From the NCBI GenBank assembly GCA_002706765.1, contig PAJV01000033.1:26377-90376 (forward strand): a stretch of DNA of 64,000 nt, written 5' to 3'. The stretch is from Gimesia sp. (GTDB lineage Bacteria; Planctomycetota; Planctomycetia; Planctomycetales; Planctomycetaceae). This document shows, piece by piece, positions 1-64,000 of this stretch. Positions within the stretch are counted from its first letter, which is position 1. Each line of letters opens with the position of its first letter. A program made the position numbers and the translations under genes. Below the pieces are notes generated by a model. That model had not been told where the DNA came from and ran no database searches. It saw only the letters and a program-made list of their open reading frames with translations.

Positions 1-930
1 ACTGGGAAGTGAAGCGAATTCGTGCAGTTCATCATCCTTGAACCAGTAGAGAGAGGTTACATATTTCCCGTTTTTGCGCTGACGGCCGCCGACGAGATAG
101 TGATCACCCCATTTGGCGAGCAGCGGTCCGCCGATATAACGGTCGAGTTGTTTGCGATCCCAGGTTTCGAAGGGGGGCCGTGATCGCATCACCCAGGCAG
201 GATTTGAACCGCTGCGGCCGATAGCCAGCAGGTCGCCGTTCTCCTCGAAGAGAAACGCGGTTTCGTCACCCTGCTTTTCATTGAACAGCCCGGCGGTTTT
301 CCAGACCAGGCCGTCGTCGCTTTCCAGAATGGCGGTTTCAATCAGTTCACGTCCCTGGTCGTCTTTCGCGAAATGGCGGATGCGGCGACCGCAGAGATAG
401 GCTTTATCTTTATAAGCGGCGGCCCGCCAGATGTAATGGCCGTAGGTGCCTTCCAGCATGATCGGTTTTGACCACTGTTTACCGTCAGCAGACCAGACGG
501 CGAAGCCCAGGTGCTCGTTGATGGTTCGTGTTTTCGGGGCTGAGTCGCCGCAATACCAGGTGCCAGAATAGACGAACAGTTTGTCTTTGAAAATCAGGAA
601 ATGTGGATCGCGGACATCCCGTTTGGGGACGGAGAATTCATCGACCTGCTGCCAGGTTTTTGCATCATCACTCTGCATGATCAGGATACGCGACGTCGGA
701 AACAGCATGTGCCCCCCCGGGCAGGTGCGGAAGGTGAGGTAGTATTTCCCCTTGAATTCAATCATATCGGTAAACGCATTGTGTTCGCCGTTATCAAAAA
801 CCTGGTGGACATTGCTGACTTCCACTTTGGGCAGGTCATTGTTCTCATCCGCAGCGAAAGCAGTGAGGGACATGATGCTGCAGCAGAGCAGAGGCAACAG
901 GGCTATCAGGCAGGATTGTGTTTTCTTCAT
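1..930 (-). CDS. Secreted sialidase-like protein, C-terminus beyond the window
   Basis: The minus frame is open from an ATG at 928-930 to the window edge, giving 310 residues without a stop. The first about 27 residues form a signal peptide (MKKTQSCLIALLPLLCC... ending near AFAA). The rest contains repeated short propeller-like blades such as YYLTFRTC, ILIMQSDDAKTWQQV, LGFAVWSADGKQWSKP and ETAILESDDGLVWK. These S/D-x-D-G-x-x-W Asp-box-like repeats are typical of sialidase/exo-alpha-sialidase beta-propellers. Family knowledge suggests a secreted glycosidase or carbohydrate-binding propeller; catalytic residues cannot be confirmed on the visible part. It lies 34 bp downstream of the GntR gene in the same direction, so the two are probably cotranscribed. 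Confidence 0.75.
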   Translation of the reverse strand, partial: MKKTQSCLIALLPLLCCSIMSLTAFAADENNDLPKVEVSNVHQVFDNGEHNAFTDMIEFKGKYYLTFRTCPGGHMLFPTSRILIMQSDDAKTWQQVDEFSVPKRDVRDPHFLIFKDKLFVYSGTWYCGDSAPKTRTINEHLGFAVWSADGKQWSKPIMLEGTYGHYIWRAAAYKDKAYLCGRRIRHFAKDDQGRELIETAILESDDGLVWKTAGLFNEKQGDETAFLFEENGDLLAIGRSGSNPAWVMRSRPPFETWDRKQLDRYIGGPLLAKWGDHYLVGGRQRKNGKYVTSLYWFKDDELHEFASLPS

Positions 931-964
931 GGTGATTCACTTTCTGAGATAGAGTGTCGGTTCT

Positions 965-1678
965 TCAGTCGATTTCCCGTTCCGGCATCAACAGGTATTT
1001 CAAGTGAGCCCGCATGACAGAGCGTGCCCGTTCCACATCGCGATCCTGAATCGCGCTGACCAGTTCAAAGTGCTGCCAGATGATGCGTTCGTTGACATCA
1101 TCGTCCAGCATGGGAGATTTTCGCGTGGGATAGGATGTTTCGAAGAGAGCCGCCAGCAGTTTCTGCATGTCAGCGATCAGCGGCACGCCTGACATCTCCA
1201 GGATCAGGCCATGAAACTGCCGTTCCGTTTCAATGCGGCGCGGGCGGTCTTTTTTCTGGCGGGCGATCTGTTTGAACTGTTCGGCGAGTTCTGTGAGCGC
1301 TTCGATTTGAGCGTCACTGGCATTCTTAATCGCCAGTTCCACCGCACCGACTTCGAGGGCATAACGGAATGACGCGAGTTCGGCCAGCTTCTCCTGCGAA
1401 CGCGCCAGTGAAGGCAGGCAGTTGGCCCAGACTTCAACCGGATCGGGATGGCGGACGATCAGCCCTTTGCGCTTGCGACCCTCCAGCAGTCCCAGGGCGC
1501 ACAGGCGATTGACGGCTTCGCGGGCGATACGCCGCGAAACCTGGTATTCTTCCGCCAGTTCGGCTTCGGTCAGGAAAAAATCACCGTCCGTAAATTCCGC
1601 GGACTGTATCCGGTGTCGAATCCGTTCGGAGAGTTCCAGGGCCAGCGAATGAGGCGGTTCTTTTTGAATAAGTGTCAT
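965..1678 (-). CDS. GntR family transcriptional regulator, FCD-type
   Basis: The product is 237 residues from the ATG at 1676-1678; a TTG seven codons upstream is the alternative start. Residues about 10-70 form a GntR winged helix (ELSERIRHRIQSAEF..., ELAEEYQVSRRIAREAVNRL). The C-terminal about 140 residues are an all-helical FCD-type ligand domain (RFHGLILEMSG-type helix and a final helix RARSVMRAHLKYLL). Regulators of this class usually bind small acids or sugar acids and repress neighbouring catabolic genes. It is divergent from the FAD oxidoreductase gene across a 101-bp AT-rich spacer with a palindrome, and lies just upstream of the sialidase-like gene, so it probably controls both. Confidence 0.88.
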   Translation of the reverse strand: MTLIQKEPPHSLALELSERIRHRIQSAEFTDGDFFLTEAELAEEYQVSRRIAREAVNRLCALGLLEGRKRKGLIVRHPDPVEVWANCLPSLARSQEKLAELASFRYALEVGAVELAIKNASDAQIEALTELAEQFKQIARQKKDRPRRIETERQFHGLILEMSGVPLIADMQKLLAALFETSYPTRKSPMLDDDVNERIIWQHFELVSAIQDRDVERARSVMRAHLKYLLMPEREID

Positions 1679-1686
1679 TACAGATC

Positions 1687-1708
1687 GCAATATTAGCAAT
1701 ATATATTG
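1687..1708. promoter_or_regulatory. Candidate GntR operator in the divergent spacer
   Basis: GCAATAT occurs as a direct repeat at 1687-1693 and 1696-1702, and the second copy runs into a perfect 12-bp palindrome, CAATATATATTG (1697-1708). It sits about 10-30 bp from the start codon of the GntR gene and about 70 bp from the oxidoreductase start, where an autoregulatory operator would be expected. Binding is inferred from position and symmetry only; AT-rich palindromes also arise by chance. Confidence 0.35.
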
Positions 1709-1779
1709 AATAGTCAGTAGAAAAGGTTATTATATGCCATTTAAACGGGGTGTCAAACAATAAAGGGTCTGAAGTTAAA

Positions 1780-3663
1780 ATGTCGATTCTGGAAGAGCAT
1801 ATTCTGAATTCCGAGATTCTGATCGCCGGCGGAGGCATGGCGGGCTGCTGTGCGGCGCTGGCTGCGGCGCGGTGTGGCGCACGGGTGATTTTGTGCCAGG
1901 ATCGCTCAGTGCTGGGCGGAAATGCCTCCAGCGAAGTCCGCATGCATATTGTTGGCGCGAATGGTACAGGGCGTTTTGATCGGGGGCGTGAACTGGAGAC
2001 GGAGGCCCGCGAAGGGGCGATTATTGAAGAGTTGCGACTGGAGAATTGCATCCGCAATCCGCAGCGATCGGCTTCAATGTTCGATCTGATCCTGTACGAG
2101 AAATGCCAGGCCGAACCCAATCTGACACTCATGCTCAATACGTGTGTGACGTCAGTTCATTTGAATGGTGACCAGATTGAATGTGCGACTGCAGAACGGC
2201 AGAGTACGGAAGACCGCTTCACGATCAACGCGAACATTTTTATTGACTGTACCGGCGATGGTCGACTGGCGGCTGAAGCTGGCGCGCGGTTCATGGAAGG
2301 TCGGGAAGGGCGGCAGCAGTTTCAGGAAAGTCTGGCTCCGGAGACGGCGGATCAACATCGACTGGGCTCGACGATTCTGATGCAGGCCCGACGGCATGAG
2401 CGGCCCATGCCTTTTGTGGCACCCGGGTGGGCGCGGAAGTTTGATCCTGCGGAGTTGAAGCTGCGATTGTATGCCACGCCGGGCGAAGAAGAGCCGACGC
2501 ACGAGTATGGTTACTGGTGGGCCGAGTGGGGTGGTGTGCTGGATACGATCAAAGAGAATGAACGCATCAGGGATGAACTGCTGGCGATTGTGATGGGGAT
2601 CTGGGATCATGTGAAAAACGGACCAGAGGGAACGCCCGCCGATGAAGATCCGTTTCAGGCGGCACACTGGGCGCTCGACTGGTTTGGATTCGTACCAGGC
2701 AAACGCGAAAGCCGCCGGTTTATCGGACAGCACATTTTAACCGAACACGATCTGCTTTCGTCCCGCGATTTTCCGGATGCGATTGCCTGCGGTGGCTGGT
2801 CGCTGGATCTGCATCCGCCCGAAGGCATCGATGCGCCCGGGCTGGAGCCCTGCACACAGCATCCGGTCCCGCATTTGTATAACGTCCCCCTGTCGGCCTG
2901 TGTTTCGGTGAACCGTAAGAACCTGATGTTTGCCGGTCGGAATATTTCTGCGACGCATGTGGCGTTCTCATCCACGCGGGTCATGGCGACGTGTGCGGCG
3001 ATCGGGCAGGGAGTCGGGACGGCGGCAGCGCTGGCGATTCAACAGCGGCAGGAGCCGACTGAACTGAGTACGAATCCGCAAATCATGTCACAGATTCAGC
3101 AGCAGTTGTTGAAGGATGATACGTATCTGGTGGGAATTCGAAATGAAGATACAACCGACGGTGCCCGTTCCGCACGAATCACAGCCAGCAGCGAGCAGGC
3201 TGGATTTGAAGCGACCAGAGTGATTTCGGGTCAGACGCGGAGTGTGCACGGTTCAGCCGGCGCACCGGAGGGGCGTGCGTTTCCCGGCGGACACCGCTGG
3301 ATGTCCGATCCAGCAGCAGGTTTGCCTGCGACGCTGCTGCTGGAATGGGAAACGCCGATGAGCGTGAATGTGATCCAGCTGATTTTCGATTCGGGCCTGC
3401 ATCGTCATCTGACGTTGAGCCATCATGATGGTTATACCGGGAAAATGCTGTGGGGCAGGCCTCAGCCGGAAACGGTGCGGGATTATCAGATTGAAGTGCA
3501 CGATGGCTCTGGCTGGCAACAGGTGGTTAACGTCACGGGAAATTACCAGCGGCGGCGCGTGCATCGTCTGGAATCGGAGATGAGCGTGAAGAGGTTGCGA
3601 ATTATTGTGACTGCTACGAACGGTGAAGATCAGGCGCGGGTGTGTGAAGTTCGGGTGTATTAA
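1780..3663 (+). CDS. FAD-dependent oxidoreductase with C-terminal discoidin-like domain
   Basis: The product is 627 residues from the ATG at 1780; a GTG at 1750 would add ten residues. The N-terminus has a Rossmann FAD motif (EILIAGGGMAGCCAALAAA, about residues 9-27) followed by an acidic strand end and LGGNASSEVRMH, typical of the FAD_oxidored family. A second nucleotide-associated segment is FIDCTGDGRLA. From about residue 470 the protein changes to a beta-rich segment (ARITASSEQAGF..., VRDYQIEVHDGSGWQQV, KRLRIIVTATNGEDQARVCEVRVY) resembling an F5/8 type C carbohydrate-binding module. No signal peptide is visible, which is odd for a protein with a binding module. The substrate is unknown; the neighbouring sialidase and GntR genes suggest carbohydrate catabolism. 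Confidence 0.85.
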   Translation: MSILEEHILNSEILIAGGGMAGCCAALAAARCGARVILCQDRSVLGGNASSEVRMHIVGANGTGRFDRGRELETEAREGAIIEELRLENCIRNPQRSASMFDLILYEKCQAEPNLTLMLNTCVTSVHLNGDQIECATAERQSTEDRFTINANIFIDCTGDGRLAAEAGARFMEGREGRQQFQESLAPETADQHRLGSTILMQARRHERPMPFVAPGWARKFDPAELKLRLYATPGEEEPTHEYGYWWAEWGGVLDTIKENERIRDELLAIVMGIWDHVKNGPEGTPADEDPFQAAHWALDWFGFVPGKRESRRFIGQHILTEHDLLSSRDFPDAIACGGWSLDLHPPEGIDAPGLEPCTQHPVPHLYNVPLSACVSVNRKNLMFAGRNISATHVAFSSTRVMATCAAIGQGVGTAAALAIQQRQEPTELSTNPQIMSQIQQQLLKDDTYLVGIRNEDTTDGARSARITASSEQAGFEATRVISGQTRSVHGSAGAPEGRAFPGGHRWMSDPAAGLPATLLLEWETPMSVNVIQLIFDSGLHRHLTLSHHDGYTGKMLWGRPQPETVRDYQIEVHDGSGWQQVVNVTGNYQRRRVHRLESEMSVKRLRIIVTATNGEDQARVCEVRVY

Positions 3664-3682
3664 TGGGCGATTGGAAAATGAA

Positions 3683-3869
3683 GGGTGATACCGGATGTAA
3701 TCCGGTATTGCCGCAGGCAACAGGAGGTGGCAGAGTGAGTGCTGCGTGAGGAATGAGCGTGCCCCATTTTGTTTGAATTATTAGAGTAGGTTGCTGTGTT
3801 GTGAATTGTTAATTTGAGCTGCGACCTCCTGCTCGCTACGCTCGGCCCGAATTGCATTCGGGCCCACCC
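3683..3869 (+). repeat. 187-bp dispersed inverted-end repeat, copy A
   Basis: The element starts 20 bp after the oxidoreductase stop codon. Left arm 3684-3733 and right arm 3819-3868 are imperfect inverted repeats of each other, matching at roughly two thirds of 50 positions, with the strongest block around CAGGAGGT/ACCTCCTG. Each arm holds its own small hairpin (CCGGATGTAATCCGG on the left, CCCGAATTGCATTCGGG on the right). This organisation resembles a MITE or REPIN. The centre of this copy is diverged from copies B, E and F. No coding capacity is seen. Confidence 0.85.
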
Positions 3870-3921
3870 ATGATGTTTACCAATGATGTTTGCCCATGTT
3901 GTTTACCCATAATGTTGATAC
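3870..3921 (+). repeat. Four 13-bp tandem repeat units
   Basis: Immediately after repeat copy A are four degenerate 13-bp units: ATGATGTTTACCA, ATGATGTTTGCCC, ATGTTGTTTACCC and ATAATGTTGATAC. They end 15 bp before the esterase start codon, so they lie in its 5' leader. Copy-number variation here could alter leader length. No known binding motif was recognised. Confidence 0.6.
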
Positions 3922-3936
3922 TGTTTGGGAAGTGAG

Positions 3937-4803
3937 ATGTTTTCGAAACGGTTTTTGAACAATCTGATGAGTGCTGGCCTGATGGTGGGGCTGTCGCTGT
4001 CTGCCTCTGTGGTGAGTGCTGCTGAGTTGGTAACTGAGGAACTCTTTCCGCGGATTGTTGCGGTTTCGTTTGAAAGTGCGAGTTTGAAAAAACGGAAGCG
4101 GGCGGTCGTCGTGTTGCCTGCAGAGTGGTCATCGATCAAACCTGCAGAGCGACGGACGCTGGTCATCCTGCATGGGCGCGGGCGGCATGAGCGATCGCTG
4201 ATTGATGACAAGCTGGTCCGCCAGCAGTTGCTCGATTCGGGACTGTTTATCATTCTGCCGGACGGCGATGATGGCTGGTACATCAATTCGCCGCTGCGCA
4301 AGCAGGATGTGTATGAAACGTATCTGGAAGAGGTGCTGGCGATGGTCTCTCAACAGTATGAACTGCCGACATCACAAAAACAGTGGGCGATTGCCGGTTG
4401 GTCGATGGGGGGCTTTGGCTGCGTGCGTTTTGCTGAACGGCATCCCGGGCGGTTTGCCGCGGTGAGTTCAATCATCGGTCTGCTCGATTTTCCGCGCACG
4501 GGATTACCGGAAGGGCAGTCTTACAAAGTGCCCCTTGATCGTTTCGGTGCAGATGAAGCAGTGTGGAGAAAGTTTAATCCGCTCCATGACACGGAAAAGC
4601 TACGCGGGGCATCGGTACTGATCATCACGGCTGATAATGCCTTTGACCGCACGATGAATGAACATTTTCGCGACCGGCTGGTTGAGCTGAAACTGCCTCA
4701 CGAGTATGTGGAACTCAAAGGCGGGCACACATTCCCGGTAGTGAGGGCAGCGATACCGCTGGTGCTGGCGCATACGAAGCGCGTGCTGGCTGCAGGGCAG
4801 TAA
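3937..4803 (+). CDS. Secreted alpha/beta hydrolase, putative esterase
   Basis: The product is 288 residues from the ATG at 3937; a TTG four codons upstream is possible. It has a signal peptide (MFSKRFLNNLMSAGLMVGLS... cleaved near VVSAA). The alpha/beta hydrolase fold is marked by LVILHGRGRH (oxyanion region, about residue 75), the nucleophile elbow GWSMGG (about residues 155-160), an acid strand VLIITADN and a late histidine in ELKGGHTFPV. The nearest recognised group is the esterase D/putative esterase family. Location is probably periplasmic or extracellular, acting on acyl esters, possibly of polysaccharides (inference). It stands alone between repeat copies A and B. Confidence 0.85.
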   Translation: MFSKRFLNNLMSAGLMVGLSLSASVVSAAELVTEELFPRIVAVSFESASLKKRKRAVVVLPAEWSSIKPAERRTLVILHGRGRHERSLIDDKLVRQQLLDSGLFIILPDGDDGWYINSPLRKQDVYETYLEEVLAMVSQQYELPTSQKQWAIAGWSMGGFGCVRFAERHPGRFAAVSSIIGLLDFPRTGLPEGQSYKVPLDRFGADEAVWRKFNPLHDTEKLRGASVLIITADNAFDRTMNEHFRDRLVELKLPHEYVELKGGHTFPVVRAAIPLVLAHTKRVLAAGQ

Positions 4804-4821
4804 TTGTTTCCACGACACCGA

Positions 4822-4980
4822 CCGCGGGCAATAGGAGGTGGCAGTGTAGACGATGTGGAGAGTACGTGTGCCTCAAGCTCACTTATTATCGAAGAAGTTG
4901 TCTGCTCTATTGTAAAACGATAGCGTGAGCTGCGACCTCCTGCTCGCTGCGCTCGGCCCGAATTGTATTCGGGCTTACCC
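4822..4980 (+). repeat. 187-bp dispersed repeat, copy B (left end eroded)
   Basis: The copy starts inside the left arm, where the first hairpin is lost but AGGAGGTGGCAG is kept, and has the central segment (GAGAGTACGTGTGCCTCAAG, then GTAAAACGATAGCGTGAGCT) and the complete right arm ending GGGCTTACCC. It begins about 19 bp after the esterase stop. The remaining bases up to the SGNH gene (4981-5117) are pyrimidine-rich and show no gene. Confidence 0.85.
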
Positions 4981-5117
4981 CCTGATCTATATTCTGTCCT
5001 ATTATTTTGTCCTATTCTGTTTTCTGTGTTGTATCGTCGTTGTGTTCTTGTGGTCCGTCTCTGAATCTGGCTATGATAAATTTACATTATTAATCACCAA
5101 GCTTAATTTCCCTGCCA

Positions 5118-7499
5118 GTGAGTCCTGCCGTGAAAAATGTGATTCACGTACTGCTGTCTGTTGTTGTCTGGTCTCTGGTTTCTACTATCTGTGCTGAGGA
5201 ATCGGAGACAGTGCAGAATCTGCTCCAGAATCCCCAGTTTGGATTGCGGAACTCGGCTGACCCGGAGCCCGGTCGATCGATCCTCTGCTGGAATACCGAT
5301 CGCTGGGGAGACGTGATGAGAGGGAACAGAGACGAAAAACTGAAGCCCAAGCCGTTTAGCAATGTGGTAGAGATTCTGCCAGGCAAGCGGATCTGGCAGT
5401 TTGCGACGCTGCCTGAACTGGAGCTTAAGTCGGGCGATACTGTCAGTCTATCGGTCAACGGGTATCAGGAACAGAGCGGGGCACTCCAGACGCGTCTCTG
5501 CCTAATGCTTATTGAAAGTTCTGAGGGACAGTGGTCGCCGGCGGACTTCGGGATGCCCGACAAGCGCACGTTTGCAAAGCACGGACGGGGGGAACTCGTC
5601 CGATCGTCGCAGTTGGAGACTTCGTCACAGGAGACGGAAAAAGAATTTGAGTTGCAGCTGAACGGACTCAAGATCGATCCCCGGTTTAAAGAGCAGCTCG
5701 AATCGGATGCTTCATTTCGCAATGTGGTAGGCGTGCTGGTTGAATTTGTGAATAATTCTGACAAGCGGGTCTGGGTGAACTCCCCCGCACTGGTCAAAGG
5801 GGAAACTGCCGCGAAGACAGCACCGACCACGTCCCGCGCACTCCCCGATCTGTATCAGAAGATTCCCCGCACGATGCAGAAGCTGACTACGGGAAAGCCG
5901 ATTTCGATCCTGACGCTGGGGTCGAGCATCGACAGGGGGAGTGCGAATCCGCGGCTCTATTTTTATAATGAAGATCCAGCGAGCCCGCATTATAAGGAAC
6001 CGTTGATTGAAGCTCGACCGGGTAATCCGGAGGTGATGAAACGTCTGATCGCAGAACGCTTGGGGCGGCCCGATCTGCAGGATTATGTGGGCTGGTCACA
6101 GCACTATTTCATGTGTACGGGACGACTGCGGCGGGAACTGCTGCGGAAGTTTCATTATCCGGTCGACAGGATGTTGCTGAACGTGATGGCCTGCGATGGA
6201 TCGTCGATCGGCGAATCGCATAGCGGTTTCAAAGCATACGCAGAACTGGATCTTCCGCCGAATCCGAATGACAATGGACATCCGGCCGGGAAGACATGGC
6301 TGGAGCTGTACCCATACGGGTCGTGGCATAAAAGGTTTCCCGGGTTTTATCCGAATGCGAAATATTCGGGGCCGGACCTTGTGATCTTCGGACATGGTCA
6401 CAATGAGCATATTGATCGGCCGGATGAAATTGCCGCCTATGAAGGGGCGATCCGTTGGTTTCAGCGACACTATCCGGGTGTGGAGTTTGTCTCCTGCATG
6501 TGGATTCGGGATAAGGGGCATCCGAATTCGATGACCGAGCCGATGCAGAAGCTGTGTGAGTATTATGGTATTCCATTTGTGGACATGGGGCAGTTGATCT
6601 TCGATCTGAAAAAGACCAGCAATTATTTTGCGATGGCTCCCGATGGTGGGCATCCTGCCGCCGGCAGTCATTATCTCTGGTTTAAACAGCTGGAGCAGGT
6701 GTTTGAAATACCTTACTCTGGACCTTATCTGTCGGCGATAAACTCTGCAGATTATATACCGTCGGGAATTTCCCAAAAGCAACTCCCCGTGCGGATGAAT
6801 GTGTTTGCGCGGAACTGGGAAGGGGAGATGGTCCGCTTTGAGAAGGACAGCCCGCGGATTGTAGACGGGCGAATGATGATCCTGGAAGACGCGGCGTTTA
6901 ATCTCTGGGCGGATAATAAACAGGAGATGATGCGGTTGCTAATCGACGGTCAGCCGGTAGAGAATGCGGGGCATGGCCGCCACAGTTTCACAGTTCCGAA
7001 TCTGCGGAATTCGACGTTCGTGCATGGACGGCTGGCGCGCGGTGATCGGCACATTATCGAGATTCCGAATTCGAGTGCGCGGCTGATTGCCGTGGACTGT
7101 AAGGTGGGATTGAACCGTCGGTTCTATGGTGTGGATGCGAAGGGCTGGCAGGGGGCCTCTACGGTGCAGGAATTCCAATCAAAGTGGGGAGCACCGTATG
7201 AAGAGCAGGCGTTCCAACTGCAGCCGGGAGAGACTCTGGAGATTGACGTCGAGGCGGATGAGCTGTCGATCGTCTGGCTGGATGATTCGGCCGGAGGAAC
7301 GCTGGTGGCAGAGGTGGATGGCAAGCTGGCCTGGTCACAGCCGACGAATCAGCCGTTTACCGATTCGCAGGATCGGACCCATTTTATTGAAAACCGTCGT
7401 GGCGTGCTGGGGCTGCCGTTCGGGAAGCATCGGATTCGATTACAGGCAGCAGGAGAGTCGGTCCGTGTGATCGGGGTGTTTGGTTATGACGGGCGGTAA
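5118..7499 (+). CDS. Large secreted SGNH/GDSL-type hydrolase
   Basis: The product is 793 residues from a GTG; no ATG is available upstream of the signal peptide. The signal peptide (VIHVLLSVVVWSLVSTICAEE) precedes a beta-rich region at about residues 40-240 that begins NLLQNPQFG, a form common in carbohydrate-binding modules. The hydrolase core at about 255-540 contains ISILTLGSSIDRGS (block I Ser), NVMACDGSS, DLVIFGHGHNEH (block III Asn position) and a terminal PDGGHPAAGSH with Asp/His of the triad. The C-terminal about 250 residues are beta-rich and unrecognised. It is probably a carbohydrate esterase or acyl hydrolase acting outside the cytoplasm. It lies alone between repeat copies B and C. 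Confidence 0.8.
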   Translation: MSPAVKNVIHVLLSVVVWSLVSTICAEESETVQNLLQNPQFGLRNSADPEPGRSILCWNTDRWGDVMRGNRDEKLKPKPFSNVVEILPGKRIWQFATLPELELKSGDTVSLSVNGYQEQSGALQTRLCLMLIESSEGQWSPADFGMPDKRTFAKHGRGELVRSSQLETSSQETEKEFELQLNGLKIDPRFKEQLESDASFRNVVGVLVEFVNNSDKRVWVNSPALVKGETAAKTAPTTSRALPDLYQKIPRTMQKLTTGKPISILTLGSSIDRGSANPRLYFYNEDPASPHYKEPLIEARPGNPEVMKRLIAERLGRPDLQDYVGWSQHYFMCTGRLRRELLRKFHYPVDRMLLNVMACDGSSIGESHSGFKAYAELDLPPNPNDNGHPAGKTWLELYPYGSWHKRFPGFYPNAKYSGPDLVIFGHGHNEHIDRPDEIAAYEGAIRWFQRHYPGVEFVSCMWIRDKGHPNSMTEPMQKLCEYYGIPFVDMGQLIFDLKKTSNYFAMAPDGGHPAAGSHYLWFKQLEQVFEIPYSGPYLSAINSADYIPSGISQKQLPVRMNVFARNWEGEMVRFEKDSPRIVDGRMMILEDAAFNLWADNKQEMMRLLIDGQPVENAGHGRHSFTVPNLRNSTFVHGRLARGDRHIIEIPNSSARLIAVDCKVGLNRRFYGVDAKGWQGASTVQEFQSKWGAPYEEQAFQLQPGETLEIDVEADELSIVWLDDSAGGTLVAEVDGKLAWSQPTNQPFTDSQDRTHFIENRRGVLGLPFGKHRIRLQAAGESVRVIGVFGYDGR

Positions 7500-7564
7500 G
7501 AACCACTAAAGGCTCGAAATTTCTTTCTACCATGAAAAGTACGAAAAATTGTTGCCGCTGCTTC

Positions 7565-7644
7565 GTTGCTCTGTGGTGAAAATTCTTCTTGAGCTGCAGT
7601 TTCCTGCTCGCTGCGCTCGGCCCGAATTGTATTCGAGCCCACCC
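7565..7644 (+). repeat. 187-bp dispersed repeat, copy C (right half only)
   Basis: Only the right half remains: GTTGCTCTGTGGTGAA, then GAGCTGC..TCCTGCTCGCTGCG and CCCGAATTGTATTCGAGCC, ending ACCC. The left half is absent. It starts 65 bp after the SGNH gene stop and precedes the sigma factor transcription unit. Confidence 0.8.
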
Positions 7645-7652
7645 AGGGATAT

Positions 7653-7675
7653 TTTTACAAGTGTTTGTTGTAAAA
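7653..7675. promoter_or_regulatory. Inverted repeat upstream of the ECF sigma gene
   Basis: TTTTACAA (7653-7660) and TTGTAAAA (7668-7675) are perfect 8-bp inverted arms separated by 7 bp, about 145 bp before the sigma factor start. This could be an operator or part of a promoter region, or the degenerate remnant of a hairpin. No family was recognised. The rest of 7676-7820 shows no gene. Confidence 0.25.
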
Positions 7676-7820
7676 TGTCTTATGTGAATTCTTTGGGCCT
7701 CTTCTCGTCGAAAAAATATCTTTTTATCAGAAACTGCGTTAGATTAGGTCTTGTTGATCTAATGAACTGATAGAGGACGAATTCAATCGATCGGAGTTTC
7801 CGCGGAGAAGGGCCTTTGTT

Positions 7821-8348
7821 TTGTCGGATTGTGATCTGGATGAAGAATATGTCGCGTTGATTGCCGGATGTCAGCCTGCGGTGCGGGGACTGTTGAGGGC
7901 GCTGATTCGTCGGGCTCCCGATGTCGATGATGTACTGCAGGAGACGAATACCGTGCTCTGGCGGAGGCGGCAGGAATATGATCGGGATCGACCGTTTCTT
8001 CCCTGGGCCTGTCGCATCGCGCAGTTGCAGACACTGGCATTTTTCAAACGGGTGCGCAATCACGGTCAGTCGACTGTAGACGAACAGACGCTGGAACAGA
8101 TTGCTGCCGTCGCTACCAGCAGGGCGGTGGAGACACATGCTCACACTGCCGCGCTGATGCATTGCATGGAAAAGCTGCCTCTCGAACACCGACAACTGGT
8201 GGAGAGCCGCTACTGTGATGCGATGCCTGTGATCCAGATTGCTTCGCAGGCAGGCCGCTCGGCGGATGCGGTTTCCATGACTTTATATCGAATTCGAAAA
8301 ACGCTCATGGAATGTATTCAAAAGCGGGTGGCCCGGGAGGCACAGTGA
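7821..8348 (+). CDS. ECF-type RNA polymerase sigma factor (planctomycete family)
   Basis: The product is 175 residues from a TTG; no ATG or GTG is usable upstream of the conserved region. Region 2 is ALIRRAPDVDDVLQETNTVLWRR with the WACRIAQLQTLAFFKR segment, and region 4 is the C-terminal helix-turn-helix (LPLEHRQLVESRYCDAMPVIQIASQAGRSADAVSMTLYRIRKTL). This matches the Planctomycetes/Verrucomicrobia ECF subfamily. The gene overlaps the next by one nucleotide (stop TGA at 8346-8348, next ATG at 8348), so sigma factor and FecR-domain partner are translationally coupled. Confidence 0.93.
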   Translation: MSDCDLDEEYVALIAGCQPAVRGLLRALIRRAPDVDDVLQETNTVLWRRRQEYDRDRPFLPWACRIAQLQTLAFFKRVRNHGQSTVDEQTLEQIAAVATSRAVETHAHTAALMHCMEKLPLEHRQLVESRYCDAMPVIQIASQAGRSADAVSMTLYRIRKTLMECIQKRVAREAQ

Positions 8349-10081
8349 TGAATTCATTAAACGAAGATATAAGCAAAGAACTCGCCGCGCTGACCTGTCG
8401 GGTCCTGGATCATAGCCTGACGAATGAAGAAGATGTGCGGCTGACCGAGATTCTGTCTGAATATCCTGAACTGATCGAAGATTATACAAATCAGATCCAG
8501 GTTGATGCGGTGCTGACAGCGGAACTCTATGCTGCGGTGCCGGAAGGAATCGACCTTGAAGCCCTGGAAATTACTGACTATCCGACTGTCGCCACGGAAG
8601 AATTGGCGACCGATCCGGGACGATTCGTCTCGTTGTGGCAGTCGGTCACGGTGGTGTCCGTCGTGCTGCTGGTGGGTTTCGCTTTGTGGCTGAATGCGGG
8701 CTGGTGGGATGTGAAACCGGTAAATCAGAGAGCTGCGATTCCGGAACCGGTACCGGTCGCATTGCAGTATGTCGGGATGCTGCTGGATACCGAAGATGCG
8801 GTCTGGGAAGATGAAGAACTGGGAGACGACATCGCTTATGGAACCCGGTTCGCGGCGGGAAAGAAACTGTGGTTGAAATCGGGGATTGGCCGCATTCGTT
8901 TCGAGAGCGGTGCCGGCATCGTGCTGGAAGGTCCGGCGCAAATCGAACTGTGTTCGCCGCTGAATGCGAAGCTGAACTATGGCAAGCTGGCTGCTTATGT
9001 TCCTGACGAAGCACAGGGATTCACCGTGGATACTCCCAAGATTCAGATCGTCGACCAGGGAACGCGGTTCGGCACGGTTGTTGATCCGCTGGGTAAAGCG
9101 GAGGTCCATGTGTTTGAAGGGGAGGTGGATGTCAAACCGCAGTCCGCCGCAAAGATGCTGAATCTGAAAGCGAGTCAGGCGGTACTGTTCTCCCGACAGA
9201 ATGAACTGGGAGCTGCGATCCGACTGACGCCCGCCAAATTTGCTGATGTGCCGACGCTCGAACAGCTGACGGCAGCGAAATCAGGCTTCTATCCACCGGT
9301 GGAAGCGATCCCTTTTGATAGCGAAGAGCCTCGGAATGTGTATGCGTTGATTCAGATGCAGACCGCGTTGCCGAAAGGCATTCTGGCAGGCGAGGCATTT
9401 GAGTATCCGGCGACTTCGCTGTCAGGGCAGACGGGGGGCGTGGGCTTCAGCCATGAGGGCTGGTGGGCCGATGCGAATTTTACCCGACTGGTGGTACCCG
9501 AACAGATAATGGAGTGGGGCGAACTGGAAGCAGGGCCGATGGTGTTGCAGTCGCGCGGGCATCATCACGCTTATCCGGCGCTGGCACATCGGATAATTCG
9601 CAAACTGGAAACGCCGCTCGCCGATGATTTTTATTTCAGCATTCTTGTGAACTATGAGGGACTGGACGAGAACGACTTCTTTGCTCTGTGGTTTGACGAT
9701 TCGCCGGGCGGCAAGGGGGCCAGTCATTCACGTGTGCCGAATTTCGGACTGAAAGAGAAACAGTTCTTTGCCCGTTTTGATGTGAATCAGGAAGGCTTTT
9801 TCTCAGGACCCGTTGATGGAGAGACCTTTCTGCTGGTGGGGCACGTTTCGAAAGAGGACTCAAGCAGTTTCAATCGGCTGGACTTCTGGGTGAATCCTGT
9901 GGACGATCGGAGCGGGCAGCCGGATGTGGTGGTGAAGCGAGCCACGGGGGCGAAGCTGCTGAACTCGATTCACTCTCTGGGGCTACGGATCGGACAGTAC
10001 ACGGAAGTGACCGACTCTCTCTGTATCGATCGGCTGGTGATTGGTGATTCTTATGAATCAGTGACGCAACCATCAGAGTAA
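8348..10081 (+). CDS. FecR-domain putative anti-sigma protein with C-terminal LamG-like module
   Basis: The product is 577 residues from the ATG coupled to the sigma factor stop; an upstream in-frame ATG at 8312 would overlap it more. Residues 1-90 are cytoplasmic and probably bind the sigma factor; a membrane helix follows at about 97-116 (VTVVSVVLLVGFALWL). A FecR domain spans about 145-270 (SGIGRIRFESGAGIVLEGPA..., GFTVDTPKIQIVDQGTRFG, VHVFEGEVDVK). From about 348 to the end is a beta-rich LamG/concanavalin-like module (GGVGFSHEGWWADAN, FFALWFDDSPGG, FNRLDFWVNPVDDR). The same module occurs at the N-terminus of the next gene product. Topology suggests the FecR and LamG-like parts sense something outside the membrane; anti-sigma activity is inferred from context. 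Confidence 0.82.
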   Translation: MNSLNEDISKELAALTCRVLDHSLTNEEDVRLTEILSEYPELIEDYTNQIQVDAVLTAELYAAVPEGIDLEALEITDYPTVATEELATDPGRFVSLWQSVTVVSVVLLVGFALWLNAGWWDVKPVNQRAAIPEPVPVALQYVGMLLDTEDAVWEDEELGDDIAYGTRFAAGKKLWLKSGIGRIRFESGAGIVLEGPAQIELCSPLNAKLNYGKLAAYVPDEAQGFTVDTPKIQIVDQGTRFGTVVDPLGKAEVHVFEGEVDVKPQSAAKMLNLKASQAVLFSRQNELGAAIRLTPAKFADVPTLEQLTAAKSGFYPPVEAIPFDSEEPRNVYALIQMQTALPKGILAGEAFEYPATSLSGQTGGVGFSHEGWWADANFTRLVVPEQIMEWGELEAGPMVLQSRGHHHAYPALAHRIIRKLETPLADDFYFSILVNYEGLDENDFFALWFDDSPGGKGASHSRVPNFGLKEKQFFARFDVNQEGFFSGPVDGETFLLVGHVSKEDSSSFNRLDFWVNPVDDRSGQPDVVVKRATGAKLLNSIHSLGLRIGQYTEVTDSLCIDRLVIGDSYESVTQPSE

Positions 10082-10286
10082 TGCCTGGTAGTATTTTTTA
10101 ATTAGAATGCGTTTATGCAAATCGGAGGAACCGGGGCTAACGCCCTTCGGCTAATAAGTCATTTCAACTGGCAAAGTACCTGAAACAAGATCAGCCGCAC
10201 GGCGTTAGCCGCGGTTAAAACCGACCAGGGTAAGGTTGCTGGTCAGAGAATCACATTTAAAACCATTAAATAAACGCTACCTGGCA
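10082..10286. repeat. Nested palindromic (MITE-like) element
   Basis: Starting right after the FecR gene stop are three nested inverted pairs. The outer ends are TGCCTGGTAG (10082-10091) and CTACCTGGCA (10277-10286), 9 of 10 matching. Next are GCGTTTAT (10109-10116) and ATAAACGC (10270-10277). The inner 26-bp arms at 10129-10154 and 10191-10216 share a perfect GGCTAACGCC/GGCGTTAGCC core. No ORF lies inside. It separates the anti-sigma gene from the PSD1 gene and might end or attenuate transcription, or be a mobile remnant. It is unrelated in sequence to the 187-bp repeats. Confidence 0.7.
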
Positions 10287-10317
10287 GATATTCACGTTTT
10301 ATAAAAATGAAAGCAGG

Positions 10318-13300
10318 ATGATGTATCGGGCTCAGACATCGGTCAAAATATTCAGGCAGCTGATAATGGCACTATTGGTTAGCGGGCTGCTGTTCTGTCC
10401 CACACAGTCGTTTGCAGAAGAGGTCCCGCGCCTCGCACAGGGGCTGGTGAATCAACGTGTGGATACTGTCAAAAAAGACCAGAAGGGCTTTGGCTGGAAC
10501 GGGGGCTGGATTCTTTCCCGGAGGCAACCGGCGCTGTTTGTCAAAGCGAAACAAAAGACATCAGAGGGGAATCAGCGGGCAGTTCAGCATGAAGCGTTGA
10601 TTCAGGGATCATTAGATCGAAATAATCCGTTGCGGCGGGAACTGCAGGAGACGTATCAGAATCAGGAACTGTTTCTACGGTTTCGTTTCCGCTATGCCGC
10701 CGATCAGAAACCACAAGATGAAGGAGAGTTCTTCGTCTTCTGGCTGGATCGCTATGAAGGCTCTGATCAAGCCGTGCATGCAAACCATACTCCAAACATT
10801 GGTGTGCACATCGCCTCCAGTGGACCACAGAAGGGGAAGGTGGTTTTCATGGTGCGGATCGGTGCGCAGAAGACGGCCTGGAGTTCAGTGGAACTGCAGC
10901 GTGATCGGGATTACCTGATCGTGGGGCGATTGTCGAAGCCCGAGAAATCGTTGCGAGCTGGATTCACACGGTTTGATTTGTGGGTGGATCCCAAACCCGG
11001 TGATCGGGAAGCGCCGGTGGCAACGACGGTAAATCCGCAGAGTGTGAATGGTGTGCGGTGGGTTGGTTTTGCAACCGGAAACAAAACGGAACTGGAAGAC
11101 CGGATTTATGTCAGCGACCTGGTATTGAGTCGTACGTGGAGCGATGTACTGGATGTCTCGCCAGAACAGATTCCGACCGCTGGTTCACAGCCGCAGACCG
11201 CGTGGCATAAACCGGTGCATTTTAAAGACGAGATTGTTCCGTTGCTCAAGCAAAACTGTTTCCACTGTCATGCCGGGACGAATCCGGATTCGGGATATCG
11301 TCTGGATGTGTACGATGAACTGCTGGGTTTCAGTACGGGCGAAAAACTGATTGTGCCGGGAGAAAGTAAGCAGAGTAAACTGATTGAACTGGTGAGTTCA
11401 CAGATCGCAGAGGAGCGGATGCCGCCCGCTGATTCAGCGGCAGCGCTCACGAAAAAAGAGATCGCGCTGTTGCGTGCGTGGATCGACCAGGGAGCAAAGT
11501 GGGATTTTGCCGTGCTGCCGACGCCGCGTACGGAGTCGGATCACTGGGCATTTCAGACCATTAAACGACCGCAGATACCAGAAGTAACAGGGCCGAAGCC
11601 GCTGCGGACGCCCGTGGATGCGTTCATCACCCGTGCCTGGAAGCAGCAGGGGATCACACCGGCTGAGGAAGCAGACAAGGCGACGCTGATTCGGCGGCTG
11701 TCCCTGGATCTGACGGGTCTGCCGCCCACAGTGGCGGAGGTGGAAGCGTTTGAGAATGATCGTGATCCGCGCGTCTATGAAAAGCTGGTGGAGCGTCTGC
11801 TGGCGTCGAAACATTATGGCGAGCGCTGGGCGCGGTACTGGCTGGACCTGACCCGCTGGGCAGAAAGTCACGGCTATCAACATGATCTGCCTCGACCCTA
11901 TGCGTGGCGGTATCGCGATTACGTGATCGAGAGTTTCAACGCCGACAAGCCTTATGATCAGTTCCTCAAAGAGCAACTGGCGGGCGATGAACTGACTCCT
12001 TATTCCGACGAGCATGTGATCGCAACCGGTTTTCTGGCATCGGCCCGGATCAGCGGCAATCAGATGGACAAAGCAGCGCAGCGGAATGACGTGCTGGTGG
12101 ATATTGTCAATGTAACGAGCAGTGCACTGTTGGGACTCACCTTGGAGTGCGCACAATGTCATAATCATAAGTTCGATCCATTAACACAGCGGGACTACTA
12201 TCGGCTGCAGGGATTTTTCGTGAATGGCCAGCTCGGGAACCTGTCTCTCCAGGGAGATGAACTTCCCAACCCGACGGATTTGAAGTCGTGGATGACAAAA
12301 GGGACGTTTGATTTTTATCAGCGGGAAGCGAAAAAGCTGATCAACCGGAAACGGTTTGCGCATACAAGGCAGCCCCACACGTGGGGCTACTTTTCTCCGT
12401 TGACGGGGCATGACAAAATTGAGCGGCTGCCGGTGGTGAACCGCGATCCGATTCCGTATTCCGCGGAACGGTTGAAGCAGATGAAGTCACAGATTCTGAT
12501 TCGCGGCGATGTACATAAACCGGGTCTGGAAGTGGGCAAAGGCTGGCCCGCTGTTTTGGGCGCGACGACTGCTGATTCCGATCAACTCTCACGGACGGCG
12601 CTGGCAGAATGGATGAGCGACCGGAAGAATCCCCTGGTCTCGCGCGTGTGGGTGAATCGGTTGTGGCAGTATCACTTCGGACGGGGGCTGGTATCGACGC
12701 CCAGTGATTTCGGCGTGCAGGGAGAGCCGCCATCACATCCCGAGTTGCTGGACTGGCTGGCAATGGAACTGATGGAGCAGGGCTGGAGTACGAAACACAT
12801 CCATCGACTGATTGTGCTGTCGTCAACCTATCGACAGGCTCGTACATTTGATGAAGCGAACTTTGTAAAAGACCCCGAGAACCAGTATCTGTGGAGCTGG
12901 CCGCGTCGACGGCTGGAAGCAGAAGCGATTCGCGATTCGATCCTGTGTTCCACGGGAGAATTGAAACGTGATCTGGGCGGACCGAGTGTACCTCAGGAGC
13001 GGGAAGAAGAGGATCTGCGACGCACGATCTATCTGTTTCAGCGGCGGAGCGAGATGCCGTCGGTGATGGCGATGTTCGATGCACCGGACAGCATTGCCAG
13101 CTGCTCGCGTCGGCAGGTCTCGACTGTGGCGCTGCAGCCTCTATACATGTTGAACAGTCAGTTCATGGACCGCCGGGCGCAGGTACTGGCGAAAAAGATA
13201 GTTGAAGAAACAGGCGACGATGCCAGTCTGCAGGTGCAAGCGGCGTTTCTGAGAGTCCTGGGTCGCAAGCCGAATCACGAGGAACAGGGGCGATCTGTAT

Positions 13301-13398
13301 CGCTGCTGCAGAGTGGTTCAGGGACAGACACAGAGCGGCAGTTATCGATGTTGTGCCATGCGTTACTGAATCTGAATGAGTTTGTTTATATCCCTTAA
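10318..13398 (+). CDS. PSD1-type planctomycete cytochrome c protein with N-terminal LamG-like module
   Basis: The product is 1026 residues with a signal peptide (cleaved near SFAEE, residue 34). Residues about 40-285 form a LamG-like module homologous to the C-terminus of the upstream FecR protein (GFGWNGGWILSRR, FFVFWLDRYEG, FTRFDLWVDPKPGDR). A PSCyt1 domain follows with haem motif C314-x-x-C317-H318 (CFHCH). DUF1549 (about 430-635) contains a second CxxCH at C611-H615 (CAQCH) and HKFDPLTQRDYY. DUF1553 occupies about 757-1015 (NPLVSRVWVNRLWQYHFGRGLV). The family is abundant in planctomycetes; its reaction is not established, but the haem motifs imply periplasmic electron transfer. It is followed 14 bp later by DUF1501. 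Confidence 0.9.
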   Translation: MMYRAQTSVKIFRQLIMALLVSGLLFCPTQSFAEEVPRLAQGLVNQRVDTVKKDQKGFGWNGGWILSRRQPALFVKAKQKTSEGNQRAVQHEALIQGSLDRNNPLRRELQETYQNQELFLRFRFRYAADQKPQDEGEFFVFWLDRYEGSDQAVHANHTPNIGVHIASSGPQKGKVVFMVRIGAQKTAWSSVELQRDRDYLIVGRLSKPEKSLRAGFTRFDLWVDPKPGDREAPVATTVNPQSVNGVRWVGFATGNKTELEDRIYVSDLVLSRTWSDVLDVSPEQIPTAGSQPQTAWHKPVHFKDEIVPLLKQNCFHCHAGTNPDSGYRLDVYDELLGFSTGEKLIVPGESKQSKLIELVSSQIAEERMPPADSAAALTKKEIALLRAWIDQGAKWDFAVLPTPRTESDHWAFQTIKRPQIPEVTGPKPLRTPVDAFITRAWKQQGITPAEEADKATLIRRLSLDLTGLPPTVAEVEAFENDRDPRVYEKLVERLLASKHYGERWARYWLDLTRWAESHGYQHDLPRPYAWRYRDYVIESFNADKPYDQFLKEQLAGDELTPYSDEHVIATGFLASARISGNQMDKAAQRNDVLVDIVNVTSSALLGLTLECAQCHNHKFDPLTQRDYYRLQGFFVNGQLGNLSLQGDELPNPTDLKSWMTKGTFDFYQREAKKLINRKRFAHTRQPHTWGYFSPLTGHDKIERLPVVNRDPIPYSAERLKQMKSQILIRGDVHKPGLEVGKGWPAVLGATTADSDQLSRTALAEWMSDRKNPLVSRVWVNRLWQYHFGRGLVSTPSDFGVQGEPPSHPELLDWLAMELMEQGWSTKHIHRLIVLSSTYRQARTFDEANFVKDPENQYLWSWPRRRLEAEAIRDSILCSTGELKRDLGGPSVPQEREEEDLRRTIYLFQRRSEMPSVMAMFDAPDSIASCSRRQVSTVALQPLYMLNSQFMDRRAQVLAKKIVEETGDDASLQVQAAFLRVLGRKPNHEEQGRSVSLLQSGSGTDTERQLSMLCHALLNLNEFVYIP

Positions 13399-13412
13399 AT
13401 CAGAGGGCCTGA

Positions 13413-14864
13413 ATGTTATTTGATGCAAATCATAAAAACGGTGTTGCCTTTTCGCAGCCCAGTCGGCGATTGATGCTGCAAGAGAGTGTGCTGGGCTTTG
13501 GTGCGGTGGGGCTGATGTCATTGCTGGCAGAAGAGGGGCTGCTGTGTGCCGACGATGACACGTCTGTTCACACGGGGCAAAGTCACTTTCCGGCGACAGC
13601 GAAGAATGTGATCTTCCTGTTCATGTCGGGAGGGCCGAGCCAGGTGGATACGTTCGATCCCAAACCTCTGCTGACGAAACTGGAAGGTCAGGCAGTTCCT
13701 GAAACCATTGCGGCGCGCGTTCCCAATATTCCGCGGGCCGGTCTGGGTTCAAAACTGATGGCGTCTCCGTTTACGTTTCAAAAATACGGAGAGAGCGGGA
13801 TTCCCGTGTCGAATCTGTTTCCAGCGACGGCGGAGCTGGTGGATGAGCTGTGTCTGTTGCGCGCGGTGAATCATCGCGTGCCCGTGCATGGGCCGGGTGA
13901 GTGCATTGCGCTGACCGGTTCGGCAGTGGGAGACCGACCCAGCCTGGGAGCGTGGATGACGTATGGACTGGGCAGTGAAAGCCGTGACCTGCCCGCTTTT
14001 ATTTCCATGTTGTCGAACAGCACCGGTCCGGCTCCACAGACTCCGGGCTGGGGTGCCGGCTTTCTGCCCTCGCGGTTTCAGGGGACGCTGGTGGATGGAA
14101 AACGGGGCATTCCCTATACCAAAATGCCAGCCGGTTATTCGCAGGAGAACCGACGCGAACAGCTGGACTTTATCCGCTGGATGAACCGGGAACATCTGAA
14201 TCAACTGGGAGAAGATTCGGAACTGGAAGCGCGAATCGCTTCCTATGAACTGGGGTTTCGCCTGCAGACGTCCGCGCCGGAAGTCTTCGACCTGGAAAGC
14301 GAAACGGCGGAGACAGCGAAGTTATATGGTCTGGATGACAGGCCTACCGCAGAGTTCGGCAGGCATTGCCTGATTGCGCGGCGACTGGTTGAGCGGGGCG
14401 TGCGTGTCGTGCAGTTGCGAAACGGAGGCTGGGACGCGCACGGTTCTCTGAAAGGAAATCACTTGAAGCAGGCGCGGGCCACGGATGTTCCAATCGCGGG
14501 ATTGCTCAAAGATCTGAAGCACCGCGGACTGCTGGACGAGACGCTGGTGATCTGGGGAGGCGAGTTTGGCCGGACGCCGACGACAGAAGGATCTGCCAAA
14601 GGAGATCGGCGCGGCCGCGATCATCTGCCCACCACATACTGCATGTGGATGGCGGGGGGCGGTGTGAAGGGAGGACAGATTATCGGGCAGACGGATGAGC
14701 TGGGTTATACGCCGGTGGAACGTCCGGTTTCTCCCGCAGATCTGCATGCGACGCTGTTGCACGCGTTGGGGCTGGATCAGCACAAGCTGTTTTACAGGCA
14801 TAACAATCGGAAAGAGATTGCCACAGTGCTGGGCGGGGAAGTAGTGAGCGAGGTATTCGGTTAG
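13413..14864 (+). CDS. DUF1501 family protein (alkaline phosphatase/sulfatase-like fold)
   Basis: The product is 483 residues. A twin-arginine leader ([22 protein letters not shown], residues 19-40) suggests Tat export. Conserved DUF1501 segments are [90 protein letters not shown] and [22 protein letters not shown]. The Asp, Gly-rich and His residues of these blocks are placed like metal ligands of the alkaline phosphatase superfamily (family-level inference). It nearly always follows a DUF1549/DUF1553 gene, as here with a 14-bp gap, so the two probably act together in the periplasm. Confidence 0.9.
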
Positions 14865-14928
14865 TTTCCGAATATCTCGAAACATTTCTACGACGAAAAG
14901 CACGAAAATTTCTGCAGGGAATGAAAGT

Positions 14929-15068
14929 GGGTGGTAACGGATGTAATCCGATATTGCCGCAGGCAACAGGAGGTGGCACAGCAGACGATGCGGAGCGTGG
15001 GTGTACCTCAAGCTCTTTTATTCGAGAAAAAAAGGGTTGCTCTGTTGTGAATTGATTTCGTGAGCTGG
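14929..15068 (+). repeat. 187-bp dispersed repeat, copy D (right end truncated)
   Basis: The left arm is complete (GGTGGTAACGGATGTAATCC, then ATTGCCGCAGGCAACAGGAG) with a diverged centre (CCTCAAGCTCTTTTATTCG, GTTGCTCTGTTGTGAATTG). The element stops after GTGAGCTGGGA, where the right arm is replaced by unrelated sequence. It begins 65 bp after the DUF1501 stop codon. Confidence 0.8.
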
Positions 15069-15080
15069 GAACTAGAGAAC

Positions 15081-15184
15081 GCATCACATTCGCATCACAT
15101 TTCACCACAGCGTCGCTTAATTAGCCCCGGTTCCTTTTGCCCTGGAGACGCTACAGTAAAACGGGACACAGTCCGGGGCGAATT
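15081..15184. repeat. Short direct repeat and inverted repeat after copy D
   Basis: GCATCACATTC and GCATCACATTT are adjacent direct repeats (15081-15102). Further on, AATTAGCCCCGG (15119-15130) and CCGGGGCGAATT (15173-15184) form an 11-of-12 inverted repeat enclosing 42 bp. These may be remains of another small mobile element inserted at the broken end of repeat copy D. The remaining 15185-15424 has no gene; an A8-9 run and a TTTTTTT run are the only notable features before the second sigma factor. Confidence 0.45.
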
Positions 15185-15424
15185 GGTCTCACCTCTCTGC
15201 CTGCCTTCTTGATTTCCAGTCAGTCGCCAGATTTGCGACCTCTTCGCAGGACGAACTGTATACGATACAGGTACCGTCCCCGTTATATCTGTGCCGGTTC
15301 CTTTTTTTAAAATTCACCCTGTTATCACGAAAAAAAAACGTCAAACAGCGGCCGGTTCCGGAATTAGACCTTAGGCCATTATTTCGCCCATTTATCCATG
15401 CCTCAGGAGATGGCGTTGTAAGTT

Positions 15425-15940
15425 ATGATTACAGAAGAATTTATATTAAATGTCACAGAGTGCCAGGGACAACTTTACAGTTATATTTTGTCGTTGACTG
15501 GTAACAGTGATATTGCGCGCGATCTTCTGCAGGAAACCAATAAAAGTATTCTGGAAAAAGTCTCTGATTATACGCCGGGGACCTCGTTTTCTGCCTGGGC
15601 TTCAAAGATCGCTTTTTTCAAGGTCCTGTCTTTTCATCGTGACAGACAGCGGGAGCCGATGCTGTTCAGCGTAGAGCGGTTGCGAGAGATCTCTCAAAAA
15701 ACGTTATCCAGAAATCAGGAATACGATCGACGTCTTGACTTCCTGTTTCAATGTATTGAGCAGTTGCCCGACGACAAGCAGAAGCTGTTGAGGCAGCGTT
15801 ACGAGCAGGATCTCCCGCTGGAGGAACTCGCCAGTCTATGGGGAAGGACCTACAACGCCACGGCCGCTTTGTTGTATCGTGTCCGATTGACTTTGATGGA
15901 CTGTGTCAATAAATCACTCAAACTGGAGAAACAGATATGA
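15425..15940 (+). CDS. ECF-type RNA polymerase sigma factor (planctomycete family)
   Basis: The product is 171 residues from an ATG. Region 2 is LTGNSDIARDLLQETNKSILEKV with FSAWASKIAFFKVLSFHRDRQRE. Region 4 is LPDDKQKLLRQRYEQDLPLEELASLWGRTYNATAALLYRVRLTLMDCV. It has the same subfamily organisation as the sigma factor at 7821, though sequence is clearly diverged. Its stop overlaps the FecR gene start (ATGA at 15937-15940), which indicates translational coupling. Confidence 0.93.
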   Translation: MITEEFILNVTECQGQLYSYILSLTGNSDIARDLLQETNKSILEKVSDYTPGTSFSAWASKIAFFKVLSFHRDRQREPMLFSVERLREISQKTLSRNQEYDRRLDFLFQCIEQLPDDKQKLLRQRYEQDLPLEELASLWGRTYNATAALLYRVRLTLMDCVNKSLKLEKQI

Positions 15941-17259
15941 GTGATTCCGCGCAGGAGCAGCAGGCGCTTCAGGGAGATGAACTGGGGAAACTGATTTCAC
16001 TCCATCTGGACAGTCGAATTACAGAGGAACAGTTTGCTCAATTACAGTACACGCTTGAAGTAGATGAATCGGCGCGAGATTTTTATATCGAGTTCCTGTC
16101 GACTCATGCCAGGCTGGAACAAAGCCTGAAAAATACCTTCTCGATCAAAAATCAGAATCACATTTCGGATCGAGAGCTGTTGAATGAACTTGTAGCAACA
16201 GGCAGGCAGCCTGCCAGAGGAACCTACTTCCTGTCTGGGGGACTGGCAGTTGCATTAGTAATAGCGATCTGTTTCCTGGTCCTGAAACAGGATGCTCCCG
16301 GTTATGCGACAGTGACCCATGTCGCCCAGGCAGAGACCCGTGACCAGATTCCCCTGGGGATTGGCAGTCAGTTAAAAACGGAAGTGCCTTACATCCTGGA
16401 GCAGGGAGAACTGGAACTCTTGTTTGTAACGGGGACGAAAGTTTTCATAACCGCTCCTGCCACCTTTGAAATTTCAGGGGAAAATGAAATACATATCTCC
16501 GCAGGAAAGCTGATTGCCAGAGTGTCTACTCCGGCAGGTAAGGGATTCATCGTCCAGACTCCTGGAGGGGCAGTGGTTGATCTGGGGACCCTGTTTGGTG
16601 TCGAGATCGAACCTTCGGGAGACGCCGGAGTGCAGGTGTTTCAAGGCGAAATCGAGCTGCATGATCTGCAGGGCGGGAAAGCAGTTCTTCCCGCGGGAAA
16701 AACCATGCGCTGCGTGGCAGGCAGTAAAAAGTGGGAGGCGGCTGAAAAACTTTCTCGTCAGTTTTATGCGGCATTGCAGGTAAAAAGACAAACGCTTCTG
16801 CCTGGCATGGTCATGATTGATGATTCCCGACAGAGCATCTTTGGAATCGATGATTACCGGGGAATTCGATATCTCCTGTATTCAAAAATTCCGCTGAAAG
16901 CGCGACTGGACGCGCGCGAGACTCGATTGCCGGAATGGGATGGAGTGGCGCAGCATCTATGGATGGTCCATTTTGACGAAACCGCTCAGCGGTGGTTGCT
17001 GCAGGGCAATGAGCGGGCCATACCGTTCGAGCCGGATTCTACCGATCTGTTACTGGCGCGTATTGAAGAAGCGGATGCGGATGGCAGTTCCAACAGGAAA
17101 AACATTACTTATTTTTCGCAAACCTTTGATGCCATTCATGGCATCGCGAGTGGATACCAGGCAAGCGATATCAAAGTCCTTCCGGACTGGTTTGAGAAGA
17201 ATGCAAACAGTGGAGATTATGCGATTACGGGGTCTTATTTAATTCGTAAGCCGGAATAG
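15937..17259 (+). CDS. FecR-domain putative anti-sigma protein
   Basis: The product is 440 residues. Residues 1-85 are a cytoplasmic region with acidic helices, probably contacting the sigma factor; the membrane helix is at about 96-114 ([20 protein letters not shown]). The FecR domain occupies about 125-270 ([54 protein letters not shown]). The C-terminal about 160 residues are unrecognised and do not resemble the LamG-like module of the other FecR protein, so the two loci probably respond to different cues. Anti-sigma function is inferred from coupling to the sigma gene. Confidence 0.82.
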
Positions 17260-17359
17260 TCTGAATTTCTATCAATGGAAATTCTGGCTGGCATTCATAT
17301 TTATTAATGAATGGCTTTGCGATATTTATTTTTCTTCTGATATTGAAAGTGGTGATATT

Positions 17360-18334
17360 ATGAATTTAGAACGTCCGATACAAAAGCGAAACGGTTTTAC
17401 GCTGATTGAATTACTGGTAGTAATTGCCATTATTGCGATCCTGATTGCCTTATTGCTCCCGGCAGTGCAACAGGCAAGGGAAGCGGCGCGACGGAGTACG
17501 TGTAAGAATAATCTGAAACAGCTCGGGCTGGCGATGCATAATTACCACGAAACATTCCGCGTTTTCCCTCCCGGGGCAATTGCTCCTTCTACCAACTGCA
17601 CCACGCTGATGCCCACGGTTGCCTCCCGTACAATTCTGAACCATACGGCTTACCAGATGATGTTGCCTTACATTGAGCAGACCGCGTTATACAACAAATA
17701 TAATTTCTCTTTGCCCAGTGGAACTTCATATTACACCAGTGCTTCAGGTTGTTCGGCAACGCAGCCGACGACAGATCAGCTTTCTGTGGTGAGTTCACAG
17801 GTGCCTGTCTTTGTCTGTCCCTCAGATGCCGGTCCATCGAAGGGAACAGCCAACCATGCGTTTTCCCAGGCCATCGGTGCCTATCGAACCAGTTATGGAT
17901 TAGTCTCACATCAGAATGACGGTTCCTGGAACAAAAACTGGGAAGCAGACACGAATATTGCGAAGGGAATCTGGGGACCCAATGGTGCAGCCCGTATTCG
18001 TGATGTGATTGATGGAACCAGCAATACCGCAGCGATGGTGGAAGCGCCGTTTCAGAAGAAAACCGCTGAAGCCTGGACCGGTCCGTACTGGAATGCTTAC
18101 ACCTACATCTACTGGATTGATATCTATGGCACCAATACCGGTATCAATAATATCGTTGCTGATACACCCATTTCCGGTGTAGGTCGAAATGGTGCTGGCA
18201 GCTCACACGTGGGCGGTGCGCATCTGCTCCTGGTGGATGGCGCGGTTCGATTCGTCAGTGAAAATGTGGATCAGAACTCTGTGCTGAATGCGCTGGCTTC
18301 TGCCAAGGGAGGCGAGATCTTAGGCGATTTCTAA
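17360..18334 (+). CDS. DUF1559 prepilin-like protein
   Basis: The product is 324 residues. It has a type IV pilin/type II secretion N-methylation motif ([20 protein letters not shown], cleavage after Gly at about residue 12), a hydrophobic helix, then [32 protein letters not shown], the hallmark of the planctomycete DUF1559 family. The C-terminus has the H-X9-DG motif ([16 protein letters not shown]). The family is greatly expanded in planctomycetes and probably forms pseudopilus or surface-fibre subunits processed by a prepilin peptidase. It follows the sigma/FecR pair by 100 bp and may be its target. Confidence 0.92.
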
Positions 18335-18471
18335 TCTGGTTTTTCCTGTTTCTATTCACGGCCAATCCCGGACTTTCTACGTGAGAGCCGGGGTTGCGAC
18401 CGTTATTCAAAAATATGCTGACTGCGGTGCTGGTTGCATTCGCAGACTGATTTCTCAAAGGACCGTTACCG

Positions 18472-18894
18472 ATGAACTGTTTTTTAACTTCCCGCTGGAA
18501 GTGTCTTTGCCTGGTCAGTCTGTTGTTTGCAGGTTGCTCATCGGCTCCCCAGGATATGCCCGACGTCGCGCCGGTAAGCGGAACTGTGACATTGGACGGC
18601 AATCCTCTGCCTTATGCAACGATTGTCTTTCAGCCGACTGATGGGCGACCCTCCAACGGACAGACTGATGCGGAAGGGAAGTACGATCTGCATTTCAATC
18701 AGGATACCATGGGTGCAGAACTGGGATCACATCAGGTGATTATCACGACGTATCGGGAATTCGATCACCCCAGTGATTCCAACGTGAAAGCTTCGCCGGA
18801 ACTGTTGCCCGCGAAATATCATTCGAAAAGTGAATTGACGGCAACCGTTGAACCCGGGGGGAATGAAATCTCCTTCGATCTGAAATCAAAATAG
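18472..18894 (+). CDS. Small lipoprotein with carboxypeptidase-regulatory-like domain
   Basis: The product is 140 residues. The lipoprotein signal peptide ends in LFAGC (lipobox, Cys about 22). The mature part is a transthyretin/carboxypeptidase-regulatory-like beta-sandwich: VSGTVTLDGNPLPYATIVFQP, TDAEGKYDL, GSHQVIITT. Planctomycetes commonly encode such a protein next to DUF1559 genes. It is probably anchored in a membrane facing the periplasm. The function is unknown; linkage to the pseudopilin gene suggests a shared surface role. Confidence 0.85.
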   Translation: MNCFLTSRWKCLCLVSLLFAGCSSAPQDMPDVAPVSGTVTLDGNPLPYATIVFQPTDGRPSNGQTDAEGKYDLHFNQDTMGAELGSHQVIITTYREFDHPSDSNVKASPELLPAKYHSKSELTATVEPGGNEISFDLKSK

Positions 18895-18917
18895 ATGAAT
18901 GCCATCGGGAGTCTGTG

Positions 18918-20456
18918 TTACAGATCGAACTTGATGCCCTGTGCCAGGGGGAGTTCGGTGGAGTAGTTGATCGTATTCGTGGCGCGGCGCATGTAGGCTT
19001 TCCAGGCATCGGAGCCGGACTCGCGACCGCCGCCGGTCTCTTTCTCACCGCCGAACGCGCCGCCGATCTCTGCCCCACTGGGCCCGACGTTGACATTCGC
19101 GATGCCGCAGTCGGAGCCTGTGGGAGAGAGGAACAGTTCCGCCTGACGGATATCATTCGTCATAATGGCAGAAGAAAGCCCCTGCGGGACTGCGTTGTGC
19201 ATCTGGATGGCGTCTTCCAGATTCTGATAACGCATGACATACAGGATGGGAGCGAAGGTTTCCTGCTGCACGATCTCCGTCTGACCGGGCATCTCGACAA
19301 TCGCGGGATGCACGTAAGAGCCGCCCGCGGGGATGTCTGCCAGAATGGGGTTGCCGAAATGCACTGTGCCCCCCTGTTCCTCAGCAGTGCGGAGGGCCTG
19401 TTGCATCGAGTCCAGCGCCCGCTGATCAACGAGCGGGCCGACCAGGGTTCCTTCTTCCAGGGGATTGCCGATGGGCAATTTCCGGTAGGCTTTCTTCAAT
19501 GAGGTGAGGAGTTTCTCAGCGATGCTTTCATGGACGATTAAACGACGCAGGCTTGTGCAGCGTTGACCGCAGGTACCGACGGCTGAGAACAGTGCAGAGC
19601 GAACTGTCATTTCGAGGTCGGCAGATTCGGTGACGATCATTGCGTTGTTACCGCCCAGTTCCAGCAGACTGCGCCCCAGGCGACGCGCGACCGTTTCTGC
19701 AACAGCGCGTCCCATGGGAATCGAACCGGTGGCAGAAATGAGGGGGAGATCCTGGTGTTCGGCGAGGGCCTGGCCGACCTCTGCGCCGCCAATCAACAGA
19801 CTTGAAATGCCATCAGGTGTTTCGGGAAACTGGAGGGCAACCTGATTGACGATCTGCTGACAGGCGATTGCGCAGAGGGGTGTTTTTTCAGACGGTTTCC
19901 AGACGACGGTATCGCCGCAGATAAACGCGAGCATGGCGTTCCAGGACCAGACCGCGACGGGAAAATTGAACGCACTGATGACGCCGATAGGGCCAAGGGG
20001 CTGCCACTGTTCCATCAGGCGGTGCCCTGGTCGTTCGCTGGCGATAGTTTTGCCATAGAGTTGACGAGAAAGACCGACGGCGAAATCGCAGATGTCGATC
20101 ATCTCCTGCACTTCCCCCAAGGCTTCCTGGGTGATCTTGCCGGCTTCCCAGCTGACGATGGCGGCGAGATCGGCTTTGTGTCTCCGAAATGCTTCCCCGA
20201 GCAGACGCACAAATTCACCCCGCCGGGGCGCGGGGACCTGGCGCCATTGTAGAAAGGCGTTTTTGCTGGTTTTAACGGCCAGGTTGACATCGCCGCGGGT
20301 GGCCTGTGGCAGGCTGACCAGTGTCGAACCGTCGATGGGAGAGACTGCTGTCAACGGCTCTCCACTGCCGGCCTGCAAGGTATTGCCGAGCGCGACTGCT
20401 GCCGGCTGATCCGAAACGCCGATACGTTTTAGAACTTCCTGAATGGGATGCGTCAT
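18918..20456 (-). CDS. Aldehyde dehydrogenase, probable L-aminoadipate-semialdehyde dehydrogenase (ALDH7 type)
   Basis: The product is 512 residues. It is an NAD(P)-dependent aldehyde dehydrogenase with FNFPVAVWSWN and WKPSEKTPLCA in the cofactor domain, the general-base ELGGNNAMIV and the nucleophile in GTCGQRCTSLRR (Cys at about 300). GGNN and GQRCTS together with the C-terminal SGAEIGGAFGGEKETGGGRE are characteristic of the ALDH7/antiquitin family, which oxidises aminoadipate semialdehyde to 2-aminoadipate in lysine degradation. The gene starts 7 bp after the stop of a saccharopine dehydrogenase-like gene, which supports this assignment. An alternative within ALDH7 is a broader semialdehyde or betaine aldehyde specificity. 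Confidence 0.88.
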   Translation of the reverse strand: MTHPIQEVLKRIGVSDQPAAVALGNTLQAGSGEPLTAVSPIDGSTLVSLPQATRGDVNLAVKTSKNAFLQWRQVPAPRRGEFVRLLGEAFRRHKADLAAIVSWEAGKITQEALGEVQEMIDICDFAVGLSRQLYGKTIASERPGHRLMEQWQPLGPIGVISAFNFPVAVWSWNAMLAFICGDTVVWKPSEKTPLCAIACQQIVNQVALQFPETPDGISSLLIGGAEVGQALAEHQDLPLISATGSIPMGRAVAETVARRLGRSLLELGGNNAMIVTESADLEMTVRSALFSAVGTCGQRCTSLRRLIVHESIAEKLLTSLKKAYRKLPIGNPLEEGTLVGPLVDQRALDSMQQALRTAEEQGGTVHFGNPILADIPAGGSYVHPAIVEMPGQTEIVQQETFAPILYVMRYQNLEDAIQMHNAVPQGLSSAIMTNDIRQAELFLSPTGSDCGIANVNVGPSGAEIGGAFGGEKETGGGRESGSDAWKAYMRRATNTINYSTELPLAQGIKFDL

Positions 20457-20463
20457 GATGTCC

Positions 20464-21588
20464 TTACCTGTCTGAATTCAATGCTTCGAGTCCAAATGTT
20501 TCTGATTCATAGAACTGGCCAAACCGGTTGGTGATGAACTGCTCGAAGGGGATTTCTTCCTGTCGAATCAGTCCCTGGCCTGTAAGGCTGTTTTGCTGAA
20601 CCAGATCGACGACGGCGCAAATGCCGGCTCCCGTGGTGAGCTGAATGGCGCTCCAGATCTCGCCGTTGATTTCTTTCGCGTACAGTTTTCGCAAATCGCT
20701 TTTTTCGACGAACTGTCCATTCCGGGTGCCCCGTACGGTACAGAACACGACCACGACATCCTGGAAGGTGACCGGAATCGCATGTTCCATCACATCCTTG
20801 AGCAGGGCGCGGCGTTCTGAGAGTCTCAGGTCCTGCAGCAGAAACTTCATCAACATGTGATGGCCGGGATAACGGATCGTTTTATAATTGAGTTCGCGAA
20901 CCTGACCATGCATCGTCTCACACAGTGTGCCCAGCCCGCCTGACGTGTTGAAGGCTTCGTAGACATTGCCATCAAGCGTAAACTGTTCCAGTCCCTCCAG
21001 GGGAAGATGGTTTTTGATGTGATGCGAATGGATGACTTCGCAGGGGTTACAGTATTCGTTGATCAGGCCATCTGTCGACCAGGTCAGGTTGTACGCCAGC
21101 GAGTTCGTGGGATGCTGGGGCAAGGCACCCACGCGCATCCGCACGGTGTCGATTTCGTCGAACCATTCCATGACATGTTTCGTGACAATGGTGACAAAGC
21201 CAGGTGCCAGCCCGGACTGGGGCAGGAAGACCTGACCAGGGGCAGCATCTGCGGCAATTTCCTTGACGGCGGCGGTGGTCTGGCGGTCTTCGGTCAGATC
21301 AAAGTAGTTGATACCCGCCTCCAGCGCAGCGCGGGCGACCCCAGGGTTTTCACGAAAACTGAGCGCAGAAATGACAGCGGTGCAACCCTGCATCAGTTGC
21401 AGGAGTTCAGCATGCGAATCGGCGTTCAGCGTACGCGTTTCCACCTCGGGCAGACGTTTCTGGATGCGTTCCAATGCGGCAGGGAACTGGTCTGCAATCC
21501 GCAATTGATAGTCACCGCTGGCATCCAGGAGGCAGGCAATCATGCGACCGATTTTTCCTGCGCCGATTAATAAGATGGTCTGCGTCAT
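20464..21588 (-). CDS. Saccharopine dehydrogenase family protein
   Basis: The product is 374 residues from an ATG preceded on the minus strand by the strong Shine-Dalgarno AGGAGG; earlier in-frame starts lack one. The N-terminus is a Rossmann fold (TILLIGAGKIGRMIACLLDASGDYQLRIADQ), followed by YFDLTEDRQTT, LPQSGLAPGFV and a C-terminal saccharopine dehydrogenase domain. The likely reaction is oxidation of saccharopine to glutamate and aminoadipate semialdehyde, feeding the aldehyde dehydrogenase encoded immediately downstream. No lysine-ketoglutarate reductase gene is visible in the window. Some family members have other roles, so activity is inferred from the operon. Confidence 0.85.
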   Translation of the reverse strand: MTQTILLIGAGKIGRMIACLLDASGDYQLRIADQFPAALERIQKRLPEVETRTLNADSHAELLQLMQGCTAVISALSFRENPGVARAALEAGINYFDLTEDRQTTAAVKEIAADAAPGQVFLPQSGLAPGFVTIVTKHVMEWFDEIDTVRMRVGALPQHPTNSLAYNLTWSTDGLINEYCNPCEVIHSHHIKNHLPLEGLEQFTLDGNVYEAFNTSGGLGTLCETMHGQVRELNYKTIRYPGHHMLMKFLLQDLRLSERRALLKDVMEHAIPVTFQDVVVVFCTVRGTRNGQFVEKSDLRKLYAKEINGEIWSAIQLTTGAGICAVVDLVQQNSLTGQGLIRQEEIPFEQFITNRFGQFYESETFGLEALNSDR

Positions 21589-21774
21589 GTCGGGTCCTCC
21601 TGTCAGTGACTCAAAAGTGAAAAATCGTCGAGAGACCTCACTGTGATTATATACGTTCAAAAGAACTTTTCTGATTGACTTTCTGTTTTTACTCCGTTTA
21701 GCGTAATAAGAGAAGAATAGCAACTTGACTCTTCAGAGTGGCTTGAAACAATGAGTGCGTAAAGGAATTAAGCT

Positions 21775-23139
21775 ATGGTCAGTGAACAACTTACAGCATA
21801 TGACTGGAAACGGTTTCCGGAAACGGCTGCTTTTTTACATCAACGGATTACCGGGTTCTGCAAACGTTCCGCATTGATTCAGGAATTTGCCGATCAACTG
21901 CAGTTCAAAACCGGAACACGGTTGTCTGACTGGGTAGACCATCTGGAACTGAACTGGTCCGATGCGTTGCAGCAGCAACTGGTTGAATTGGGATATGTTG
22001 TTCTGGAAGGGGCGAAAACTCCCCTGTATCAGCATCCCGATGCGATGTTTCCCGCGATCCAGGCCAGTGATGCAGAAGTGGAGCGTCTGTTTGTTCGCGT
22101 GGAATCGGTGGCGGACTTTTTAACCATTCATCAATGTAAGCTGGAACTGCCCATCACGGGTGAAATCGGTGCCGCAGTCCGTCAGCGTGTTGTGATCGCA
22201 GAAAATGGACTCGAACTGCATGTGATCGAGCGACATGGTGCGCCGATTTTCGCAGCAGAAGTCCCTGAAGCTGATGTGCAACATTTGTGGAAACACGCCG
22301 AAGCGTTTCAATTACGCAGACGCCATTTCGACGATGAGCTTGCCGGCTTTGCGGAAGCGGAAACTCTGATCAAAGCGGCTATCGACGATCTGGGAGTCGA
22401 CCGGACCTGTGATCTGTTCTTTGCAGCCGAACGCGCATACTGGCAGCAGCGGAATGGTGTAGCGCGGATTCAGAAGGCACGTCAGGATTCCATGGGCATG
22501 GGGTGGGCGAATCACGATCATCATACCTATCGTTCCAGTCGCAAACATTTCGCGCGGCTGATTTCCGTACTGGAACTGCTGGGGTTCGAATTAAGGGAAC
22601 GTTTTTATGCAGGCCGGGAAGCCGGTTGGGGCGCACAGGTACTGGAACAGCCAGCCGCGCGGATCGTGATCTTTGCCGATGTGGATCTGTCGCCGGAAGA
22701 AGTCTCGCAGGACTTCGCGCATGAACCACTGCCCGCATTGAAACAACTGGGAACGGTGGGGCTCTGGTGTCGCCTGCATGGAGAAGCCTTTCTGCAGGCG
22801 GGCATGCATCACCTGGAATGCCAGTTCGACTTTGACGCCGCCCGGGAACAACTGGCTGAGAAAAATGCCGTCAAGACAATGAAGCCCTTTACGGATCTGC
22901 CTCATCTCAAGCAGGCGTTTACCGCGGGAGAAGTCTGGCCTGTTGAGGAATCTCGGATTGAGTCACTGCTGAAAGAGGGCTCAATCAATGAAGAAGCAGC
23001 CGACCGCTTTCGACTTCAGGGCGCCATTGGTTCGCATCTGGAAATACTGCAGCGCGAAGAAGGATTCAAAGGCTTCAACCAGACCGGCATCAACGAGATC
23101 ATTCTGGAAACCAATCCGCTGAATCAGCAGCAGAAATAA
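21775..23139 (+). CDS. DUF1338/HglS-like VOC-fold protein, putative 2-oxoadipate dioxygenase/decarboxylase
   Basis: The product is 454 residues. Residues 1-240 are unrecognised. The C-terminal half aligns by eye with DUF1338 motifs: DHHTYRSS (from residue 248) resembles DHFAFRTF, GFELRERFYA resembles the following GY..REEL strand, HGEAFLQAGMHHLECQF resembles NGYALNHVTISV, and SHLEILQREEGF..INEIILET resembles SYIEFAER..GF..ADKIFEST. Predicted metal ligands are H249, H346 and E423. HglS-type enzymes convert 2-oxoadipate to 2-hydroxyglutarate in lysine catabolism. The gene is divergent from saccharopine dehydrogenase and ALDH7-type genes, which fits that step. The match is distant and was made without a search. 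Confidence 0.6.
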   Translation: MVSEQLTAYDWKRFPETAAFLHQRITGFCKRSALIQEFADQLQFKTGTRLSDWVDHLELNWSDALQQQLVELGYVVLEGAKTPLYQHPDAMFPAIQASDAEVERLFVRVESVADFLTIHQCKLELPITGEIGAAVRQRVVIAENGLELHVIERHGAPIFAAEVPEADVQHLWKHAEAFQLRRRHFDDELAGFAEAETLIKAAIDDLGVDRTCDLFFAAERAYWQQRNGVARIQKARQDSMGMGWANHDHHTYRSSRKHFARLISVLELLGFELRERFYAGREAGWGAQVLEQPAARIVIFADVDLSPEEVSQDFAHEPLPALKQLGTVGLWCRLHGEAFLQAGMHHLECQFDFDAAREQLAEKNAVKTMKPFTDLPHLKQAFTAGEVWPVEESRIESLLKEGSINEEAADRFRLQGAIGSHLEILQREEGFKGFNQTGINEIILETNPLNQQQK

Positions 23140-23157
23140 CGGTCTGCACTACTGTTT

Positions 23158-24999
23158 CTATCTGATTTGTTCCCGCAGGCGATCCATATGGGGCAGCGGG
23201 CCTTGAGGATTGGCAGACTCGGCCCAGCCCAGTCCTCCCTGATGCGCTTTGAGCTCCCAGTCATTGGCGGCACAATAATCTTTCAGTTCCTGTTCCGTCG
23301 GAAATCGGGCGATCAGCACGGGCGCACGCCGATCAACGAGCAGCACGGTGGGCAGCGCGGCAAACTGCATGCGGTACAGAGTCGCCGGTTCGAATTGGTC
23401 TGTGATAAATGTTGCCTGGGAGACGCGCGGGAACTTCAGTTCTTTCAGCTGACCAGCTTCAGCCATGGATTCTTGGGGGAAATCCCAGGGAAAGGCGTTG
23501 GTCTGAATCTGATACAGGCAGAACAGCGGCCCGAGTAAAGACAGGCTCAAGAGTATTCCCAGACGCTTGGGTTGCGAACGCGGTGCAGCTGATTTGGAAA
23601 CGTTCGAAGTGCAACAAAGTGCAAAGCCAAGCAGACAGAGTGCCGCCGGAGCGATGTGCAGCAGCAGGCGATTCATGGAGGTCGAAACATGCCAGTACGG
23701 ATTGTACGGAGTCAGCAGATAGACGGCGTAATAACCGCCCAGCTGAAACCCCACCGCTACCAGTAAACGCGGCAGCCGATGCTGACGCCAGAAAAAATTA
23801 ACCAGAAACAGCACTGCGATCGACCAGAGCAGAATCGCCTCGGTTTTCCAGTCAAGCAGTACGTTCCACAACTGGCTCCAGATAACCTGATGCCATTCGG
23901 GAGATTCCACCTGATCAAGGCGGATCAGCAACCCATAGGGATTCATAAAGACTTCGGGCTGGATGACCTGACTGATTTCAAAGGCCCGCTGTGGTTCGAT
24001 TAAATCATTGGGTGGTGCGAGGCTGGCTTTGAACCAGATCAGAAACACAAGCGGAATCGCAGCTCCTTTGAGCAGGGAAGGCAGCATTGAAGCATTCGAT
24101 TCAGGTGGTGCTTCAATGTCAGGTGGTTGCAGGAAAGCATGGCTGAGTTTGATCAGAATCAGGGAAACCAAGCAGGCGAGCATCCAGAGCTGACCCTCAT
24201 TTTTGACCAGGGTCGACCAGGCCACCACGAAGCCGAAACAGGACCATGCCAGTCGCTGTGGATGAGTGGCCGCGTAGTGATACCAGGCGAGCGAAGCGAG
24301 AATCGCATAGGCGAGCATGAAGTCGAGTGATTTGACGGCGTGCAGGTAGATCAGAAAGGGAGTGCTGAGGATGACAGCCAGTGTGAAGGCAGCCCACAGA
24401 GAAGATTTTCTTTCGAGTGCCTCCCACCAGCCGGTGAGAATGAGAGTGAAGCCGCTGAAGCAGGGGATGGTGAGGGCGGCGACCGCCAGTGAGGAACTGC
24501 TGCCATCCAGGCTCCAGAGCGGAACCAGCGCCCAGGAGAACAACGGCGGGTAATCGGGGTGGAGCAGGGCCAGGTCATTGCTGAAGCCCTGCGTCCACAT
24601 CGCGCCGCCATCGACAAGGAAGCGGGCCCGCATGATCCAGGTAAACATCGGGTCCCAGCTCCCCCACGGAACGCGCGTGTGAACCAGTACGGAAACGCCG
24701 CATTCGGCGAGCACTGTTAATAGAAGGATCCAGAGTACCGGTGAAGGAAGCGAGACAGGTAATTTCTCCACAGTCTGCATGCGAAAGAGGTAATACAACA
24801 TCCCAGCAAACAGCAGGAGCAAGGGAATCAACGACGACAGCCCGAGCAGTGTCTGCAGTAGACCACTGATTCCCAGCAGCGAAACCCAGGCAATCGGCAG
24901 ACTGCCCCAGGTAAGCAGACGCGCCGCTGCCGGCACGCGGCGAAAGACAATCAGCCCCGCAATACTGTAGAACAGGAGTGTGATAATCAATGAAATCAT
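23158..24999 (-). CDS. Polytopic membrane glycosyltransferase-like protein
   Basis: The product is 613 residues from an ATG. About ten to twelve hydrophobic segments are visible, beginning MISLIITLLFYSIAGLIVF. A periplasmic loop early in the protein contains WDPMFTWIMRARFLVDGGAMW and NDLALLHPDYPPLFSW, a pattern of the dolichyl-phosphate-mannose/GT-C (PMT-like) mannosyltransferases, where an early loop Asp is catalytic. The C-terminal about 120 residues are soluble (FITDQFEPATLYRMQFA, TEQELKDYCAANDWEL). Probable role is transfer of a lipid-linked sugar on the outer face of the cytoplasmic membrane. It is convergent with the DUF1338-like gene and has no other partner. Confidence 0.75.
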   Translation of the reverse strand: MISLIITLLFYSIAGLIVFRRVPAAARLLTWGSLPIAWVSLLGISGLLQTLLGLSSLIPLLLLFAGMLYYLFRMQTVEKLPVSLPSPVLWILLLTVLAECGVSVLVHTRVPWGSWDPMFTWIMRARFLVDGGAMWTQGFSNDLALLHPDYPPLFSWALVPLWSLDGSSSSLAVAALTIPCFSGFTLILTGWWEALERKSSLWAAFTLAVILSTPFLIYLHAVKSLDFMLAYAILASLAWYHYAATHPQRLAWSCFGFVVAWSTLVKNEGQLWMLACLVSLILIKLSHAFLQPPDIEAPPESNASMLPSLLKGAAIPLVFLIWFKASLAPPNDLIEPQRAFEISQVIQPEVFMNPYGLLIRLDQVESPEWHQVIWSQLWNVLLDWKTEAILLWSIAVLFLVNFFWRQHRLPRLLVAVGFQLGGYYAVYLLTPYNPYWHVSTSMNRLLLHIAPAALCLLGFALCCTSNVSKSAAPRSQPKRLGILLSLSLLGPLFCLYQIQTNAFPWDFPQESMAEAGQLKELKFPRVSQATFITDQFEPATLYRMQFAALPTVLLVDRRAPVLIARFPTEQELKDYCAANDWELKAHQGGLGWAESANPQGPLPHMDRLREQIR

Positions 25000-25119
25000 G
25001 TCAGTCAGTGTAACGCGGACGGCGATGGTTTCAAAACGAAATCTGTCTTCCGTTTTCTTCTAACAGAGTCGGTACGAAAAGATACAAAAGTTTCCGGTTT
25101 GATATGCTGGGGAGAACTT

Positions 25120-25306
25120 GGATGGTACCGGATGTAATCCGGTATTGCCGGAGGCAACAGGAGGTGGCAGTGCAGACTGCGTGGAGAGTACGTGTGCCTC
25201 AAGCTCACTTGTTATCGAATAAGTTGGCTGCTCTATGGCAAAACGATAGCGTGAGCTGCGACCTCCTGCTCGCTGCGCTCGGCCCGAATTGCATTCGAGC
25301 CCACCC
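25120..25306 (+). repeat. 187-bp dispersed repeat, copy E
   Basis: A complete copy, with GGTACCGGATGTAATCCGG on the left, the conserved centre GAGAGTACGTGTGCCTCAAG and GCAAAACGATAGCGTGAGCT, and right arm to GAGCCCACCC. It lies in the divergent region between the glycosyltransferase-like gene and the BlaI gene. It is the left boundary of the BlaI/M56 unit, with copy F in the same orientation on the right. The other bases of 25000-25364 show no gene. Confidence 0.88.
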
Positions 25307-25364
25307 ACGGTTGACGCGCAGACTCTGTTTTATAGGCGAAGTTTACCACCGGCAAAAGAAAAAA

Positions 25365-25414
25365 GACAAATGTCGTGATAATTTAATTGACAAAAAGACA
25401 AATGTCGTTATTAA
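25365..25414 (+). promoter_or_regulatory. Two BlaI-type operators with embedded promoter
   Basis: GACAAATGTC appears twice, at 25365-25374 and 25397-25406, each inside the longer direct repeat AAAAAGACAAATGTCGT. The GACA-N2-TGTC form matches the dyad layout of BlaI/MecI operators (TACA-N2-TGTA). A good -35 TTGACA lies between them (25387-25392), and a -10-like TATTAA (25409-25414) follows at 16 bp. The first codon of blaI is at 25422. A repressor bound to both sites would cover the promoter, so autoregulation is likely. Confidence 0.7.
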
Positions 25415-25421
25415 TGGGGGT

Positions 25422-25832
25422 ATGAACCAACACAAAGCTAAAATTCCGGATGCGGAACGTGATGTCCTGGCCTGTCTGAATCGACTGGGTGAGGCAACCG
25501 TCAAAGAGATCAGTGAAGAACTGACGCCGACGCGGAAGCTGGAACCCTCGTCAGTGATGACGCTATTGAAACGACTCGAGTCCCGTAAGCTGGTCACGCG
25601 GCGGAAGGGAGACAAGGGGAAGGCGTTTGTCTTTCGCACGACTCCCGAATCGGTGCGAGCCTGTCGGCATCTGATGAATGATTTGTTTCAGAGTGTGTTC
25701 GGCGGAGATACGCTTTCCTTTATGGCTTCTTTTTTTGAAACGCGTAAACCTTCTGAAGAAGAGATTCAGCAACTGCAGCAACTGCTGGATGAAATGCGGT
25801 CTCCCGATACGAAACGCAAGAAAAAGGAATAG
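25422..25832 (+). CDS. BlaI/MecI/CopY family transcriptional repressor
   Basis: The product is 136 residues from the ATG at 25422, which sits just after the operators; longer in-frame readings run back through the repeat and are rejected. The N-terminal winged helix is ERDVLACLNRLGEATVKEISEEL, with TPTRKLEPSSVMTLLKRLESRKLVTRRKGDKGKAFVF as recognition helix and wing. The C-terminal helix (EEIQQLQQLLDEM) is the dimerisation part. Family members are inactivated by proteolysis after signalling by an M56/BlaR1 partner, which is encoded 5 bp downstream. Confidence 0.92.
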   Translation: MNQHKAKIPDAERDVLACLNRLGEATVKEISEELTPTRKLEPSSVMTLLKRLESRKLVTRRKGDKGKAFVFRTTPESVRACRHLMNDLFQSVFGGDTLSFMASFFETRKPSEEEIQQLQQLLDEMRSPDTKRKKKE

Positions 25833-25837
25833 AGCCG

Positions 25838-28801
25838 ATGCAAGAAGTTCTCAACCAGGCAGCCGGAGACTGGAGCAACTGGTTTCTGCATGCCAGTTGG
25901 CAGGCAGCGGTAGTAGCCGGGATCGTATTCCTGCTCTTACAGGTGACGAAGCGTTTTACCAGTGCCCCCTTCCGCTATGCGCTGCTGCTGATCGTGCTGT
26001 TGAAATTTGCGGTGCCTCCGTTTCTGGATCTGTCCACAGGCTTGATTACTCAATCTGCGAAATATTACTCGACAATTCGTAACACTGTTGTCAGTGATCC
26101 GCCGCAGATTTCTGTTGCGGAAAAGACGTCTTCTGTCACCAGCGTTGCTTCTGAAGCGAGTCCTTCAAATCGAATTTCCCCCACTGCAGGGAGTTCAGTT
26201 GATCCCGTATCGAGGAGTGACAGTGCAACAGTTCCCACGGTGGTTGAGGCATCGGAAACCGCTGCCGAGTTTCCTTGGTCGCTGTTGCTGATGTCTGTTT
26301 ATGCCTGCGGAATGCTGGTCTGCGGGGTTTTCTTAGTCCGCCGCTATCGAGCTATTTTACGGATCGTGCGATCAGGTGATATCCTGAATACTGGCGAACT
26401 ACATGCTGAAATGGTCCGTCTTTCCACACAGTTAAATATGAAAAAAATCCCGGCGTTGCGTATTTCTGATGAAACCGATGCGCCATTTGCAATCGGTGTT
26501 TTCCGGCCGAGCATTTTGTTTCCCCGACTTCTGGTAGAGTCTTTACACCCGGATCAGCGGGCGATTGTATTGGCGCACGAACTGGCTCACATCCGCCGAC
26601 GTGATTTACTGATGGGCTGGTTCGAGACAGTATTGAGCCTGGTCTGGTGGTTTCATCCGGGAATGTGGTGGTTGAAAAAATCGCTGCGGCAGACGCGCGA
26701 AGACTGCTGTGATGATCTGCTGCTGACTCATGGCCTGGCAAATCCAGAGCGGTATTGTGAAACACTGATTGATGCCGCAAGTCGCCAGTCTGTCAGGCTG
26801 GTGGAACCTCTTGTGCTGGGCTTTGTGCATCGTGAGCATCCCGTGGCGAGACGGATTCGCAGATTGATGGATCGTTCTCTGTTAAGAGTCGACCGCCTGC
26901 GTTTTTCCGCTTTGTGTGTGGTTTTGCTTCTGGCAGTTCTGATGTTACCTGGAATGCGTCCGCAACAGTTGCCAGTCAGTGAAACAAATCTGGCGTCCTC
27001 GGGTGTATGGATGAATCTTGATTTTCAGATAGATGCCGAAGAGACTGAAGCTGTCAAAAAATGCAATGAAATTGCCCAGTCTTATTTCAGTACAAAGAGT
27101 GACAAAAAGATCTTTGATCAACCAGAAACGCGTGAAGCACTGAAAGCAATTCTGCAGGAACGCCCGAATTTCTTTTATGCACAGCAGCTGCTGGGGACCT
27201 GGTATCGCAGGCACGGTGATCTCAAACGTTCCACCGCATTGCTGAATGCGGCACTGGCCAATGCGCCAGTTGTGCTCACGCAGAAATACCAGGCTGGTAA
27301 TGGTGCTCCGATGCAGGGTTTGGAAATTCCGCAGCTGGAAATTGAATGCAATCGTGTTCAGAATCACTCACTGGATCCCAGCTTGAAGCTGAAGTATGTG
27401 GACCTGCTGACCGATGCAGACGGCAATATCAAACTGCCCGTCTATGATACAGTGTATCGGATCACAACACTGGGCCATCCTTCAGGCTATTCGATAGAGA
27501 ATGATAATCTGGGCTGGTTTGAATCGCAGGCTACGAATGGCGTTTTGCCCGATGTCCTGGTCTGGAAGACCTGGTCACAGCCCCGGAATTTCTCGCGGAC
27601 TGCTGCTGAGTCCAATCTGCTCCGCAAAGCGAGGGGAACGGATACACTGCAACTGCAAACCGGAGGCAATACATACCAGGTTGGTGGAATCGCCCGTTGT
27701 GATGCGAACGGTCGTTTCAGTCTTGAAAACGGAAAAGGAGAGTCCATTTCGGAGCTGCCAACCGCATTGCCGAGCATTTCCAATGCGGCATTCATGGATC
27801 ATGCGATCATTGAACTGTCTGAACCAGTTGCTTCAATGTTTGAGATTGAAGAGATCAATGTTCTCGATTCACAGACGAAAATCCCGCTGCGAACATTTCA
27901 GGATGGCGCAGGGTTCACCTGGCCCAATGAGAAAAACTTTCATCTGTTTTCACTTTGGGACAAGCTGCCTGCGACTGTTGATCTGATCCTGAAAGTTTAT
28001 AATTTTCAAGAGGATTCCTTCCGTTCCAAAATACCGGCTCAGACTGGGGCTACGATTTCTGAGCAGGGACTTAACCTGAAAATCACCCATCTGATCGCCG
28101 GGAATCATGTTGGCTGGAGTTCTCGCGATGGATTTTATGGGGAGCCTCAAAGCCCAGGCAATACTTCCGAAGTGATGTTTGACATCACGGGGAACAGTCA
28201 GCTGAAGTTTTCGCTATGGGTTGTGACGAAAGAGGGTCGCAAACGGAATCTGAAGGAGGGGGGCTGGTTTTCTGCCGGAATGGGAAGTATGCCAATACGG
28301 ATCATGCTGCCTCTGGATGAGATTGACCACTTCGAAATGCGACCGTACGTGACGACGGAAACGATTTATTTTGAGAAGCTGCAACTGCCAACTCGTACCA
28401 GTGAATTAGCACAGACATTGCCTGAGATTGATTTCGCTATCGATGGCGAAGCACGCCAGTTTACCTCTGAGCTGTTCAGTCCATTGCGTGTTCATTTTAA
28501 AAGTCTGCCTGGTAAAGTGTATTCAGGCTGTAGCTGCAATCAGCTGGGGTATGAATTGATGGAACGTCCGCAGGAGCAGCGAGGCGTCGAGAGTAAATCA
28601 ACGGTGGAGTGGCATTATTTCGCGGCAATTGATTTGGAACATCGGTTGGAATATATTCTGACTCCCGGTTCCAAAATCAATGGGGGACAAGGTGCGTTTA
28701 ATTGTAGATCCAGCTGGGGGGAAGTGAGCGCCACATCGAAAGATGTACCTCTGGAACGTATTCAATCGGTGCGGTTACAGATCCTGCCGAAAAAAAACTG
28801 A
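25838..28801 (+). CDS. M56 family (BlaR1-like) membrane metallopeptidase with large C-terminal domain
   Basis: The product is 987 residues. N-terminal membrane helices include VVAGIVFLLLQV and FRYALLLIVLLKFAVPPFL. A cytoplasmic gluzincin domain has HELAH at H247-E248-H251 and TREDCCDDLLL as the expected third-ligand region. A last helix is near 350 (FSALCVVLLLAVLML). The remaining about 600 residues are extracytoplasmic and contain a tetratricopeptide-like stretch (FFYAQQLLGTWYRRHGDLKRSTALLNAAL) and beta-rich segments, not a penicillin-binding domain. By analogy with BlaR1, ligand binding outside triggers cleavage of the BlaI repressor encoded 5 bp upstream. The ligand is unknown. Confidence 0.88.
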   Translation: MQEVLNQAAGDWSNWFLHASWQAAVVAGIVFLLLQVTKRFTSAPFRYALLLIVLLKFAVPPFLDLSTGLITQSAKYYSTIRNTVVSDPPQISVAEKTSSVTSVASEASPSNRISPTAGSSVDPVSRSDSATVPTVVEASETAAEFPWSLLLMSVYACGMLVCGVFLVRRYRAILRIVRSGDILNTGELHAEMVRLSTQLNMKKIPALRISDETDAPFAIGVFRPSILFPRLLVESLHPDQRAIVLAHELAHIRRRDLLMGWFETVLSLVWWFHPGMWWLKKSLRQTREDCCDDLLLTHGLANPERYCETLIDAASRQSVRLVEPLVLGFVHREHPVARRIRRLMDRSLLRVDRLRFSALCVVLLLAVLMLPGMRPQQLPVSETNLASSGVWMNLDFQIDAEETEAVKKCNEIAQSYFSTKSDKKIFDQPETREALKAILQERPNFFYAQQLLGTWYRRHGDLKRSTALLNAALANAPVVLTQKYQAGNGAPMQGLEIPQLEIECNRVQNHSLDPSLKLKYVDLLTDADGNIKLPVYDTVYRITTLGHPSGYSIENDNLGWFESQATNGVLPDVLVWKTWSQPRNFSRTAAESNLLRKARGTDTLQLQTGGNTYQVGGIARCDANGRFSLENGKGESISELPTALPSISNAAFMDHAIIELSEPVASMFEIEEINVLDSQTKIPLRTFQDGAGFTWPNEKNFHLFSLWDKLPATVDLILKVYNFQEDSFRSKIPAQTGATISEQGLNLKITHLIAGNHVGWSSRDGFYGEPQSPGNTSEVMFDITGNSQLKFSLWVVTKEGRKRNLKEGGWFSAGMGSMPIRIMLPLDEIDHFEMRPYVTTETIYFEKLQLPTRTSELAQTLPEIDFAIDGEARQFTSELFSPLRVHFKSLPGKVYSGCSCNQLGYELMERPQEQRGVESKSTVEWHYFAAIDLEHRLEYILTPGSKINGGQGAFNCRSSWGEVSATSKDVPLERIQSVRLQILPKKN

Positions 28802-28894
28802 TTAAGGGTCTGAAAATCCAGCAGCCAGAAGTGTTCGTATTTGCTCTTTTATTGCTACCAGGAAAAAATTACGTAGATGTGCTGCAGAAAAAGC

Positions 28895-29081
28895 GGGCGA
28901 TACCGGATGTAATCCGGTATCGCCGGAGGCAACAGGATGTGTCAGTGCAGACGGTGTGGAGAGTACGTGTGCCTTAAGCTCACTTATTATCGAAGAGGTC
29001 GGATGCTCTATTGTAAAACGATGGCGTGAGCTGCGTTCTCCTGCTCGCTGCGCTCGGCCCGCATTACATTCTGGCTCACCC
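28895..29081 (+). repeat. 187-bp dispersed repeat, copy F
   Basis: A full-length copy of 187 bp starting 94 bp after the M56 stop. The left arm has GATACCGGATGTAATCCGG and a variant inner block (CAACAGGATGTGTCAG); the centre is GAGAGTACGTGTGCCTTAAG and GTAAAACGATGGCGTGAGCT; the right arm ends CTGGCTCACCC. It lies in the same orientation as copy E on the other side of the BlaI/M56 genes. The spacer 29082-29266 shows no gene. Confidence 0.88.
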
Positions 29082-29267
29082 GTGGTAGGTTTTTGGCTGG
29101 TCTGTCCTACCTGTTTTATTGCCGCTGATTCGTGAAAACTTGTGTGATCCAGCAGGTACGGGATTTCTTTATTTCGTTAATAAAAGTCTTTCGCCTGCGT
29201 TTCGTACTGATCTGGTAAGTTCTGCGTGAGAACTGGGTAAAACTGTGTGGAAATTGTGTTTATTTAG

Positions 29268-29296
29268 TTCATGGATGGGCGTTGATGCGTTATACT
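29268..29296 (+). promoter_or_regulatory. Candidate sigma-70-type promoter for the PSD1 gene
   Basis: TTCATG (29268-29273) and TATACT (29291-29296) are spaced by 17 bp, about 130 bp upstream of the PSD1 start. The -10 is a good match and the -35 a weak one. It is the best promoter candidate in the 345-bp spacer between repeat copy F and the gene. Confidence 0.25.
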
Positions 29297-29426
29297 GGAC
29301 GATGATTGAAATTCAGGCCTGATCAGTGGTTACTGATTCCCTCCCGCCTGATTTCTTTCCCAGAGTGTGAGCTTCCCTAAGCAGATTGAGTGCGTTCATC
29401 TGAAAGCTTCGAGAAGGAGAACTGCT

Positions 29427-32399
<2,973 letters not shown>

Positions 32400-32452
32400 A
32401 TTTCAGCGTGAATCTCCGTATTCATGTGACTTTGAATAAAGATTGATCTGTT

Positions 32453-33862
32453 ATGGAAGCTCGCAATTTTTCACGACGTCAGATGTTAAAATCCTCGGCT
32501 TGCGGCTTTGGCTACATGGCGCTGGCCGGTTTGAGCGCGGAAGCTGCGTTGAAATCACAGTCACCGTTGATGTCAAAGACACCGCACTTTGAACCGCGGG
32601 CCAAACGGGTGATCTTCCTGTTTATGCACGGCGGCCCGAGTCATGTGGATACCTTTGATTACAAACCCCGTCTGAATAAAGAAGATGGTCAGCGACTGCC
32701 GTTCAAGGCGGCAAAGAACATTGAGAAGTCGTCCCAGGAAAACCTGCGGCTGATGAAATCTCCCTGGAAGTTCAAGCAGCGGGGCGAGAGCGGACTGTGG
32801 ATTTCAGAGTTGTTTGACAATGTCGCCGAACACGCCGATGATCTGTGCGTCATTAATTCGATGCACACGAATGGTCAGTCGCATGGTCAGGCAGTGATGA
32901 AACTGCATACCGGTTCGGACAGCCTGGTGCGGCCTTCTGTCGGTTCGTGGATGGTGTATGGTCTGGGAACCGAGAACAATAATCTGCCCGGCTTCATTTC
33001 GATCTGTCCTTCGCGGGGACATGGGGGCGTGCGAAATTACGGCAGCGCGTTTTTGCCCGCCGTCTACCAGGGAACTGCCATTGGTGATGCCGACACCGCA
33101 GCCCGGGAGGCACAGATCCGGTTTCTGGCCAACAACAGTTCGTCGGTCAGTCAACAGCGACAACAGCTGGGATTGTTACAGGCGATGAACGAACGGCATC
33201 TGGCACAGGTCCAGGTCGATAACGAAATCGAAGGCGTGATCAATTCGTATGAGCTGGCATTTCGGATGCAGTCCGAGGTTCCCACGCTGATGGATCTGAA
33301 TTCGGAAACCAAAGAGACGCAGGCACTGTATGGTATCGATGACAAAACAACCGAAAACTTCGGTCGCCAGTGCCTGATGGCACGTCGCTTTGCCGAAGCC
33401 GGGGTGCGATATATTGAAGTCGCGCTGGGGAATAATAAATGGGATCAGCATAGTGGCTTGAAAAACGGTCATGAACGGAATTCAAAAATGGTCGACAAGC
33501 CGATTGCCGGCCTGCTGGCGGATCTGAAGCAGCGGGGACTGCTGGAAGATACCCTGGTGGTGTGGGGAGGCGAGTTCGGACGGACCCCCATCGCGCAGGG
33601 AACAAATGGCCGCGATCATAATCCCCAGGGCTATTCCATGTGGCTGGCCGGAGCCGGTGTCAAACAGGGACACGTGCATGGGGCAACCGATGAGTACGGT
33701 TACTACGCGACCCGCGATAAAGTTCATATCCACGATCTGCATGCCACGCTGCTGCATCTGATGGGCATGGATCATAAACGGCTGACCTATCGTTATGCAG
33801 GTCGTGATTTCCGGCTGACCGATGTGTACGGCGAAGTGGTTACCGAGATTCTCAAAGGTTGA
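32453..33862 (+). CDS. DUF1501 family protein
   Basis: The product is 469 residues with a Tat-type leader ([22 protein letters not shown]). Core blocks are [98 protein letters not shown] and [32 protein letters not shown]. It follows the PSD1 gene by 53 bp and is likely cotranscribed. It is more similar to the DUF1501 protein at 41399 than to that at 13413, in line with the similarity of their PSD1 partners. Confidence 0.9.
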
Positions 33863-34179
33863 TTCGCTGCGACCTTATCTCTTTGAAAATCACTGACGAG
33901 AACCTGTGATGCCGACAGACTGTCAGGCTCTATAAGGGGGCTGTTCTTTTTCTGTGCAACCCCCTGATCTCGCTAAACTTAAAGCTGTTCAGGGCTTCGG
34001 ATGCAGGGGCAGTTAACCGAGTGCAGGCGTAGTTGCAGAATGCTGCGGGAATAGTTACAATCCCGGCCTCAGGCTGTCTTTGCGCGCAACTCGTTGTCTA
34101 TCCTTGAGATATGAGCGAGTTGATCTCGTGTAGAGTACTCAATCCACAAACAGAATATTCAAACATCTGAAGAATCAAA
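33863..34179. other. Spacer before pheS, no gene recognised
   Basis: This 317-bp spacer contains a 6-bp GC pair AGGGGG/CCCCCT around a 19-bp loop near 33936-33966, which might form a weak terminator for the DUF1501 gene but has no T-run. No Phe-rich leader peptide, T-box or convincing promoter was found ahead of pheS. Confidence 0.3.
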
Positions 34180-35163
34180 ATGTCTGACAATAATGACGCG
34201 CTGGTAGAAGCCGCCAAGGAGAGCATCGCGGCGGCACAAACTCTTGCGGAACTGGACGAAGTGCGGGTCCAGTACCTGGGAAAAAAGGGAAAGCTGAAAT
34301 CACTGCAGCAGCAGCTGAAGTCATTATCGCCGGAAGAAAAACGGGAGTTTGGTAAGACACTAAACGCCGTCAAACAGAGTATCCAGACCGCGCTGACCGA
34401 GAAAAAAGAAGCGCTTGAAGCCAGCGAAAAAACCGGTCCTCAAATTGACGCCATCGACGTGACTCTGCCGGGGGTACGCTCTCTGCCCGGTCATCGTCAT
34501 CCCCTGATGGCGACGATGGAAGAAGTGAAATCGATCCTGATCGGCCTGGGATTTCGCTACGATGATTATCCCGAAGTCGAAACGGAATTCTTCAACTTCG
34601 ATGCGTTGAACACACCCGACTGGCATCCCGCGCGGGATATGCACGATTCATTCTATACCACCGTCGGGAATGTGTTACGCACCCATACCTCGGCTTTTCA
34701 GACCCGGGCCATGAAACAGTTCGGGCCACCCCCGCTGCGGGCGATGACTTCGGGACGCTGTTACCGTCGTGATGAAATCGATGCTTCGCATTTTCCGATT
34801 TTCCATCAGCTGGACGTGATTGCCATCGATCAGGATATCAGCTTTGCCGATCTGAAGTGGGTTCTGTATCAGCTGGCGAGTGCTTTATTTGGCGAAGATG
34901 TGCAGCTGCGTTTCCGCCCCAGTTACTTCCCGTTCACTACGCCGAGTGCGGAAGTGGATGTGATGTTTAACGGCAAGTGGCTGGAGATCCTGGGAGCCGG
35001 CATGATTCGACCCGAAGTGCTGCAGGCCGGCGGCGTGGATTCGGAACAGTGGCAGGGCTTCGCCTTTGGTCTGGGACTGGACCGGATGGCGATGATTCGA
35101 CACGGGATCAGTGATATCCGGCTGATGTACGAAAATGAAGAAGCGTTTTTGCGTCAGTTTTAA
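34180..35163 (+). CDS. pheS: Phenylalanyl-tRNA synthetase alpha subunit
   Basis: The product is 327 residues, slightly shorter than the usual 330-350. The N-terminal coiled-coil (LDEVRVQYLGKKGKLKSLQQQLKSL) precedes the class II core: PGVRSLPGHRHPLM, HPARDMHDSFY, TSGRCYRRDEIDASHFPIFHQLDVIAID (motif 2) and AFGLGLDRMAMIRHGISDIR (motif 3). It charges tRNA-Phe as an alpha2-beta2 tetramer in the cytoplasm. It is followed by pheT after 55 bp. Confidence 0.97.
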   Translation: MSDNNDALVEAAKESIAAAQTLAELDEVRVQYLGKKGKLKSLQQQLKSLSPEEKREFGKTLNAVKQSIQTALTEKKEALEASEKTGPQIDAIDVTLPGVRSLPGHRHPLMATMEEVKSILIGLGFRYDDYPEVETEFFNFDALNTPDWHPARDMHDSFYTTVGNVLRTHTSAFQTRAMKQFGPPPLRAMTSGRCYRRDEIDASHFPIFHQLDVIAIDQDISFADLKWVLYQLASALFGEDVQLRFRPSYFPFTTPSAEVDVMFNGKWLEILGAGMIRPEVLQAGGVDSEQWQGFAFGLGLDRMAMIRHGISDIRLMYENEEAFLRQF

Positions 35164-35218
35164 TCCACTTTTCCTGGTAAAACCTGGCACGAATTTTCTG
35201 GCATAAGAAGAGAGAACG

Positions 35219-37672
35219 ATGCGAATTAATACTGGTTGGTTGCGCGATTACCTGGCGTCAGACTGTCAAGAACAGGAACTGCTCGACGCCTTCATGACCG
35301 TCGGCCTGGAAGTCGAAGAAGAATTTCATCTGGCCGAGGCACTGGAGCCGATCCGCATTGGTTTTATTCGCGAGAAGAAGCCATTGGGTGATACCGGCGC
35401 GTTGTATGAGTGCCAGGTGGAAATTGCCAAAGGCAAGTTGATAACTATCGTCTGTGCCTCTTCGCATCCCGTTGAAACTGGCTGGGGCGTACCTGTCGCG
35501 GTTTCCGGTACGAAGCTGCCGAGTGGTGCATTGATTGGCGAAGGCAAGTTCAAAGGCATCAAGTCAGAGGGCATGCTCTGCCTGGACGGTGAACTGGGGC
35601 TGATAGCCCGCTCAACCGGTTTACAGGTTTTCAAAGATGAAGCCATGCTGGGAGCGAGCCTGCCTGCCGTCTCACCAATTCAGGAATCGCTGGTCGAAGT
35701 CTCGGTGTTGCCCAACCGCCCCGACTGCCTGGGGATGATTGGTGTCGCCCGCGAAGTGGCCGCCGTGCTGGGTATGCAGCTGAAGTATCCCAGTGCTCGC
35801 GAATTGAATTCGCAGGCCGGTAAGGGTGATGCGGTCACCGTCGAAATCGCTGATGAGTCGCTCTGTTCGCGGTATGCCTGCCAGGTGTTTGATGGCGTGA
35901 AGGTGCGGACTTCGCCCCACTGGCTGCAGAGTCGTTTGCAGACTGCGGGTTTGCGGCCGATCAACAATGTGGTGGATATCACCAACTTTGTCATGCTGGA
36001 ATGGGGACAGCCACTGCACGCGTTTGATTTCGATTCGTTGAAAGGAAACAGGATCGAAGTCCGCCGCATTCGGAATGGAGAAAAACTCAAGCTGCTGGAT
36101 GAAGCGGAAGTGGATGCGACGCACGAACCGCTGGTCATTGCCGATGGGGAAAAACCGATCGCGCTGGCCGGGATCATGGGGGGCTGGGATTCGCAGACCA
36201 CGACCGAGTCCAAACGGATTCTGCTGGAAGCGGCCTGTTTTGATCCGGTCTGCATTCGTACCTCGGCCCGCAAACTGCGGATGGGCACGGATTCTTCGTA
36301 TCGCTTCGAACGGGGCACCGATCCGAATGGCATGTTGAGTGGTGCCTTCAATCGCGCTGCCGAGTTGCTGCAGGAAACAGACCTGTCAGCGGCCCGTCCT
36401 GCTTCTGCCGTGACGGACAGCTATCCGAGTGTCAAACAATCAACACAGTTCACCTTGAGTGCCGCGCGTGTCTCAAAGATTCTGGGAGCAGACATCAGTG
36501 GCGCACAGATTAAAGACTGTCTGACCAGTCTGGATATGAAGGTCGACGATGATCTCACGGTTTCTGTTCCGACCTGGCGTGTCGACGTCAACAATGAAGT
36601 CGTGCTGGCAGAAGATGTGGCCCGCCTGCTGCGATATGACAGCATCGATATGAAACCGATGATGGCGACGACCACCAAGGGGCGTGTTTCAGATACCGAC
36701 GGACTGCGAAACAGTGTGGCCGGTTTTCTGACGAGCAACGGTTTTCTGGAATGCCGCACTCCCCCCTTAACGACCGAACAGATTGCCCTCGCTTTCAGCC
36801 AGTGGCCCGGGGATGCGATTCAGGTACAGAACCCGATTTCCAAAGAGATGACAACGCTCCGTCAGAGCCTGGTCGGCAGCCTGATTGAAGTCGCCGAGCG
36901 CAATGCCAGGCGTGGTGCCAGCAGCTTCCGGTTTTTCGAAGTCGATCGCACGTTCCGACAGAACGATGAAATTGATGAACGCTGGATGCTGGGCGGCGTA
37001 CTGGGAGGGCCGGTTAACGATTCCGCCTGGATTGCCTCGGAGAAAGACATTGATTTCCTGCGTGCCAAGGGGCTGGTCGAGAATCTGCTCTCACATCTGA
37101 ATGTGGATGGTTGCACGTTTGCCCGCGATACGCCGGCAAACGGATATCGCGGTGAAGAGTTTGCCGTGATCAGCCATAGCGATCAGCGCATCGGGGCGCT
37201 GGGACGGATTGACCTGGATACGCTGGGTATTAAAGACCGGGCGCGCGTTCCACTGTATGGGTTCGAACTGGATCTGACGACGTTGATTACCGTGAAGTCA
37301 CCGCCTGGCCTGTTCAAAGGACTGGCGCGGACGCAGGTGATTGCCCGCGATATTTCGATCGTGGTTCCCAGCGATCTGCATTATGCCGAAATCGAAACTT
37401 CACTGGAAAAGGCATTCGCAGCTGCGGTCGAAAATCTGGAAACGGAACCGCGTAAAGACGCTGGTGCGGATTTTGCATTGCAGCCGGAACTGGAGAGCGT
37501 GATCTGTGTAGATACCTTCTCTGGCGAAAGTGTAGGGGAAGGGGCGATGAGCCTGACGATTCGCATGCTGTTCCGTGATGCGCTGCATACCCTGACATCC
37601 GGGGAAGCACAGCAGTTGATGGATTATGTGGTGAAACAGCTGCATTCCGAATACGGCGTTGTACAGCGTTAA
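35219..37672 (+). CDS. pheT: Phenylalanyl-tRNA synthetase beta subunit
   Basis: The product is 817 residues, normal for bacterial PheT. An N-terminal EMAP-type tRNA-binding domain (about 40-150: VCASSHPVETGWGVPVAVSGTKLPSG, KGIKSEGMLCLDGELGL) is followed by B3/B4 (RPINNVVDITNFVMLEWGQPLHAFD), B5 with FERGTDPNG, a class II-like core and a C-terminal FDX-ACB domain (RDISIVVPSDLHYAEIE, TIRMLFRDALHTLTSGEAQQLMDYV). It forms the tetramer with PheS. A hairpin terminator follows 33 bp after the stop. Confidence 0.97.
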   Translation: MRINTGWLRDYLASDCQEQELLDAFMTVGLEVEEEFHLAEALEPIRIGFIREKKPLGDTGALYECQVEIAKGKLITIVCASSHPVETGWGVPVAVSGTKLPSGALIGEGKFKGIKSEGMLCLDGELGLIARSTGLQVFKDEAMLGASLPAVSPIQESLVEVSVLPNRPDCLGMIGVAREVAAVLGMQLKYPSARELNSQAGKGDAVTVEIADESLCSRYACQVFDGVKVRTSPHWLQSRLQTAGLRPINNVVDITNFVMLEWGQPLHAFDFDSLKGNRIEVRRIRNGEKLKLLDEAEVDATHEPLVIADGEKPIALAGIMGGWDSQTTTESKRILLEAACFDPVCIRTSARKLRMGTDSSYRFERGTDPNGMLSGAFNRAAELLQETDLSAARPASAVTDSYPSVKQSTQFTLSAARVSKILGADISGAQIKDCLTSLDMKVDDDLTVSVPTWRVDVNNEVVLAEDVARLLRYDSIDMKPMMATTTKGRVSDTDGLRNSVAGFLTSNGFLECRTPPLTTEQIALAFSQWPGDAIQVQNPISKEMTTLRQSLVGSLIEVAERNARRGASSFRFFEVDRTFRQNDEIDERWMLGGVLGGPVNDSAWIASEKDIDFLRAKGLVENLLSHLNVDGCTFARDTPANGYRGEEFAVISHSDQRIGALGRIDLDTLGIKDRARVPLYGFELDLTTLITVKSPPGLFKGLARTQVIARDISIVVPSDLHYAEIETSLEKAFAAAVENLETEPRKDAGADFALQPELESVICVDTFSGESVGEGAMSLTIRMLFRDALHTLTSGEAQQLMDYVVKQLHSEYGVVQR

Positions 37673-37704
37673 GCTGCTGCTGAGTGTTTCTCTCAGAATC
37701 AAAT

Positions 37705-37735
37705 CACACGCCTCGATACCGGGGCGTGTTTTTTT
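37705..37735 (+). terminator. Rho-independent terminator of pheST
   Basis: ACACGCC (37706-37712) pairs perfectly with GGCGTGT (37723-37729) across a 10-bp loop and runs into seven T residues (37729-37735). It lies 33 bp after the pheT stop codon and is the clearest intrinsic terminator in the window. Confidence 0.88.
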
Positions 37736-37871
37736 ACGCCTGGTTTGTGGCACAGCGAACAATATGTGAGGAACGATTTCTGGCTGATTCATATAAATCT
37801 GCCCCGAAGGACTCATTTCTTAAAAGTCGGTATCTGTTGGCATTCTGTGGTTGACTTTGAATCTGTGATCT

Positions 37872-37892
37872 GATTATATATAATATATAATC
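37872..37892. promoter_or_regulatory. AT-rich perfect palindrome upstream of the PSD1 gene
   Basis: GATTATATAT (37872-37881) and ATATATAATC (37883-37892) are perfect 10-bp inverted arms around a single A, 110 bp before the start of the third PSD1 gene. Position and symmetry suggest a dimeric regulator site or a promoter element. No regulator gene is adjacent. The rest of 37736-38001 shows no gene. Confidence 0.35.
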
Positions 37893-38001
37893 CTTTGTGT
37901 GAGGGGCTGCCTGGTGCAGTTTCATCCGCATTCTACCTGTAGAAAGACGTTGGTAAGTAGAGAGTTACTTCAGACACACGTGCTCATCCGGAAGTAGACG
38001 A

Positions 38002-41000
38002 ATGAAACAACAGCTCCTGTTATTTTGGGGATTGAGTTTAATTGTCAGCCTGACTGCGCTGCGTCCCGTGCCCGCTGCAGAAGCGGAATTGAAGAAAGCG
38101 GAATTCTTTGAGAAGCGTATCCGACCGCTGCTGATCAGCCGTTGTTACGACTGCCACAGCGAAGGTTCGGTCGAGAGCGGTTTACGCGTGGATTCACTGG
38201 CAGAGTTGATCCGCGGGGGGGAACGTGGTCCTGCACTGGTGCCGGGAAAACCGAAAGAAAGTCTGTTGATCAGTGCCGTCCAGCATAGCGGCCAGTTACA
38301 TATGCCTCTTAAGGACAAGCTGAGCCAGAAAGAAATCAGCGATCTGATCGAGTGGGTGCAGGCGGGCGCGTACTGGCCTGATGCGAAGCCGGTTTCAGAG
38401 TTGCGAAAAGAAGCTGAAGCTTCGTCAGGCCCTTTATTTACGAAAGCGGAAAAAGAGTTCTGGGCGTTCCAGACTCCCCGCGCGCCGCAGATTCCGGAAA
38501 CACAAAACAAGAAATGGTCCCAGCAACCCCTGGATCAGTTTGTGCTGGCACGGCTGGAAGAGGCGGGAGGAGAACCAGCGACGCGTGCCGACAGGCAGAC
38601 GCTGATTCGACGTGCGACGTACGATCTGATCGGACTGCCGCCCACGCTGGAGGAAGGCGAAGCCTTTCTGGCAGACCGTTCTCCCGACGCGTTTGCCAAA
38701 GTCATTGATCGCCTGCTGGCATCGCCTCGCTATGGGGAGCGCTGGGGGCGGCACTGGCTGGATGTCGCACGCTATGCAGATTCCAATGGCCTTGATGAAA
38801 ATCTTTCGTATGCGAATGCGTTCCGCTATCGGGATTATGTGATTGCCGCTTTTAATCAGGATAAGCCCTTTGATCAGTTTGTGCAGGAACAACTGGCGGG
38901 CGACATCCTGGCGGATCAGCCCGGAGCGAATCAGAGGCTGGAAAAAATTACGGCGACCGGCTTTCTCTCGATTGGTGCCAAAATGCTGGCTGAAGATGAT
39001 GAAGCCAAAATGCAGATGGACATCGTCGACGAACAACTGGATACCGTAGGTCGGACTTTCATGGGACTGACACTGGGATGTGCCCGCTGTCATACACATA
39101 AATTCGATCCGATCCCAATTGAAGATTATTACTCGCTGGCGGGAATCTTCAAAAGCACGAAGACCATGGAGAATTTCAAAGTGGTCGCCCGCTGGCAGGA
39201 ACGTACCTTGGCGACAAAAGATCAGATTCAGGGACTGGACCGGCAGAAGCAGCAGATTGCAAAACTGGACACGGAAATTGAGTCCCTGGTCAAACTGGGA
39301 GACGAACAGTTTTTAAACGAAGAGCGAAAGCGGGCCTCTGCCTATCTGCTGGCGGCTTCGATTAAGAATCATACGGATCAGATGCTGAAAGCGACTGGTC
39401 CCATTGGTGCTGACCCGGGTGCGTATCAGCGGCAGTCCGCCCAGGTGGTGGAAGCCGAAGACTTTCAAACGGGTAATGTGAAAAAAGCTTCAACCGGCTA
39501 TGGGGAAGGCATTGGCGTCATCTATAACAACGGGACCTTACCCAACATTGCTGAATACGAGATCGAAGTTCCCGAGGCAGGTCGTTACCAGTTTGAAATC
39601 CGTTATGCGGCTGCCCAGGCGCGTCCGGTGGAACTGTCGATTAACGGTGAACTGGTGAAAAAAGACGCTGCGGGGGAAGTGACCGGCAGCTGGTATCCCA
39701 AGTCCCAGCAATGGAAGGTGGAAGGGTTCTACACTTTTGAACCGGGTAAAAACCGCGTTCGGCTGGAAAGTAAAATTCCGTTTCCCCACATTGATAAGCT
39801 GTTAATCGCCAGGCCTCGCACCACGACGAAAGAACCAGGGGGGATTCTTTCGACGATCTCCGTTCCCGATAAGACACTCGTGGGCAGCCTGACGATGCAG
39901 TGGGCCGAGTATCTTAAAAAGGGATCAGGAGAAAAAGCATCTCCGCTGAGCGTCTGGAATGAGTTGATCAAAACCGGTTCCGTACCTGAAACATTAAGTG
40001 AGCTGAATCAACGATTCGAGGGGCTGAATGATCTGCCTGAGCAAGAGCGGGTGCTCAAAGCAGTCGAACTTTATGGGAACCTGTTCCAGGAAGTGGAGCA
40101 GGAATGGGAAGCGTATCAGCAGACGGAAGCCGGTAAACAGGCTCAAGGGTTGCCTGATGCGGAGCGCGAAGCGTTTCGCATACTGTTAAGTGATCCAAAA
40201 GGAGTGTTTGCATTGCCCTCGGATCGAGAAAAATACTATGCCGCCGATCTGAAAGAGAAATTGACAGCACAACGTGACGACAAGCAAAAGCTTGAAGAGG
40301 CGTTGCCTGAATATCCGACGGCGATGGCCGTTTCGGATCAGAATCCGGAAAATATTAAAGTTCATCTGCGCGGGAGTCACTTTACGCTCGGGAAAGAAGT
40401 TCCCCGCCAGTTTCTGCAGGTGATTGCGGGGGAAGATCAGACTCCCATTGATGATCAACACAGCGGCCGTCTGCAACTGGCACAGTGGTTGACCAGTGGC
40501 TCGCATCCGTTGACATCACGCGTGATGGTGAATCGTATCTGGCGCTGGCATTTCGGTGAAGGGCTGGTCAGGACCCCGGATAATTTTGGAAAACTGGGGG
40601 AACGTCCCACGCATCCTGAATTACTGGACTGGCTGGCGGTACAGTTTGTCGAGCAGGGGTGGTCCATCAAGGAACTGCATCGAATGATCATGCTCTCGTC
40701 CACGTACCAGATGAGTTCGGCTTACAATGCGAAGCTGGCAGAGCGTGATCCTGAAAACCGTCTGTTGTGGCGGATGAACCGGAAACGCCTGGAGGCAGAA
40801 GCGATTCGAGACTCCATTCTAGCGGTTTGCGGTCAACTCGATCTGGAAATGGGGGGATCGATGCTGGGAGTCGAAAATCGAAAATATGTGACGAGTACCA
40901 GCAACGTCAATCCGGTGGTCTACGATACGAATCGTCGCTCGGTCTATCTGCCAATTGTCCGAAGTGCATTATATGAAGTTCTCCAGGCCTTTGATTTTGC

Positions 41001-41343
41001 CGATCCCAGTGTGCTGTCGGGAGACCGGACGCATACCACGGTTGCGCCGCAGGCGTTATTCATGATGAACAGCAAATTCATATTGGAAAATACCCGCGTT
41101 TTTGCAGAGCAGATCATGCACCAGACGCACCTGGATCCGCCCGAAAAAGTCAACCTGATCTACGAACGGGTTTTCAGCCGACCTGCGACAGAAGAGGAGA
41201 CGTCACGGGCACTGGAATACCTCAAGTTGTATCGCGGGGAACTGGACGCGCTGGAACTGCCGCAGGAAGAAAAAACACAGCTGACCTGGCAGAGTCTGTG
41301 CCGGGTGCTGATTTCTTCGAACGAGTTTCTGTTTGTTAACTAG
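38002..41343 (+). CDS. PSD1-type planctomycete cytochrome c protein with CBM6/35-like insert
   Basis: The product is 1113 residues, longest of the four paralogues. Signal peptide ends near VPAAEA (residue 27). PSCyt1 has CYDCH at C48-H52. DUF1549 (about 165-390) contains CARCHTHKFDPIPIEDYY. A beta-rich insert at about 475-615 (VVEAEDFQTGNVKKASTGYGEG, VPEAGRYQFEIRYAAAQARPVELSINGELV, FEPGKNRVRLESKIPFPHIDKLLI) has the outline of a CBM6/35-type module. DUF1553 follows at about 815-1090 (HPLTSRVMVNRIWRWHFGEGLV). It is probably periplasmic, with haem-mediated electron transfer. DUF1501, dehydrogenase and transporter genes lie downstream on the same strand. Confidence 0.9.
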   Translation: MKQQLLLFWGLSLIVSLTALRPVPAAEAELKKAEFFEKRIRPLLISRCYDCHSEGSVESGLRVDSLAELIRGGERGPALVPGKPKESLLISAVQHSGQLHMPLKDKLSQKEISDLIEWVQAGAYWPDAKPVSELRKEAEASSGPLFTKAEKEFWAFQTPRAPQIPETQNKKWSQQPLDQFVLARLEEAGGEPATRADRQTLIRRATYDLIGLPPTLEEGEAFLADRSPDAFAKVIDRLLASPRYGERWGRHWLDVARYADSNGLDENLSYANAFRYRDYVIAAFNQDKPFDQFVQEQLAGDILADQPGANQRLEKITATGFLSIGAKMLAEDDEAKMQMDIVDEQLDTVGRTFMGLTLGCARCHTHKFDPIPIEDYYSLAGIFKSTKTMENFKVVARWQERTLATKDQIQGLDRQKQQIAKLDTEIESLVKLGDEQFLNEERKRASAYLLAASIKNHTDQMLKATGPIGADPGAYQRQSAQVVEAEDFQTGNVKKASTGYGEGIGVIYNNGTLPNIAEYEIEVPEAGRYQFEIRYAAAQARPVELSINGELVKKDAAGEVTGSWYPKSQQWKVEGFYTFEPGKNRVRLESKIPFPHIDKLLIARPRTTTKEPGGILSTISVPDKTLVGSLTMQWAEYLKKGSGEKASPLSVWNELIKTGSVPETLSELNQRFEGLNDLPEQERVLKAVELYGNLFQEVEQEWEAYQQTEAGKQAQGLPDAEREAFRILLSDPKGVFALPSDREKYYAADLKEKLTAQRDDKQKLEEALPEYPTAMAVSDQNPENIKVHLRGSHFTLGKEVPRQFLQVIAGEDQTPIDDQHSGRLQLAQWLTSGSHPLTSRVMVNRIWRWHFGEGLVRTPDNFGKLGERPTHPELLDWLAVQFVEQGWSIKELHRMIMLSSTYQMSSAYNAKLAERDPENRLLWRMNRKRLEAEAIRDSILAVCGQLDLEMGGSMLGVENRKYVTSTSNVNPVVYDTNRRSVYLPIVRSALYEVLQAFDFADPSVLSGDRTHTTVAPQALFMMNSKFILENTRVFAEQIMHQTHLDPPEKVNLIYERVFSRPATEEETSRALEYLKLYRGELDALELPQEEKTQLTWQSLCRVLISSNEFLFVN

Positions 41344-41398
41344 AATGCATCACAGTCTAAGCGTTGCTTACTTCCGTATTGTTTCGAATCCGAATTGA

Positions 41399-42826
41399 AT
41401 GGATGGCTCAATGAATCACTGGAATACCAATCTGGGACCGGCACGAATTTCTCGTCGGGATATGCTCAGGCAGAGCTCTGCCGGCTTTGGCAGTCTGGCC
41501 CTGGCGGCATTGCTGGGTGGGAAAAGTCAGGCGGGCCAGACACCCTTTGAGCCGCAGCCGCATTTTACGCCGAAGGCGAAACGCGTGATTTTTCTATTCA
41601 TGCACGGCGGTCCTTCGCATATGGATACGTTCGATTACAAGCCTCAATTACAGAAAGACAGCGGCAAACCCCTGCCATTCGACAAGCCTAAGATCTTTTC
41701 GGCACAAACCGGCAACCTGCTGGGATCTCCCTGGAAATTCCAACGGCACGGCGAGAGTGGTGCCTGGGTAAGTGAACTCTTTCCGCATGTGGCAGGTTGT
41801 GTCGATGACTTGTGTATCATTAATTCGATGTATGGTTCCAACTCGCGGCACGGTGGGGCACTGCTGGAATTGCATACCGGCAGTGACACGTTTGTGCGAC
41901 CCAGTATGGGGTCCTGGATTACCTATGGGCTGGGCTCTGAAAATCAGGATCTGCCCGGCTTTATTACCGTCTGTCCGACTCTGACCCACGGCGGTGTGAA
42001 CGCTTACAGTTCTTCGTTTCTGCCGGCGGACTTCCAGGGGACGCCGATCGGAAATGCCAGTATCCCCGCGGATCGTGCGCTGATTCCGTTTATCAGCAAT
42101 AAGAGTGGTGTGCCCTATTCGATTCAACGTAAGGAACTGGATTTTCTGCAGCAGATGAATCGAGAGCATCTGACAGATTCCGGCCCGGATGCGGATCTGG
42201 AGGGACGCATCAATTCCTTCGAACTGGCCTATCGGATGCAGATGGCGGCTCCCGAGTTGCAGGATATCAGTGATGAATCAGAGGCCACGCAGAAAATGTA
42301 TGGTCTGGATCAGGATATCACGAAAAACTTTGGACGTCAGTGCCTGATGGCACGCCGCTTTGCGGAGCGGGGCGTGCGATTCGTGCAGATTACGCACAGC
42401 TACAAATGGGATCAACATTCCGGATTGAAATCGGCGTTGCCCCGGAACTGTATGGAAGTGGATCAGCCCATCGCTGCCCTGATCAAAGATCTGAAGTCGC
42501 GTGGATTGCTGGAAGATACGCTTGTCCTGTGGGGAGGCGAATTTGGTCGGACGCCTGTCAGCCAGGGAGAAAACGGGCGGGATCATAATCCGCAGGGATA
42601 TACGATGTGGATGGCCGGCGGTGGTATTAAAGCGGGTTTGCAATATGGTGCCACAGATGATTACGGCTATTACGCGGTGAAGAATAAAATTCATGTCCAT
42701 GACCTGCACGCCACGATGCTGCATCTGCTGGGACTGGATCATCAGAAGCTGACCTACAAATTTGCCGGTCGTGATTTCCGTCTGACGGACGTGCATGGTG
42801 AAGTGATGTATGATCTGTTTGCCTGA
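41399..42826 (+). CDS. DUF1501 family protein
   Basis: The product is 475 residues from ATG 41399; ATG 41411 is an alternative. Tat-type leader: ISRRDMLRQSSAGFGSLALAALLGG. Conserved blocks are [102 protein letters not shown] and YGYYAVKNKIHVHDLHATMLHLLGLD. It follows the third PSD1 gene by 55 bp, the standard gene pair. Confidence 0.9.
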   Translation: MDGSMNHWNTNLGPARISRRDMLRQSSAGFGSLALAALLGGKSQAGQTPFEPQPHFTPKAKRVIFLFMHGGPSHMDTFDYKPQLQKDSGKPLPFDKPKIFSAQTGNLLGSPWKFQRHGESGAWVSELFPHVAGCVDDLCIINSMYGSNSRHGGALLELHTGSDTFVRPSMGSWITYGLGSENQDLPGFITVCPTLTHGGVNAYSSSFLPADFQGTPIGNASIPADRALIPFISNKSGVPYSIQRKELDFLQQMNREHLTDSGPDADLEGRINSFELAYRMQMAAPELQDISDESEATQKMYGLDQDITKNFGRQCLMARRFAERGVRFVQITHSYKWDQHSGLKSALPRNCMEVDQPIAALIKDLKSRGLLEDTLVLWGGEFGRTPVSQGENGRDHNPQGYTMWMAGGGIKAGLQYGATDDYGYYAVKNKIHVHDLHATMLHLLGLDHQKLTYKFAGRDFRLTDVHGEVMYDLFA

Positions 42827-42927
42827 GAGTGGAGTTGATGACCTTTCTTCACTACCCTGATTGAGTCGAAATGAGTTCCGTGCCACATTGAAGGATGTGT
42901 CACATTCATGATAAGTTGAGGTGACTT

Positions 42928-44055
42928 TTGCCACAGATCGAAGTTGAGAGTGCTCTGATCGAGCCTGAATACCTGAAGGAGTTCTGTCTCCAACTGCTGC
43001 TGCAAGCGAATTTGAATGAACACGATGCGGACCTGGTTGCCGATACCCTGGTGGAATCGAACCTGCGGGGAATTGATTCGCATGGCGTGGCGCGACTGCC
43101 GCACTACCTGGAACGCATTCGGCAGAGGAGCATTCAGCCCCGACCGGAAATGCAATGGGAACCGCTGGGAGATGCCGTGGGTCGGGTGGACGGCGATCAT
43201 GGCCTGGGACAGCTGGCGATGGTGAAAGCTGCCGACCATGCGGTTGCACTCGCAAAGGGTTCCGGAGCCGGCTGGGTTTCGATCTGCAATTCTTCGCATT
43301 GCGGGGCACTGGCCTATTACGGCTTGCGAATTGCCCGGGCCGGGATGATCGGTTTTGTGTTCACGCACGTGGATCCGATGGTGACTCCGCACGGCGGGGC
43401 AGAGCCATTTTGTGGAACGAATCCGATTTGTATTACGGCTCCCGGTAAAAATCAGAAATCCCTGTGCCTGGATATGGCCACGAGCATCACTCCCTGGAAT
43501 ACGATTGCGAATGCGGCAACGGAAGGGGTTTCCATTCCCGGCGACTGGGCCCTGGATGCGAATGGCAAGGGAACCACAGACCCCAATGAAGTGAAAGCGC
43601 TGTTTCCCTTTGGTGGCTTTAAAGGCTCTGGCCTGGGCTTAATGATCGATGTTTTATGTGCCCTGCTGGGCGGTGCCCCGATCGGGCCGGATATCCCTAA
43701 AATGTACGGTGATCTGTCGCAGCGACGTTTACTCGGCGGTTTCGTGGGTGCAATCGATATCAGCCGATTTACCGAAGTGGAATCGTTTCAGGAACGCATT
43801 GAGGAACTGATTCAACGCTGGGGAGCGGTCAAGCCTCTGAAAGCGGGGGGGAAGGTTTACTACCCGGGCGAGCCTGAGTCATTAACACGAGCCGAGCGTT
43901 TGCAGTCGGGAATTCCGGTGGGACTGCGTTTGATTAACCAGTTTAACCAGCTGGCTTCCGCCAGTGGTCTGCCTCCGCTGGAAACTACGGAACAAATCTG
44001 CGAAGAAGAAAGTTCTTCAGAAGTAGAAGTCTCGCCCACCGAATCCTTGACGTGA
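42928..44055 (+). CDS. Malate/L-lactate (Ldh/YlbC-type) dehydrogenase family protein
   Basis: The product is 375 residues from a TTG preceded by GAGGTGA, which I take as its ribosome binding site. The fold is the Ldh_2 type: ESNLRGIDSHGVARLPHYLERI near the N-terminus, GAGWVSICNSSHCGALAYYGL, CGTNPICITAPG and LCLDMATSITPWNTIA for the NAD(P)-binding region, and FPFGGFKGSGLGLMIDVLCALLGGAP. These enzymes oxidise 2-hydroxyacids such as malate, sulfolactate or ureidoglycolate to oxoacids; the substrate cannot be read from sequence here. A sodium/solute symporter gene follows by 10 bp, so uptake and oxidation of the same acid is plausible. Confidence 0.88.
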   Translation: MPQIEVESALIEPEYLKEFCLQLLLQANLNEHDADLVADTLVESNLRGIDSHGVARLPHYLERIRQRSIQPRPEMQWEPLGDAVGRVDGDHGLGQLAMVKAADHAVALAKGSGAGWVSICNSSHCGALAYYGLRIARAGMIGFVFTHVDPMVTPHGGAEPFCGTNPICITAPGKNQKSLCLDMATSITPWNTIANAATEGVSIPGDWALDANGKGTTDPNEVKALFPFGGFKGSGLGLMIDVLCALLGGAPIGPDIPKMYGDLSQRRLLGGFVGAIDISRFTEVESFQERIEELIQRWGAVKPLKAGGKVYYPGEPESLTRAERLQSGIPVGLRLINQFNQLASASGLPPLETTEQICEEESSSEVEVSPTESLT

Positions 44056-44065
44056 TTGCCTCTTT

Positions 44066-45691
44066 ATGAACGCGCCCTTCCTGCTGGCTGCCAATCAACT
44101 GAATATTTCTGTTCTCGATTCCGCAATCATTGTCGCCTACCTGGTTTTGATTACCGGTCTGGGATTGTTTGTCAGTCGGAAGCAGAAGCAGACCGTCGAC
44201 AGTTATTTTCTGGCGGGTCGTTCCCTGAAGTGGCCGACGATTGGGCTGTCGTTATTTGCCACGAATATTTCCACCGTGCATCTGATCGGCCTGGCCGCCG
44301 ACGGCTATCGCGTGGGGCTGGTCGTGGGTAATTTTGAATGCCTGGCGGCGTTTACCCTGATTTTACTGGGGTTGATTTTTGCACCCATCTATCATCGCAG
44401 TGGACTGGTCACGTTGCCCGATTATCTGGAACAGCGTTTCAGTGCAGGCTCGCGAATTATGCTGGCGATCATGGGTGTGGTGGCAGCCCTGTTTATTCAC
44501 ATCGGCATGACACTGTATGCGGGTTCGACCGTGATTCACGAGTTTTTCGGAATCGACGTTATTACTTCTGTACTGGTGATCTCAGCAATTACGACACTCT
44601 ATACCGTGGTCGGTGGTCTGAAAGCAGTGGTGATTACCGAGTCGATTCAGACGGTACTGTTAATTATTGGTTCGATCGCGGTGACTTACTTCGCAGCTGG
44701 TGCCTTGAATGAACAGGGTATCAATTCGTTTACGAAACTGCGTGCCGCGCTTCCTGAAAAACATATGAGTATGTTGCACGAAAGCGGCGGATATTCGTGG
44801 TATGCTTTCATCCTGGGCTACCCGGTTCTGGGAATCTGGTACTGGTGTGCGGACCAGACGATTGTGCAGCGGGTTCTGGGGGGAGAAACCGTTCAGGATG
44901 CACAGGCAGGACCTTTGTTCGCCGGCTTCATTAAAGTTTTGCCGTTACTGATTATGGTTTTTCCCGGCGTGCTCGCTTATGTCTTATTTCAGGATCAGAT
45001 CGGCGATGATTCCAATAAAGCATTGCCGGTTCTGATTCAGGAACTGATTCCAGAAGGCTTAAAAGGGCTGGTCGCCGCCGGTCTGCTGGCCGCATTGATG
45101 AGTACGATTGCCGGAGCATTAAACAGCACGGCGACGCTGATCAGCATTGATGTCGTAAAAAAACTGAAACCGGAAACCAGTGACGCCCGACTGGTGATTG
45201 TCGGGCGGATTACCGCGGTCGTGGTGATGATCCTGGCGATTGGGTGGTCGACCATGGGGAGTCGATTTGAGAGCATCTTTTCCGGATTGAACAGCATGAT
45301 TGCCTGCCTGGCGCCGCCTATCACAGCCGTCTTCATCTGGGGCATTCTCTGGAAACGTGGGACCGCCCAGGCTTCGCTGGCGACTTTGATTATTGGTTCG
45401 TTGCTGGGCGGACTGACTTTTGTGCTCGATTTTGGTTTCGAAATGATCACAAAAGATTTAGGTATACCGTTTTTGCTGCAGGCCTGGTGGCTGTTTGTGA
45501 TCTGCTCGGTGGTGTTTGTGGCAGTCAGTCTGCTGACTCCGCCTCCGTCTGAAGATCAGATCAGAATGATGTGCTGGCAAAATCCGTTAAAAGAAATCGT
45601 ATTCAAACCCCTGTCTGGAATCACCGATCCGCGACTGATAGCGATTCTGCTGGCGGGAATCATGTCAGGGATTTATTGGACGTTTGCATAA
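44066..45691 (+). CDS. Sodium:solute symporter (SLC5 family)
   Basis: The product is 541 residues with about 13-14 membrane helices. The family signatures are DSYFLAGRSLKWPTIGLSLFATNISTVHLIGLAADGYRVG near the N-terminus, TLYTVVGGLKAVVITESIQTVLL, WYWCADQTIVQRVLGG and GLVAAGLLAALMSTIAGALNSTATL. It probably imports a sugar, organic acid or myo-inositol-like solute with sodium across the cytoplasmic membrane. The start lies 10 bp after the dehydrogenase stop, indicating an operon. It is convergent with the TlpA-like gene only 21 bp away, without a visible terminator between them. Confidence 0.93.
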   Translation: MNAPFLLAANQLNISVLDSAIIVAYLVLITGLGLFVSRKQKQTVDSYFLAGRSLKWPTIGLSLFATNISTVHLIGLAADGYRVGLVVGNFECLAAFTLILLGLIFAPIYHRSGLVTLPDYLEQRFSAGSRIMLAIMGVVAALFIHIGMTLYAGSTVIHEFFGIDVITSVLVISAITTLYTVVGGLKAVVITESIQTVLLIIGSIAVTYFAAGALNEQGINSFTKLRAALPEKHMSMLHESGGYSWYAFILGYPVLGIWYWCADQTIVQRVLGGETVQDAQAGPLFAGFIKVLPLLIMVFPGVLAYVLFQDQIGDDSNKALPVLIQELIPEGLKGLVAAGLLAALMSTIAGALNSTATLISIDVVKKLKPETSDARLVIVGRITAVVVMILAIGWSTMGSRFESIFSGLNSMIACLAPPITAVFIWGILWKRGTAQASLATLIIGSLLGGLTFVLDFGFEMITKDLGIPFLLQAWWLFVICSVVFVAVSLLTPPPSEDQIRMMCWQNPLKEIVFKPLSGITDPRLIAILLAGIMSGIYWTFA

Positions 45692-45712
45692 TCAGCAATC
45701 AGCGAAGCGTGA

Positions 45713-46384
45713 TTATTCGGTTGGCTTCTGTGACTGCTCGAGCAGATCCTTGATATAAGGGGTGATGTGTTCTTCGTAATTGAAACCTTCCTGGCCGTAC
45801 GCGAGGGTTTCGTTGTCGAAGCGTTTCTGCAGCTTCCCGTCGGTGCCATACACGTAGGCGGCGGGAATGGCGGCGAGATTAAGTTTCTGGTAGAGATCTT
45901 CATCGGGCGTGCTGGATATCAGGTTGACGATGTCGGCATTGTGCTTTGTGAAAAATTCCATCAGTTCATCGCTGCTGGATTCAGGAGGCGAATCTTTACT
46001 GCCATCGTAATTCAGGTTGAAGGATACGCAGACGACGTTCTCCGGGTACTTCTTCTGCAGCGCGACCAGGTGCGGAAACTCACGCAGACAGGGTTCGCAC
46101 CAGCTGGACCAGAGATCAACGACGACGATTTTACCGTCCTGCCCGGCGATAAATTCCTGCAGCTGGTCCCAGTTGGCGATTTGGGCAGTGACGCCGTCCC
46201 GTTCAAACGTTGGTGCCCCGGGAATGGCGGGGTCCTGTTTTTTTGTGGCAGCCTGTTTTTCCGCAGTAGCCGCTGACGGGGCGGGAGCATCCGGTGCAAC
46301 GGGAGTATCGGCTGTGCTGCCTTCCTGGCTGCAACCAAAAAATAAGAAGAGCAAACCGAAAATGCAGGGGACTTGAGGCGACAT
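45713..46384 (-). CDS. TlpA-like thioredoxin-fold lipoprotein
   Basis: The product is 223 residues from the ATG at 46384; a TTG upstream would add eleven residues. The lipoprotein signal is PCIFGLLFLFFGCSQ, with Cys about 18 as acylation site, followed by an Ala/Pro-rich linker. The thioredoxin domain at about 75-215 has VVVDLWSSWCEPCLREFPHL with active-site WCEPC and a cis-Pro segment LAAIPAAYVYGTDGKL. Such proteins reduce or protect periplasmic thiols, often for cytochrome c maturation. That fits the haem-binding proteins encoded next door. Confidence 0.88.
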   Translation of the reverse strand: MSPQVPCIFGLLFLFFGCSQEGSTADTPVAPDAPAPSAATAEKQAATKKQDPAIPGAPTFERDGVTAQIANWDQLQEFIAGQDGKIVVVDLWSSWCEPCLREFPHLVALQKKYPENVVCVSFNLNYDGSKDSPPESSSDELMEFFTKHNADIVNLISSTPDEDLYQKLNLAAIPAAYVYGTDGKLQKRFDNETLAYGQEGFNYEEHITPYIKDLLEQSQKPTE

Positions 46385-46426
46385 GTTTCTATTATTTCCA
46401 GGTAAATGAGTTTCCAAAGGGGTAAG

Positions 46427-48292
46427 TTAATTCGTGACTTTGATCAGTCCGGCGGCATTGGCCTGTGGTACCGGGTCTTCGTAAGGAAGTGCTTTCAGAA
46501 ATTCCACCAGGTCGGCGATGTCCTGTCTGGAAAGCTGGCTGGTTTTGCCGTGCTGATCATCATGATTGTAAGTTGTTAAAACTTCTTCGAGTGTCTGGGC
46601 TTTGCCGTGAGACAGATACGGGGCGGTGCGGTAAATACCCAGCAGGGTGGGGGTGTCATATTCAGGCCCCATTTTTTCACCCGGGTTATCGACGGCGGTG
46701 CCGACGTTGTGCCTGGTAATTGTTTCGGAGGGAACCGAATCAGTCAGGAAAGGACCAGAGTGGCAGGTGGCACACTGGGTCTGCTTCGAGAAAAACAGCT
46801 GACGTCCCCGCTGGGCGGCGGAGGATAAACCGTTTTTGGAATACGGGCTGAGTGTGAAATCGTGTGTATTGGAATAAGCGGCCATCGCATCGAGGGCCTC
46901 TGATAAACCTTTGTTGGGTTTGTCTAATGATTCATGCAGTTTGCCGCGTACGAGACCTTTGCCCTGCATCAGGGGGCCGCGGATCGTGTGTTCGAAGTCC
47001 TGCACTTCATCGCGGTCAGCCGACCAGTGGATGGGGTGGGTCCAGGCCATGCCGGCCAGTGACTGGGTATTGCGGAGTCCTTCGGGGTTATGCCAGGTTT
47101 TTCCATCGGGTTGTCCGTCAGGATGACAACTGGCGCAGGAGATCCACAGGCGGCTCGTCATGGGTTGCAGTGCCGTATAGAACAGGCGCTTGCCCAGCAG
47201 GACTTCCTCGCTTAAAGGGTTCTCCGTGACTTTGATCGTGGCGAGTCGACTGAGTGAGTGCGTGTCGTAAGCAACGATTTCGAAGTCGAGCGCATTGTAA
47301 ACATAAAAAGTATTACCATCGGGAGAGACGCGTACGCCGCGCGGGTTTGCTCCGACATTGATGGAATCGCGGAATGTGAGTTCGCGGTAATCGTCATCAA
47401 TTACATTACTGACATACAGATCGTCGGTTCCGGCAAAGACGACAAAGAATGTTTTTCCGTCGGGAGTGATGGCGGTATCCCAGGGATTGCAGGTAACGCG
47501 GGCACCCCGAAAGGAGTCCATCGGGATTTTGCGGCGGCGTTTACCTTCTTTGGGTTGCGTGTCGACGATGGAAACGATGGGGAAGATCGAGCCGGCACCG
47601 TGAGCGACGGTAATGCGCGAGCGAATATGCGGCAGATAGGCTTTGGCGCGGCGGGGGTGCAGCGTGATCTGACGCGACAGGTTATCGGAACTGCCGCCCG
47701 GCCATTCGTCGACGGTTTCACCGGTTTTGATATCCACCTGGCGGACTAGCGCGGAATAATATTCGGTGACGAACAGGCTCTGGTTATCACCGGAGACGGC
47801 GATGCCTCGCAGGTGCTTTCCCGATGAGAACTCGCGGATGATTTTTTTTGTCGCGGGGTCGATCTCAACAATGCGACCGGGATAGTCGAGTGTCACAAAG
47901 ATGCGTTTGCCGTCCGTTGTGGAAACCACGCCATAGGGTTCGTCGAAAACTTCGGTCTGCCCGGTCTGTTTGCCGGAGTCGGCGTTGAGGAAGACGATGC
48001 GGTCTTCATCGTAAATGGCGGCTGCGACCTGGTGGCTGTCTCCCACGAAGGAGACCCCTTCGGGATGTTTGCCGACCTTGATTTCGTGGAGTTTTTTCCG
48101 GGATTTCAGATCGACGATGGTAACTGAGCCACTGTCTCGGTTAGAGCAGGCCAGCAGTTTGCCATCGGCGGAAATATCGAGCAGGCTGTTAGACTGGCCG
48201 GCGGAGGTATGCTGAGTGATGATCAACAGGCTCGAACATAAAACGAGTGCTGCCTGGAGAACAGGGCGAACGGACCTGACACTGAGAGACAT
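46427..48292 (-). CDS. YVTN-type beta-propeller fused to di-haem cytochrome c peroxidase-like domain
   Basis: The product is 621 residues from ATG 48290-48292, which follows an AAGGGG-type ribosome site; an upstream start lacks one. Signal peptide: VRPVLQAALVLCSSLLIITQHTSAGQ. Residues about 35-375 are repeated propeller blades (SNRDSGSVTIVDLKSRKKLHEIKVGKHPEGVSF, VVSTTDGKRIFVTLDYPGRIVEID). The C-terminal part has two haem motifs, CASCH and CATCH, with NPEGLRNTQSLAGMAWTHPIHWSADRDEVQDFE and a final TAPYLSHGKAQTLEEVLTTYN typical of cytochrome c peroxidase/MauG relatives. Probably a periplasmic redox enzyme. Confidence 0.88.
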   Translation of the reverse strand: MSLSVRSVRPVLQAALVLCSSLLIITQHTSAGQSNSLLDISADGKLLACSNRDSGSVTIVDLKSRKKLHEIKVGKHPEGVSFVGDSHQVAAAIYDEDRIVFLNADSGKQTGQTEVFDEPYGVVSTTDGKRIFVTLDYPGRIVEIDPATKKIIREFSSGKHLRGIAVSGDNQSLFVTEYYSALVRQVDIKTGETVDEWPGGSSDNLSRQITLHPRRAKAYLPHIRSRITVAHGAGSIFPIVSIVDTQPKEGKRRRKIPMDSFRGARVTCNPWDTAITPDGKTFFVVFAGTDDLYVSNVIDDDYRELTFRDSINVGANPRGVRVSPDGNTFYVYNALDFEIVAYDTHSLSRLATIKVTENPLSEEVLLGKRLFYTALQPMTSRLWISCASCHPDGQPDGKTWHNPEGLRNTQSLAGMAWTHPIHWSADRDEVQDFEHTIRGPLMQGKGLVRGKLHESLDKPNKGLSEALDAMAAYSNTHDFTLSPYSKNGLSSAAQRGRQLFFSKQTQCATCHSGPFLTDSVPSETITRHNVGTAVDNPGEKMGPEYDTPTLLGIYRTAPYLSHGKAQTLEEVLTTYNHDDQHGKTSQLSRQDIADLVEFLKALPYEDPVPQANAAGLIKVTN

Positions 48293-48342
48293 GCAAACCC
48301 CTTTTGGTACTGTGTAGATTCGTCTGGGACATTTCAGGTGGG

Positions 48343-48392
48343 AAGTAGAAACCCCGCTCACCAGTCGGGGTAAGCGGGGTCGGTTTCTACTT
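48343..48392 (-). other. Intercistronic hairpin between the thioredoxin-like and YVTN genes
   Basis: AAGTAGAAACCCCGCT (48343-48358) and AGCGGGGTCGGTTTCTACTT (48373-48392) are long inverted arms. The hairpin lies 24 bp after the stop of the upstream minus-strand gene and 51 bp before the next. There is no T-run on the minus strand, so it may be an RNA-stabilising or processing structure rather than a strong terminator. Confidence 0.45.
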
Positions 48393-48416
48393 TAAAAAAG
48401 CAATCTCATCGATCAA

Positions 48417-48971
48417 TCAATTCAAGATCTTGGAAGTCTCGTTCACGATCTGAGAGATTTTGTCTTTGGAGAGGTCACCCTTCTTGAAAGCGTGGTTGAC
48501 CTTTACCTGTCCATCGACCCACATCAGTACGGTGATGTCAGCGTCTTTGGAAATTTTGTAAGCAGCAGGACCAGCTTCACCTTCGTAGTTGGTCAGGGGA
48601 GTGTTTTTGATTTTTTTGCTGTCAGCAACTTTTTTCAGTTCATCGCTGGATTTGTCAGCATCATCTGTCAGGTGCACGACGAATGCAGCCATTTTCTGAT
48701 CCCGGTTTTCGCCGACTTTGGCGTCAATTTGAGTGATCAGGTCCTGAACATCGCCATTCATGTCCCGAGTGAAAATATTCACTACAGGTCGTTTGCCATA
48801 GCTGCAGCGATAACAGAGTGATTTACCAGCGTTCGGGCCCGTACAATCATTGACTGTATACGCACCGGGTTTTCCGCCGACTTTAATACCAGATTCGACT
48901 TCAGCTGCTGAGCTGAATGAGCTGGCTGCAACGAACATCAACGCGACTGAGAGTGTAAGCAGTCTTTTCAT
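48417..48971 (-). CDS. Small secreted thioredoxin-like protein
   Basis: The product is 184 residues with a strong ribosome site (GAGGAGA) and signal peptide MKRLLTLSVALMFVAASSFSSAAE. The mature domain has CxxC as CYRC (C53-C56) followed by a strand RPVVNIFTRDMN and a helix, then MAAFVVHLTD, which suggests a thioredoxin-like fold with the redox pair before the first strand. A cis-Pro-like TPLTNYEGEAGPAAYKIS segment follows. No function is known; a role in periplasmic thiol chemistry is inferred. A perfect inverted repeat lies upstream. Confidence 0.7.
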   Translation of the reverse strand: MKRLLTLSVALMFVAASSFSSAAEVESGIKVGGKPGAYTVNDCTGPNAGKSLCYRCSYGKRPVVNIFTRDMNGDVQDLITQIDAKVGENRDQKMAAFVVHLTDDADKSSDELKKVADSKKIKNTPLTNYEGEAGPAAYKISKDADITVLMWVDGQVKVNHAFKKGDLSKDKISQIVNETSKILN

Positions 48972-49025
48972 GTATTTCTCCTCAAATTCCTATACGTGAC
49001 AAAAAGTGTTCTGCGGGATGCAGAT

Positions 49026-49047
49026 GATACGTTAATACTAACGTATC
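49026..49047. promoter_or_regulatory. Perfect inverted repeat upstream of the thioredoxin-like gene
   Basis: GATACGTTA (49026-49034) and TAACGTATC (49039-49047) are perfect 9-bp arms with a 4-bp spacer, 55 bp upstream of the start codon on the minus strand. Size and symmetry fit a dimeric repressor or activator site, and the minus-strand centre TATTAA could be a -10 element. No adjacent regulator gene is present, so the binding protein must lie elsewhere. Confidence 0.45.
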
Positions 49048-49176
49048 GGTAAATTTTAAATTGTGTGAAACAGCAGTGCAAACCCACGAGCCAAAAATCT
49101 CGGGATACACGGCGACGTCACTTCATTGTTTCTTCACGTTTGAAATAGTCAACTTGTGAATCGGGAACTTTTCTCA

Positions 49177-51864
49177 TCAGGGGCGTTCCCAGACAGCAGG
49201 CAGTTTTTTCGAAGCTTCCCCGTAGGTCTGAGAGACAATAAAACCGCTGGCCTGGGATGTATAAAAAATCCGCCCGTTGGAAACGACGGCTCCCAGACAC
49301 TCCCGCGAGTCAATCGCGGGGCCCGTGGAAACCAGTTTGCCATCGTCGGATAAATCAATCATATCCATATTGGCTCCCAGTACATAAGGCTCGGAGAGTG
49401 TGAATCGGCAGCAGGCATAGTTATGGCCGATACTGTTCACGACTTTACCTGTTTTGTGATCAAACACGTTACCTTTGCCGCGGAGCGCATTGGAAAAGAT
49501 ATAATCCTTTCCGACCGTGACGACATTGAGAGCCGACGTAACCGCGTCGGACTGCCAGACCAGCGAACCATCTTTCGCGTCGAGGCACCAGACAAATCGG
49601 TCCTGCGTGTCTTCATTGGCGCGGTTGTATCCACCGATGTATATGCGTCCGTCGCGGGCACTCAGCGTGCATTTGGATGTGACATAATACTTGTTCGTCA
49701 GCCAGACAACGTCCCCCGTCTTCGGGTCGAGGCAGGCCGTGATCCCGTTGTTTTCGACGGGTAAGCCGCGGCGTTTCCGTTGACTGCTGGCGTAGCCGAA
49801 GAAGGTGGAGTAATACAGTTTGCCATCCAGAATGGCGATGCCACAATCATTGCCGCCACGACCGTACTCGGAGAAGTCTTTCTCCCAGACGACTTTGCCG
49901 GTATCGAGATCCCAGGCCCAGATCCGCGGGCGGTGATCCCGGGGATAGTAAGGGTTGTCGTTCGAATAAATCCAGCTCATGACTTCGCGACCATCTTCAG
50001 TGACTGCGGGTTTACCGCCGAACGTGAAGGCTTTCTCTGTCCCCTGAGCCGCGTATTCCCCGGAACCGGAGGCGTAGATGGCGATGTTGCCTGAGACAAC
50101 GGGGGGAAACTGTCTGCTCCAGCTGGGAGAACCGGTGAAGGGTGCTTCCCAGAGCAGATCCCCGGTTGCGGCATCCAGGCAGCGCATGACGGACTTCTTG
50201 ATCCCCGCCTGGGGAATCAGCAGTTTACCATCGATATACAGCGGCGAAGTAAATGAGAGATAGACGTCGGGCCAATAGCGTCTCCAGAGCATACGGCCGG
50301 TATCCTGTTCGACGGCGATGATCTGTCCTTCGGCGGTATGCGTATAAAGTCGACCGCCCCCACAGACGGGCAGATGTTTGACGGTGCCTTCCAGACGACG
50401 TGCCCAGCGCATCCGCAGTGGTGGTTTCAACCACTGGGCATTGGCGTTGGTGCCGCCGAAATCGCCGTAGTTGGTGTACCAGTCGAATTCCGGTTTCGCC
50501 AGGGGGCCGGTAATGGGATTTCGAATCTTCCAGATCTCAAGGTCCCGCTCTGGCAGCGCGGCCTGCGTGCCGGGTGTTGAGCCGTCGGCATTCAGAATGT
50601 AAAGGTAACCGTCTTCGCAGGGGACATAAATTTTCTGATCGGCAATCGCGACCGGTGCAGTAATCGGGGCGTTGAAGGCGGTTTTGAATTCGGTCGTTTT
50701 CTGATCTGTGAGCGAGACGACATACAGGCTGCCATCCAGACCGCCATAGACGATGTGGTTCTCAGTGATAACCGGCGGACAGATGGAGGGCGCTTCACAA
50801 AGGACGTCGGTGGTCTCTGCGTCGATCGTGTGACGGACCAGGCCGAGGCCGGCTTCGGGGCGAACACGATAGACATCGTTGCCGCGAATGCTGACCGAGG
50901 CAAAGCCGAGCAGGCCGGGATCGCGGATGGAAGTTTGTGTGCCCTGGATGTAATCCGCTTTGATTTTGTCGCCATCCAGCCGCATGACTTCGACGCGACC
51001 TGCGTTATCGCGGCGATGCCACTGCACGAAGACATTGCCGGCGGCATCGGCGCTTTGACCAAAGGTGGCGGGAAATTCCGCACCGGCATACTTGGGGATT
51101 TCCCCGACGACCTGCAGCTCCGGGGCGGCTCCCGTATCTTTCAGGAAGATAGTACGTCCGCCGGCGGGGATGACCAGGGAATCACCGGCCAGGCAGATAT
51201 CGCGCGAACAGACGAAGTGATCCTTCCAGGTGACACGGTCCTTGCGGTGTTTCAGCCAGTCCTCGCCGCTCCAGCGATTGCCATCGAAATCCACGACTTC
51301 TTTGACAAAGTCCCACGTCCAGACGACTTTGCCAGCGGGTTCGACGGCGTAGACCTGGGCGCCCAGGGTGGCGAAGTAGACGCGGCCTTTGTTGACGACC
51401 GGGGCAGAGAAGATCGGTTCCCGGCAGTCGAGTTCTTTTACGACGTCACCGGTTTTGAGATCGAAGACATAATAATAACCGGCGGCAGTGCCGACGTGCA
51501 GATAGTTCTCGATGATGGCCGGAGAGGCGACGTTGTTGCAGTTCCCCGGCCCCCCTTTGGTCGCGTATTTCCAGAGGACTTTGCCCGACTGCCCCTCGAT
51601 TGCAAAGACCACGCCGGCGCCGTCAATGACAAAAACGTTTCCCTGGCTGACCACCGGCGAGGTATAGATGCCATCGGTCAAGGGAACAGCGGCTGCCAGC
51701 GAGAGTGGCGTCTGAATGGAGATTCCGGCGGCATTGCCCGATCGCTGGCTGTCTCCTTTTAACTGCGTCCAGTTTTCTTCCGCGTGAGCCAGGGAACAAC
51801 AGAATGTCAGCGACAGGAAGACCTGAAACCAACAAAAACAGTGGCGGGCTGGTATCATCATCAT
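49177..51864 (-). CDS. PQQ-binding-like beta-propeller repeat protein
   Basis: The product is 895 residues from the ATG at 51864, where a run of Met and a signal peptide begin (MMMIPARHCFCWFQVFLSLTFCCSLAHAEE); an upstream start would add 25 residues without a better signal. It contains numerous PQQ-type blades such as GVVFAIEGQSGKVLWKYAT, YYYVFDLKTGDVVKELD, IIAVEQDTGRMLWRRYW, WAWDLDTGKVVWEKDF and VWCLDAKDGSLVWQSD, spanning most of the protein as two propellers. Enzymatic PQQ residues were not identified, so it is probably a propeller of BamB/outer-protein type or a binding scaffold. It stands alone. Confidence 0.85.
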   Translation of the reverse strand: MMMIPARHCFCWFQVFLSLTFCCSLAHAEENWTQLKGDSQRSGNAAGISIQTPLSLAAAVPLTDGIYTSPVVSQGNVFVIDGAGVVFAIEGQSGKVLWKYATKGGPGNCNNVASPAIIENYLHVGTAAGYYYVFDLKTGDVVKELDCREPIFSAPVVNKGRVYFATLGAQVYAVEPAGKVVWTWDFVKEVVDFDGNRWSGEDWLKHRKDRVTWKDHFVCSRDICLAGDSLVIPAGGRTIFLKDTGAAPELQVVGEIPKYAGAEFPATFGQSADAAGNVFVQWHRRDNAGRVEVMRLDGDKIKADYIQGTQTSIRDPGLLGFASVSIRGNDVYRVRPEAGLGLVRHTIDAETTDVLCEAPSICPPVITENHIVYGGLDGSLYVVSLTDQKTTEFKTAFNAPITAPVAIADQKIYVPCEDGYLYILNADGSTPGTQAALPERDLEIWKIRNPITGPLAKPEFDWYTNYGDFGGTNANAQWLKPPLRMRWARRLEGTVKHLPVCGGGRLYTHTAEGQIIAVEQDTGRMLWRRYWPDVYLSFTSPLYIDGKLLIPQAGIKKSVMRCLDAATGDLLWEAPFTGSPSWSRQFPPVVSGNIAIYASGSGEYAAQGTEKAFTFGGKPAVTEDGREVMSWIYSNDNPYYPRDHRPRIWAWDLDTGKVVWEKDFSEYGRGGNDCGIAILDGKLYYSTFFGYASSQRKRRGLPVENNGITACLDPKTGDVVWLTNKYYVTSKCTLSARDGRIYIGGYNRANEDTQDRFVWCLDAKDGSLVWQSDAVTSALNVVTVGKDYIFSNALRGKGNVFDHKTGKVVNSIGHNYACCRFTLSEPYVLGANMDMIDLSDDGKLVSTGPAIDSRECLGAVVSNGRIFYTSQASGFIVSQTYGEASKKLPAVWERP

Positions 51865-52076
51865 CTTACTCAGTCTGCGGTTTTGAGGAAAAACTGGCGG
51901 GACGCAAGGTCGGATACTCGGTCTGTCTTTGTGAATCAACGTCGCATTGGGGGAGGACGTTTCAATTTCATATCAATGAATTCACATATTGATCATAGAC
52001 GGCTTAATTTTGGGAGTCTACCATTTTCCGGGTTTTTCGCTGAGAACGGTGAATATATTTTAAGAATACTGATAAT

Positions 52077-52108
52077 AAAAAAACGGCTTCCGGGAGGGGA
52101 AGCCGTTT
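52077..52108 (-). terminator. Rho-independent terminator after the minus-strand DUF1501 gene
   Basis: AAACGGCTTCC (52081-52091) and GGAAGCCGTTT (52098-52108) pair perfectly. Read on the minus strand the stem is followed by a run of seven T residues (plus-strand A-run 52077-52083). It lies 28 bp after the DUF1501 stop, so it closes the DUF1549/DUF1501 operon. Confidence 0.9.
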
Positions 52109-52135
52109 GGAATTCTGATTGGAATCCGTTCTGTT

Positions 52136-53449
52136 TTAGAACAGACTGGTGACTGCTTCCCCATCGTGGGCGACCTTGAAAGGGCGACCATCGGGTGAGA
52201 AGATTTCCTTGTCCAGTGGCAGGTTCAAAGCGGAAGCGATGGTGGCGTTGAAGTCAGCTGGGAGTACGCCGTCAGCATCCACGCTGTGTCCTGCTTTGTC
52301 AGACTTACCATAGAACCGACCTCCCTTGATGCCGCCCCCCATCAGGGCAGCTGAGAAGACGCCGGGATGGTGATCGCGGCCCCCGTTCTGGTTGATGACA
52401 GGAGTACGACCGAATTCCGTCGTGAGGACGACGAGAGTTTCATCCAGCAGTCCCCGTTCAGACAGGTCTTTCAGCAGATTGCCCAGTGCTTTATCCAGAA
52501 TGCCTGTGCGGCTGGGTAGAATGCCGTCGTCGTAAATATCGCGGTGCATGTCCCAGCCACCAAAGTTGACTTCGACGCAGCGAACATTGTTTTCGACCAG
52601 GCGTCGCGCCAGCATACAGCCCTGGCCGAAGGAATTGCGGCCGTATTTATCACGGTCTTCCGCTTTTTCTTCATTCAGGTCGAAGGCTTTCAGTTCATCG
52701 CTGGAAAGCAGGCTGGTGGCCTGAGAATAAAAGTCTGTATAAGCCAGGACATTTTTATTCTTGAACCGGGTCTGAAACTTTTTGTCGAACTTGTTGATCA
52801 GATCAATGCGTTTTTCAAACGTGTTGTCAGACAGGTAGGCAGGAGTATCTGTGTTTTCGAGCCCTCGATTGGGGTCACCAATCGGCAGGGGGCTGTAAGA
52901 AGGATCCAGAAATCCTGAACTCGGGTGTCGGGCGGGCGCACTGATGAGAACGGTATCGGGCAGATTTTTATTCTGACGTCCGCGGAAACGCTGGATCCAC
53001 GGCCCCATGGAGGGGTGCCGGGTCGAAGCGATTTCTTTGTAGCTGGTCCGCATCATGTATTCACCAGGGCCATGCGCGCCGGTTTCGGTATACATGGAAT
53101 TGATGACGGCCATCTTGTCAAACTCTTCTGCCAGTGTGGGAAGATGCTCACTGATCTGGGCACCGGGGACGCTGGTTTTAATCCCCCTGGTTTCGCCCTG
53201 GTTCGCATGGCCTGGTTTGAGGTCGAATGTGTCCAGGTGAGTCATGGCACCTGCCATATACAGGTAGATCAGGCGTTTGGCTTTGCCGTTGACGGGAGTG
53301 CCTTTTGCTCCTTTGCTTCTTTTAGCAGGAGCCGCTTCCAGCATGTTGTTGAAGACGGGCAGAACGCTGACGCCCAGGGCGGATTTGGCAGCGTATTCCA
53401 GAAACTGCCGCCGACCTACTCCGTCGAGTTTGGTAAAGATTTCTCTCAT
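52136..53449 (-). CDS. DUF1501 family protein
   Basis: The product is 437 residues. The N-terminus (GVGRRQFLEYAAKSALGVSVLP) is Tat-type. Conserved blocks are RLIYLYMAGAMTHLDTFDLKPG, GAHGPGEYMMRTSYKEIASTRHPSMGPWI, QGCMLARRLVENNVRCVEVNFGGWDMH, LVVLTTEFGRTPVINQNGGRDHHPGVFSAALMGGGIKGGRFYGKSDKAG. The WGGEFGR seen in the other three is TTEFGR here, and HGGPS is AGAMT, so it belongs to a different branch. It is encoded 87 bp after the DUF1549 gene and ends at the terminator. Confidence 0.9.
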   Translation of the reverse strand: MREIFTKLDGVGRRQFLEYAAKSALGVSVLPVFNNMLEAAPAKRSKGAKGTPVNGKAKRLIYLYMAGAMTHLDTFDLKPGHANQGETRGIKTSVPGAQISEHLPTLAEEFDKMAVINSMYTETGAHGPGEYMMRTSYKEIASTRHPSMGPWIQRFRGRQNKNLPDTVLISAPARHPSSGFLDPSYSPLPIGDPNRGLENTDTPAYLSDNTFEKRIDLINKFDKKFQTRFKNKNVLAYTDFYSQATSLLSSDELKAFDLNEEKAEDRDKYGRNSFGQGCMLARRLVENNVRCVEVNFGGWDMHRDIYDDGILPSRTGILDKALGNLLKDLSERGLLDETLVVLTTEFGRTPVINQNGGRDHHPGVFSAALMGGGIKGGRFYGKSDKAGHSVDADGVLPADFNATIASALNLPLDKEIFSPDGRPFKVAHDGEAVTSLF

Positions 53450-53536
53450 CTGATAGCCTTTTATTTATTATGTGAACCGTATGTGATATTTAAAGAACCG
53501 GCCCCCGCCGATCAACGGGGGGGAGCCGGTGTCGTG

Positions 53537-55516
53537 TTATTGAATAAACAGGAACTCGCGAGTATTCACGAGCGACCAGATCACGTTACCGTAACCCGCG
53601 GGGCCATTGGTCTCGATCTCATCCAGGGCGATTTTTGTTTCGTCTGCATCGGGACGACGACTGAGAATCGTCATGAAAATGACATCGACGCCATCCTTGA
53701 TGGTTTTCTGCTCAATCACGTTGTTATAGATTGTGGAACCTTTTTCCAGCATCATGTGAGTCACCGGTCCGTTAAACATGAACAGCACCTGTGGCACGGA
53801 ACCGGTATCGGAGGAAGCCGAGATCAGTTCACGATCGGATTGACCGAAGGTACGCAGGAAGTGGCTGGGAGATACCGGTGAGGGCAACTCGGAAGCACGT
53901 GCCAGCAGCTGGCCTTTGTACTTGTACTTCTTTTCCCGCTTGTAACGCGTGCGATCAATTTCTTCCCGTTTCTTTTCATCGGCATCCAGGACCTCCTGCG
54001 CGGTGGCTTTATTCAGGTCGACCGAAATGATTTCGCTTTCCACTTCCGCAGGCAGTTCCCGGTATTCTTCGGGATCGACGACGGCGATGGTCAGGAAGGA
54101 ATCCCAGGCCTGTTCAGCGGTCATGCGACGCAGAACCGGACCGGGAAAGTGATAGAGTTCACTCAGCGGGACATCCTCGGTGGAAGCCTGTCGCTGGTAG
54201 GTTTTGGTGTTGAACAGAATCCGCAGGTATTCCTTCATGTCGAAATTCAGACGTTTCATTTCTGATTCGAGATGTTTCATCAGTTCGGGATTTTCTGCAA
54301 CCGTGCTGTCCATCATGTCGTCGACGGGTTCAATCTGACCGCGTCCGAAGGCCTGTGTCCAGAGACGATTGGCAATGGTCAGTGCAAACCGGGGATTGTC
54401 TTCCGCGACCATCCAGCGGGCAAATGCCTGGCGGGGTGTTTCCCCACTGCGAATATCAGCCGGTTTGCCGAAGATTGTTTTAGGTGCAACAACCGATTTG
54501 GGTTTGGCATCGGTATAAGCATAGTCGTGAGGCAACTGGATCTTGCGGTTATTGTCGTGTACGACCATCATGTTCACTCGGATCATGCGGTTGAACCGGC
54601 CCTGGTTGCGACGACGATCCTGTTCTTCCTGATCCAGTTCGACGTATTCTTTACGCAGGCGGCTGTTGGGATCCTCTCCGGTGTAGAACCGTTTGTCGCG
54701 GCCACTGGCACGAGTTGAGGAACCGAACGTGAAGGCGGCCATCTCGTAGAACTCTTTCTGCTTCCAGCGATCAAAGGGATGATCGTGGCACTGGGCACAG
54801 CCGATGCGGGTTCCCAGGAAGATCCGCACGGTATTATTCATGTTATCCAGCGGCATGCCGGAATCACGCTGCATGTAACCGGTGGCGGGATTCTCCCAGA
54901 TCAGGCCTTCTGCGGTGATCATTTCATTGACCATTTTGTCCCAGGGCTTGTTTTCAGCCAGCGACTGTTTGATCCACTGACGATAGGGAGAGCCATCGAC
55001 GTTGTTATTGAGGCGGTCGGTGTAACGCAGTACGTCGGCCCAGTAATTGTAGAAGTGGCTGGCGTAACCATCGCTGTTCAACAGGCGGTCGATCAGCATC
55101 TTGCGTTTGTCGGGATGGCGTGATGCCAGGAAGTACTTTGTTTCGCGGTAAGTCGGGATCGTGCCGGTGATGTCGAGATAGATGCGACGCAGGAACTGTT
55201 CGTCGGTCGTCATCGGGTTGGGTTCGACTTTGTATTTCCGATAGTTGGCTTCGACCAGCTTGTCGATTTCTTCAGCCGATTTGATAGCGGTAATCAGTTT
55301 GGTCGTGCTGACCGGTTTGGATTTGACCGTGAATCGTGGCGGGAGTGGTTCTTCTTTTTTGGGTGCGGCTTTTTTGGCTGCGGGTTTTCGGCGTGGTGCT
55401 GCCTCGGAATCGGGCAGGCTGGAGAAAACGATGAACGCAAAAGCGGCAATACAACAACTGCTTAACTTCCAGTGCCGCGCAATCAGACCGCGGCGACCGA
55501 TTTGGTTTCCTGACAT
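53537..55516 (-). CDS. DUF1549/DUF1553 protein without N-terminal haem domain
   Basis: The product is 659 residues from ATG 55516, which gives a signal peptide-like stretch (LSSCCIAAFAFIVFSSLPDSEAAP) followed by a Lys/Ala/Pro-rich linker. The DUF1549 region (about 90-310) has TTDEQFLRRIYLDITGTIPT and CAQCHDHPFDRWKQKEFYEM, the only CxxCH motif. A DUF1553 region follows (NPRFALTIANRLWTQAFGRGQIEPVDDMMD). Unlike the other three paralogues there is no PSCyt1 motif before DUF1549, and the protein is about 350 residues shorter. It is followed by its DUF1501 partner. Probable periplasmic or membrane-anchored protein of unknown reaction. Confidence 0.85.
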   Translation of the reverse strand: MSGNQIGRRGLIARHWKLSSCCIAAFAFIVFSSLPDSEAAPRRKPAAKKAAPKKEEPLPPRFTVKSKPVSTTKLITAIKSAEEIDKLVEANYRKYKVEPNPMTTDEQFLRRIYLDITGTIPTYRETKYFLASRHPDKRKMLIDRLLNSDGYASHFYNYWADVLRYTDRLNNNVDGSPYRQWIKQSLAENKPWDKMVNEMITAEGLIWENPATGYMQRDSGMPLDNMNNTVRIFLGTRIGCAQCHDHPFDRWKQKEFYEMAAFTFGSSTRASGRDKRFYTGEDPNSRLRKEYVELDQEEQDRRRNQGRFNRMIRVNMMVVHDNNRKIQLPHDYAYTDAKPKSVVAPKTIFGKPADIRSGETPRQAFARWMVAEDNPRFALTIANRLWTQAFGRGQIEPVDDMMDSTVAENPELMKHLESEMKRLNFDMKEYLRILFNTKTYQRQASTEDVPLSELYHFPGPVLRRMTAEQAWDSFLTIAVVDPEEYRELPAEVESEIISVDLNKATAQEVLDADEKKREEIDRTRYKREKKYKYKGQLLARASELPSPVSPSHFLRTFGQSDRELISASSDTGSVPQVLFMFNGPVTHMMLEKGSTIYNNVIEQKTIKDGVDVIFMTILSRRPDADETKIALDEIETNGPAGYGNVIWSLVNTREFLFIQ

Positions 55517-56243
55517 GCAATAACTCCCAGAGTCGTTCCTTGAATTGTTCAGAGATGACAGCGTACCAGACTGCAAGAGAAGTGACAGGCTGGACCTGTG
55601 TCTCATATTCTATACAAAACGCAACAGTAAAAACTAATGTAAAGCAGATTAATTTTATCTTAACCCGCGTGTTTTTTGCTCAGATAAGGGTACAAAAAAC
55701 TACTGGCGTCTGACGGGGTTGCGGGGCATTTCCGTCGCCGATTTCTCATTTGAAAACGGAGCAGGATCGACGAACAACCGGAAGGGGAATGACGCTGCGC
55801 GCATCGCTGCAAAATTTTGAAGAAGAAACGGCTCAGGTCATACGGGTCAAAACTTCCGAGGCAAACGCAGCACCCTCATTCAAATCATCGGATCTGCATT
55901 CGCGATGATAGATTAGCCGCACCGCAAGGACTGACGAGTCTGTCTCTGTGAAGTCTGTCCCTGAGAAGCCTGTAGAATGCACCAGGGGCCTTACTCCCGT
56001 ATTTTCAAAACTCGGTCAATCGAATCTCATTTATTACTTTCAATCCGGAATGCCGGAATGAATGAAGAGGTATAAAAATCCTTTTCACATCACAAATCTC
56101 GAGAGCAGGTACGGGTGGTTTCAGTTCCGTTTTCGGCATTTTTTTCTCAACAGCAGACAAACAAAATCGAACGCGGTACAATGCAGGACGCATTTATTGT
56201 AACAGCGTGATCCTCGTCCAGGCAGCTCAATCGGAGGTTTTTT
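55517..56243. other. 727-bp spacer, no gene recognised
   Basis: This is the longest gene-free stretch. It separates the divergent DUF1549 gene and the fused esterase gene. A small tandem repeat is present: GTCTGTCTCTGTGAA and GTCTGTCCCTGAGAA (55938-55967). Composition is mixed, no long ORF has planctomycete-like coding character, and no known repeat or RNA was recognised. The ribosome site GGAGG for the esterase lies at its right end. Confidence 0.4.
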
Positions 56244-58286
56244 GTGAACAGCCCTACTCGAATCAACGGTCGGTTTTCCATTTCTGCATGCAAAGTCGAC
56301 AGATCCTGGTGTGCATGTTCTGTCGTGACAATCGGATTCCTGATGCTGTCAGGCTTCACGAACGCTGCTGATCCTGCTGCCGGCAAGTGGAACTATCAGC
56401 CGGAGTTGCTGCAGCCGTTCTGGCAGGGGGATACGATGCGGGGGGAATCGGTGCTGTTTATTAAGGATCCGCAAACCGGTGTCGCAAAAGCTTCGGTGCT
56501 GTTTCCGATTGACAAAGTTTTGCAGGTGACCAATTCCGCGGGGACCATCACTTATGAGGAATGCCGCGACTATTGCTGGAATCCGGGTACGCAGGAAATT
56601 TTTCTGACTGCGAATTCGAGAATCAATTCACAAACGCCGGCTGACCTGCGCCGCCCCGATGATTCACAGCGACATAAACTGACGCACCGCGACGGGAATG
56701 GTGAGATCTTCTTTGGCGGCAAACTCGAATATCACAACATGCAGACCAGCATCACCTACACTCACGCACCGGTCGACTGGCAGAAGATTGTGCCGACCTT
56801 TGATGAGAAATCGCTGCCACGCACGATAAACAAGCTGCGCGACCAGAAACCGGTTTCCATCGTATTGATGGGAGACAGTATCTCCACCGGCTGTAATGCC
56901 TCGGGCTGGGCAGGTGAGGCACCGTTTCAACCGGCGTTTCTCGAACTGCTGCAGCAGCATCTGGAGCAACAGTATCAGACGAAGGTCAACGTGACGAATC
57001 CTTCGGTGGGAGGCAAAGACACACGCTGGGCGTTGACCGAAGTGGAGCAGGTCGTCGCGCCGCAACCCGATCTGGTGATCATCGCGTTTGGCATGAACGA
57101 TTCTGCCGGTCGCTCTGCAAAAGAATATCAGGCCAATACGAAAGCCCTGATGGAACAGGTTCGCCAGAAACTGCCGGAAGCCGAATTCATTCTCGTCGCT
57201 CCCATGCTGGGTAACAAGGACTGGGTGCGGCTCAAACATGAACTGTTTCCCCAGTACCGCGATGCGCTGGCCGAACTCTGCGAGCCGGGAGTCGCGCTGG
57301 CGGATATGACTTCGATCTGGACCGAGTTTCTCAAGCAGAAACAGGACTGGGATCTGACCGGTAACGGCGTGAACCATCCGAATGATTTCGGTCATCGTGT
57401 TTACGCACAGGTCTTATCAGCGCTGCTCGTTCCGCCGACGGTGACAGTCTCGACAGAAGCGACCAGCCTGGCCCCAGAAGAGTTGTTGTTGTGGAACGGT
57501 CAGGCACCGATTGACAGGGAGCGTTTCAAAAAGGAAGACGCCAAAATCACCGTGCATCGACCGGCAAAAGGGAATGGCGCCGCGATTGTGATCTGTCCGG
57601 GCGGCGGGTATCAGCGACTGGTGACCGGTGGAGAAGGGCACGGCATCGCCAAATGGATTAATCAACATGGGATTACCGGCATCGTGCTGGAATACCGCAT
57701 GCCCCACGGCCGCTCGTATGTGCCGCTGCTGGATGCACAACGGGCGATTCGTTTGGTACGGGCGAATGCAAAACGCTGGGACATCGATCCGGATCGGGTC
57801 GGCATCATGGGCTTTTCCGCCGGCGGACACCTGGCTTCAACAGCGGCGACGCATTTTGACAAGGGGGATCCCCAGGCCAAAGAAGCGATCGACCGCGAAA
57901 GCAGTCGCCCCGATTTTGCCATCCTGGTGTACCCGGTCGTCACGATGGGTGACAGTACGCATGGGGGCTCGCGAAAAAATCTGCTGGGTAACAATCCCAC
58001 GCCGGAACTGGTGGAACTGTTCTCCAATGAAAAACAGGTGACGGCACAGACACCACCCATCTTCCTGGCGCATGCGGTCGACGACAAACCGGTGCCCATC
58101 AAAAACAGCCAGGATCTGTACGCAGCATTGCAGGCAAAGAAGATTCCTTCCCAACTGCTGGAACTCCCTTCCGGCGGACACGGTCTGAACGGCTACAAAG
58201 GCCCGATGTGGGATGCCTGGCAGAAGCAGTCACTGGAATGGCTGGCGAAACTGAAAATCATTCCCGAACAGGATGCGAAAGATTGA
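56244..58286 (+). CDS. Fused SGNH hydrolase and alpha/beta hydrolase
   Basis: The product is 680 residues from a GTG with ribosome site GGAGG about 8 bp upstream. A signal peptide lies in the first about 40 residues (ACSVVTIGFLMLSGFTNAAD). Residues about 45-185 are beta-rich. An SGNH domain at about 205-395 shows VSIVLMGDSISTG (Ser), PDLVIIAFGMNDS (Gly/Asn) and NGVNHPNDFGH (Asp/His). A second hydrolase at about 430-675 shows VICPGGGY (oxyanion), GIMGFSAGGHLAS (Ser elbow), DDKPVPIKN (Asp) and LPSGGHGL (His), as in BD-FAE/acetyl xylan esterases. Two complete esterase triads on one secreted polypeptide suggest deacylation of polysaccharides. Confidence 0.88.
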   Translation: MNSPTRINGRFSISACKVDRSWCACSVVTIGFLMLSGFTNAADPAAGKWNYQPELLQPFWQGDTMRGESVLFIKDPQTGVAKASVLFPIDKVLQVTNSAGTITYEECRDYCWNPGTQEIFLTANSRINSQTPADLRRPDDSQRHKLTHRDGNGEIFFGGKLEYHNMQTSITYTHAPVDWQKIVPTFDEKSLPRTINKLRDQKPVSIVLMGDSISTGCNASGWAGEAPFQPAFLELLQQHLEQQYQTKVNVTNPSVGGKDTRWALTEVEQVVAPQPDLVIIAFGMNDSAGRSAKEYQANTKALMEQVRQKLPEAEFILVAPMLGNKDWVRLKHELFPQYRDALAELCEPGVALADMTSIWTEFLKQKQDWDLTGNGVNHPNDFGHRVYAQVLSALLVPPTVTVSTEATSLAPEELLLWNGQAPIDRERFKKEDAKITVHRPAKGNGAAIVICPGGGYQRLVTGGEGHGIAKWINQHGITGIVLEYRMPHGRSYVPLLDAQRAIRLVRANAKRWDIDPDRVGIMGFSAGGHLASTAATHFDKGDPQAKEAIDRESSRPDFAILVYPVVTMGDSTHGGSRKNLLGNNPTPELVELFSNEKQVTAQTPPIFLAHAVDDKPVPIKNSQDLYAALQAKKIPSQLLELPSGGHGLNGYKGPMWDAWQKQSLEWLAKLKIIPEQDAKD

Positions 58287-58315
58287 AGAATGATTCTGAT
58301 TGAACAGGAGATCTG

Positions 58316-58714
58316 ATGCGTCGCAAGCAGAAGCAACCGAAAGTACAGCAGACGGTTTCGATTCCGGAGGATTTCCAGGAATTCATGCAGCATGTGCACG
58401 AGTTGATTGAAACCGAAGATGAGTTAGCCCTGATGGAATCGGATGATCTGCTGCAATGTGAAAGCGCTTATGGCGGTTTAATGGATGAGGGCTCTCGGGA
58501 ATATGGTTTTACCTATTTTCCCGAAACGAAGGCTGTATCGAACAGGCGCCCCAAATGGGAACTCGAACTGGATGCGGTTGACATCGCGAATATTTGTGAG
58601 GGCTCGAAGACAACATTCCAAGTCTGGGGCTGTCAGAGTCCCGACTGTGAGTGCCTGTTTTCAAATCCGGAAGAGACATGTTTTTATTGTGACTATGTTG
58701 ATGAAGTCACTTAA
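58316..58714 (+). CDS. Hypothetical acidic protein with C-terminal Cys cluster
   Basis: The product is 132 residues starting ATG, 30 bp after the esterase stop. A basic start (RRKQKQPK) is followed by an acidic helix and then WGCQSPDCECLFSNPEETCFYCDY near the C-terminus. Six Cys in 22 residues, in CxxxxCxC and CxxC patterns, suggest a zinc- or Fe-S-binding knuckle. I do not recognise a family. Cytoplasmic location is likely because no signal is visible. Confidence 0.6.
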   Translation: MRRKQKQPKVQQTVSIPEDFQEFMQHVHELIETEDELALMESDDLLQCESAYGGLMDEGSREYGFTYFPETKAVSNRRPKWELELDAVDIANICEGSKTTFQVWGCQSPDCECLFSNPEETCFYCDYVDEVT

Positions 58715-58781
58715 CCTGAAAGTAGTAGAAATCACGAAGTTTGTCTGACTGCTTTCTCAGGCACTTCGAAAGGGTAAGAAC

Positions 58782-59444
58782 ATGACCAACCCGTCGCCTG
58801 CCCATAGTGTTCAGGAATTCAAACTCGTTGCAATAATATGTATCGGGATCAAGGTTCTCTCAATTGTTTTTTATGCTGCCTTTTTTGCCTGGTATTATTT
58901 CGCGAAAGCCGGTGATCCAGATGTGCTGGCGGTCGGTATCTGCGGAACAGCATTGTTCAGCCACCGGACAACCAGATTTCTCGTTAACTACGGCGAAACT
59001 CTTCTGGAATGCCGGGATCGTAAATTGATCGTTCCGTTCATCATTGTGCAGGTGCTGACGTTTGCTGCTTATTTCACTCTGCTCCTGATGTTTTTTTTCT
59101 CGCCCGCCCCCTATTATTTTCTGCTGGTGGCCTGGGGAATCGGAACTGCTGTTTCTGAATTCCTCGCGAATCGTTTCCTGGATCAACGGCTTGCGCGTCA
59201 ACTGGGACTGACGATGGATCAGAAAACGGAAGCAATGAAGATCGGCGTGAATGTGCTGGCGTGGATGAGCTATCTGTTGTTGTTCTACTATTTTGCTAGT
59301 TCAAAATATGTCCAGTTTCCGACGACGATGGCCTGTATCCTGGGTGTGGCATTGTTTCATTTCTTCGCCATTAAGCCGCTCGTAAATAAAAAAACGCTGC
59401 TGCTTAATCGCCAGGATCAGAACGAAGATCAGGATGCAAGCTGA
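58782..59444 (+). CDS. Hypothetical integral membrane protein
   Basis: The product is 220 residues with about six hydrophobic segments: LVAIICIGIKVLSIVFYAAFFAWYYF, VLAVGICGTALF, FIIVQVLTFAAYFTLLLMFFF, FLLVAWGIGTAVSEF, VLAWMSYLLLFYYF and MACILGVALFHFFAI. The C-terminus is hydrophilic. No family or function is recognised. It follows the Cys-rich protein by 67 bp on the same strand and precedes the second BlaI operator region. Confidence 0.6.
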   Translation: MTNPSPAHSVQEFKLVAIICIGIKVLSIVFYAAFFAWYYFAKAGDPDVLAVGICGTALFSHRTTRFLVNYGETLLECRDRKLIVPFIIVQVLTFAAYFTLLLMFFFSPAPYYFLLVAWGIGTAVSEFLANRFLDQRLARQLGLTMDQKTEAMKIGVNVLAWMSYLLLFYYFASSKYVQFPTTMACILGVALFHFFAIKPLVNKKTLLLNRQDQNEDQDAS

Positions 59445-59472
59445 TAATTTATGACTCTCTGTTTTCTCATTC

Positions 59473-59529
59473 GCTAATAAATTAGCTTTTCGTATTGACA
59501 CGCCAGGGTGAAACGCTAATAATTTAGCG
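59473..59529 (+). promoter_or_regulatory. Two operators with embedded promoter for the second BlaI gene
   Basis: GCTAATAAATTAGC (59473-59486) and CGCTAATAATTTAGCG (59514-59529) are near-perfect palindromes 41 bp apart. A consensus -35 TTGACA (59495-59500) lies between them and a -10-like TAATAA (59517-59522) lies inside the second palindrome after 16 bp. The second palindrome ends 33 bp before the blaI start. The layout equals that at 25365-25414 but the palindrome sequence differs, implying distinct repressor specificity. Confidence 0.75.
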
Positions 59530-59562
59530 TATTGGTTTTGTCGTCAATTCAAGGAATCGGAA

Positions 59563-59946
59563 ATGTCACAGCACATCGAACTCAGCAGGCGGGAACGCCA
59601 GATTATGGATTCGATTTATTCGCGGGGGGAAGCGACCGTGCTGGAGATCCAGGGGGATCTGCCCAATCCGCCGACTCCCACTGCGATTCGCACCATGCTT
59701 CGTATTCTGATGGAAAAGGCCATCGTGCGCAGGCATAAGCGGGGACGCGAGTTTGTGTATGCACCCACGTCTGCCCGACGACCTGAAGGAACCAAAGCGT
59801 TGAGGCATGTGATTCAGACGTTTTTTGATGGTTCGTTCAAGCAGGCTTTGGCGGCGCAATTGACCAGTGGCGATGAAAGGCTGACCGACGACGAATTGCG
59901 TGAGATGGTCAAACTAATCAAGGCAGCGCGCGAAAAGGGGAATTAA
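59563..59946 (+). CDS. BlaI/MecI/CopY family transcriptional repressor
   Basis: The product is 127 residues. The winged helix is LSRREROIMDS-like (RRERQIMDSIYSRGEATVLEIQGDL), with TPTAIRTMLRILMEKAIVRRHKRGREFVYAP as recognition helix and wing. The C-terminal helix is DELREMVKLIKAAREK. It resembles the repressor at 25422 in length and layout but shares little sequence in the recognition helix, in line with the different operator. The M56 peptidase gene follows 3 bp later. Confidence 0.92.
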   Translation: MSQHIELSRRERQIMDSIYSRGEATVLEIQGDLPNPPTPTAIRTMLRILMEKAIVRRHKRGREFVYAPTSARRPEGTKALRHVIQTFFDGSFKQALAAQLTSGDERLTDDELREMVKLIKAAREKGN

Positions 59947-59949
59947 GCG

Positions 59950-61935
59950 ATGGAAAGCACGTGGAAACTCATTGCGTTGGTCGGGCAGCCCGATTTCCTG
60001 CTGGACCTGGTGATCAAGTCGACGGTCATTCTGGTGGCCGCCTGCCTGGTGTCGCGCCTGCTGCGACAAGCCAGTGCGTCCGTTCGGCATTCGGTCTGGG
60101 CAGTCGCGTTGCTGGCGGTGCTGGCGTTACCAGTTTTCAACGTGTGGATGCCCAAATGGACGCTGGAAACAGTTTCTCTGAATCAGGCGAATGCTTCCAG
60201 CCAGGTTCAGACGCCGTCGGCAGCAGTGCCTGTGAATCAAACCAGGTCATCTGTTCCAGCAGACGTTTCTGTCAGCCAGTCGCAGGAATCGCCTGTTGCA
60301 GAATTGAAATCTCAGTCGATGGTTCAAAACAACAGCTCCCAGGCGGCTTCGTCTTTGCTTTCGCTGACATTGCCGTGGTTGAGCGTATGCTGGCTGACAG
60401 GCGGGGTGCTGATGTTGCTGCGGCTGGCACTGATGCCGGTTCGACTCTGGCTGGTCCGTCGGCAGTGTGAAGTCATCTCGGAAGGTCGCCTGTTTGAAAT
60501 GCTGCAGACCTGTCGCGAATTGCTGGAGTATTCGCAGCCAGTCGCATTGCTAGTGAAAGAGGAGTGGACGTTGCCGATGACGTGGGGCTGGCGGCGTGCC
60601 TCGATCCTGCTGCCACGCGAAGCAGAGCAGTGGTCGGAGCAGGAACTCCGTTGTGCGCTGCTGCATGAAATGGCGCATGTCGCGCGGCGTGATTGCCTGC
60701 TGCAACTGTTTGTGCAACTGACGTGCGCGATCTACTGGTTTCACCCACTCGTCTGGTTGGTTGCCCGCGGAGTGCATCTTGAACGGGAACGTGCCTGCGA
60801 TGACATGGTCTTACAGCAGGGAACACGGGCTTCCGACTACGCCGACCAGTTGCTGCAGGTAGTCTCGCGTTGTCAGTCAGGCAGCAGGCTCAAGTATCTG
60901 GCCGTTTCGATGGCCTCACGCAATGGTTTTACGGAGCGACTGCAGGCGATTCTCCAGGAGACCCGGGATCGTCGATCGGCTGGTGTTCGCACGCAGGTGA
61001 CTCTCGCGATGATGTTTTTTGGATTGACGGGCCTGCTGGGTATCTTCCCGGTCGCTTTTAGCGGGATCGTTCATGCACGGCAGCCCGAAACAAATCAGGG
61101 GGGTGAACAGCAATCGAGGCCAGAATCGCTCAGGCAATCATCACAGGCTCAACCTCCAGAGAAACTGGAAGAACGATCCGTACCCGTAAAGCCAGCTCCT
61201 GATTTGCCGTCGAATGCACAGCGTCCGCAACAGCATCAGCGACAGTCCCGACAGGAATCGCTTCCCGTCGCTCCGGCTCAAAAACCTTTCAAAAATGGCA
61301 GTCGTCCTGATCAGGTTCAGAATTTAAATCGACCGGCGGTACGCTCATTGAACATTGTGTTTGCCCATGATCCGGGGATTGGAAATTATGATGGCATCGT
61401 GGGGCGTCCGGGCGATGTGTGGAATTCCGTCGACATCGGCACCACGGCGGTTGACTATATGCGGTATAGCGATGCCAGCCCGAGCACCGCCCGGCTGCGC
61501 GTGAGCCGTCACGATGGTGAATGGGGCATCAAGGGGCAGAGCGGAATCTTCCAGGGCTATATTTATCACAACTGTCGTTGTGTGGATCTGGAAACCAAAG
61601 TGCTGGATCTGCCAGCGGGCAAATACAAAATATACGTGTTCGCGCACGGCGATGCACCGGATCAGAGTGCGGAGATCGAACTGAAAGTCGGCAAGCGGGT
61701 GGTGGGCAGAAAAGCGACCGCCAATGATGGGACCTGGGACTATCGCACAGAACCGTACCGCGAAGGTCTGCAGTATGTCAGCTTCAACTTCAACAAGCGG
61801 GCAGGCGAAGAAGTGACGCTCATCAGCCATCGCGGCCCCAGCGGGTATTCGATGTTCAATGCCATTCAGATCGTTCCACTGACGAAAGCGGTGGGCCAGC
61901 CGCAATACCTTCCTTCCCTGTCAGAGATGCGGTAG
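59950..61935 (+). CDS. M56 family (BlaR1-like) metallopeptidase with C-terminal beta-sandwich
   Basis: The product is 661 residues. Membrane helices include VIKSTVILVAACLVSRLL, VWAVALLAVLALPVF and a third near LPWLSVCWLTGGVLMLLRLAL. The gluzincin motif is HEMAH (H239-E240-H243), followed by ERERACDDMVLQ. A fourth helix is MMFFGLTGLLGIFPVAF (about 353-369). A Gln/Pro-rich linker (about 375-455) leads to a beta-rich C-terminal domain (about 465-650; DGIVGRPGDVWNSVDIG, LPAGKYKIYVFAHGDAPDQSAEIELKVG, GYSMFNAIQIV) with a carbohydrate-binding or fibronectin-like outline. This sensor domain is unlike that of the M56 protein at 25838. It is expected to cleave its BlaI partner on ligand binding. Confidence 0.88.
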   Translation: MESTWKLIALVGQPDFLLDLVIKSTVILVAACLVSRLLRQASASVRHSVWAVALLAVLALPVFNVWMPKWTLETVSLNQANASSQVQTPSAAVPVNQTRSSVPADVSVSQSQESPVAELKSQSMVQNNSSQAASSLLSLTLPWLSVCWLTGGVLMLLRLALMPVRLWLVRRQCEVISEGRLFEMLQTCRELLEYSQPVALLVKEEWTLPMTWGWRRASILLPREAEQWSEQELRCALLHEMAHVARRDCLLQLFVQLTCAIYWFHPLVWLVARGVHLERERACDDMVLQQGTRASDYADQLLQVVSRCQSGSRLKYLAVSMASRNGFTERLQAILQETRDRRSAGVRTQVTLAMMFFGLTGLLGIFPVAFSGIVHARQPETNQGGEQQSRPESLRQSSQAQPPEKLEERSVPVKPAPDLPSNAQRPQQHQRQSRQESLPVAPAQKPFKNGSRPDQVQNLNRPAVRSLNIVFAHDPGIGNYDGIVGRPGDVWNSVDIGTTAVDYMRYSDASPSTARLRVSRHDGEWGIKGQSGIFQGYIYHNCRCVDLETKVLDLPAGKYKIYVFAHGDAPDQSAEIELKVGKRVVGRKATANDGTWDYRTEPYREGLQYVSFNFNKRAGEEVTLISHRGPSGYSMFNAIQIVPLTKAVGQPQYLPSLSEMR

Positions 61936-62325
61936 AACTGAGCCGACAGGACAACTTGTCTGAGCTCGATCTTGAGTACCAGGACTGCGATCACTCACTG
62001 TCCGCGCTGACTTCCCATGAGCCACGCTGATCGGAAATCAACCACATGCCGTCCAGTTTTCAGTTTTTCTGCACATGACACTCGTTGAGGCTGATGCAGT
62101 ATTGTGCATCAGCGCCCGTTCTTAAGGGCTCTGGTAAGGGGATCTGTCCCGAAACGGAGCCTGCTTGGCATAGCATATGCTCTTTCCCTGATCTGCCGAG
62201 ACTTTCAAACCAGCAACTCCAGCGGGTGTGAACAGGTCCGTCGGCTCTGACACCGTCCGGGTTCCCCTTCTGTACGGCGCAGGTCGAGGAAACATATCAG
62301 ATGTACCGTCAAGGAAAAGGACAGA
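61936..62325. other. Spacer with hairpin before the di-haem gene
   Basis: This 390-bp spacer holds a perfect 9-bp stem GCTGATGCA/TGCATCAGC with 6-bp loop at 62090-62113, directly followed by a short GCCC/GGGC pair (62114-62129). There is no T-run, so an intrinsic terminator is doubtful; a small structured RNA leader is possible. No gene was seen. Confidence 0.35.
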
Positions 62326-63759
62326 ATGATGCAACGCACGCAGTTCAGCAGATTATTTATGCTCAGTGTAATGATCGGCATACTATGCACGTCTTTTGCA
62401 CCCGCATTGAAGTCACAGGAGCAGGAGAAAGCACAGGACAAACCCAAACTGCCCGATCAGACTTATATGCCTGTGGTCATAGACAAACCTTTTGAAGAGG
62501 TCATGCAGGCGGATGTAGAGAAAAAACCGAAGTTGATGCAGCGTCAGGAAAATCTGTTTCAGAACCGCTATGACATGAGCGATCAACCCTCGGAAACCAT
62601 GATGTCGGGCGGCCGCAAAGCGGTGCAGGAGGGAGTACGTGTGAAGCTGCCCGAAGGCGTGACCTGGGAACAACTCTCGGCGGCGACTCCCGAACGCATT
62701 AAAGAGACCAATACGTTTCCGTATGGCTTCCGTCCGTTGCCGCATGCCAATCATCCGGTCGGGGGGCAGGTCTTTCCCAAGAATCAGATTGATGCGATAC
62801 AGAAACTGGAAAACCGCGATCTGTCCCGTTTTGATATCGATTTCGATCTGCCCGATCATTTGACACCCGAATTTCCTCCGCCGATCTTTCTTTCCAATCG
62901 TCCCGACCTGGGTGATATTTCACAGGGACAGGTGCTGTCGATCAAGAATTATTACAAATTGCTGAAAGGGAAAGTGACTCCCGTGCAGATGGAAGGCATG
63001 CGTCTGCTGCTGACTCCTTTCCCGCAACAGCAGTTCAACCAGACAGAAGATCGTAAAGTGAAAGAGGCGAGCCTGGGTGTGACCTGCCTGGACTGTCATG
63101 TGAACGGTCACACGAATGCGGCCTTTCATTTAACCCCGGATGTGCGACCGCAGGAGGCACGTTTTCGGATTGATACCGTCAGTCTGCGGGGCATGTTCAA
63201 TCAACAGATTCACGGTTCAAAGCGTTCGTTGCGAAGCGTCGAAGATTTCAGTGAGTTCGAACAACGGACCGCCTATTTCGACGGCGACCATGTGATTGCC
63301 GCCAAGAAAGGCGTGCATCTTCCCGATCGCAGCGATGCCGTCTCGATGATGGCGCAGATGCAGAATATGCTGGATTTCCCCCCGACTCCCAAACTGGATG
63401 TCTTCGGGAAACTGATACCGGAAAAAGCAACGGAACTGGAACTGCAGGGGCAGGAAGTTTTCTTCGGCAAAGGTCGTTGTGCCGAATGTCATCCGGCTCC
63501 GTTTTATCTGGATAACAAAATGCATGATCTGCACCTGGAGCGGTTCTACAAGCCGGAAATGATCAGCGATCAGTACAATATGGTGGATGGACCGATTAAA
63601 ACTTTCACACTGCGTGGGATTAAAGATTCTCCCCCGTATCATCACGATGGTCGTCTGATGACGCTGGCGGATACGGTGGAGTTCTTTAACCTCGTACTGC
63701 AGACCGATCTGACGGAGCAGGAAAAGCAGGCCCTGGTCGCCTTTATGAAATGCTTATAA
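62326..63759 (+). CDS. Secreted di-haem MauG/cytochrome c peroxidase-like protein
   Basis: The product is 477 residues from the first of two Met. Signal peptide: LFMLSVMIGILCTSFAPALKSQE. Two haem motifs are visible: CLDCH (C254-H258) and CAECH (C385-H389). The C-terminus has FTLRGIKDSPPYHHDGRLMTLADTVEFFN, the usual ending of MauG-type proteins. Residues 40-230 are unrecognised and Pro-rich. Similar planctomycete proteins are often annotated as cytochrome b6. Probably a periplasmic redox protein; substrate unknown. A terminator hairpin follows. Confidence 0.82.
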   Translation: MMQRTQFSRLFMLSVMIGILCTSFAPALKSQEQEKAQDKPKLPDQTYMPVVIDKPFEEVMQADVEKKPKLMQRQENLFQNRYDMSDQPSETMMSGGRKAVQEGVRVKLPEGVTWEQLSAATPERIKETNTFPYGFRPLPHANHPVGGQVFPKNQIDAIQKLENRDLSRFDIDFDLPDHLTPEFPPPIFLSNRPDLGDISQGQVLSIKNYYKLLKGKVTPVQMEGMRLLLTPFPQQQFNQTEDRKVKEASLGVTCLDCHVNGHTNAAFHLTPDVRPQEARFRIDTVSLRGMFNQQIHGSKRSLRSVEDFSEFEQRTAYFDGDHVIAAKKGVHLPDRSDAVSMMAQMQNMLDFPPTPKLDVFGKLIPEKATELELQGQEVFFGKGRCAECHPAPFYLDNKMHDLHLERFYKPEMISDQYNMVDGPIKTFTLRGIKDSPPYHHDGRLMTLADTVEFFNLVLQTDLTEQEKQALVAFMKCL

Positions 63760-63819
63760 CGGAGTAGGCCGGAACGGATCTGAACATATTCGTTCCGCTG
63801 GCTGGGGCCTTCTGTTCAG

Positions 63820-63860
63820 ACCCGGAAAACAGGCACTACGATCTGCTTTCCGGGTTCTTT
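63820..63860 (+). terminator. Probable terminator of the di-haem gene
   Basis: ACCCGGAAA (63820-63828) pairs with TTTCCGGGT (63847-63855) across an 18-bp loop and is followed by TCTTT. The T-run is short, so it is a moderate intrinsic terminator about 60 bp after the stop codon. Confidence 0.6.
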
Positions 63861-63883
63861 AAATAAAAGGTTTCAATAAAAGG

Positions 63884-63915
63884 GGTCAGGAACCTTAATG
63901 GTAAGGTTCCTGACC
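63884..63915. repeat. REP-like perfect hairpin with GGTCAGGAACC
   Basis: GGTCAGGAACCTT (63884-63896) and AAGGTTCCTGACC (63903-63915) are perfect 13-bp arms with a 6-bp loop. Hairpins bearing GGGTCAGG-type ends often accompany REP-associated transposase families (from general knowledge, not checked). It lies just after the terminator, with no transposase in the window. Confidence 0.5.
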
Positions 63916-64000
63916 TGCTCTGTAGAAAAGGTCTTGTCAGTTACAAGATCATGATGTTATGCGTGATGGTTCTCAAAACAATCTCCCGGCACTGTGACCA

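Follow-up and report, generated by a model that had tools for sequence, protein, structure and literature searches.

Results

A 187-bp repeat in six copies

Why should the same 187-bp repeat stand between so many successive gene units of one planctomycete chromosome segment? A preliminary description of the window, the 64-kb stretch of DNA analysed here, had placed six such repeats at the boundaries of transcription units and had offered three readings of them, as terminators or insulators, as REPIN-type mobile elements, or as recombination joints of accessory modules. Our analysis makes it very probable that the repeat is a REPIN, likely copied by a RAYT transposase that seems since to have been lost from this genome, that its remnants recombine, and that the marking of units is a by-product.

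All six copies were found by a family HMM (model length 180), whose matches located in the window define the extents given in Table 1; A, E and F are complete, and B, C and D are truncated. Five of the six starts agree with those first given, and copy C starts at 7562 rather than 7565. A reversed 2.0-Mb control gave no arm matches and patterns read backwards gave none either, so the window copies are not chance matches. The hairpins and the CAGGAGGT/ACCTCCTG block said to be shared by the copies are indeed present, with changes: copy F has CAGGATGT and TTCTCCTG, copy B has TAGGAGGT and copy D lacks ACCTCCTG. None of the complete copies, A, E and F, has GTGG as its left foot. As a separate observation, the association of the repeats with the ACGAAA leader (Table 1) was also looked at across the repeat family.

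Table 1. Repeat copies and associated features in the 64-kb window
Feature	Position	Strand	Remarks
REPIN copy A	3683..3868	+	Complete, model 1-180; left foot degenerate (GTGA)
Copy A, hairpin Q (left)	3688-3708		
Copy A, hairpin C (right)	3844-3864		
Esterase, PF00756	3937..4803	+	Between copies A and B
REPIN copy B	4822..4979	+	Model 29-180, without left hairpin
ACGAAA leader, similar to that left of D	~7527-7548		Read by eye; to the left of copy C
REPIN copy C	7562..7643	+	Model 99-180, right part only
ACGAAA leader, degenerate	14887..14909	+	Left of copy D, read by eye
REPIN copy D	14929..15085	+	Model 1-151, without right hairpin
ORF	23158-24999	-	5' end towards copy E
REPIN copy E	25120..25305	+	Complete, model 1-180; divergent gap; left foot degenerate (ATGG)
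BlaI/M56 pair	25422..28801	+	Between copies E and F
REPIN copy F	28895..29080	+	Complete, model 1-180; left foot GCGA

The contents of the intervals A-B, B-C, C-D and E-F are as first described. The B-C interval encodes a GDSL-like protein (22.2 bits, under the Pfam cut-off of 32.9), and C-D holds sigma, FecR, PSD1 and DUF1501 genes; a sigma/FecR/DUF1559 block follows copy D in the window's own genome, and the D-E interval spans 10 kb, with both strands carrying genes. Copy E lies in a 5'-5' gap between BlaI and a minus-strand ORF that has no Pfam match and, among the relatives compared, an 80% counterpart in genome G008 alone.

Architecture and folding

The repeat is built from two inverted REP arms of unlike type, Q and C. 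Arm Q consists of GGGTGG, an 8-bp stem with a mostly GTA loop and then a TTGcCGcAGgCAA hairpin, and arm C of GGGTGG, an 8-bp stem with a mostly GCA loop and then CGAGCGCAGCGAG; both lead into the CAGGAGGT block, with pairing to ACCTCCTG across a variable spacer of about 100 bases. The arm seeds had been picked for their GGGTGG foot, and the GTGG foot, as GGGTGG in both arm types, also appears in a separate alignment chosen by sequence.

Across 71 copies, 98.1% of 2058 pair cells are standard-paired (shuffled mean 91.0), 154 cells are double-changed (38.8 when shuffled) and both sides have changed in 14 of 29 pairs (10.0 when shuffled), values that none of 500 shuffles reached; the number of further pair types does not rise above the shuffles (57 of 500 as high), and kinship among the copies inflates the other counts. 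Sliding the pair partners lowers pairing to 28-51%. Copy E folds well as DNA (z -2.95, with none of 200 shuffles as good) and as RNA (z -2.97). No Rfam family matched in the window at gathering thresholds, and a known structured RNA was accordingly rejected. A structure-based unit finder, which returned 39 matches against 19 in shuffled sequence, proved too noisy and was replaced by HMMs.

The outward GGGTGG ends, together with an interior that lacks a conserved gene, could also be those of MITEs, with GGGTGG as the terminal inverted repeats of a DDE transposase. Such an origin is extremely improbable: a separate hairpin with a GTGG foot stands at either end, and the transposase found among the repeats of relatives (see below) is of the HUH/Y1 type. 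Inspection of A, E and F by eye revealed no target-site duplication, which may count against a MITE and against the REPIN reading alike. What the repeat does have is the structure and covariation of a two-armed REPIN that is spread genome-wide.

Placement and orientation

Family matches were found in all 13 genomes of the genus that were searched, the window's own included, and in none of eight from other families. None of 48 arms lies inside a called gene (70% coding by a home-made caller). Of 16 placed sites 7 are in convergent gaps, a class that makes up 95 of the 744 gaps in the background (p 0.0022), and among 29 co-directional sites 25 lie closer to the stop upstream of them. Placement relative to genes is therefore not random, and the enrichment at gene 3' ends that had been proposed as a check is borne out: the sites avoid genes and favour their 3' ends.

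Orientation follows another pattern. All 51 sites counted in six syntenic regions are on one strand, regardless of gene direction. Up to a distance of 10 kb, 53 of 58 neighbouring C arms agree in orientation; beyond it, 17 of 41 do. These co-oriented clusters differ from the random extragenic spread that the excerpted text of PMC3116915 reports for REPINs of Pseudomonas, SBW25 included; we do not regard such a spread as a defining trait of REPINs. The earlier statement that all copies keep the same orientation relative to transcription holds in part: all six are on the plus strand, and A-D and F follow plus-strand genes, but E does not, and across six genomes transcription runs opposite to 5 of the 29 co-directional sites. 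A replication-strand rule for the uniform orientation was also considered and rejected; with origin and terminus taken from sampled GC skew, the 42 C-arm clusters of G008 followed no rule (on the right replichore 13 were minus and 11 plus, on the left one 10 were minus and 5 plus, and 3 were tied).

The preference for 3' ends could mean that selection has retained the repeats as transcription terminators or insulators that keep units apart, and the strong RNA fold of copy E, the conservation of copy positions across species and a 13-pair stem with a T run on the minus strand of copy F all point the same way. That stem and a second, of 5 pairs, at the right-hand end of B are, however, the only terminator-like matches touching copies, and intrinsic terminators (GC hairpin plus T run) are not above chance, with counts of 6 against 3.8, 6 against 4.9 and 0 against 1.0 expected. 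Moreover, G006, G023 and G004 keep the order FAD oxidoreductase-esterase-SGNH without any arm, and a 3' bias is general for REPs, according to the excerpted text of PMC3733652. Although the sites lean to 3' ends, a terminator or insulator role is thus unsupported, since their orientation follows the DNA strand and copy E sits in a divergent gap; we regard it as unlikely.

A candidate transposase in relatives

The RAYT-type transposase envisaged in the preliminary description does occur among the same REPINs, but in relatives. A RAYT gene lies between REPINs of the window's family in G001, G005, G008, G010 (where it is broken) and G021; when 30 of 53 PF01797 matches were scanned as RAYT loci, in four the gene was flanked on either side by arms of both types, G021 being additional. 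The relatives' RAYT scores 123.9, 121.1 and 112.7 bits against NF047646 REP_Tyr_transpos (cut-off 80), and matches TnpA_REP 4er8 with E 1.1e-5. HVH, the HUH motif, can be read in these sequences, as can NPVKKG; the excerpted text of PMC2817692 gives the RAYT motif as NP(L/V)(R/K)xG.

The window's own genome (G000), on the other hand, yielded no close RAYT; the best match is 29%, and with 78 contigs that have repeats at their ends the absence is not wholly certain. Its RAYT locus holds four tandem REPINs and no RAYT, and at this locus in G000 and G008 REPINs align with both ends. For other genomes we considered whether a clean deletion down to a 'solo REPIN' had removed the RAYT, and rejected it, for G012 and G009 keep one REPIN while the left REPIN and the RAYT have given way to other sequence.

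Together with structure and covariation, a RAYT flanked by the same repeats supports the REPIN-type mobile element among the readings first offered. The element would be non-autonomous, with two inverted REP arms that differ in type, and the association of gene and repeat suggests that RAYT, an HUH/Y1 single-strand transposase, is its most likely copying enzyme. In the window's genome the cognate RAYT has apparently been lost; the copies are therefore probably resident remnants, altered by recombination and decay, and several have damaged feet or missing ends.

Recombination between direct copies

Since neighbouring copies are in direct orientation, recombination can delete the gene between them, and one such deletion was observed: in G012 the esterase is absent and a single hybrid repeat is left. 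The same process may also duplicate or swap modules, as is likely for a 362-aa gene in G005, around which a 299-bp stretch is repeated, and for BlaI/M56, which is REPIN-bounded only in G000 and G022 and lies at other sites, with no REPIN arms nearby, in nine relatives. Support for recombination joints of accessory modules thus comes from a single clean deletion and, less strongly, from differences between species in the modules that REPINs bound. A clean empty site was not obtained: the G023 gap failed to align with that of G021, and G006 compared with G001 was near-empty only, the occupied and near-empty sites of this pair differing by about 240-260 bp, which exceeds the length of a single REPIN.

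The two last-named modules, the uniform strand and the single units between copies would also suit recombination sites evolved for module capture, with each interval an integron-like cassette. In a comparison that covered gene order and strand, however, the core gene order is conserved across species and not shuffled, and genes between copies run in both directions; copies also occur genome-wide and around a RAYT, and homologous recombination itself predicts the event in G012. A dedicated cassette system is therefore very unlikely.

In a tree of 41 copies the junction label requires 12 changes (20.7 when shuffled, none of 200 as low), and copies mostly keep the same junctions across species. 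Grouping by genome is at most weak (24 changes against 26.6 shuffled, 15 of 200 as low; in another copy tree 25 against 27.2, 28 of 200 as low), except for B, E and F of the window's genome, which in that other tree form a clade with support 100/98 (the own-genome label needs 3 changes there, and 1 of 500 shuffles needed as few) and could owe it to gene conversion.

Discussion

The REPIN reading accounts for the apparent marking of units, which arises because copies occur only between genes, mostly behind stop codons, and recombine; the repeats look like by-standers rather than gene-boundary signals. The preliminary description did not recognise the family, and our literature search did not find this particular family in print; its type, the REPIN, is already known. 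As in Pseudomonas fluorescens SBW25, two inverted REPs and a spacer can form one hairpin, are extragenic and lie near specific RAYT genes, and SBW25 also has tandem one-orientation REP arrays. In the same excerpted account (PMC3116915) the spacings are 71 and 110 bp, whereas our elements measure about 180-190 bp, have two unlike arms and form local clusters with genes between copies. The hairpin with a GT[AG]G foot recalls the REP/BIME elements of E. coli (PMC6006769, in excerpt), and the RAYT is homologous to E. coli TnpA_REP (PDB 4er8), yet stems differ, the unit is longer and the cognate RAYT was not found in its own genome. With the GTAG-tagged REP super-family the repeats share, by description of foot, pairing and location, a tetranucleotide foot, which is GTGG in most GTAG-20 units of O. 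terrae, the pairing of units in opposite orientation and sites between unidirectional and convergent ORFs; its hosts include Planctomycetes, the excerpted text naming no planctomycete species (PMC3733652). An HUH/Y1 transposase and subterminal hairpins are likewise features of IS200/IS605 (the relatives' RAYT reaches 28.6 bits against NF033573, under the cut-off of 55), but the window repeats carry no transposase.

The hybrid repeat of G012 and the REPIN-bounded BlaI/M56 pair point to gene loss, and perhaps exchange, between direct copies, which our literature search did not find described for REPINs. Rather tentatively, and with somewhat less than even confidence, we suggest that co-oriented REPIN clusters are standing recombination slots at which genes are deleted, duplicated or exchanged, that the repeats outlast their RAYT, and that insertion is perhaps aimed by a pre-existing ACGAAA repeat. 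If this is true, what began as a selfish repeat would drive the turnover of accessory genes in a cassette-like manner. The locus is also a warning that repeats may come to mark the ends of units without acting as terminators. The planctomycete REPIN system described here is genus-wide, with a RAYT that is intact, broken or not found depending on the species, and it would make the behaviour of REPINs after the loss of their transposase open to comparison.

Anatomy of the repeat family

As the preliminary description had held, the window carries six copies with shared arms, all of which were found by the family HMM, but only A, E and F are full length, B, C and D being truncated. We interpret the copies as REPINs, that is, as two inverted REP arms. 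The left arm (Q) comprises GGGTGG, an 8-bp stem closed by a 3-base loop, the further hairpin TTGcCGcAGgCAA and then CAGGAGGT; the right arm (C), from its outer end inward, comprises GGGTGG, an 8-bp stem, CGAGCGCAGCGAG and then CAGGAGGT, an anatomy read from seeds picked for foot and stem. The foot, the tetranucleotide at the hairpin base, is degenerate on the left of A, E and F (GTGA, ATGG and GCGA, respectively). Pairing was assessed on 76 full-length rows picked by a sequence HMM, of which 71 were aligned after five antisense duplicates of counted places had been removed. Pairing was found in 98.1% of 2,058 cells (91.0 in shuffles), double-sided changes in 154 cells (38.8) and pairs with such a change in 14 of 29 (10.0), with none of 500 shuffles as high on any of these measures, although the covariation counts are inflated by kinship among the rows. 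Pairing fell to 28–51% when partners were slid; the number of further pair types was not above that in shuffles of the 71 rows (57 of 500 as high). A 64-row subset gave a like result (98.1%, 13 pairs, 135 cells). Copy E folds with z −2.95 as DNA and −2.97 as RNA, the latter equalled by 2 of 200 shuffles.

Positions of the features discussed (G, genome of the genus, G000 being that of the window; L, locus; C, contig)
Feature	Genome	Position
Window	G000	C33:26377-90376
ACCACGAAAGACACGAAA-type repeat	G000	window ~7527-7548, 14887-14909
ACCACGAAAGACACGAAA-type repeat		L191, L237, L250
Block beside copy D, with sigma, FecR and DUF1559 genes	G000	window 15425-18894
BlaI/M56 pair	G000, G022	window 25422-28801; L255
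Repeat matches within ~550 bases of contig ends	G000	C45, C50, C58, C8, C16, C4, C34, C65, C70
RAYT between Q- and C-type arms	G005, G001, G010, G008	L103, L112, L115, L119
REP hairpin overlapping RAYT end	G008, G001	L119:1963-1980; L112:1381-1398
Different RAYT, GGGTCGACACATGGGTCGACCC-type repeats	G005	L116:1158-2008
Weak RAYT with CTGTCGG...CCGACAG palindromes	G000	L032:1346-2086
Beside response regulator: REPIN-RAYT-REPIN	G001, G005, G010, G021	
Beside response regulator: one REPIN, no RAYT	G012, G009, G022, G023	
Beside response regulator: two REPINs, RAYT ~2.5 kb away	G008	L145, L119
Beside response regulator: four tandem REPINs, no RAYT	G000	
Further off from response regulator: single Q arm	G007	

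Distribution and position relative to genes

The window's own genome (7.90 Mb, 78 contigs) holds at least 51 matches to a 241-bp query, a lower bound with 40 of 115 candidates scored; six rows exceed 150 bp, and the remainder are mostly the right-hand ~50 bp within other composite repeats. Because repeat matches sit near contig ends, the assembly is probably broken at these repeats. Family matches occurred in all 13 genomes of the genus searched (own included) and in none of eight from other families. A repeat-pattern search named two Planctomycetaceae MAGs, HKST-UBA69 (8 of 9 stretches) and OFTM93 (1 of 9), in a list that possibly omits records near the window's own genome. The C-arm core pattern (≤3 mismatches) occurs 101 times in G008 and 92 times in G010, and that of the Q arm 35 and 39 times; the backward control gave none.

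In G008, 100 stretches totalling 2.0 Mb were sampled systematically; HMMs identified 48 arms in them and none in the reversed control, and no arm lay inside a gene called by our home-made caller (70% coding). The 19 sites fell in 7 convergent, 6 co-directional and 3 divergent gaps and at 3 stretch edges, against a background of 95, 482 and 167 gaps, respectively. The enrichment at 3′ ends that the preliminary description had thought worth looking for is thus seen in convergent gaps (p 0.0022, edge sites excluded) and, around the window and its counterparts, in the 25 of 29 co-directional sites lying nearer the upstream 3′ end. The latter belong to 51 sites (near copies merged), comprising 29 co-directional, 14 convergent and 8 divergent; all 51 share one strand, in a count that leaves out two far-left plus-strand G008 hits and three G000 hits outside the window, two of these minus. 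The uniform orientation relative to transcription claimed previously holds for 24 of the co-directional sites, but five are opposite. Adjacent C arms point the same way in 53 of 58 pairs lying within 10 kb of each other and in 17 of 41 pairs farther apart, a comparison made on 100 of the 101 positions. Their orientation follows no apparent replichore rule.

The RAYT in relatives

Of the 17 genomes of the genus, 14 gave PF01797 matches, 53 in total; the window's own genome has two such genes. Among the 30 matches scanned for flanks, four loci have a ~170-aa RAYT, a REP-associated transposase, that is flanked on each side by Q- and C-type arms. Three copies score 123.9, 121.1 and 112.7 bits against NF047646 (cut-off 80). 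Close relatives (≥72%) are present in 5 of 17 genomes (G008, G001, G021, G005 and G010, broken into two pieces in the last); the own genome has no close RAYT, its best match being 29%. The RAYT of this REPIN family is thus identified in relatives and was not found in the own genome. At two loci the adjoining REP hairpin encodes the C-terminal residues and stop (18-base overlap); in G005, G010 and G021 the REP begins ~9–13 bases past the RAYT end. Another RAYT of G005 is flanked by a different palindromic repeat family, so that the genus may have a second RAYT-REP system. The palindromes, themselves weak matches, on both sides of the own genome's weak RAYT are, in other places, frequent companions of the C arm.

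Of the 17 genomes, 15 have the response regulator that marks the RAYT locus; no arm lay in the stretch examined beside it in G002, G003, G004 and G011. The G008 RAYT may have moved from this locus, where four relatives carry it, leaving two adjacent REPINs.

In 30 of 64 copies an ACGAAA repeat lies 29–71 bases outward of the Q head, and in 7 of 64 one lies 18–40 bases outward of the C head, against 26 of 20,000 random 160-base windows; leader-bearing copies are often related, so these counts are not independent. The ACCACGAAAGACACGAAA-type repeat is directed at REP heads; the G008 sample has 19 such repeats, 14 of which lie within 300 bp of an arm. Since G006 carries the leader alone, REPIN-free, at a junction where G001 has both, the leader may be an insertion target.

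Inheritance and recombination

Gene order around the window copies is kept in G008, G010, G012, G009 and G005. Five junctions carry recurring elements, with occupancy varying by species; the first gene–esterase junction of G005 has none. The junction label needs 12 changes on a 41-copy tree, against 20.7 in shuffles, none of 200 being as low; for the genome label the count is 24, against 26.6, with 15 of 200 as low. REPIN positions are therefore mostly inherited across species. An exception is the clade of own-genome copies B, E and F (100/98), which spans two junctions and points to recent copying or conversion.

All but two of the 17 genomes have the esterase, the exceptions being G012 (single contig) and G024 (74% complete). 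Its place in G012 holds one repeat that matches the first G009 junction in its left flank and the second in its interior and right flank; because the flanks match two different junctions, this hybrid shows, as read from its sequence, a product of recombination between direct copies, seen once. In G005 a ~299-bp stretch (flank plus REPIN) is duplicated on either side of a 362-aa gene absent at that place in G009.

The BlaI/M56 pair is bounded by REPINs in G000 and G022. Between these genomes BlaI is 98.5% and M56 87% identical, a sharp contrast within one pair. Nine other genomes have one homologue each, located elsewhere (M56 53–59%), with no arm within 1.5-kb flanks in any of the nine; no homologue passed the cut-off in G008, whose corresponding slot holds a 436-aa gene, which we take to be an oxidoreductase, between two REPINs. 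Gene exchange via the repeats is likely. Beside truncated copy D, none of the five relatives compared has close counterparts of the window's FecR and DUF1559 genes at this position.

Earlier reports (PMC3116915, PMC2817692, PMC3733652, PMC6006769, PMC8049555) describe REPINs and the RAYTs that go with them, as well as tandem arrays and a 3′ bias. The literature searched on REPIN/RAYT in Planctomycetes, Gimesia REPs and the Planctomyces maris RAYT, with most subscription journals outside coverage, yielded no description of this family. The window repeats are a new REPIN family of a kind already known. The FAD oxidoreductase, esterase and SGNH hydrolase genes occur in order with no arm in G006, G023 and G004, and no arm adjoins the esterase in the stretches examined of G002 and G003; the gene units are therefore independent of the repeats. 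The pattern of repeats at unit boundaries is most likely a by-product.
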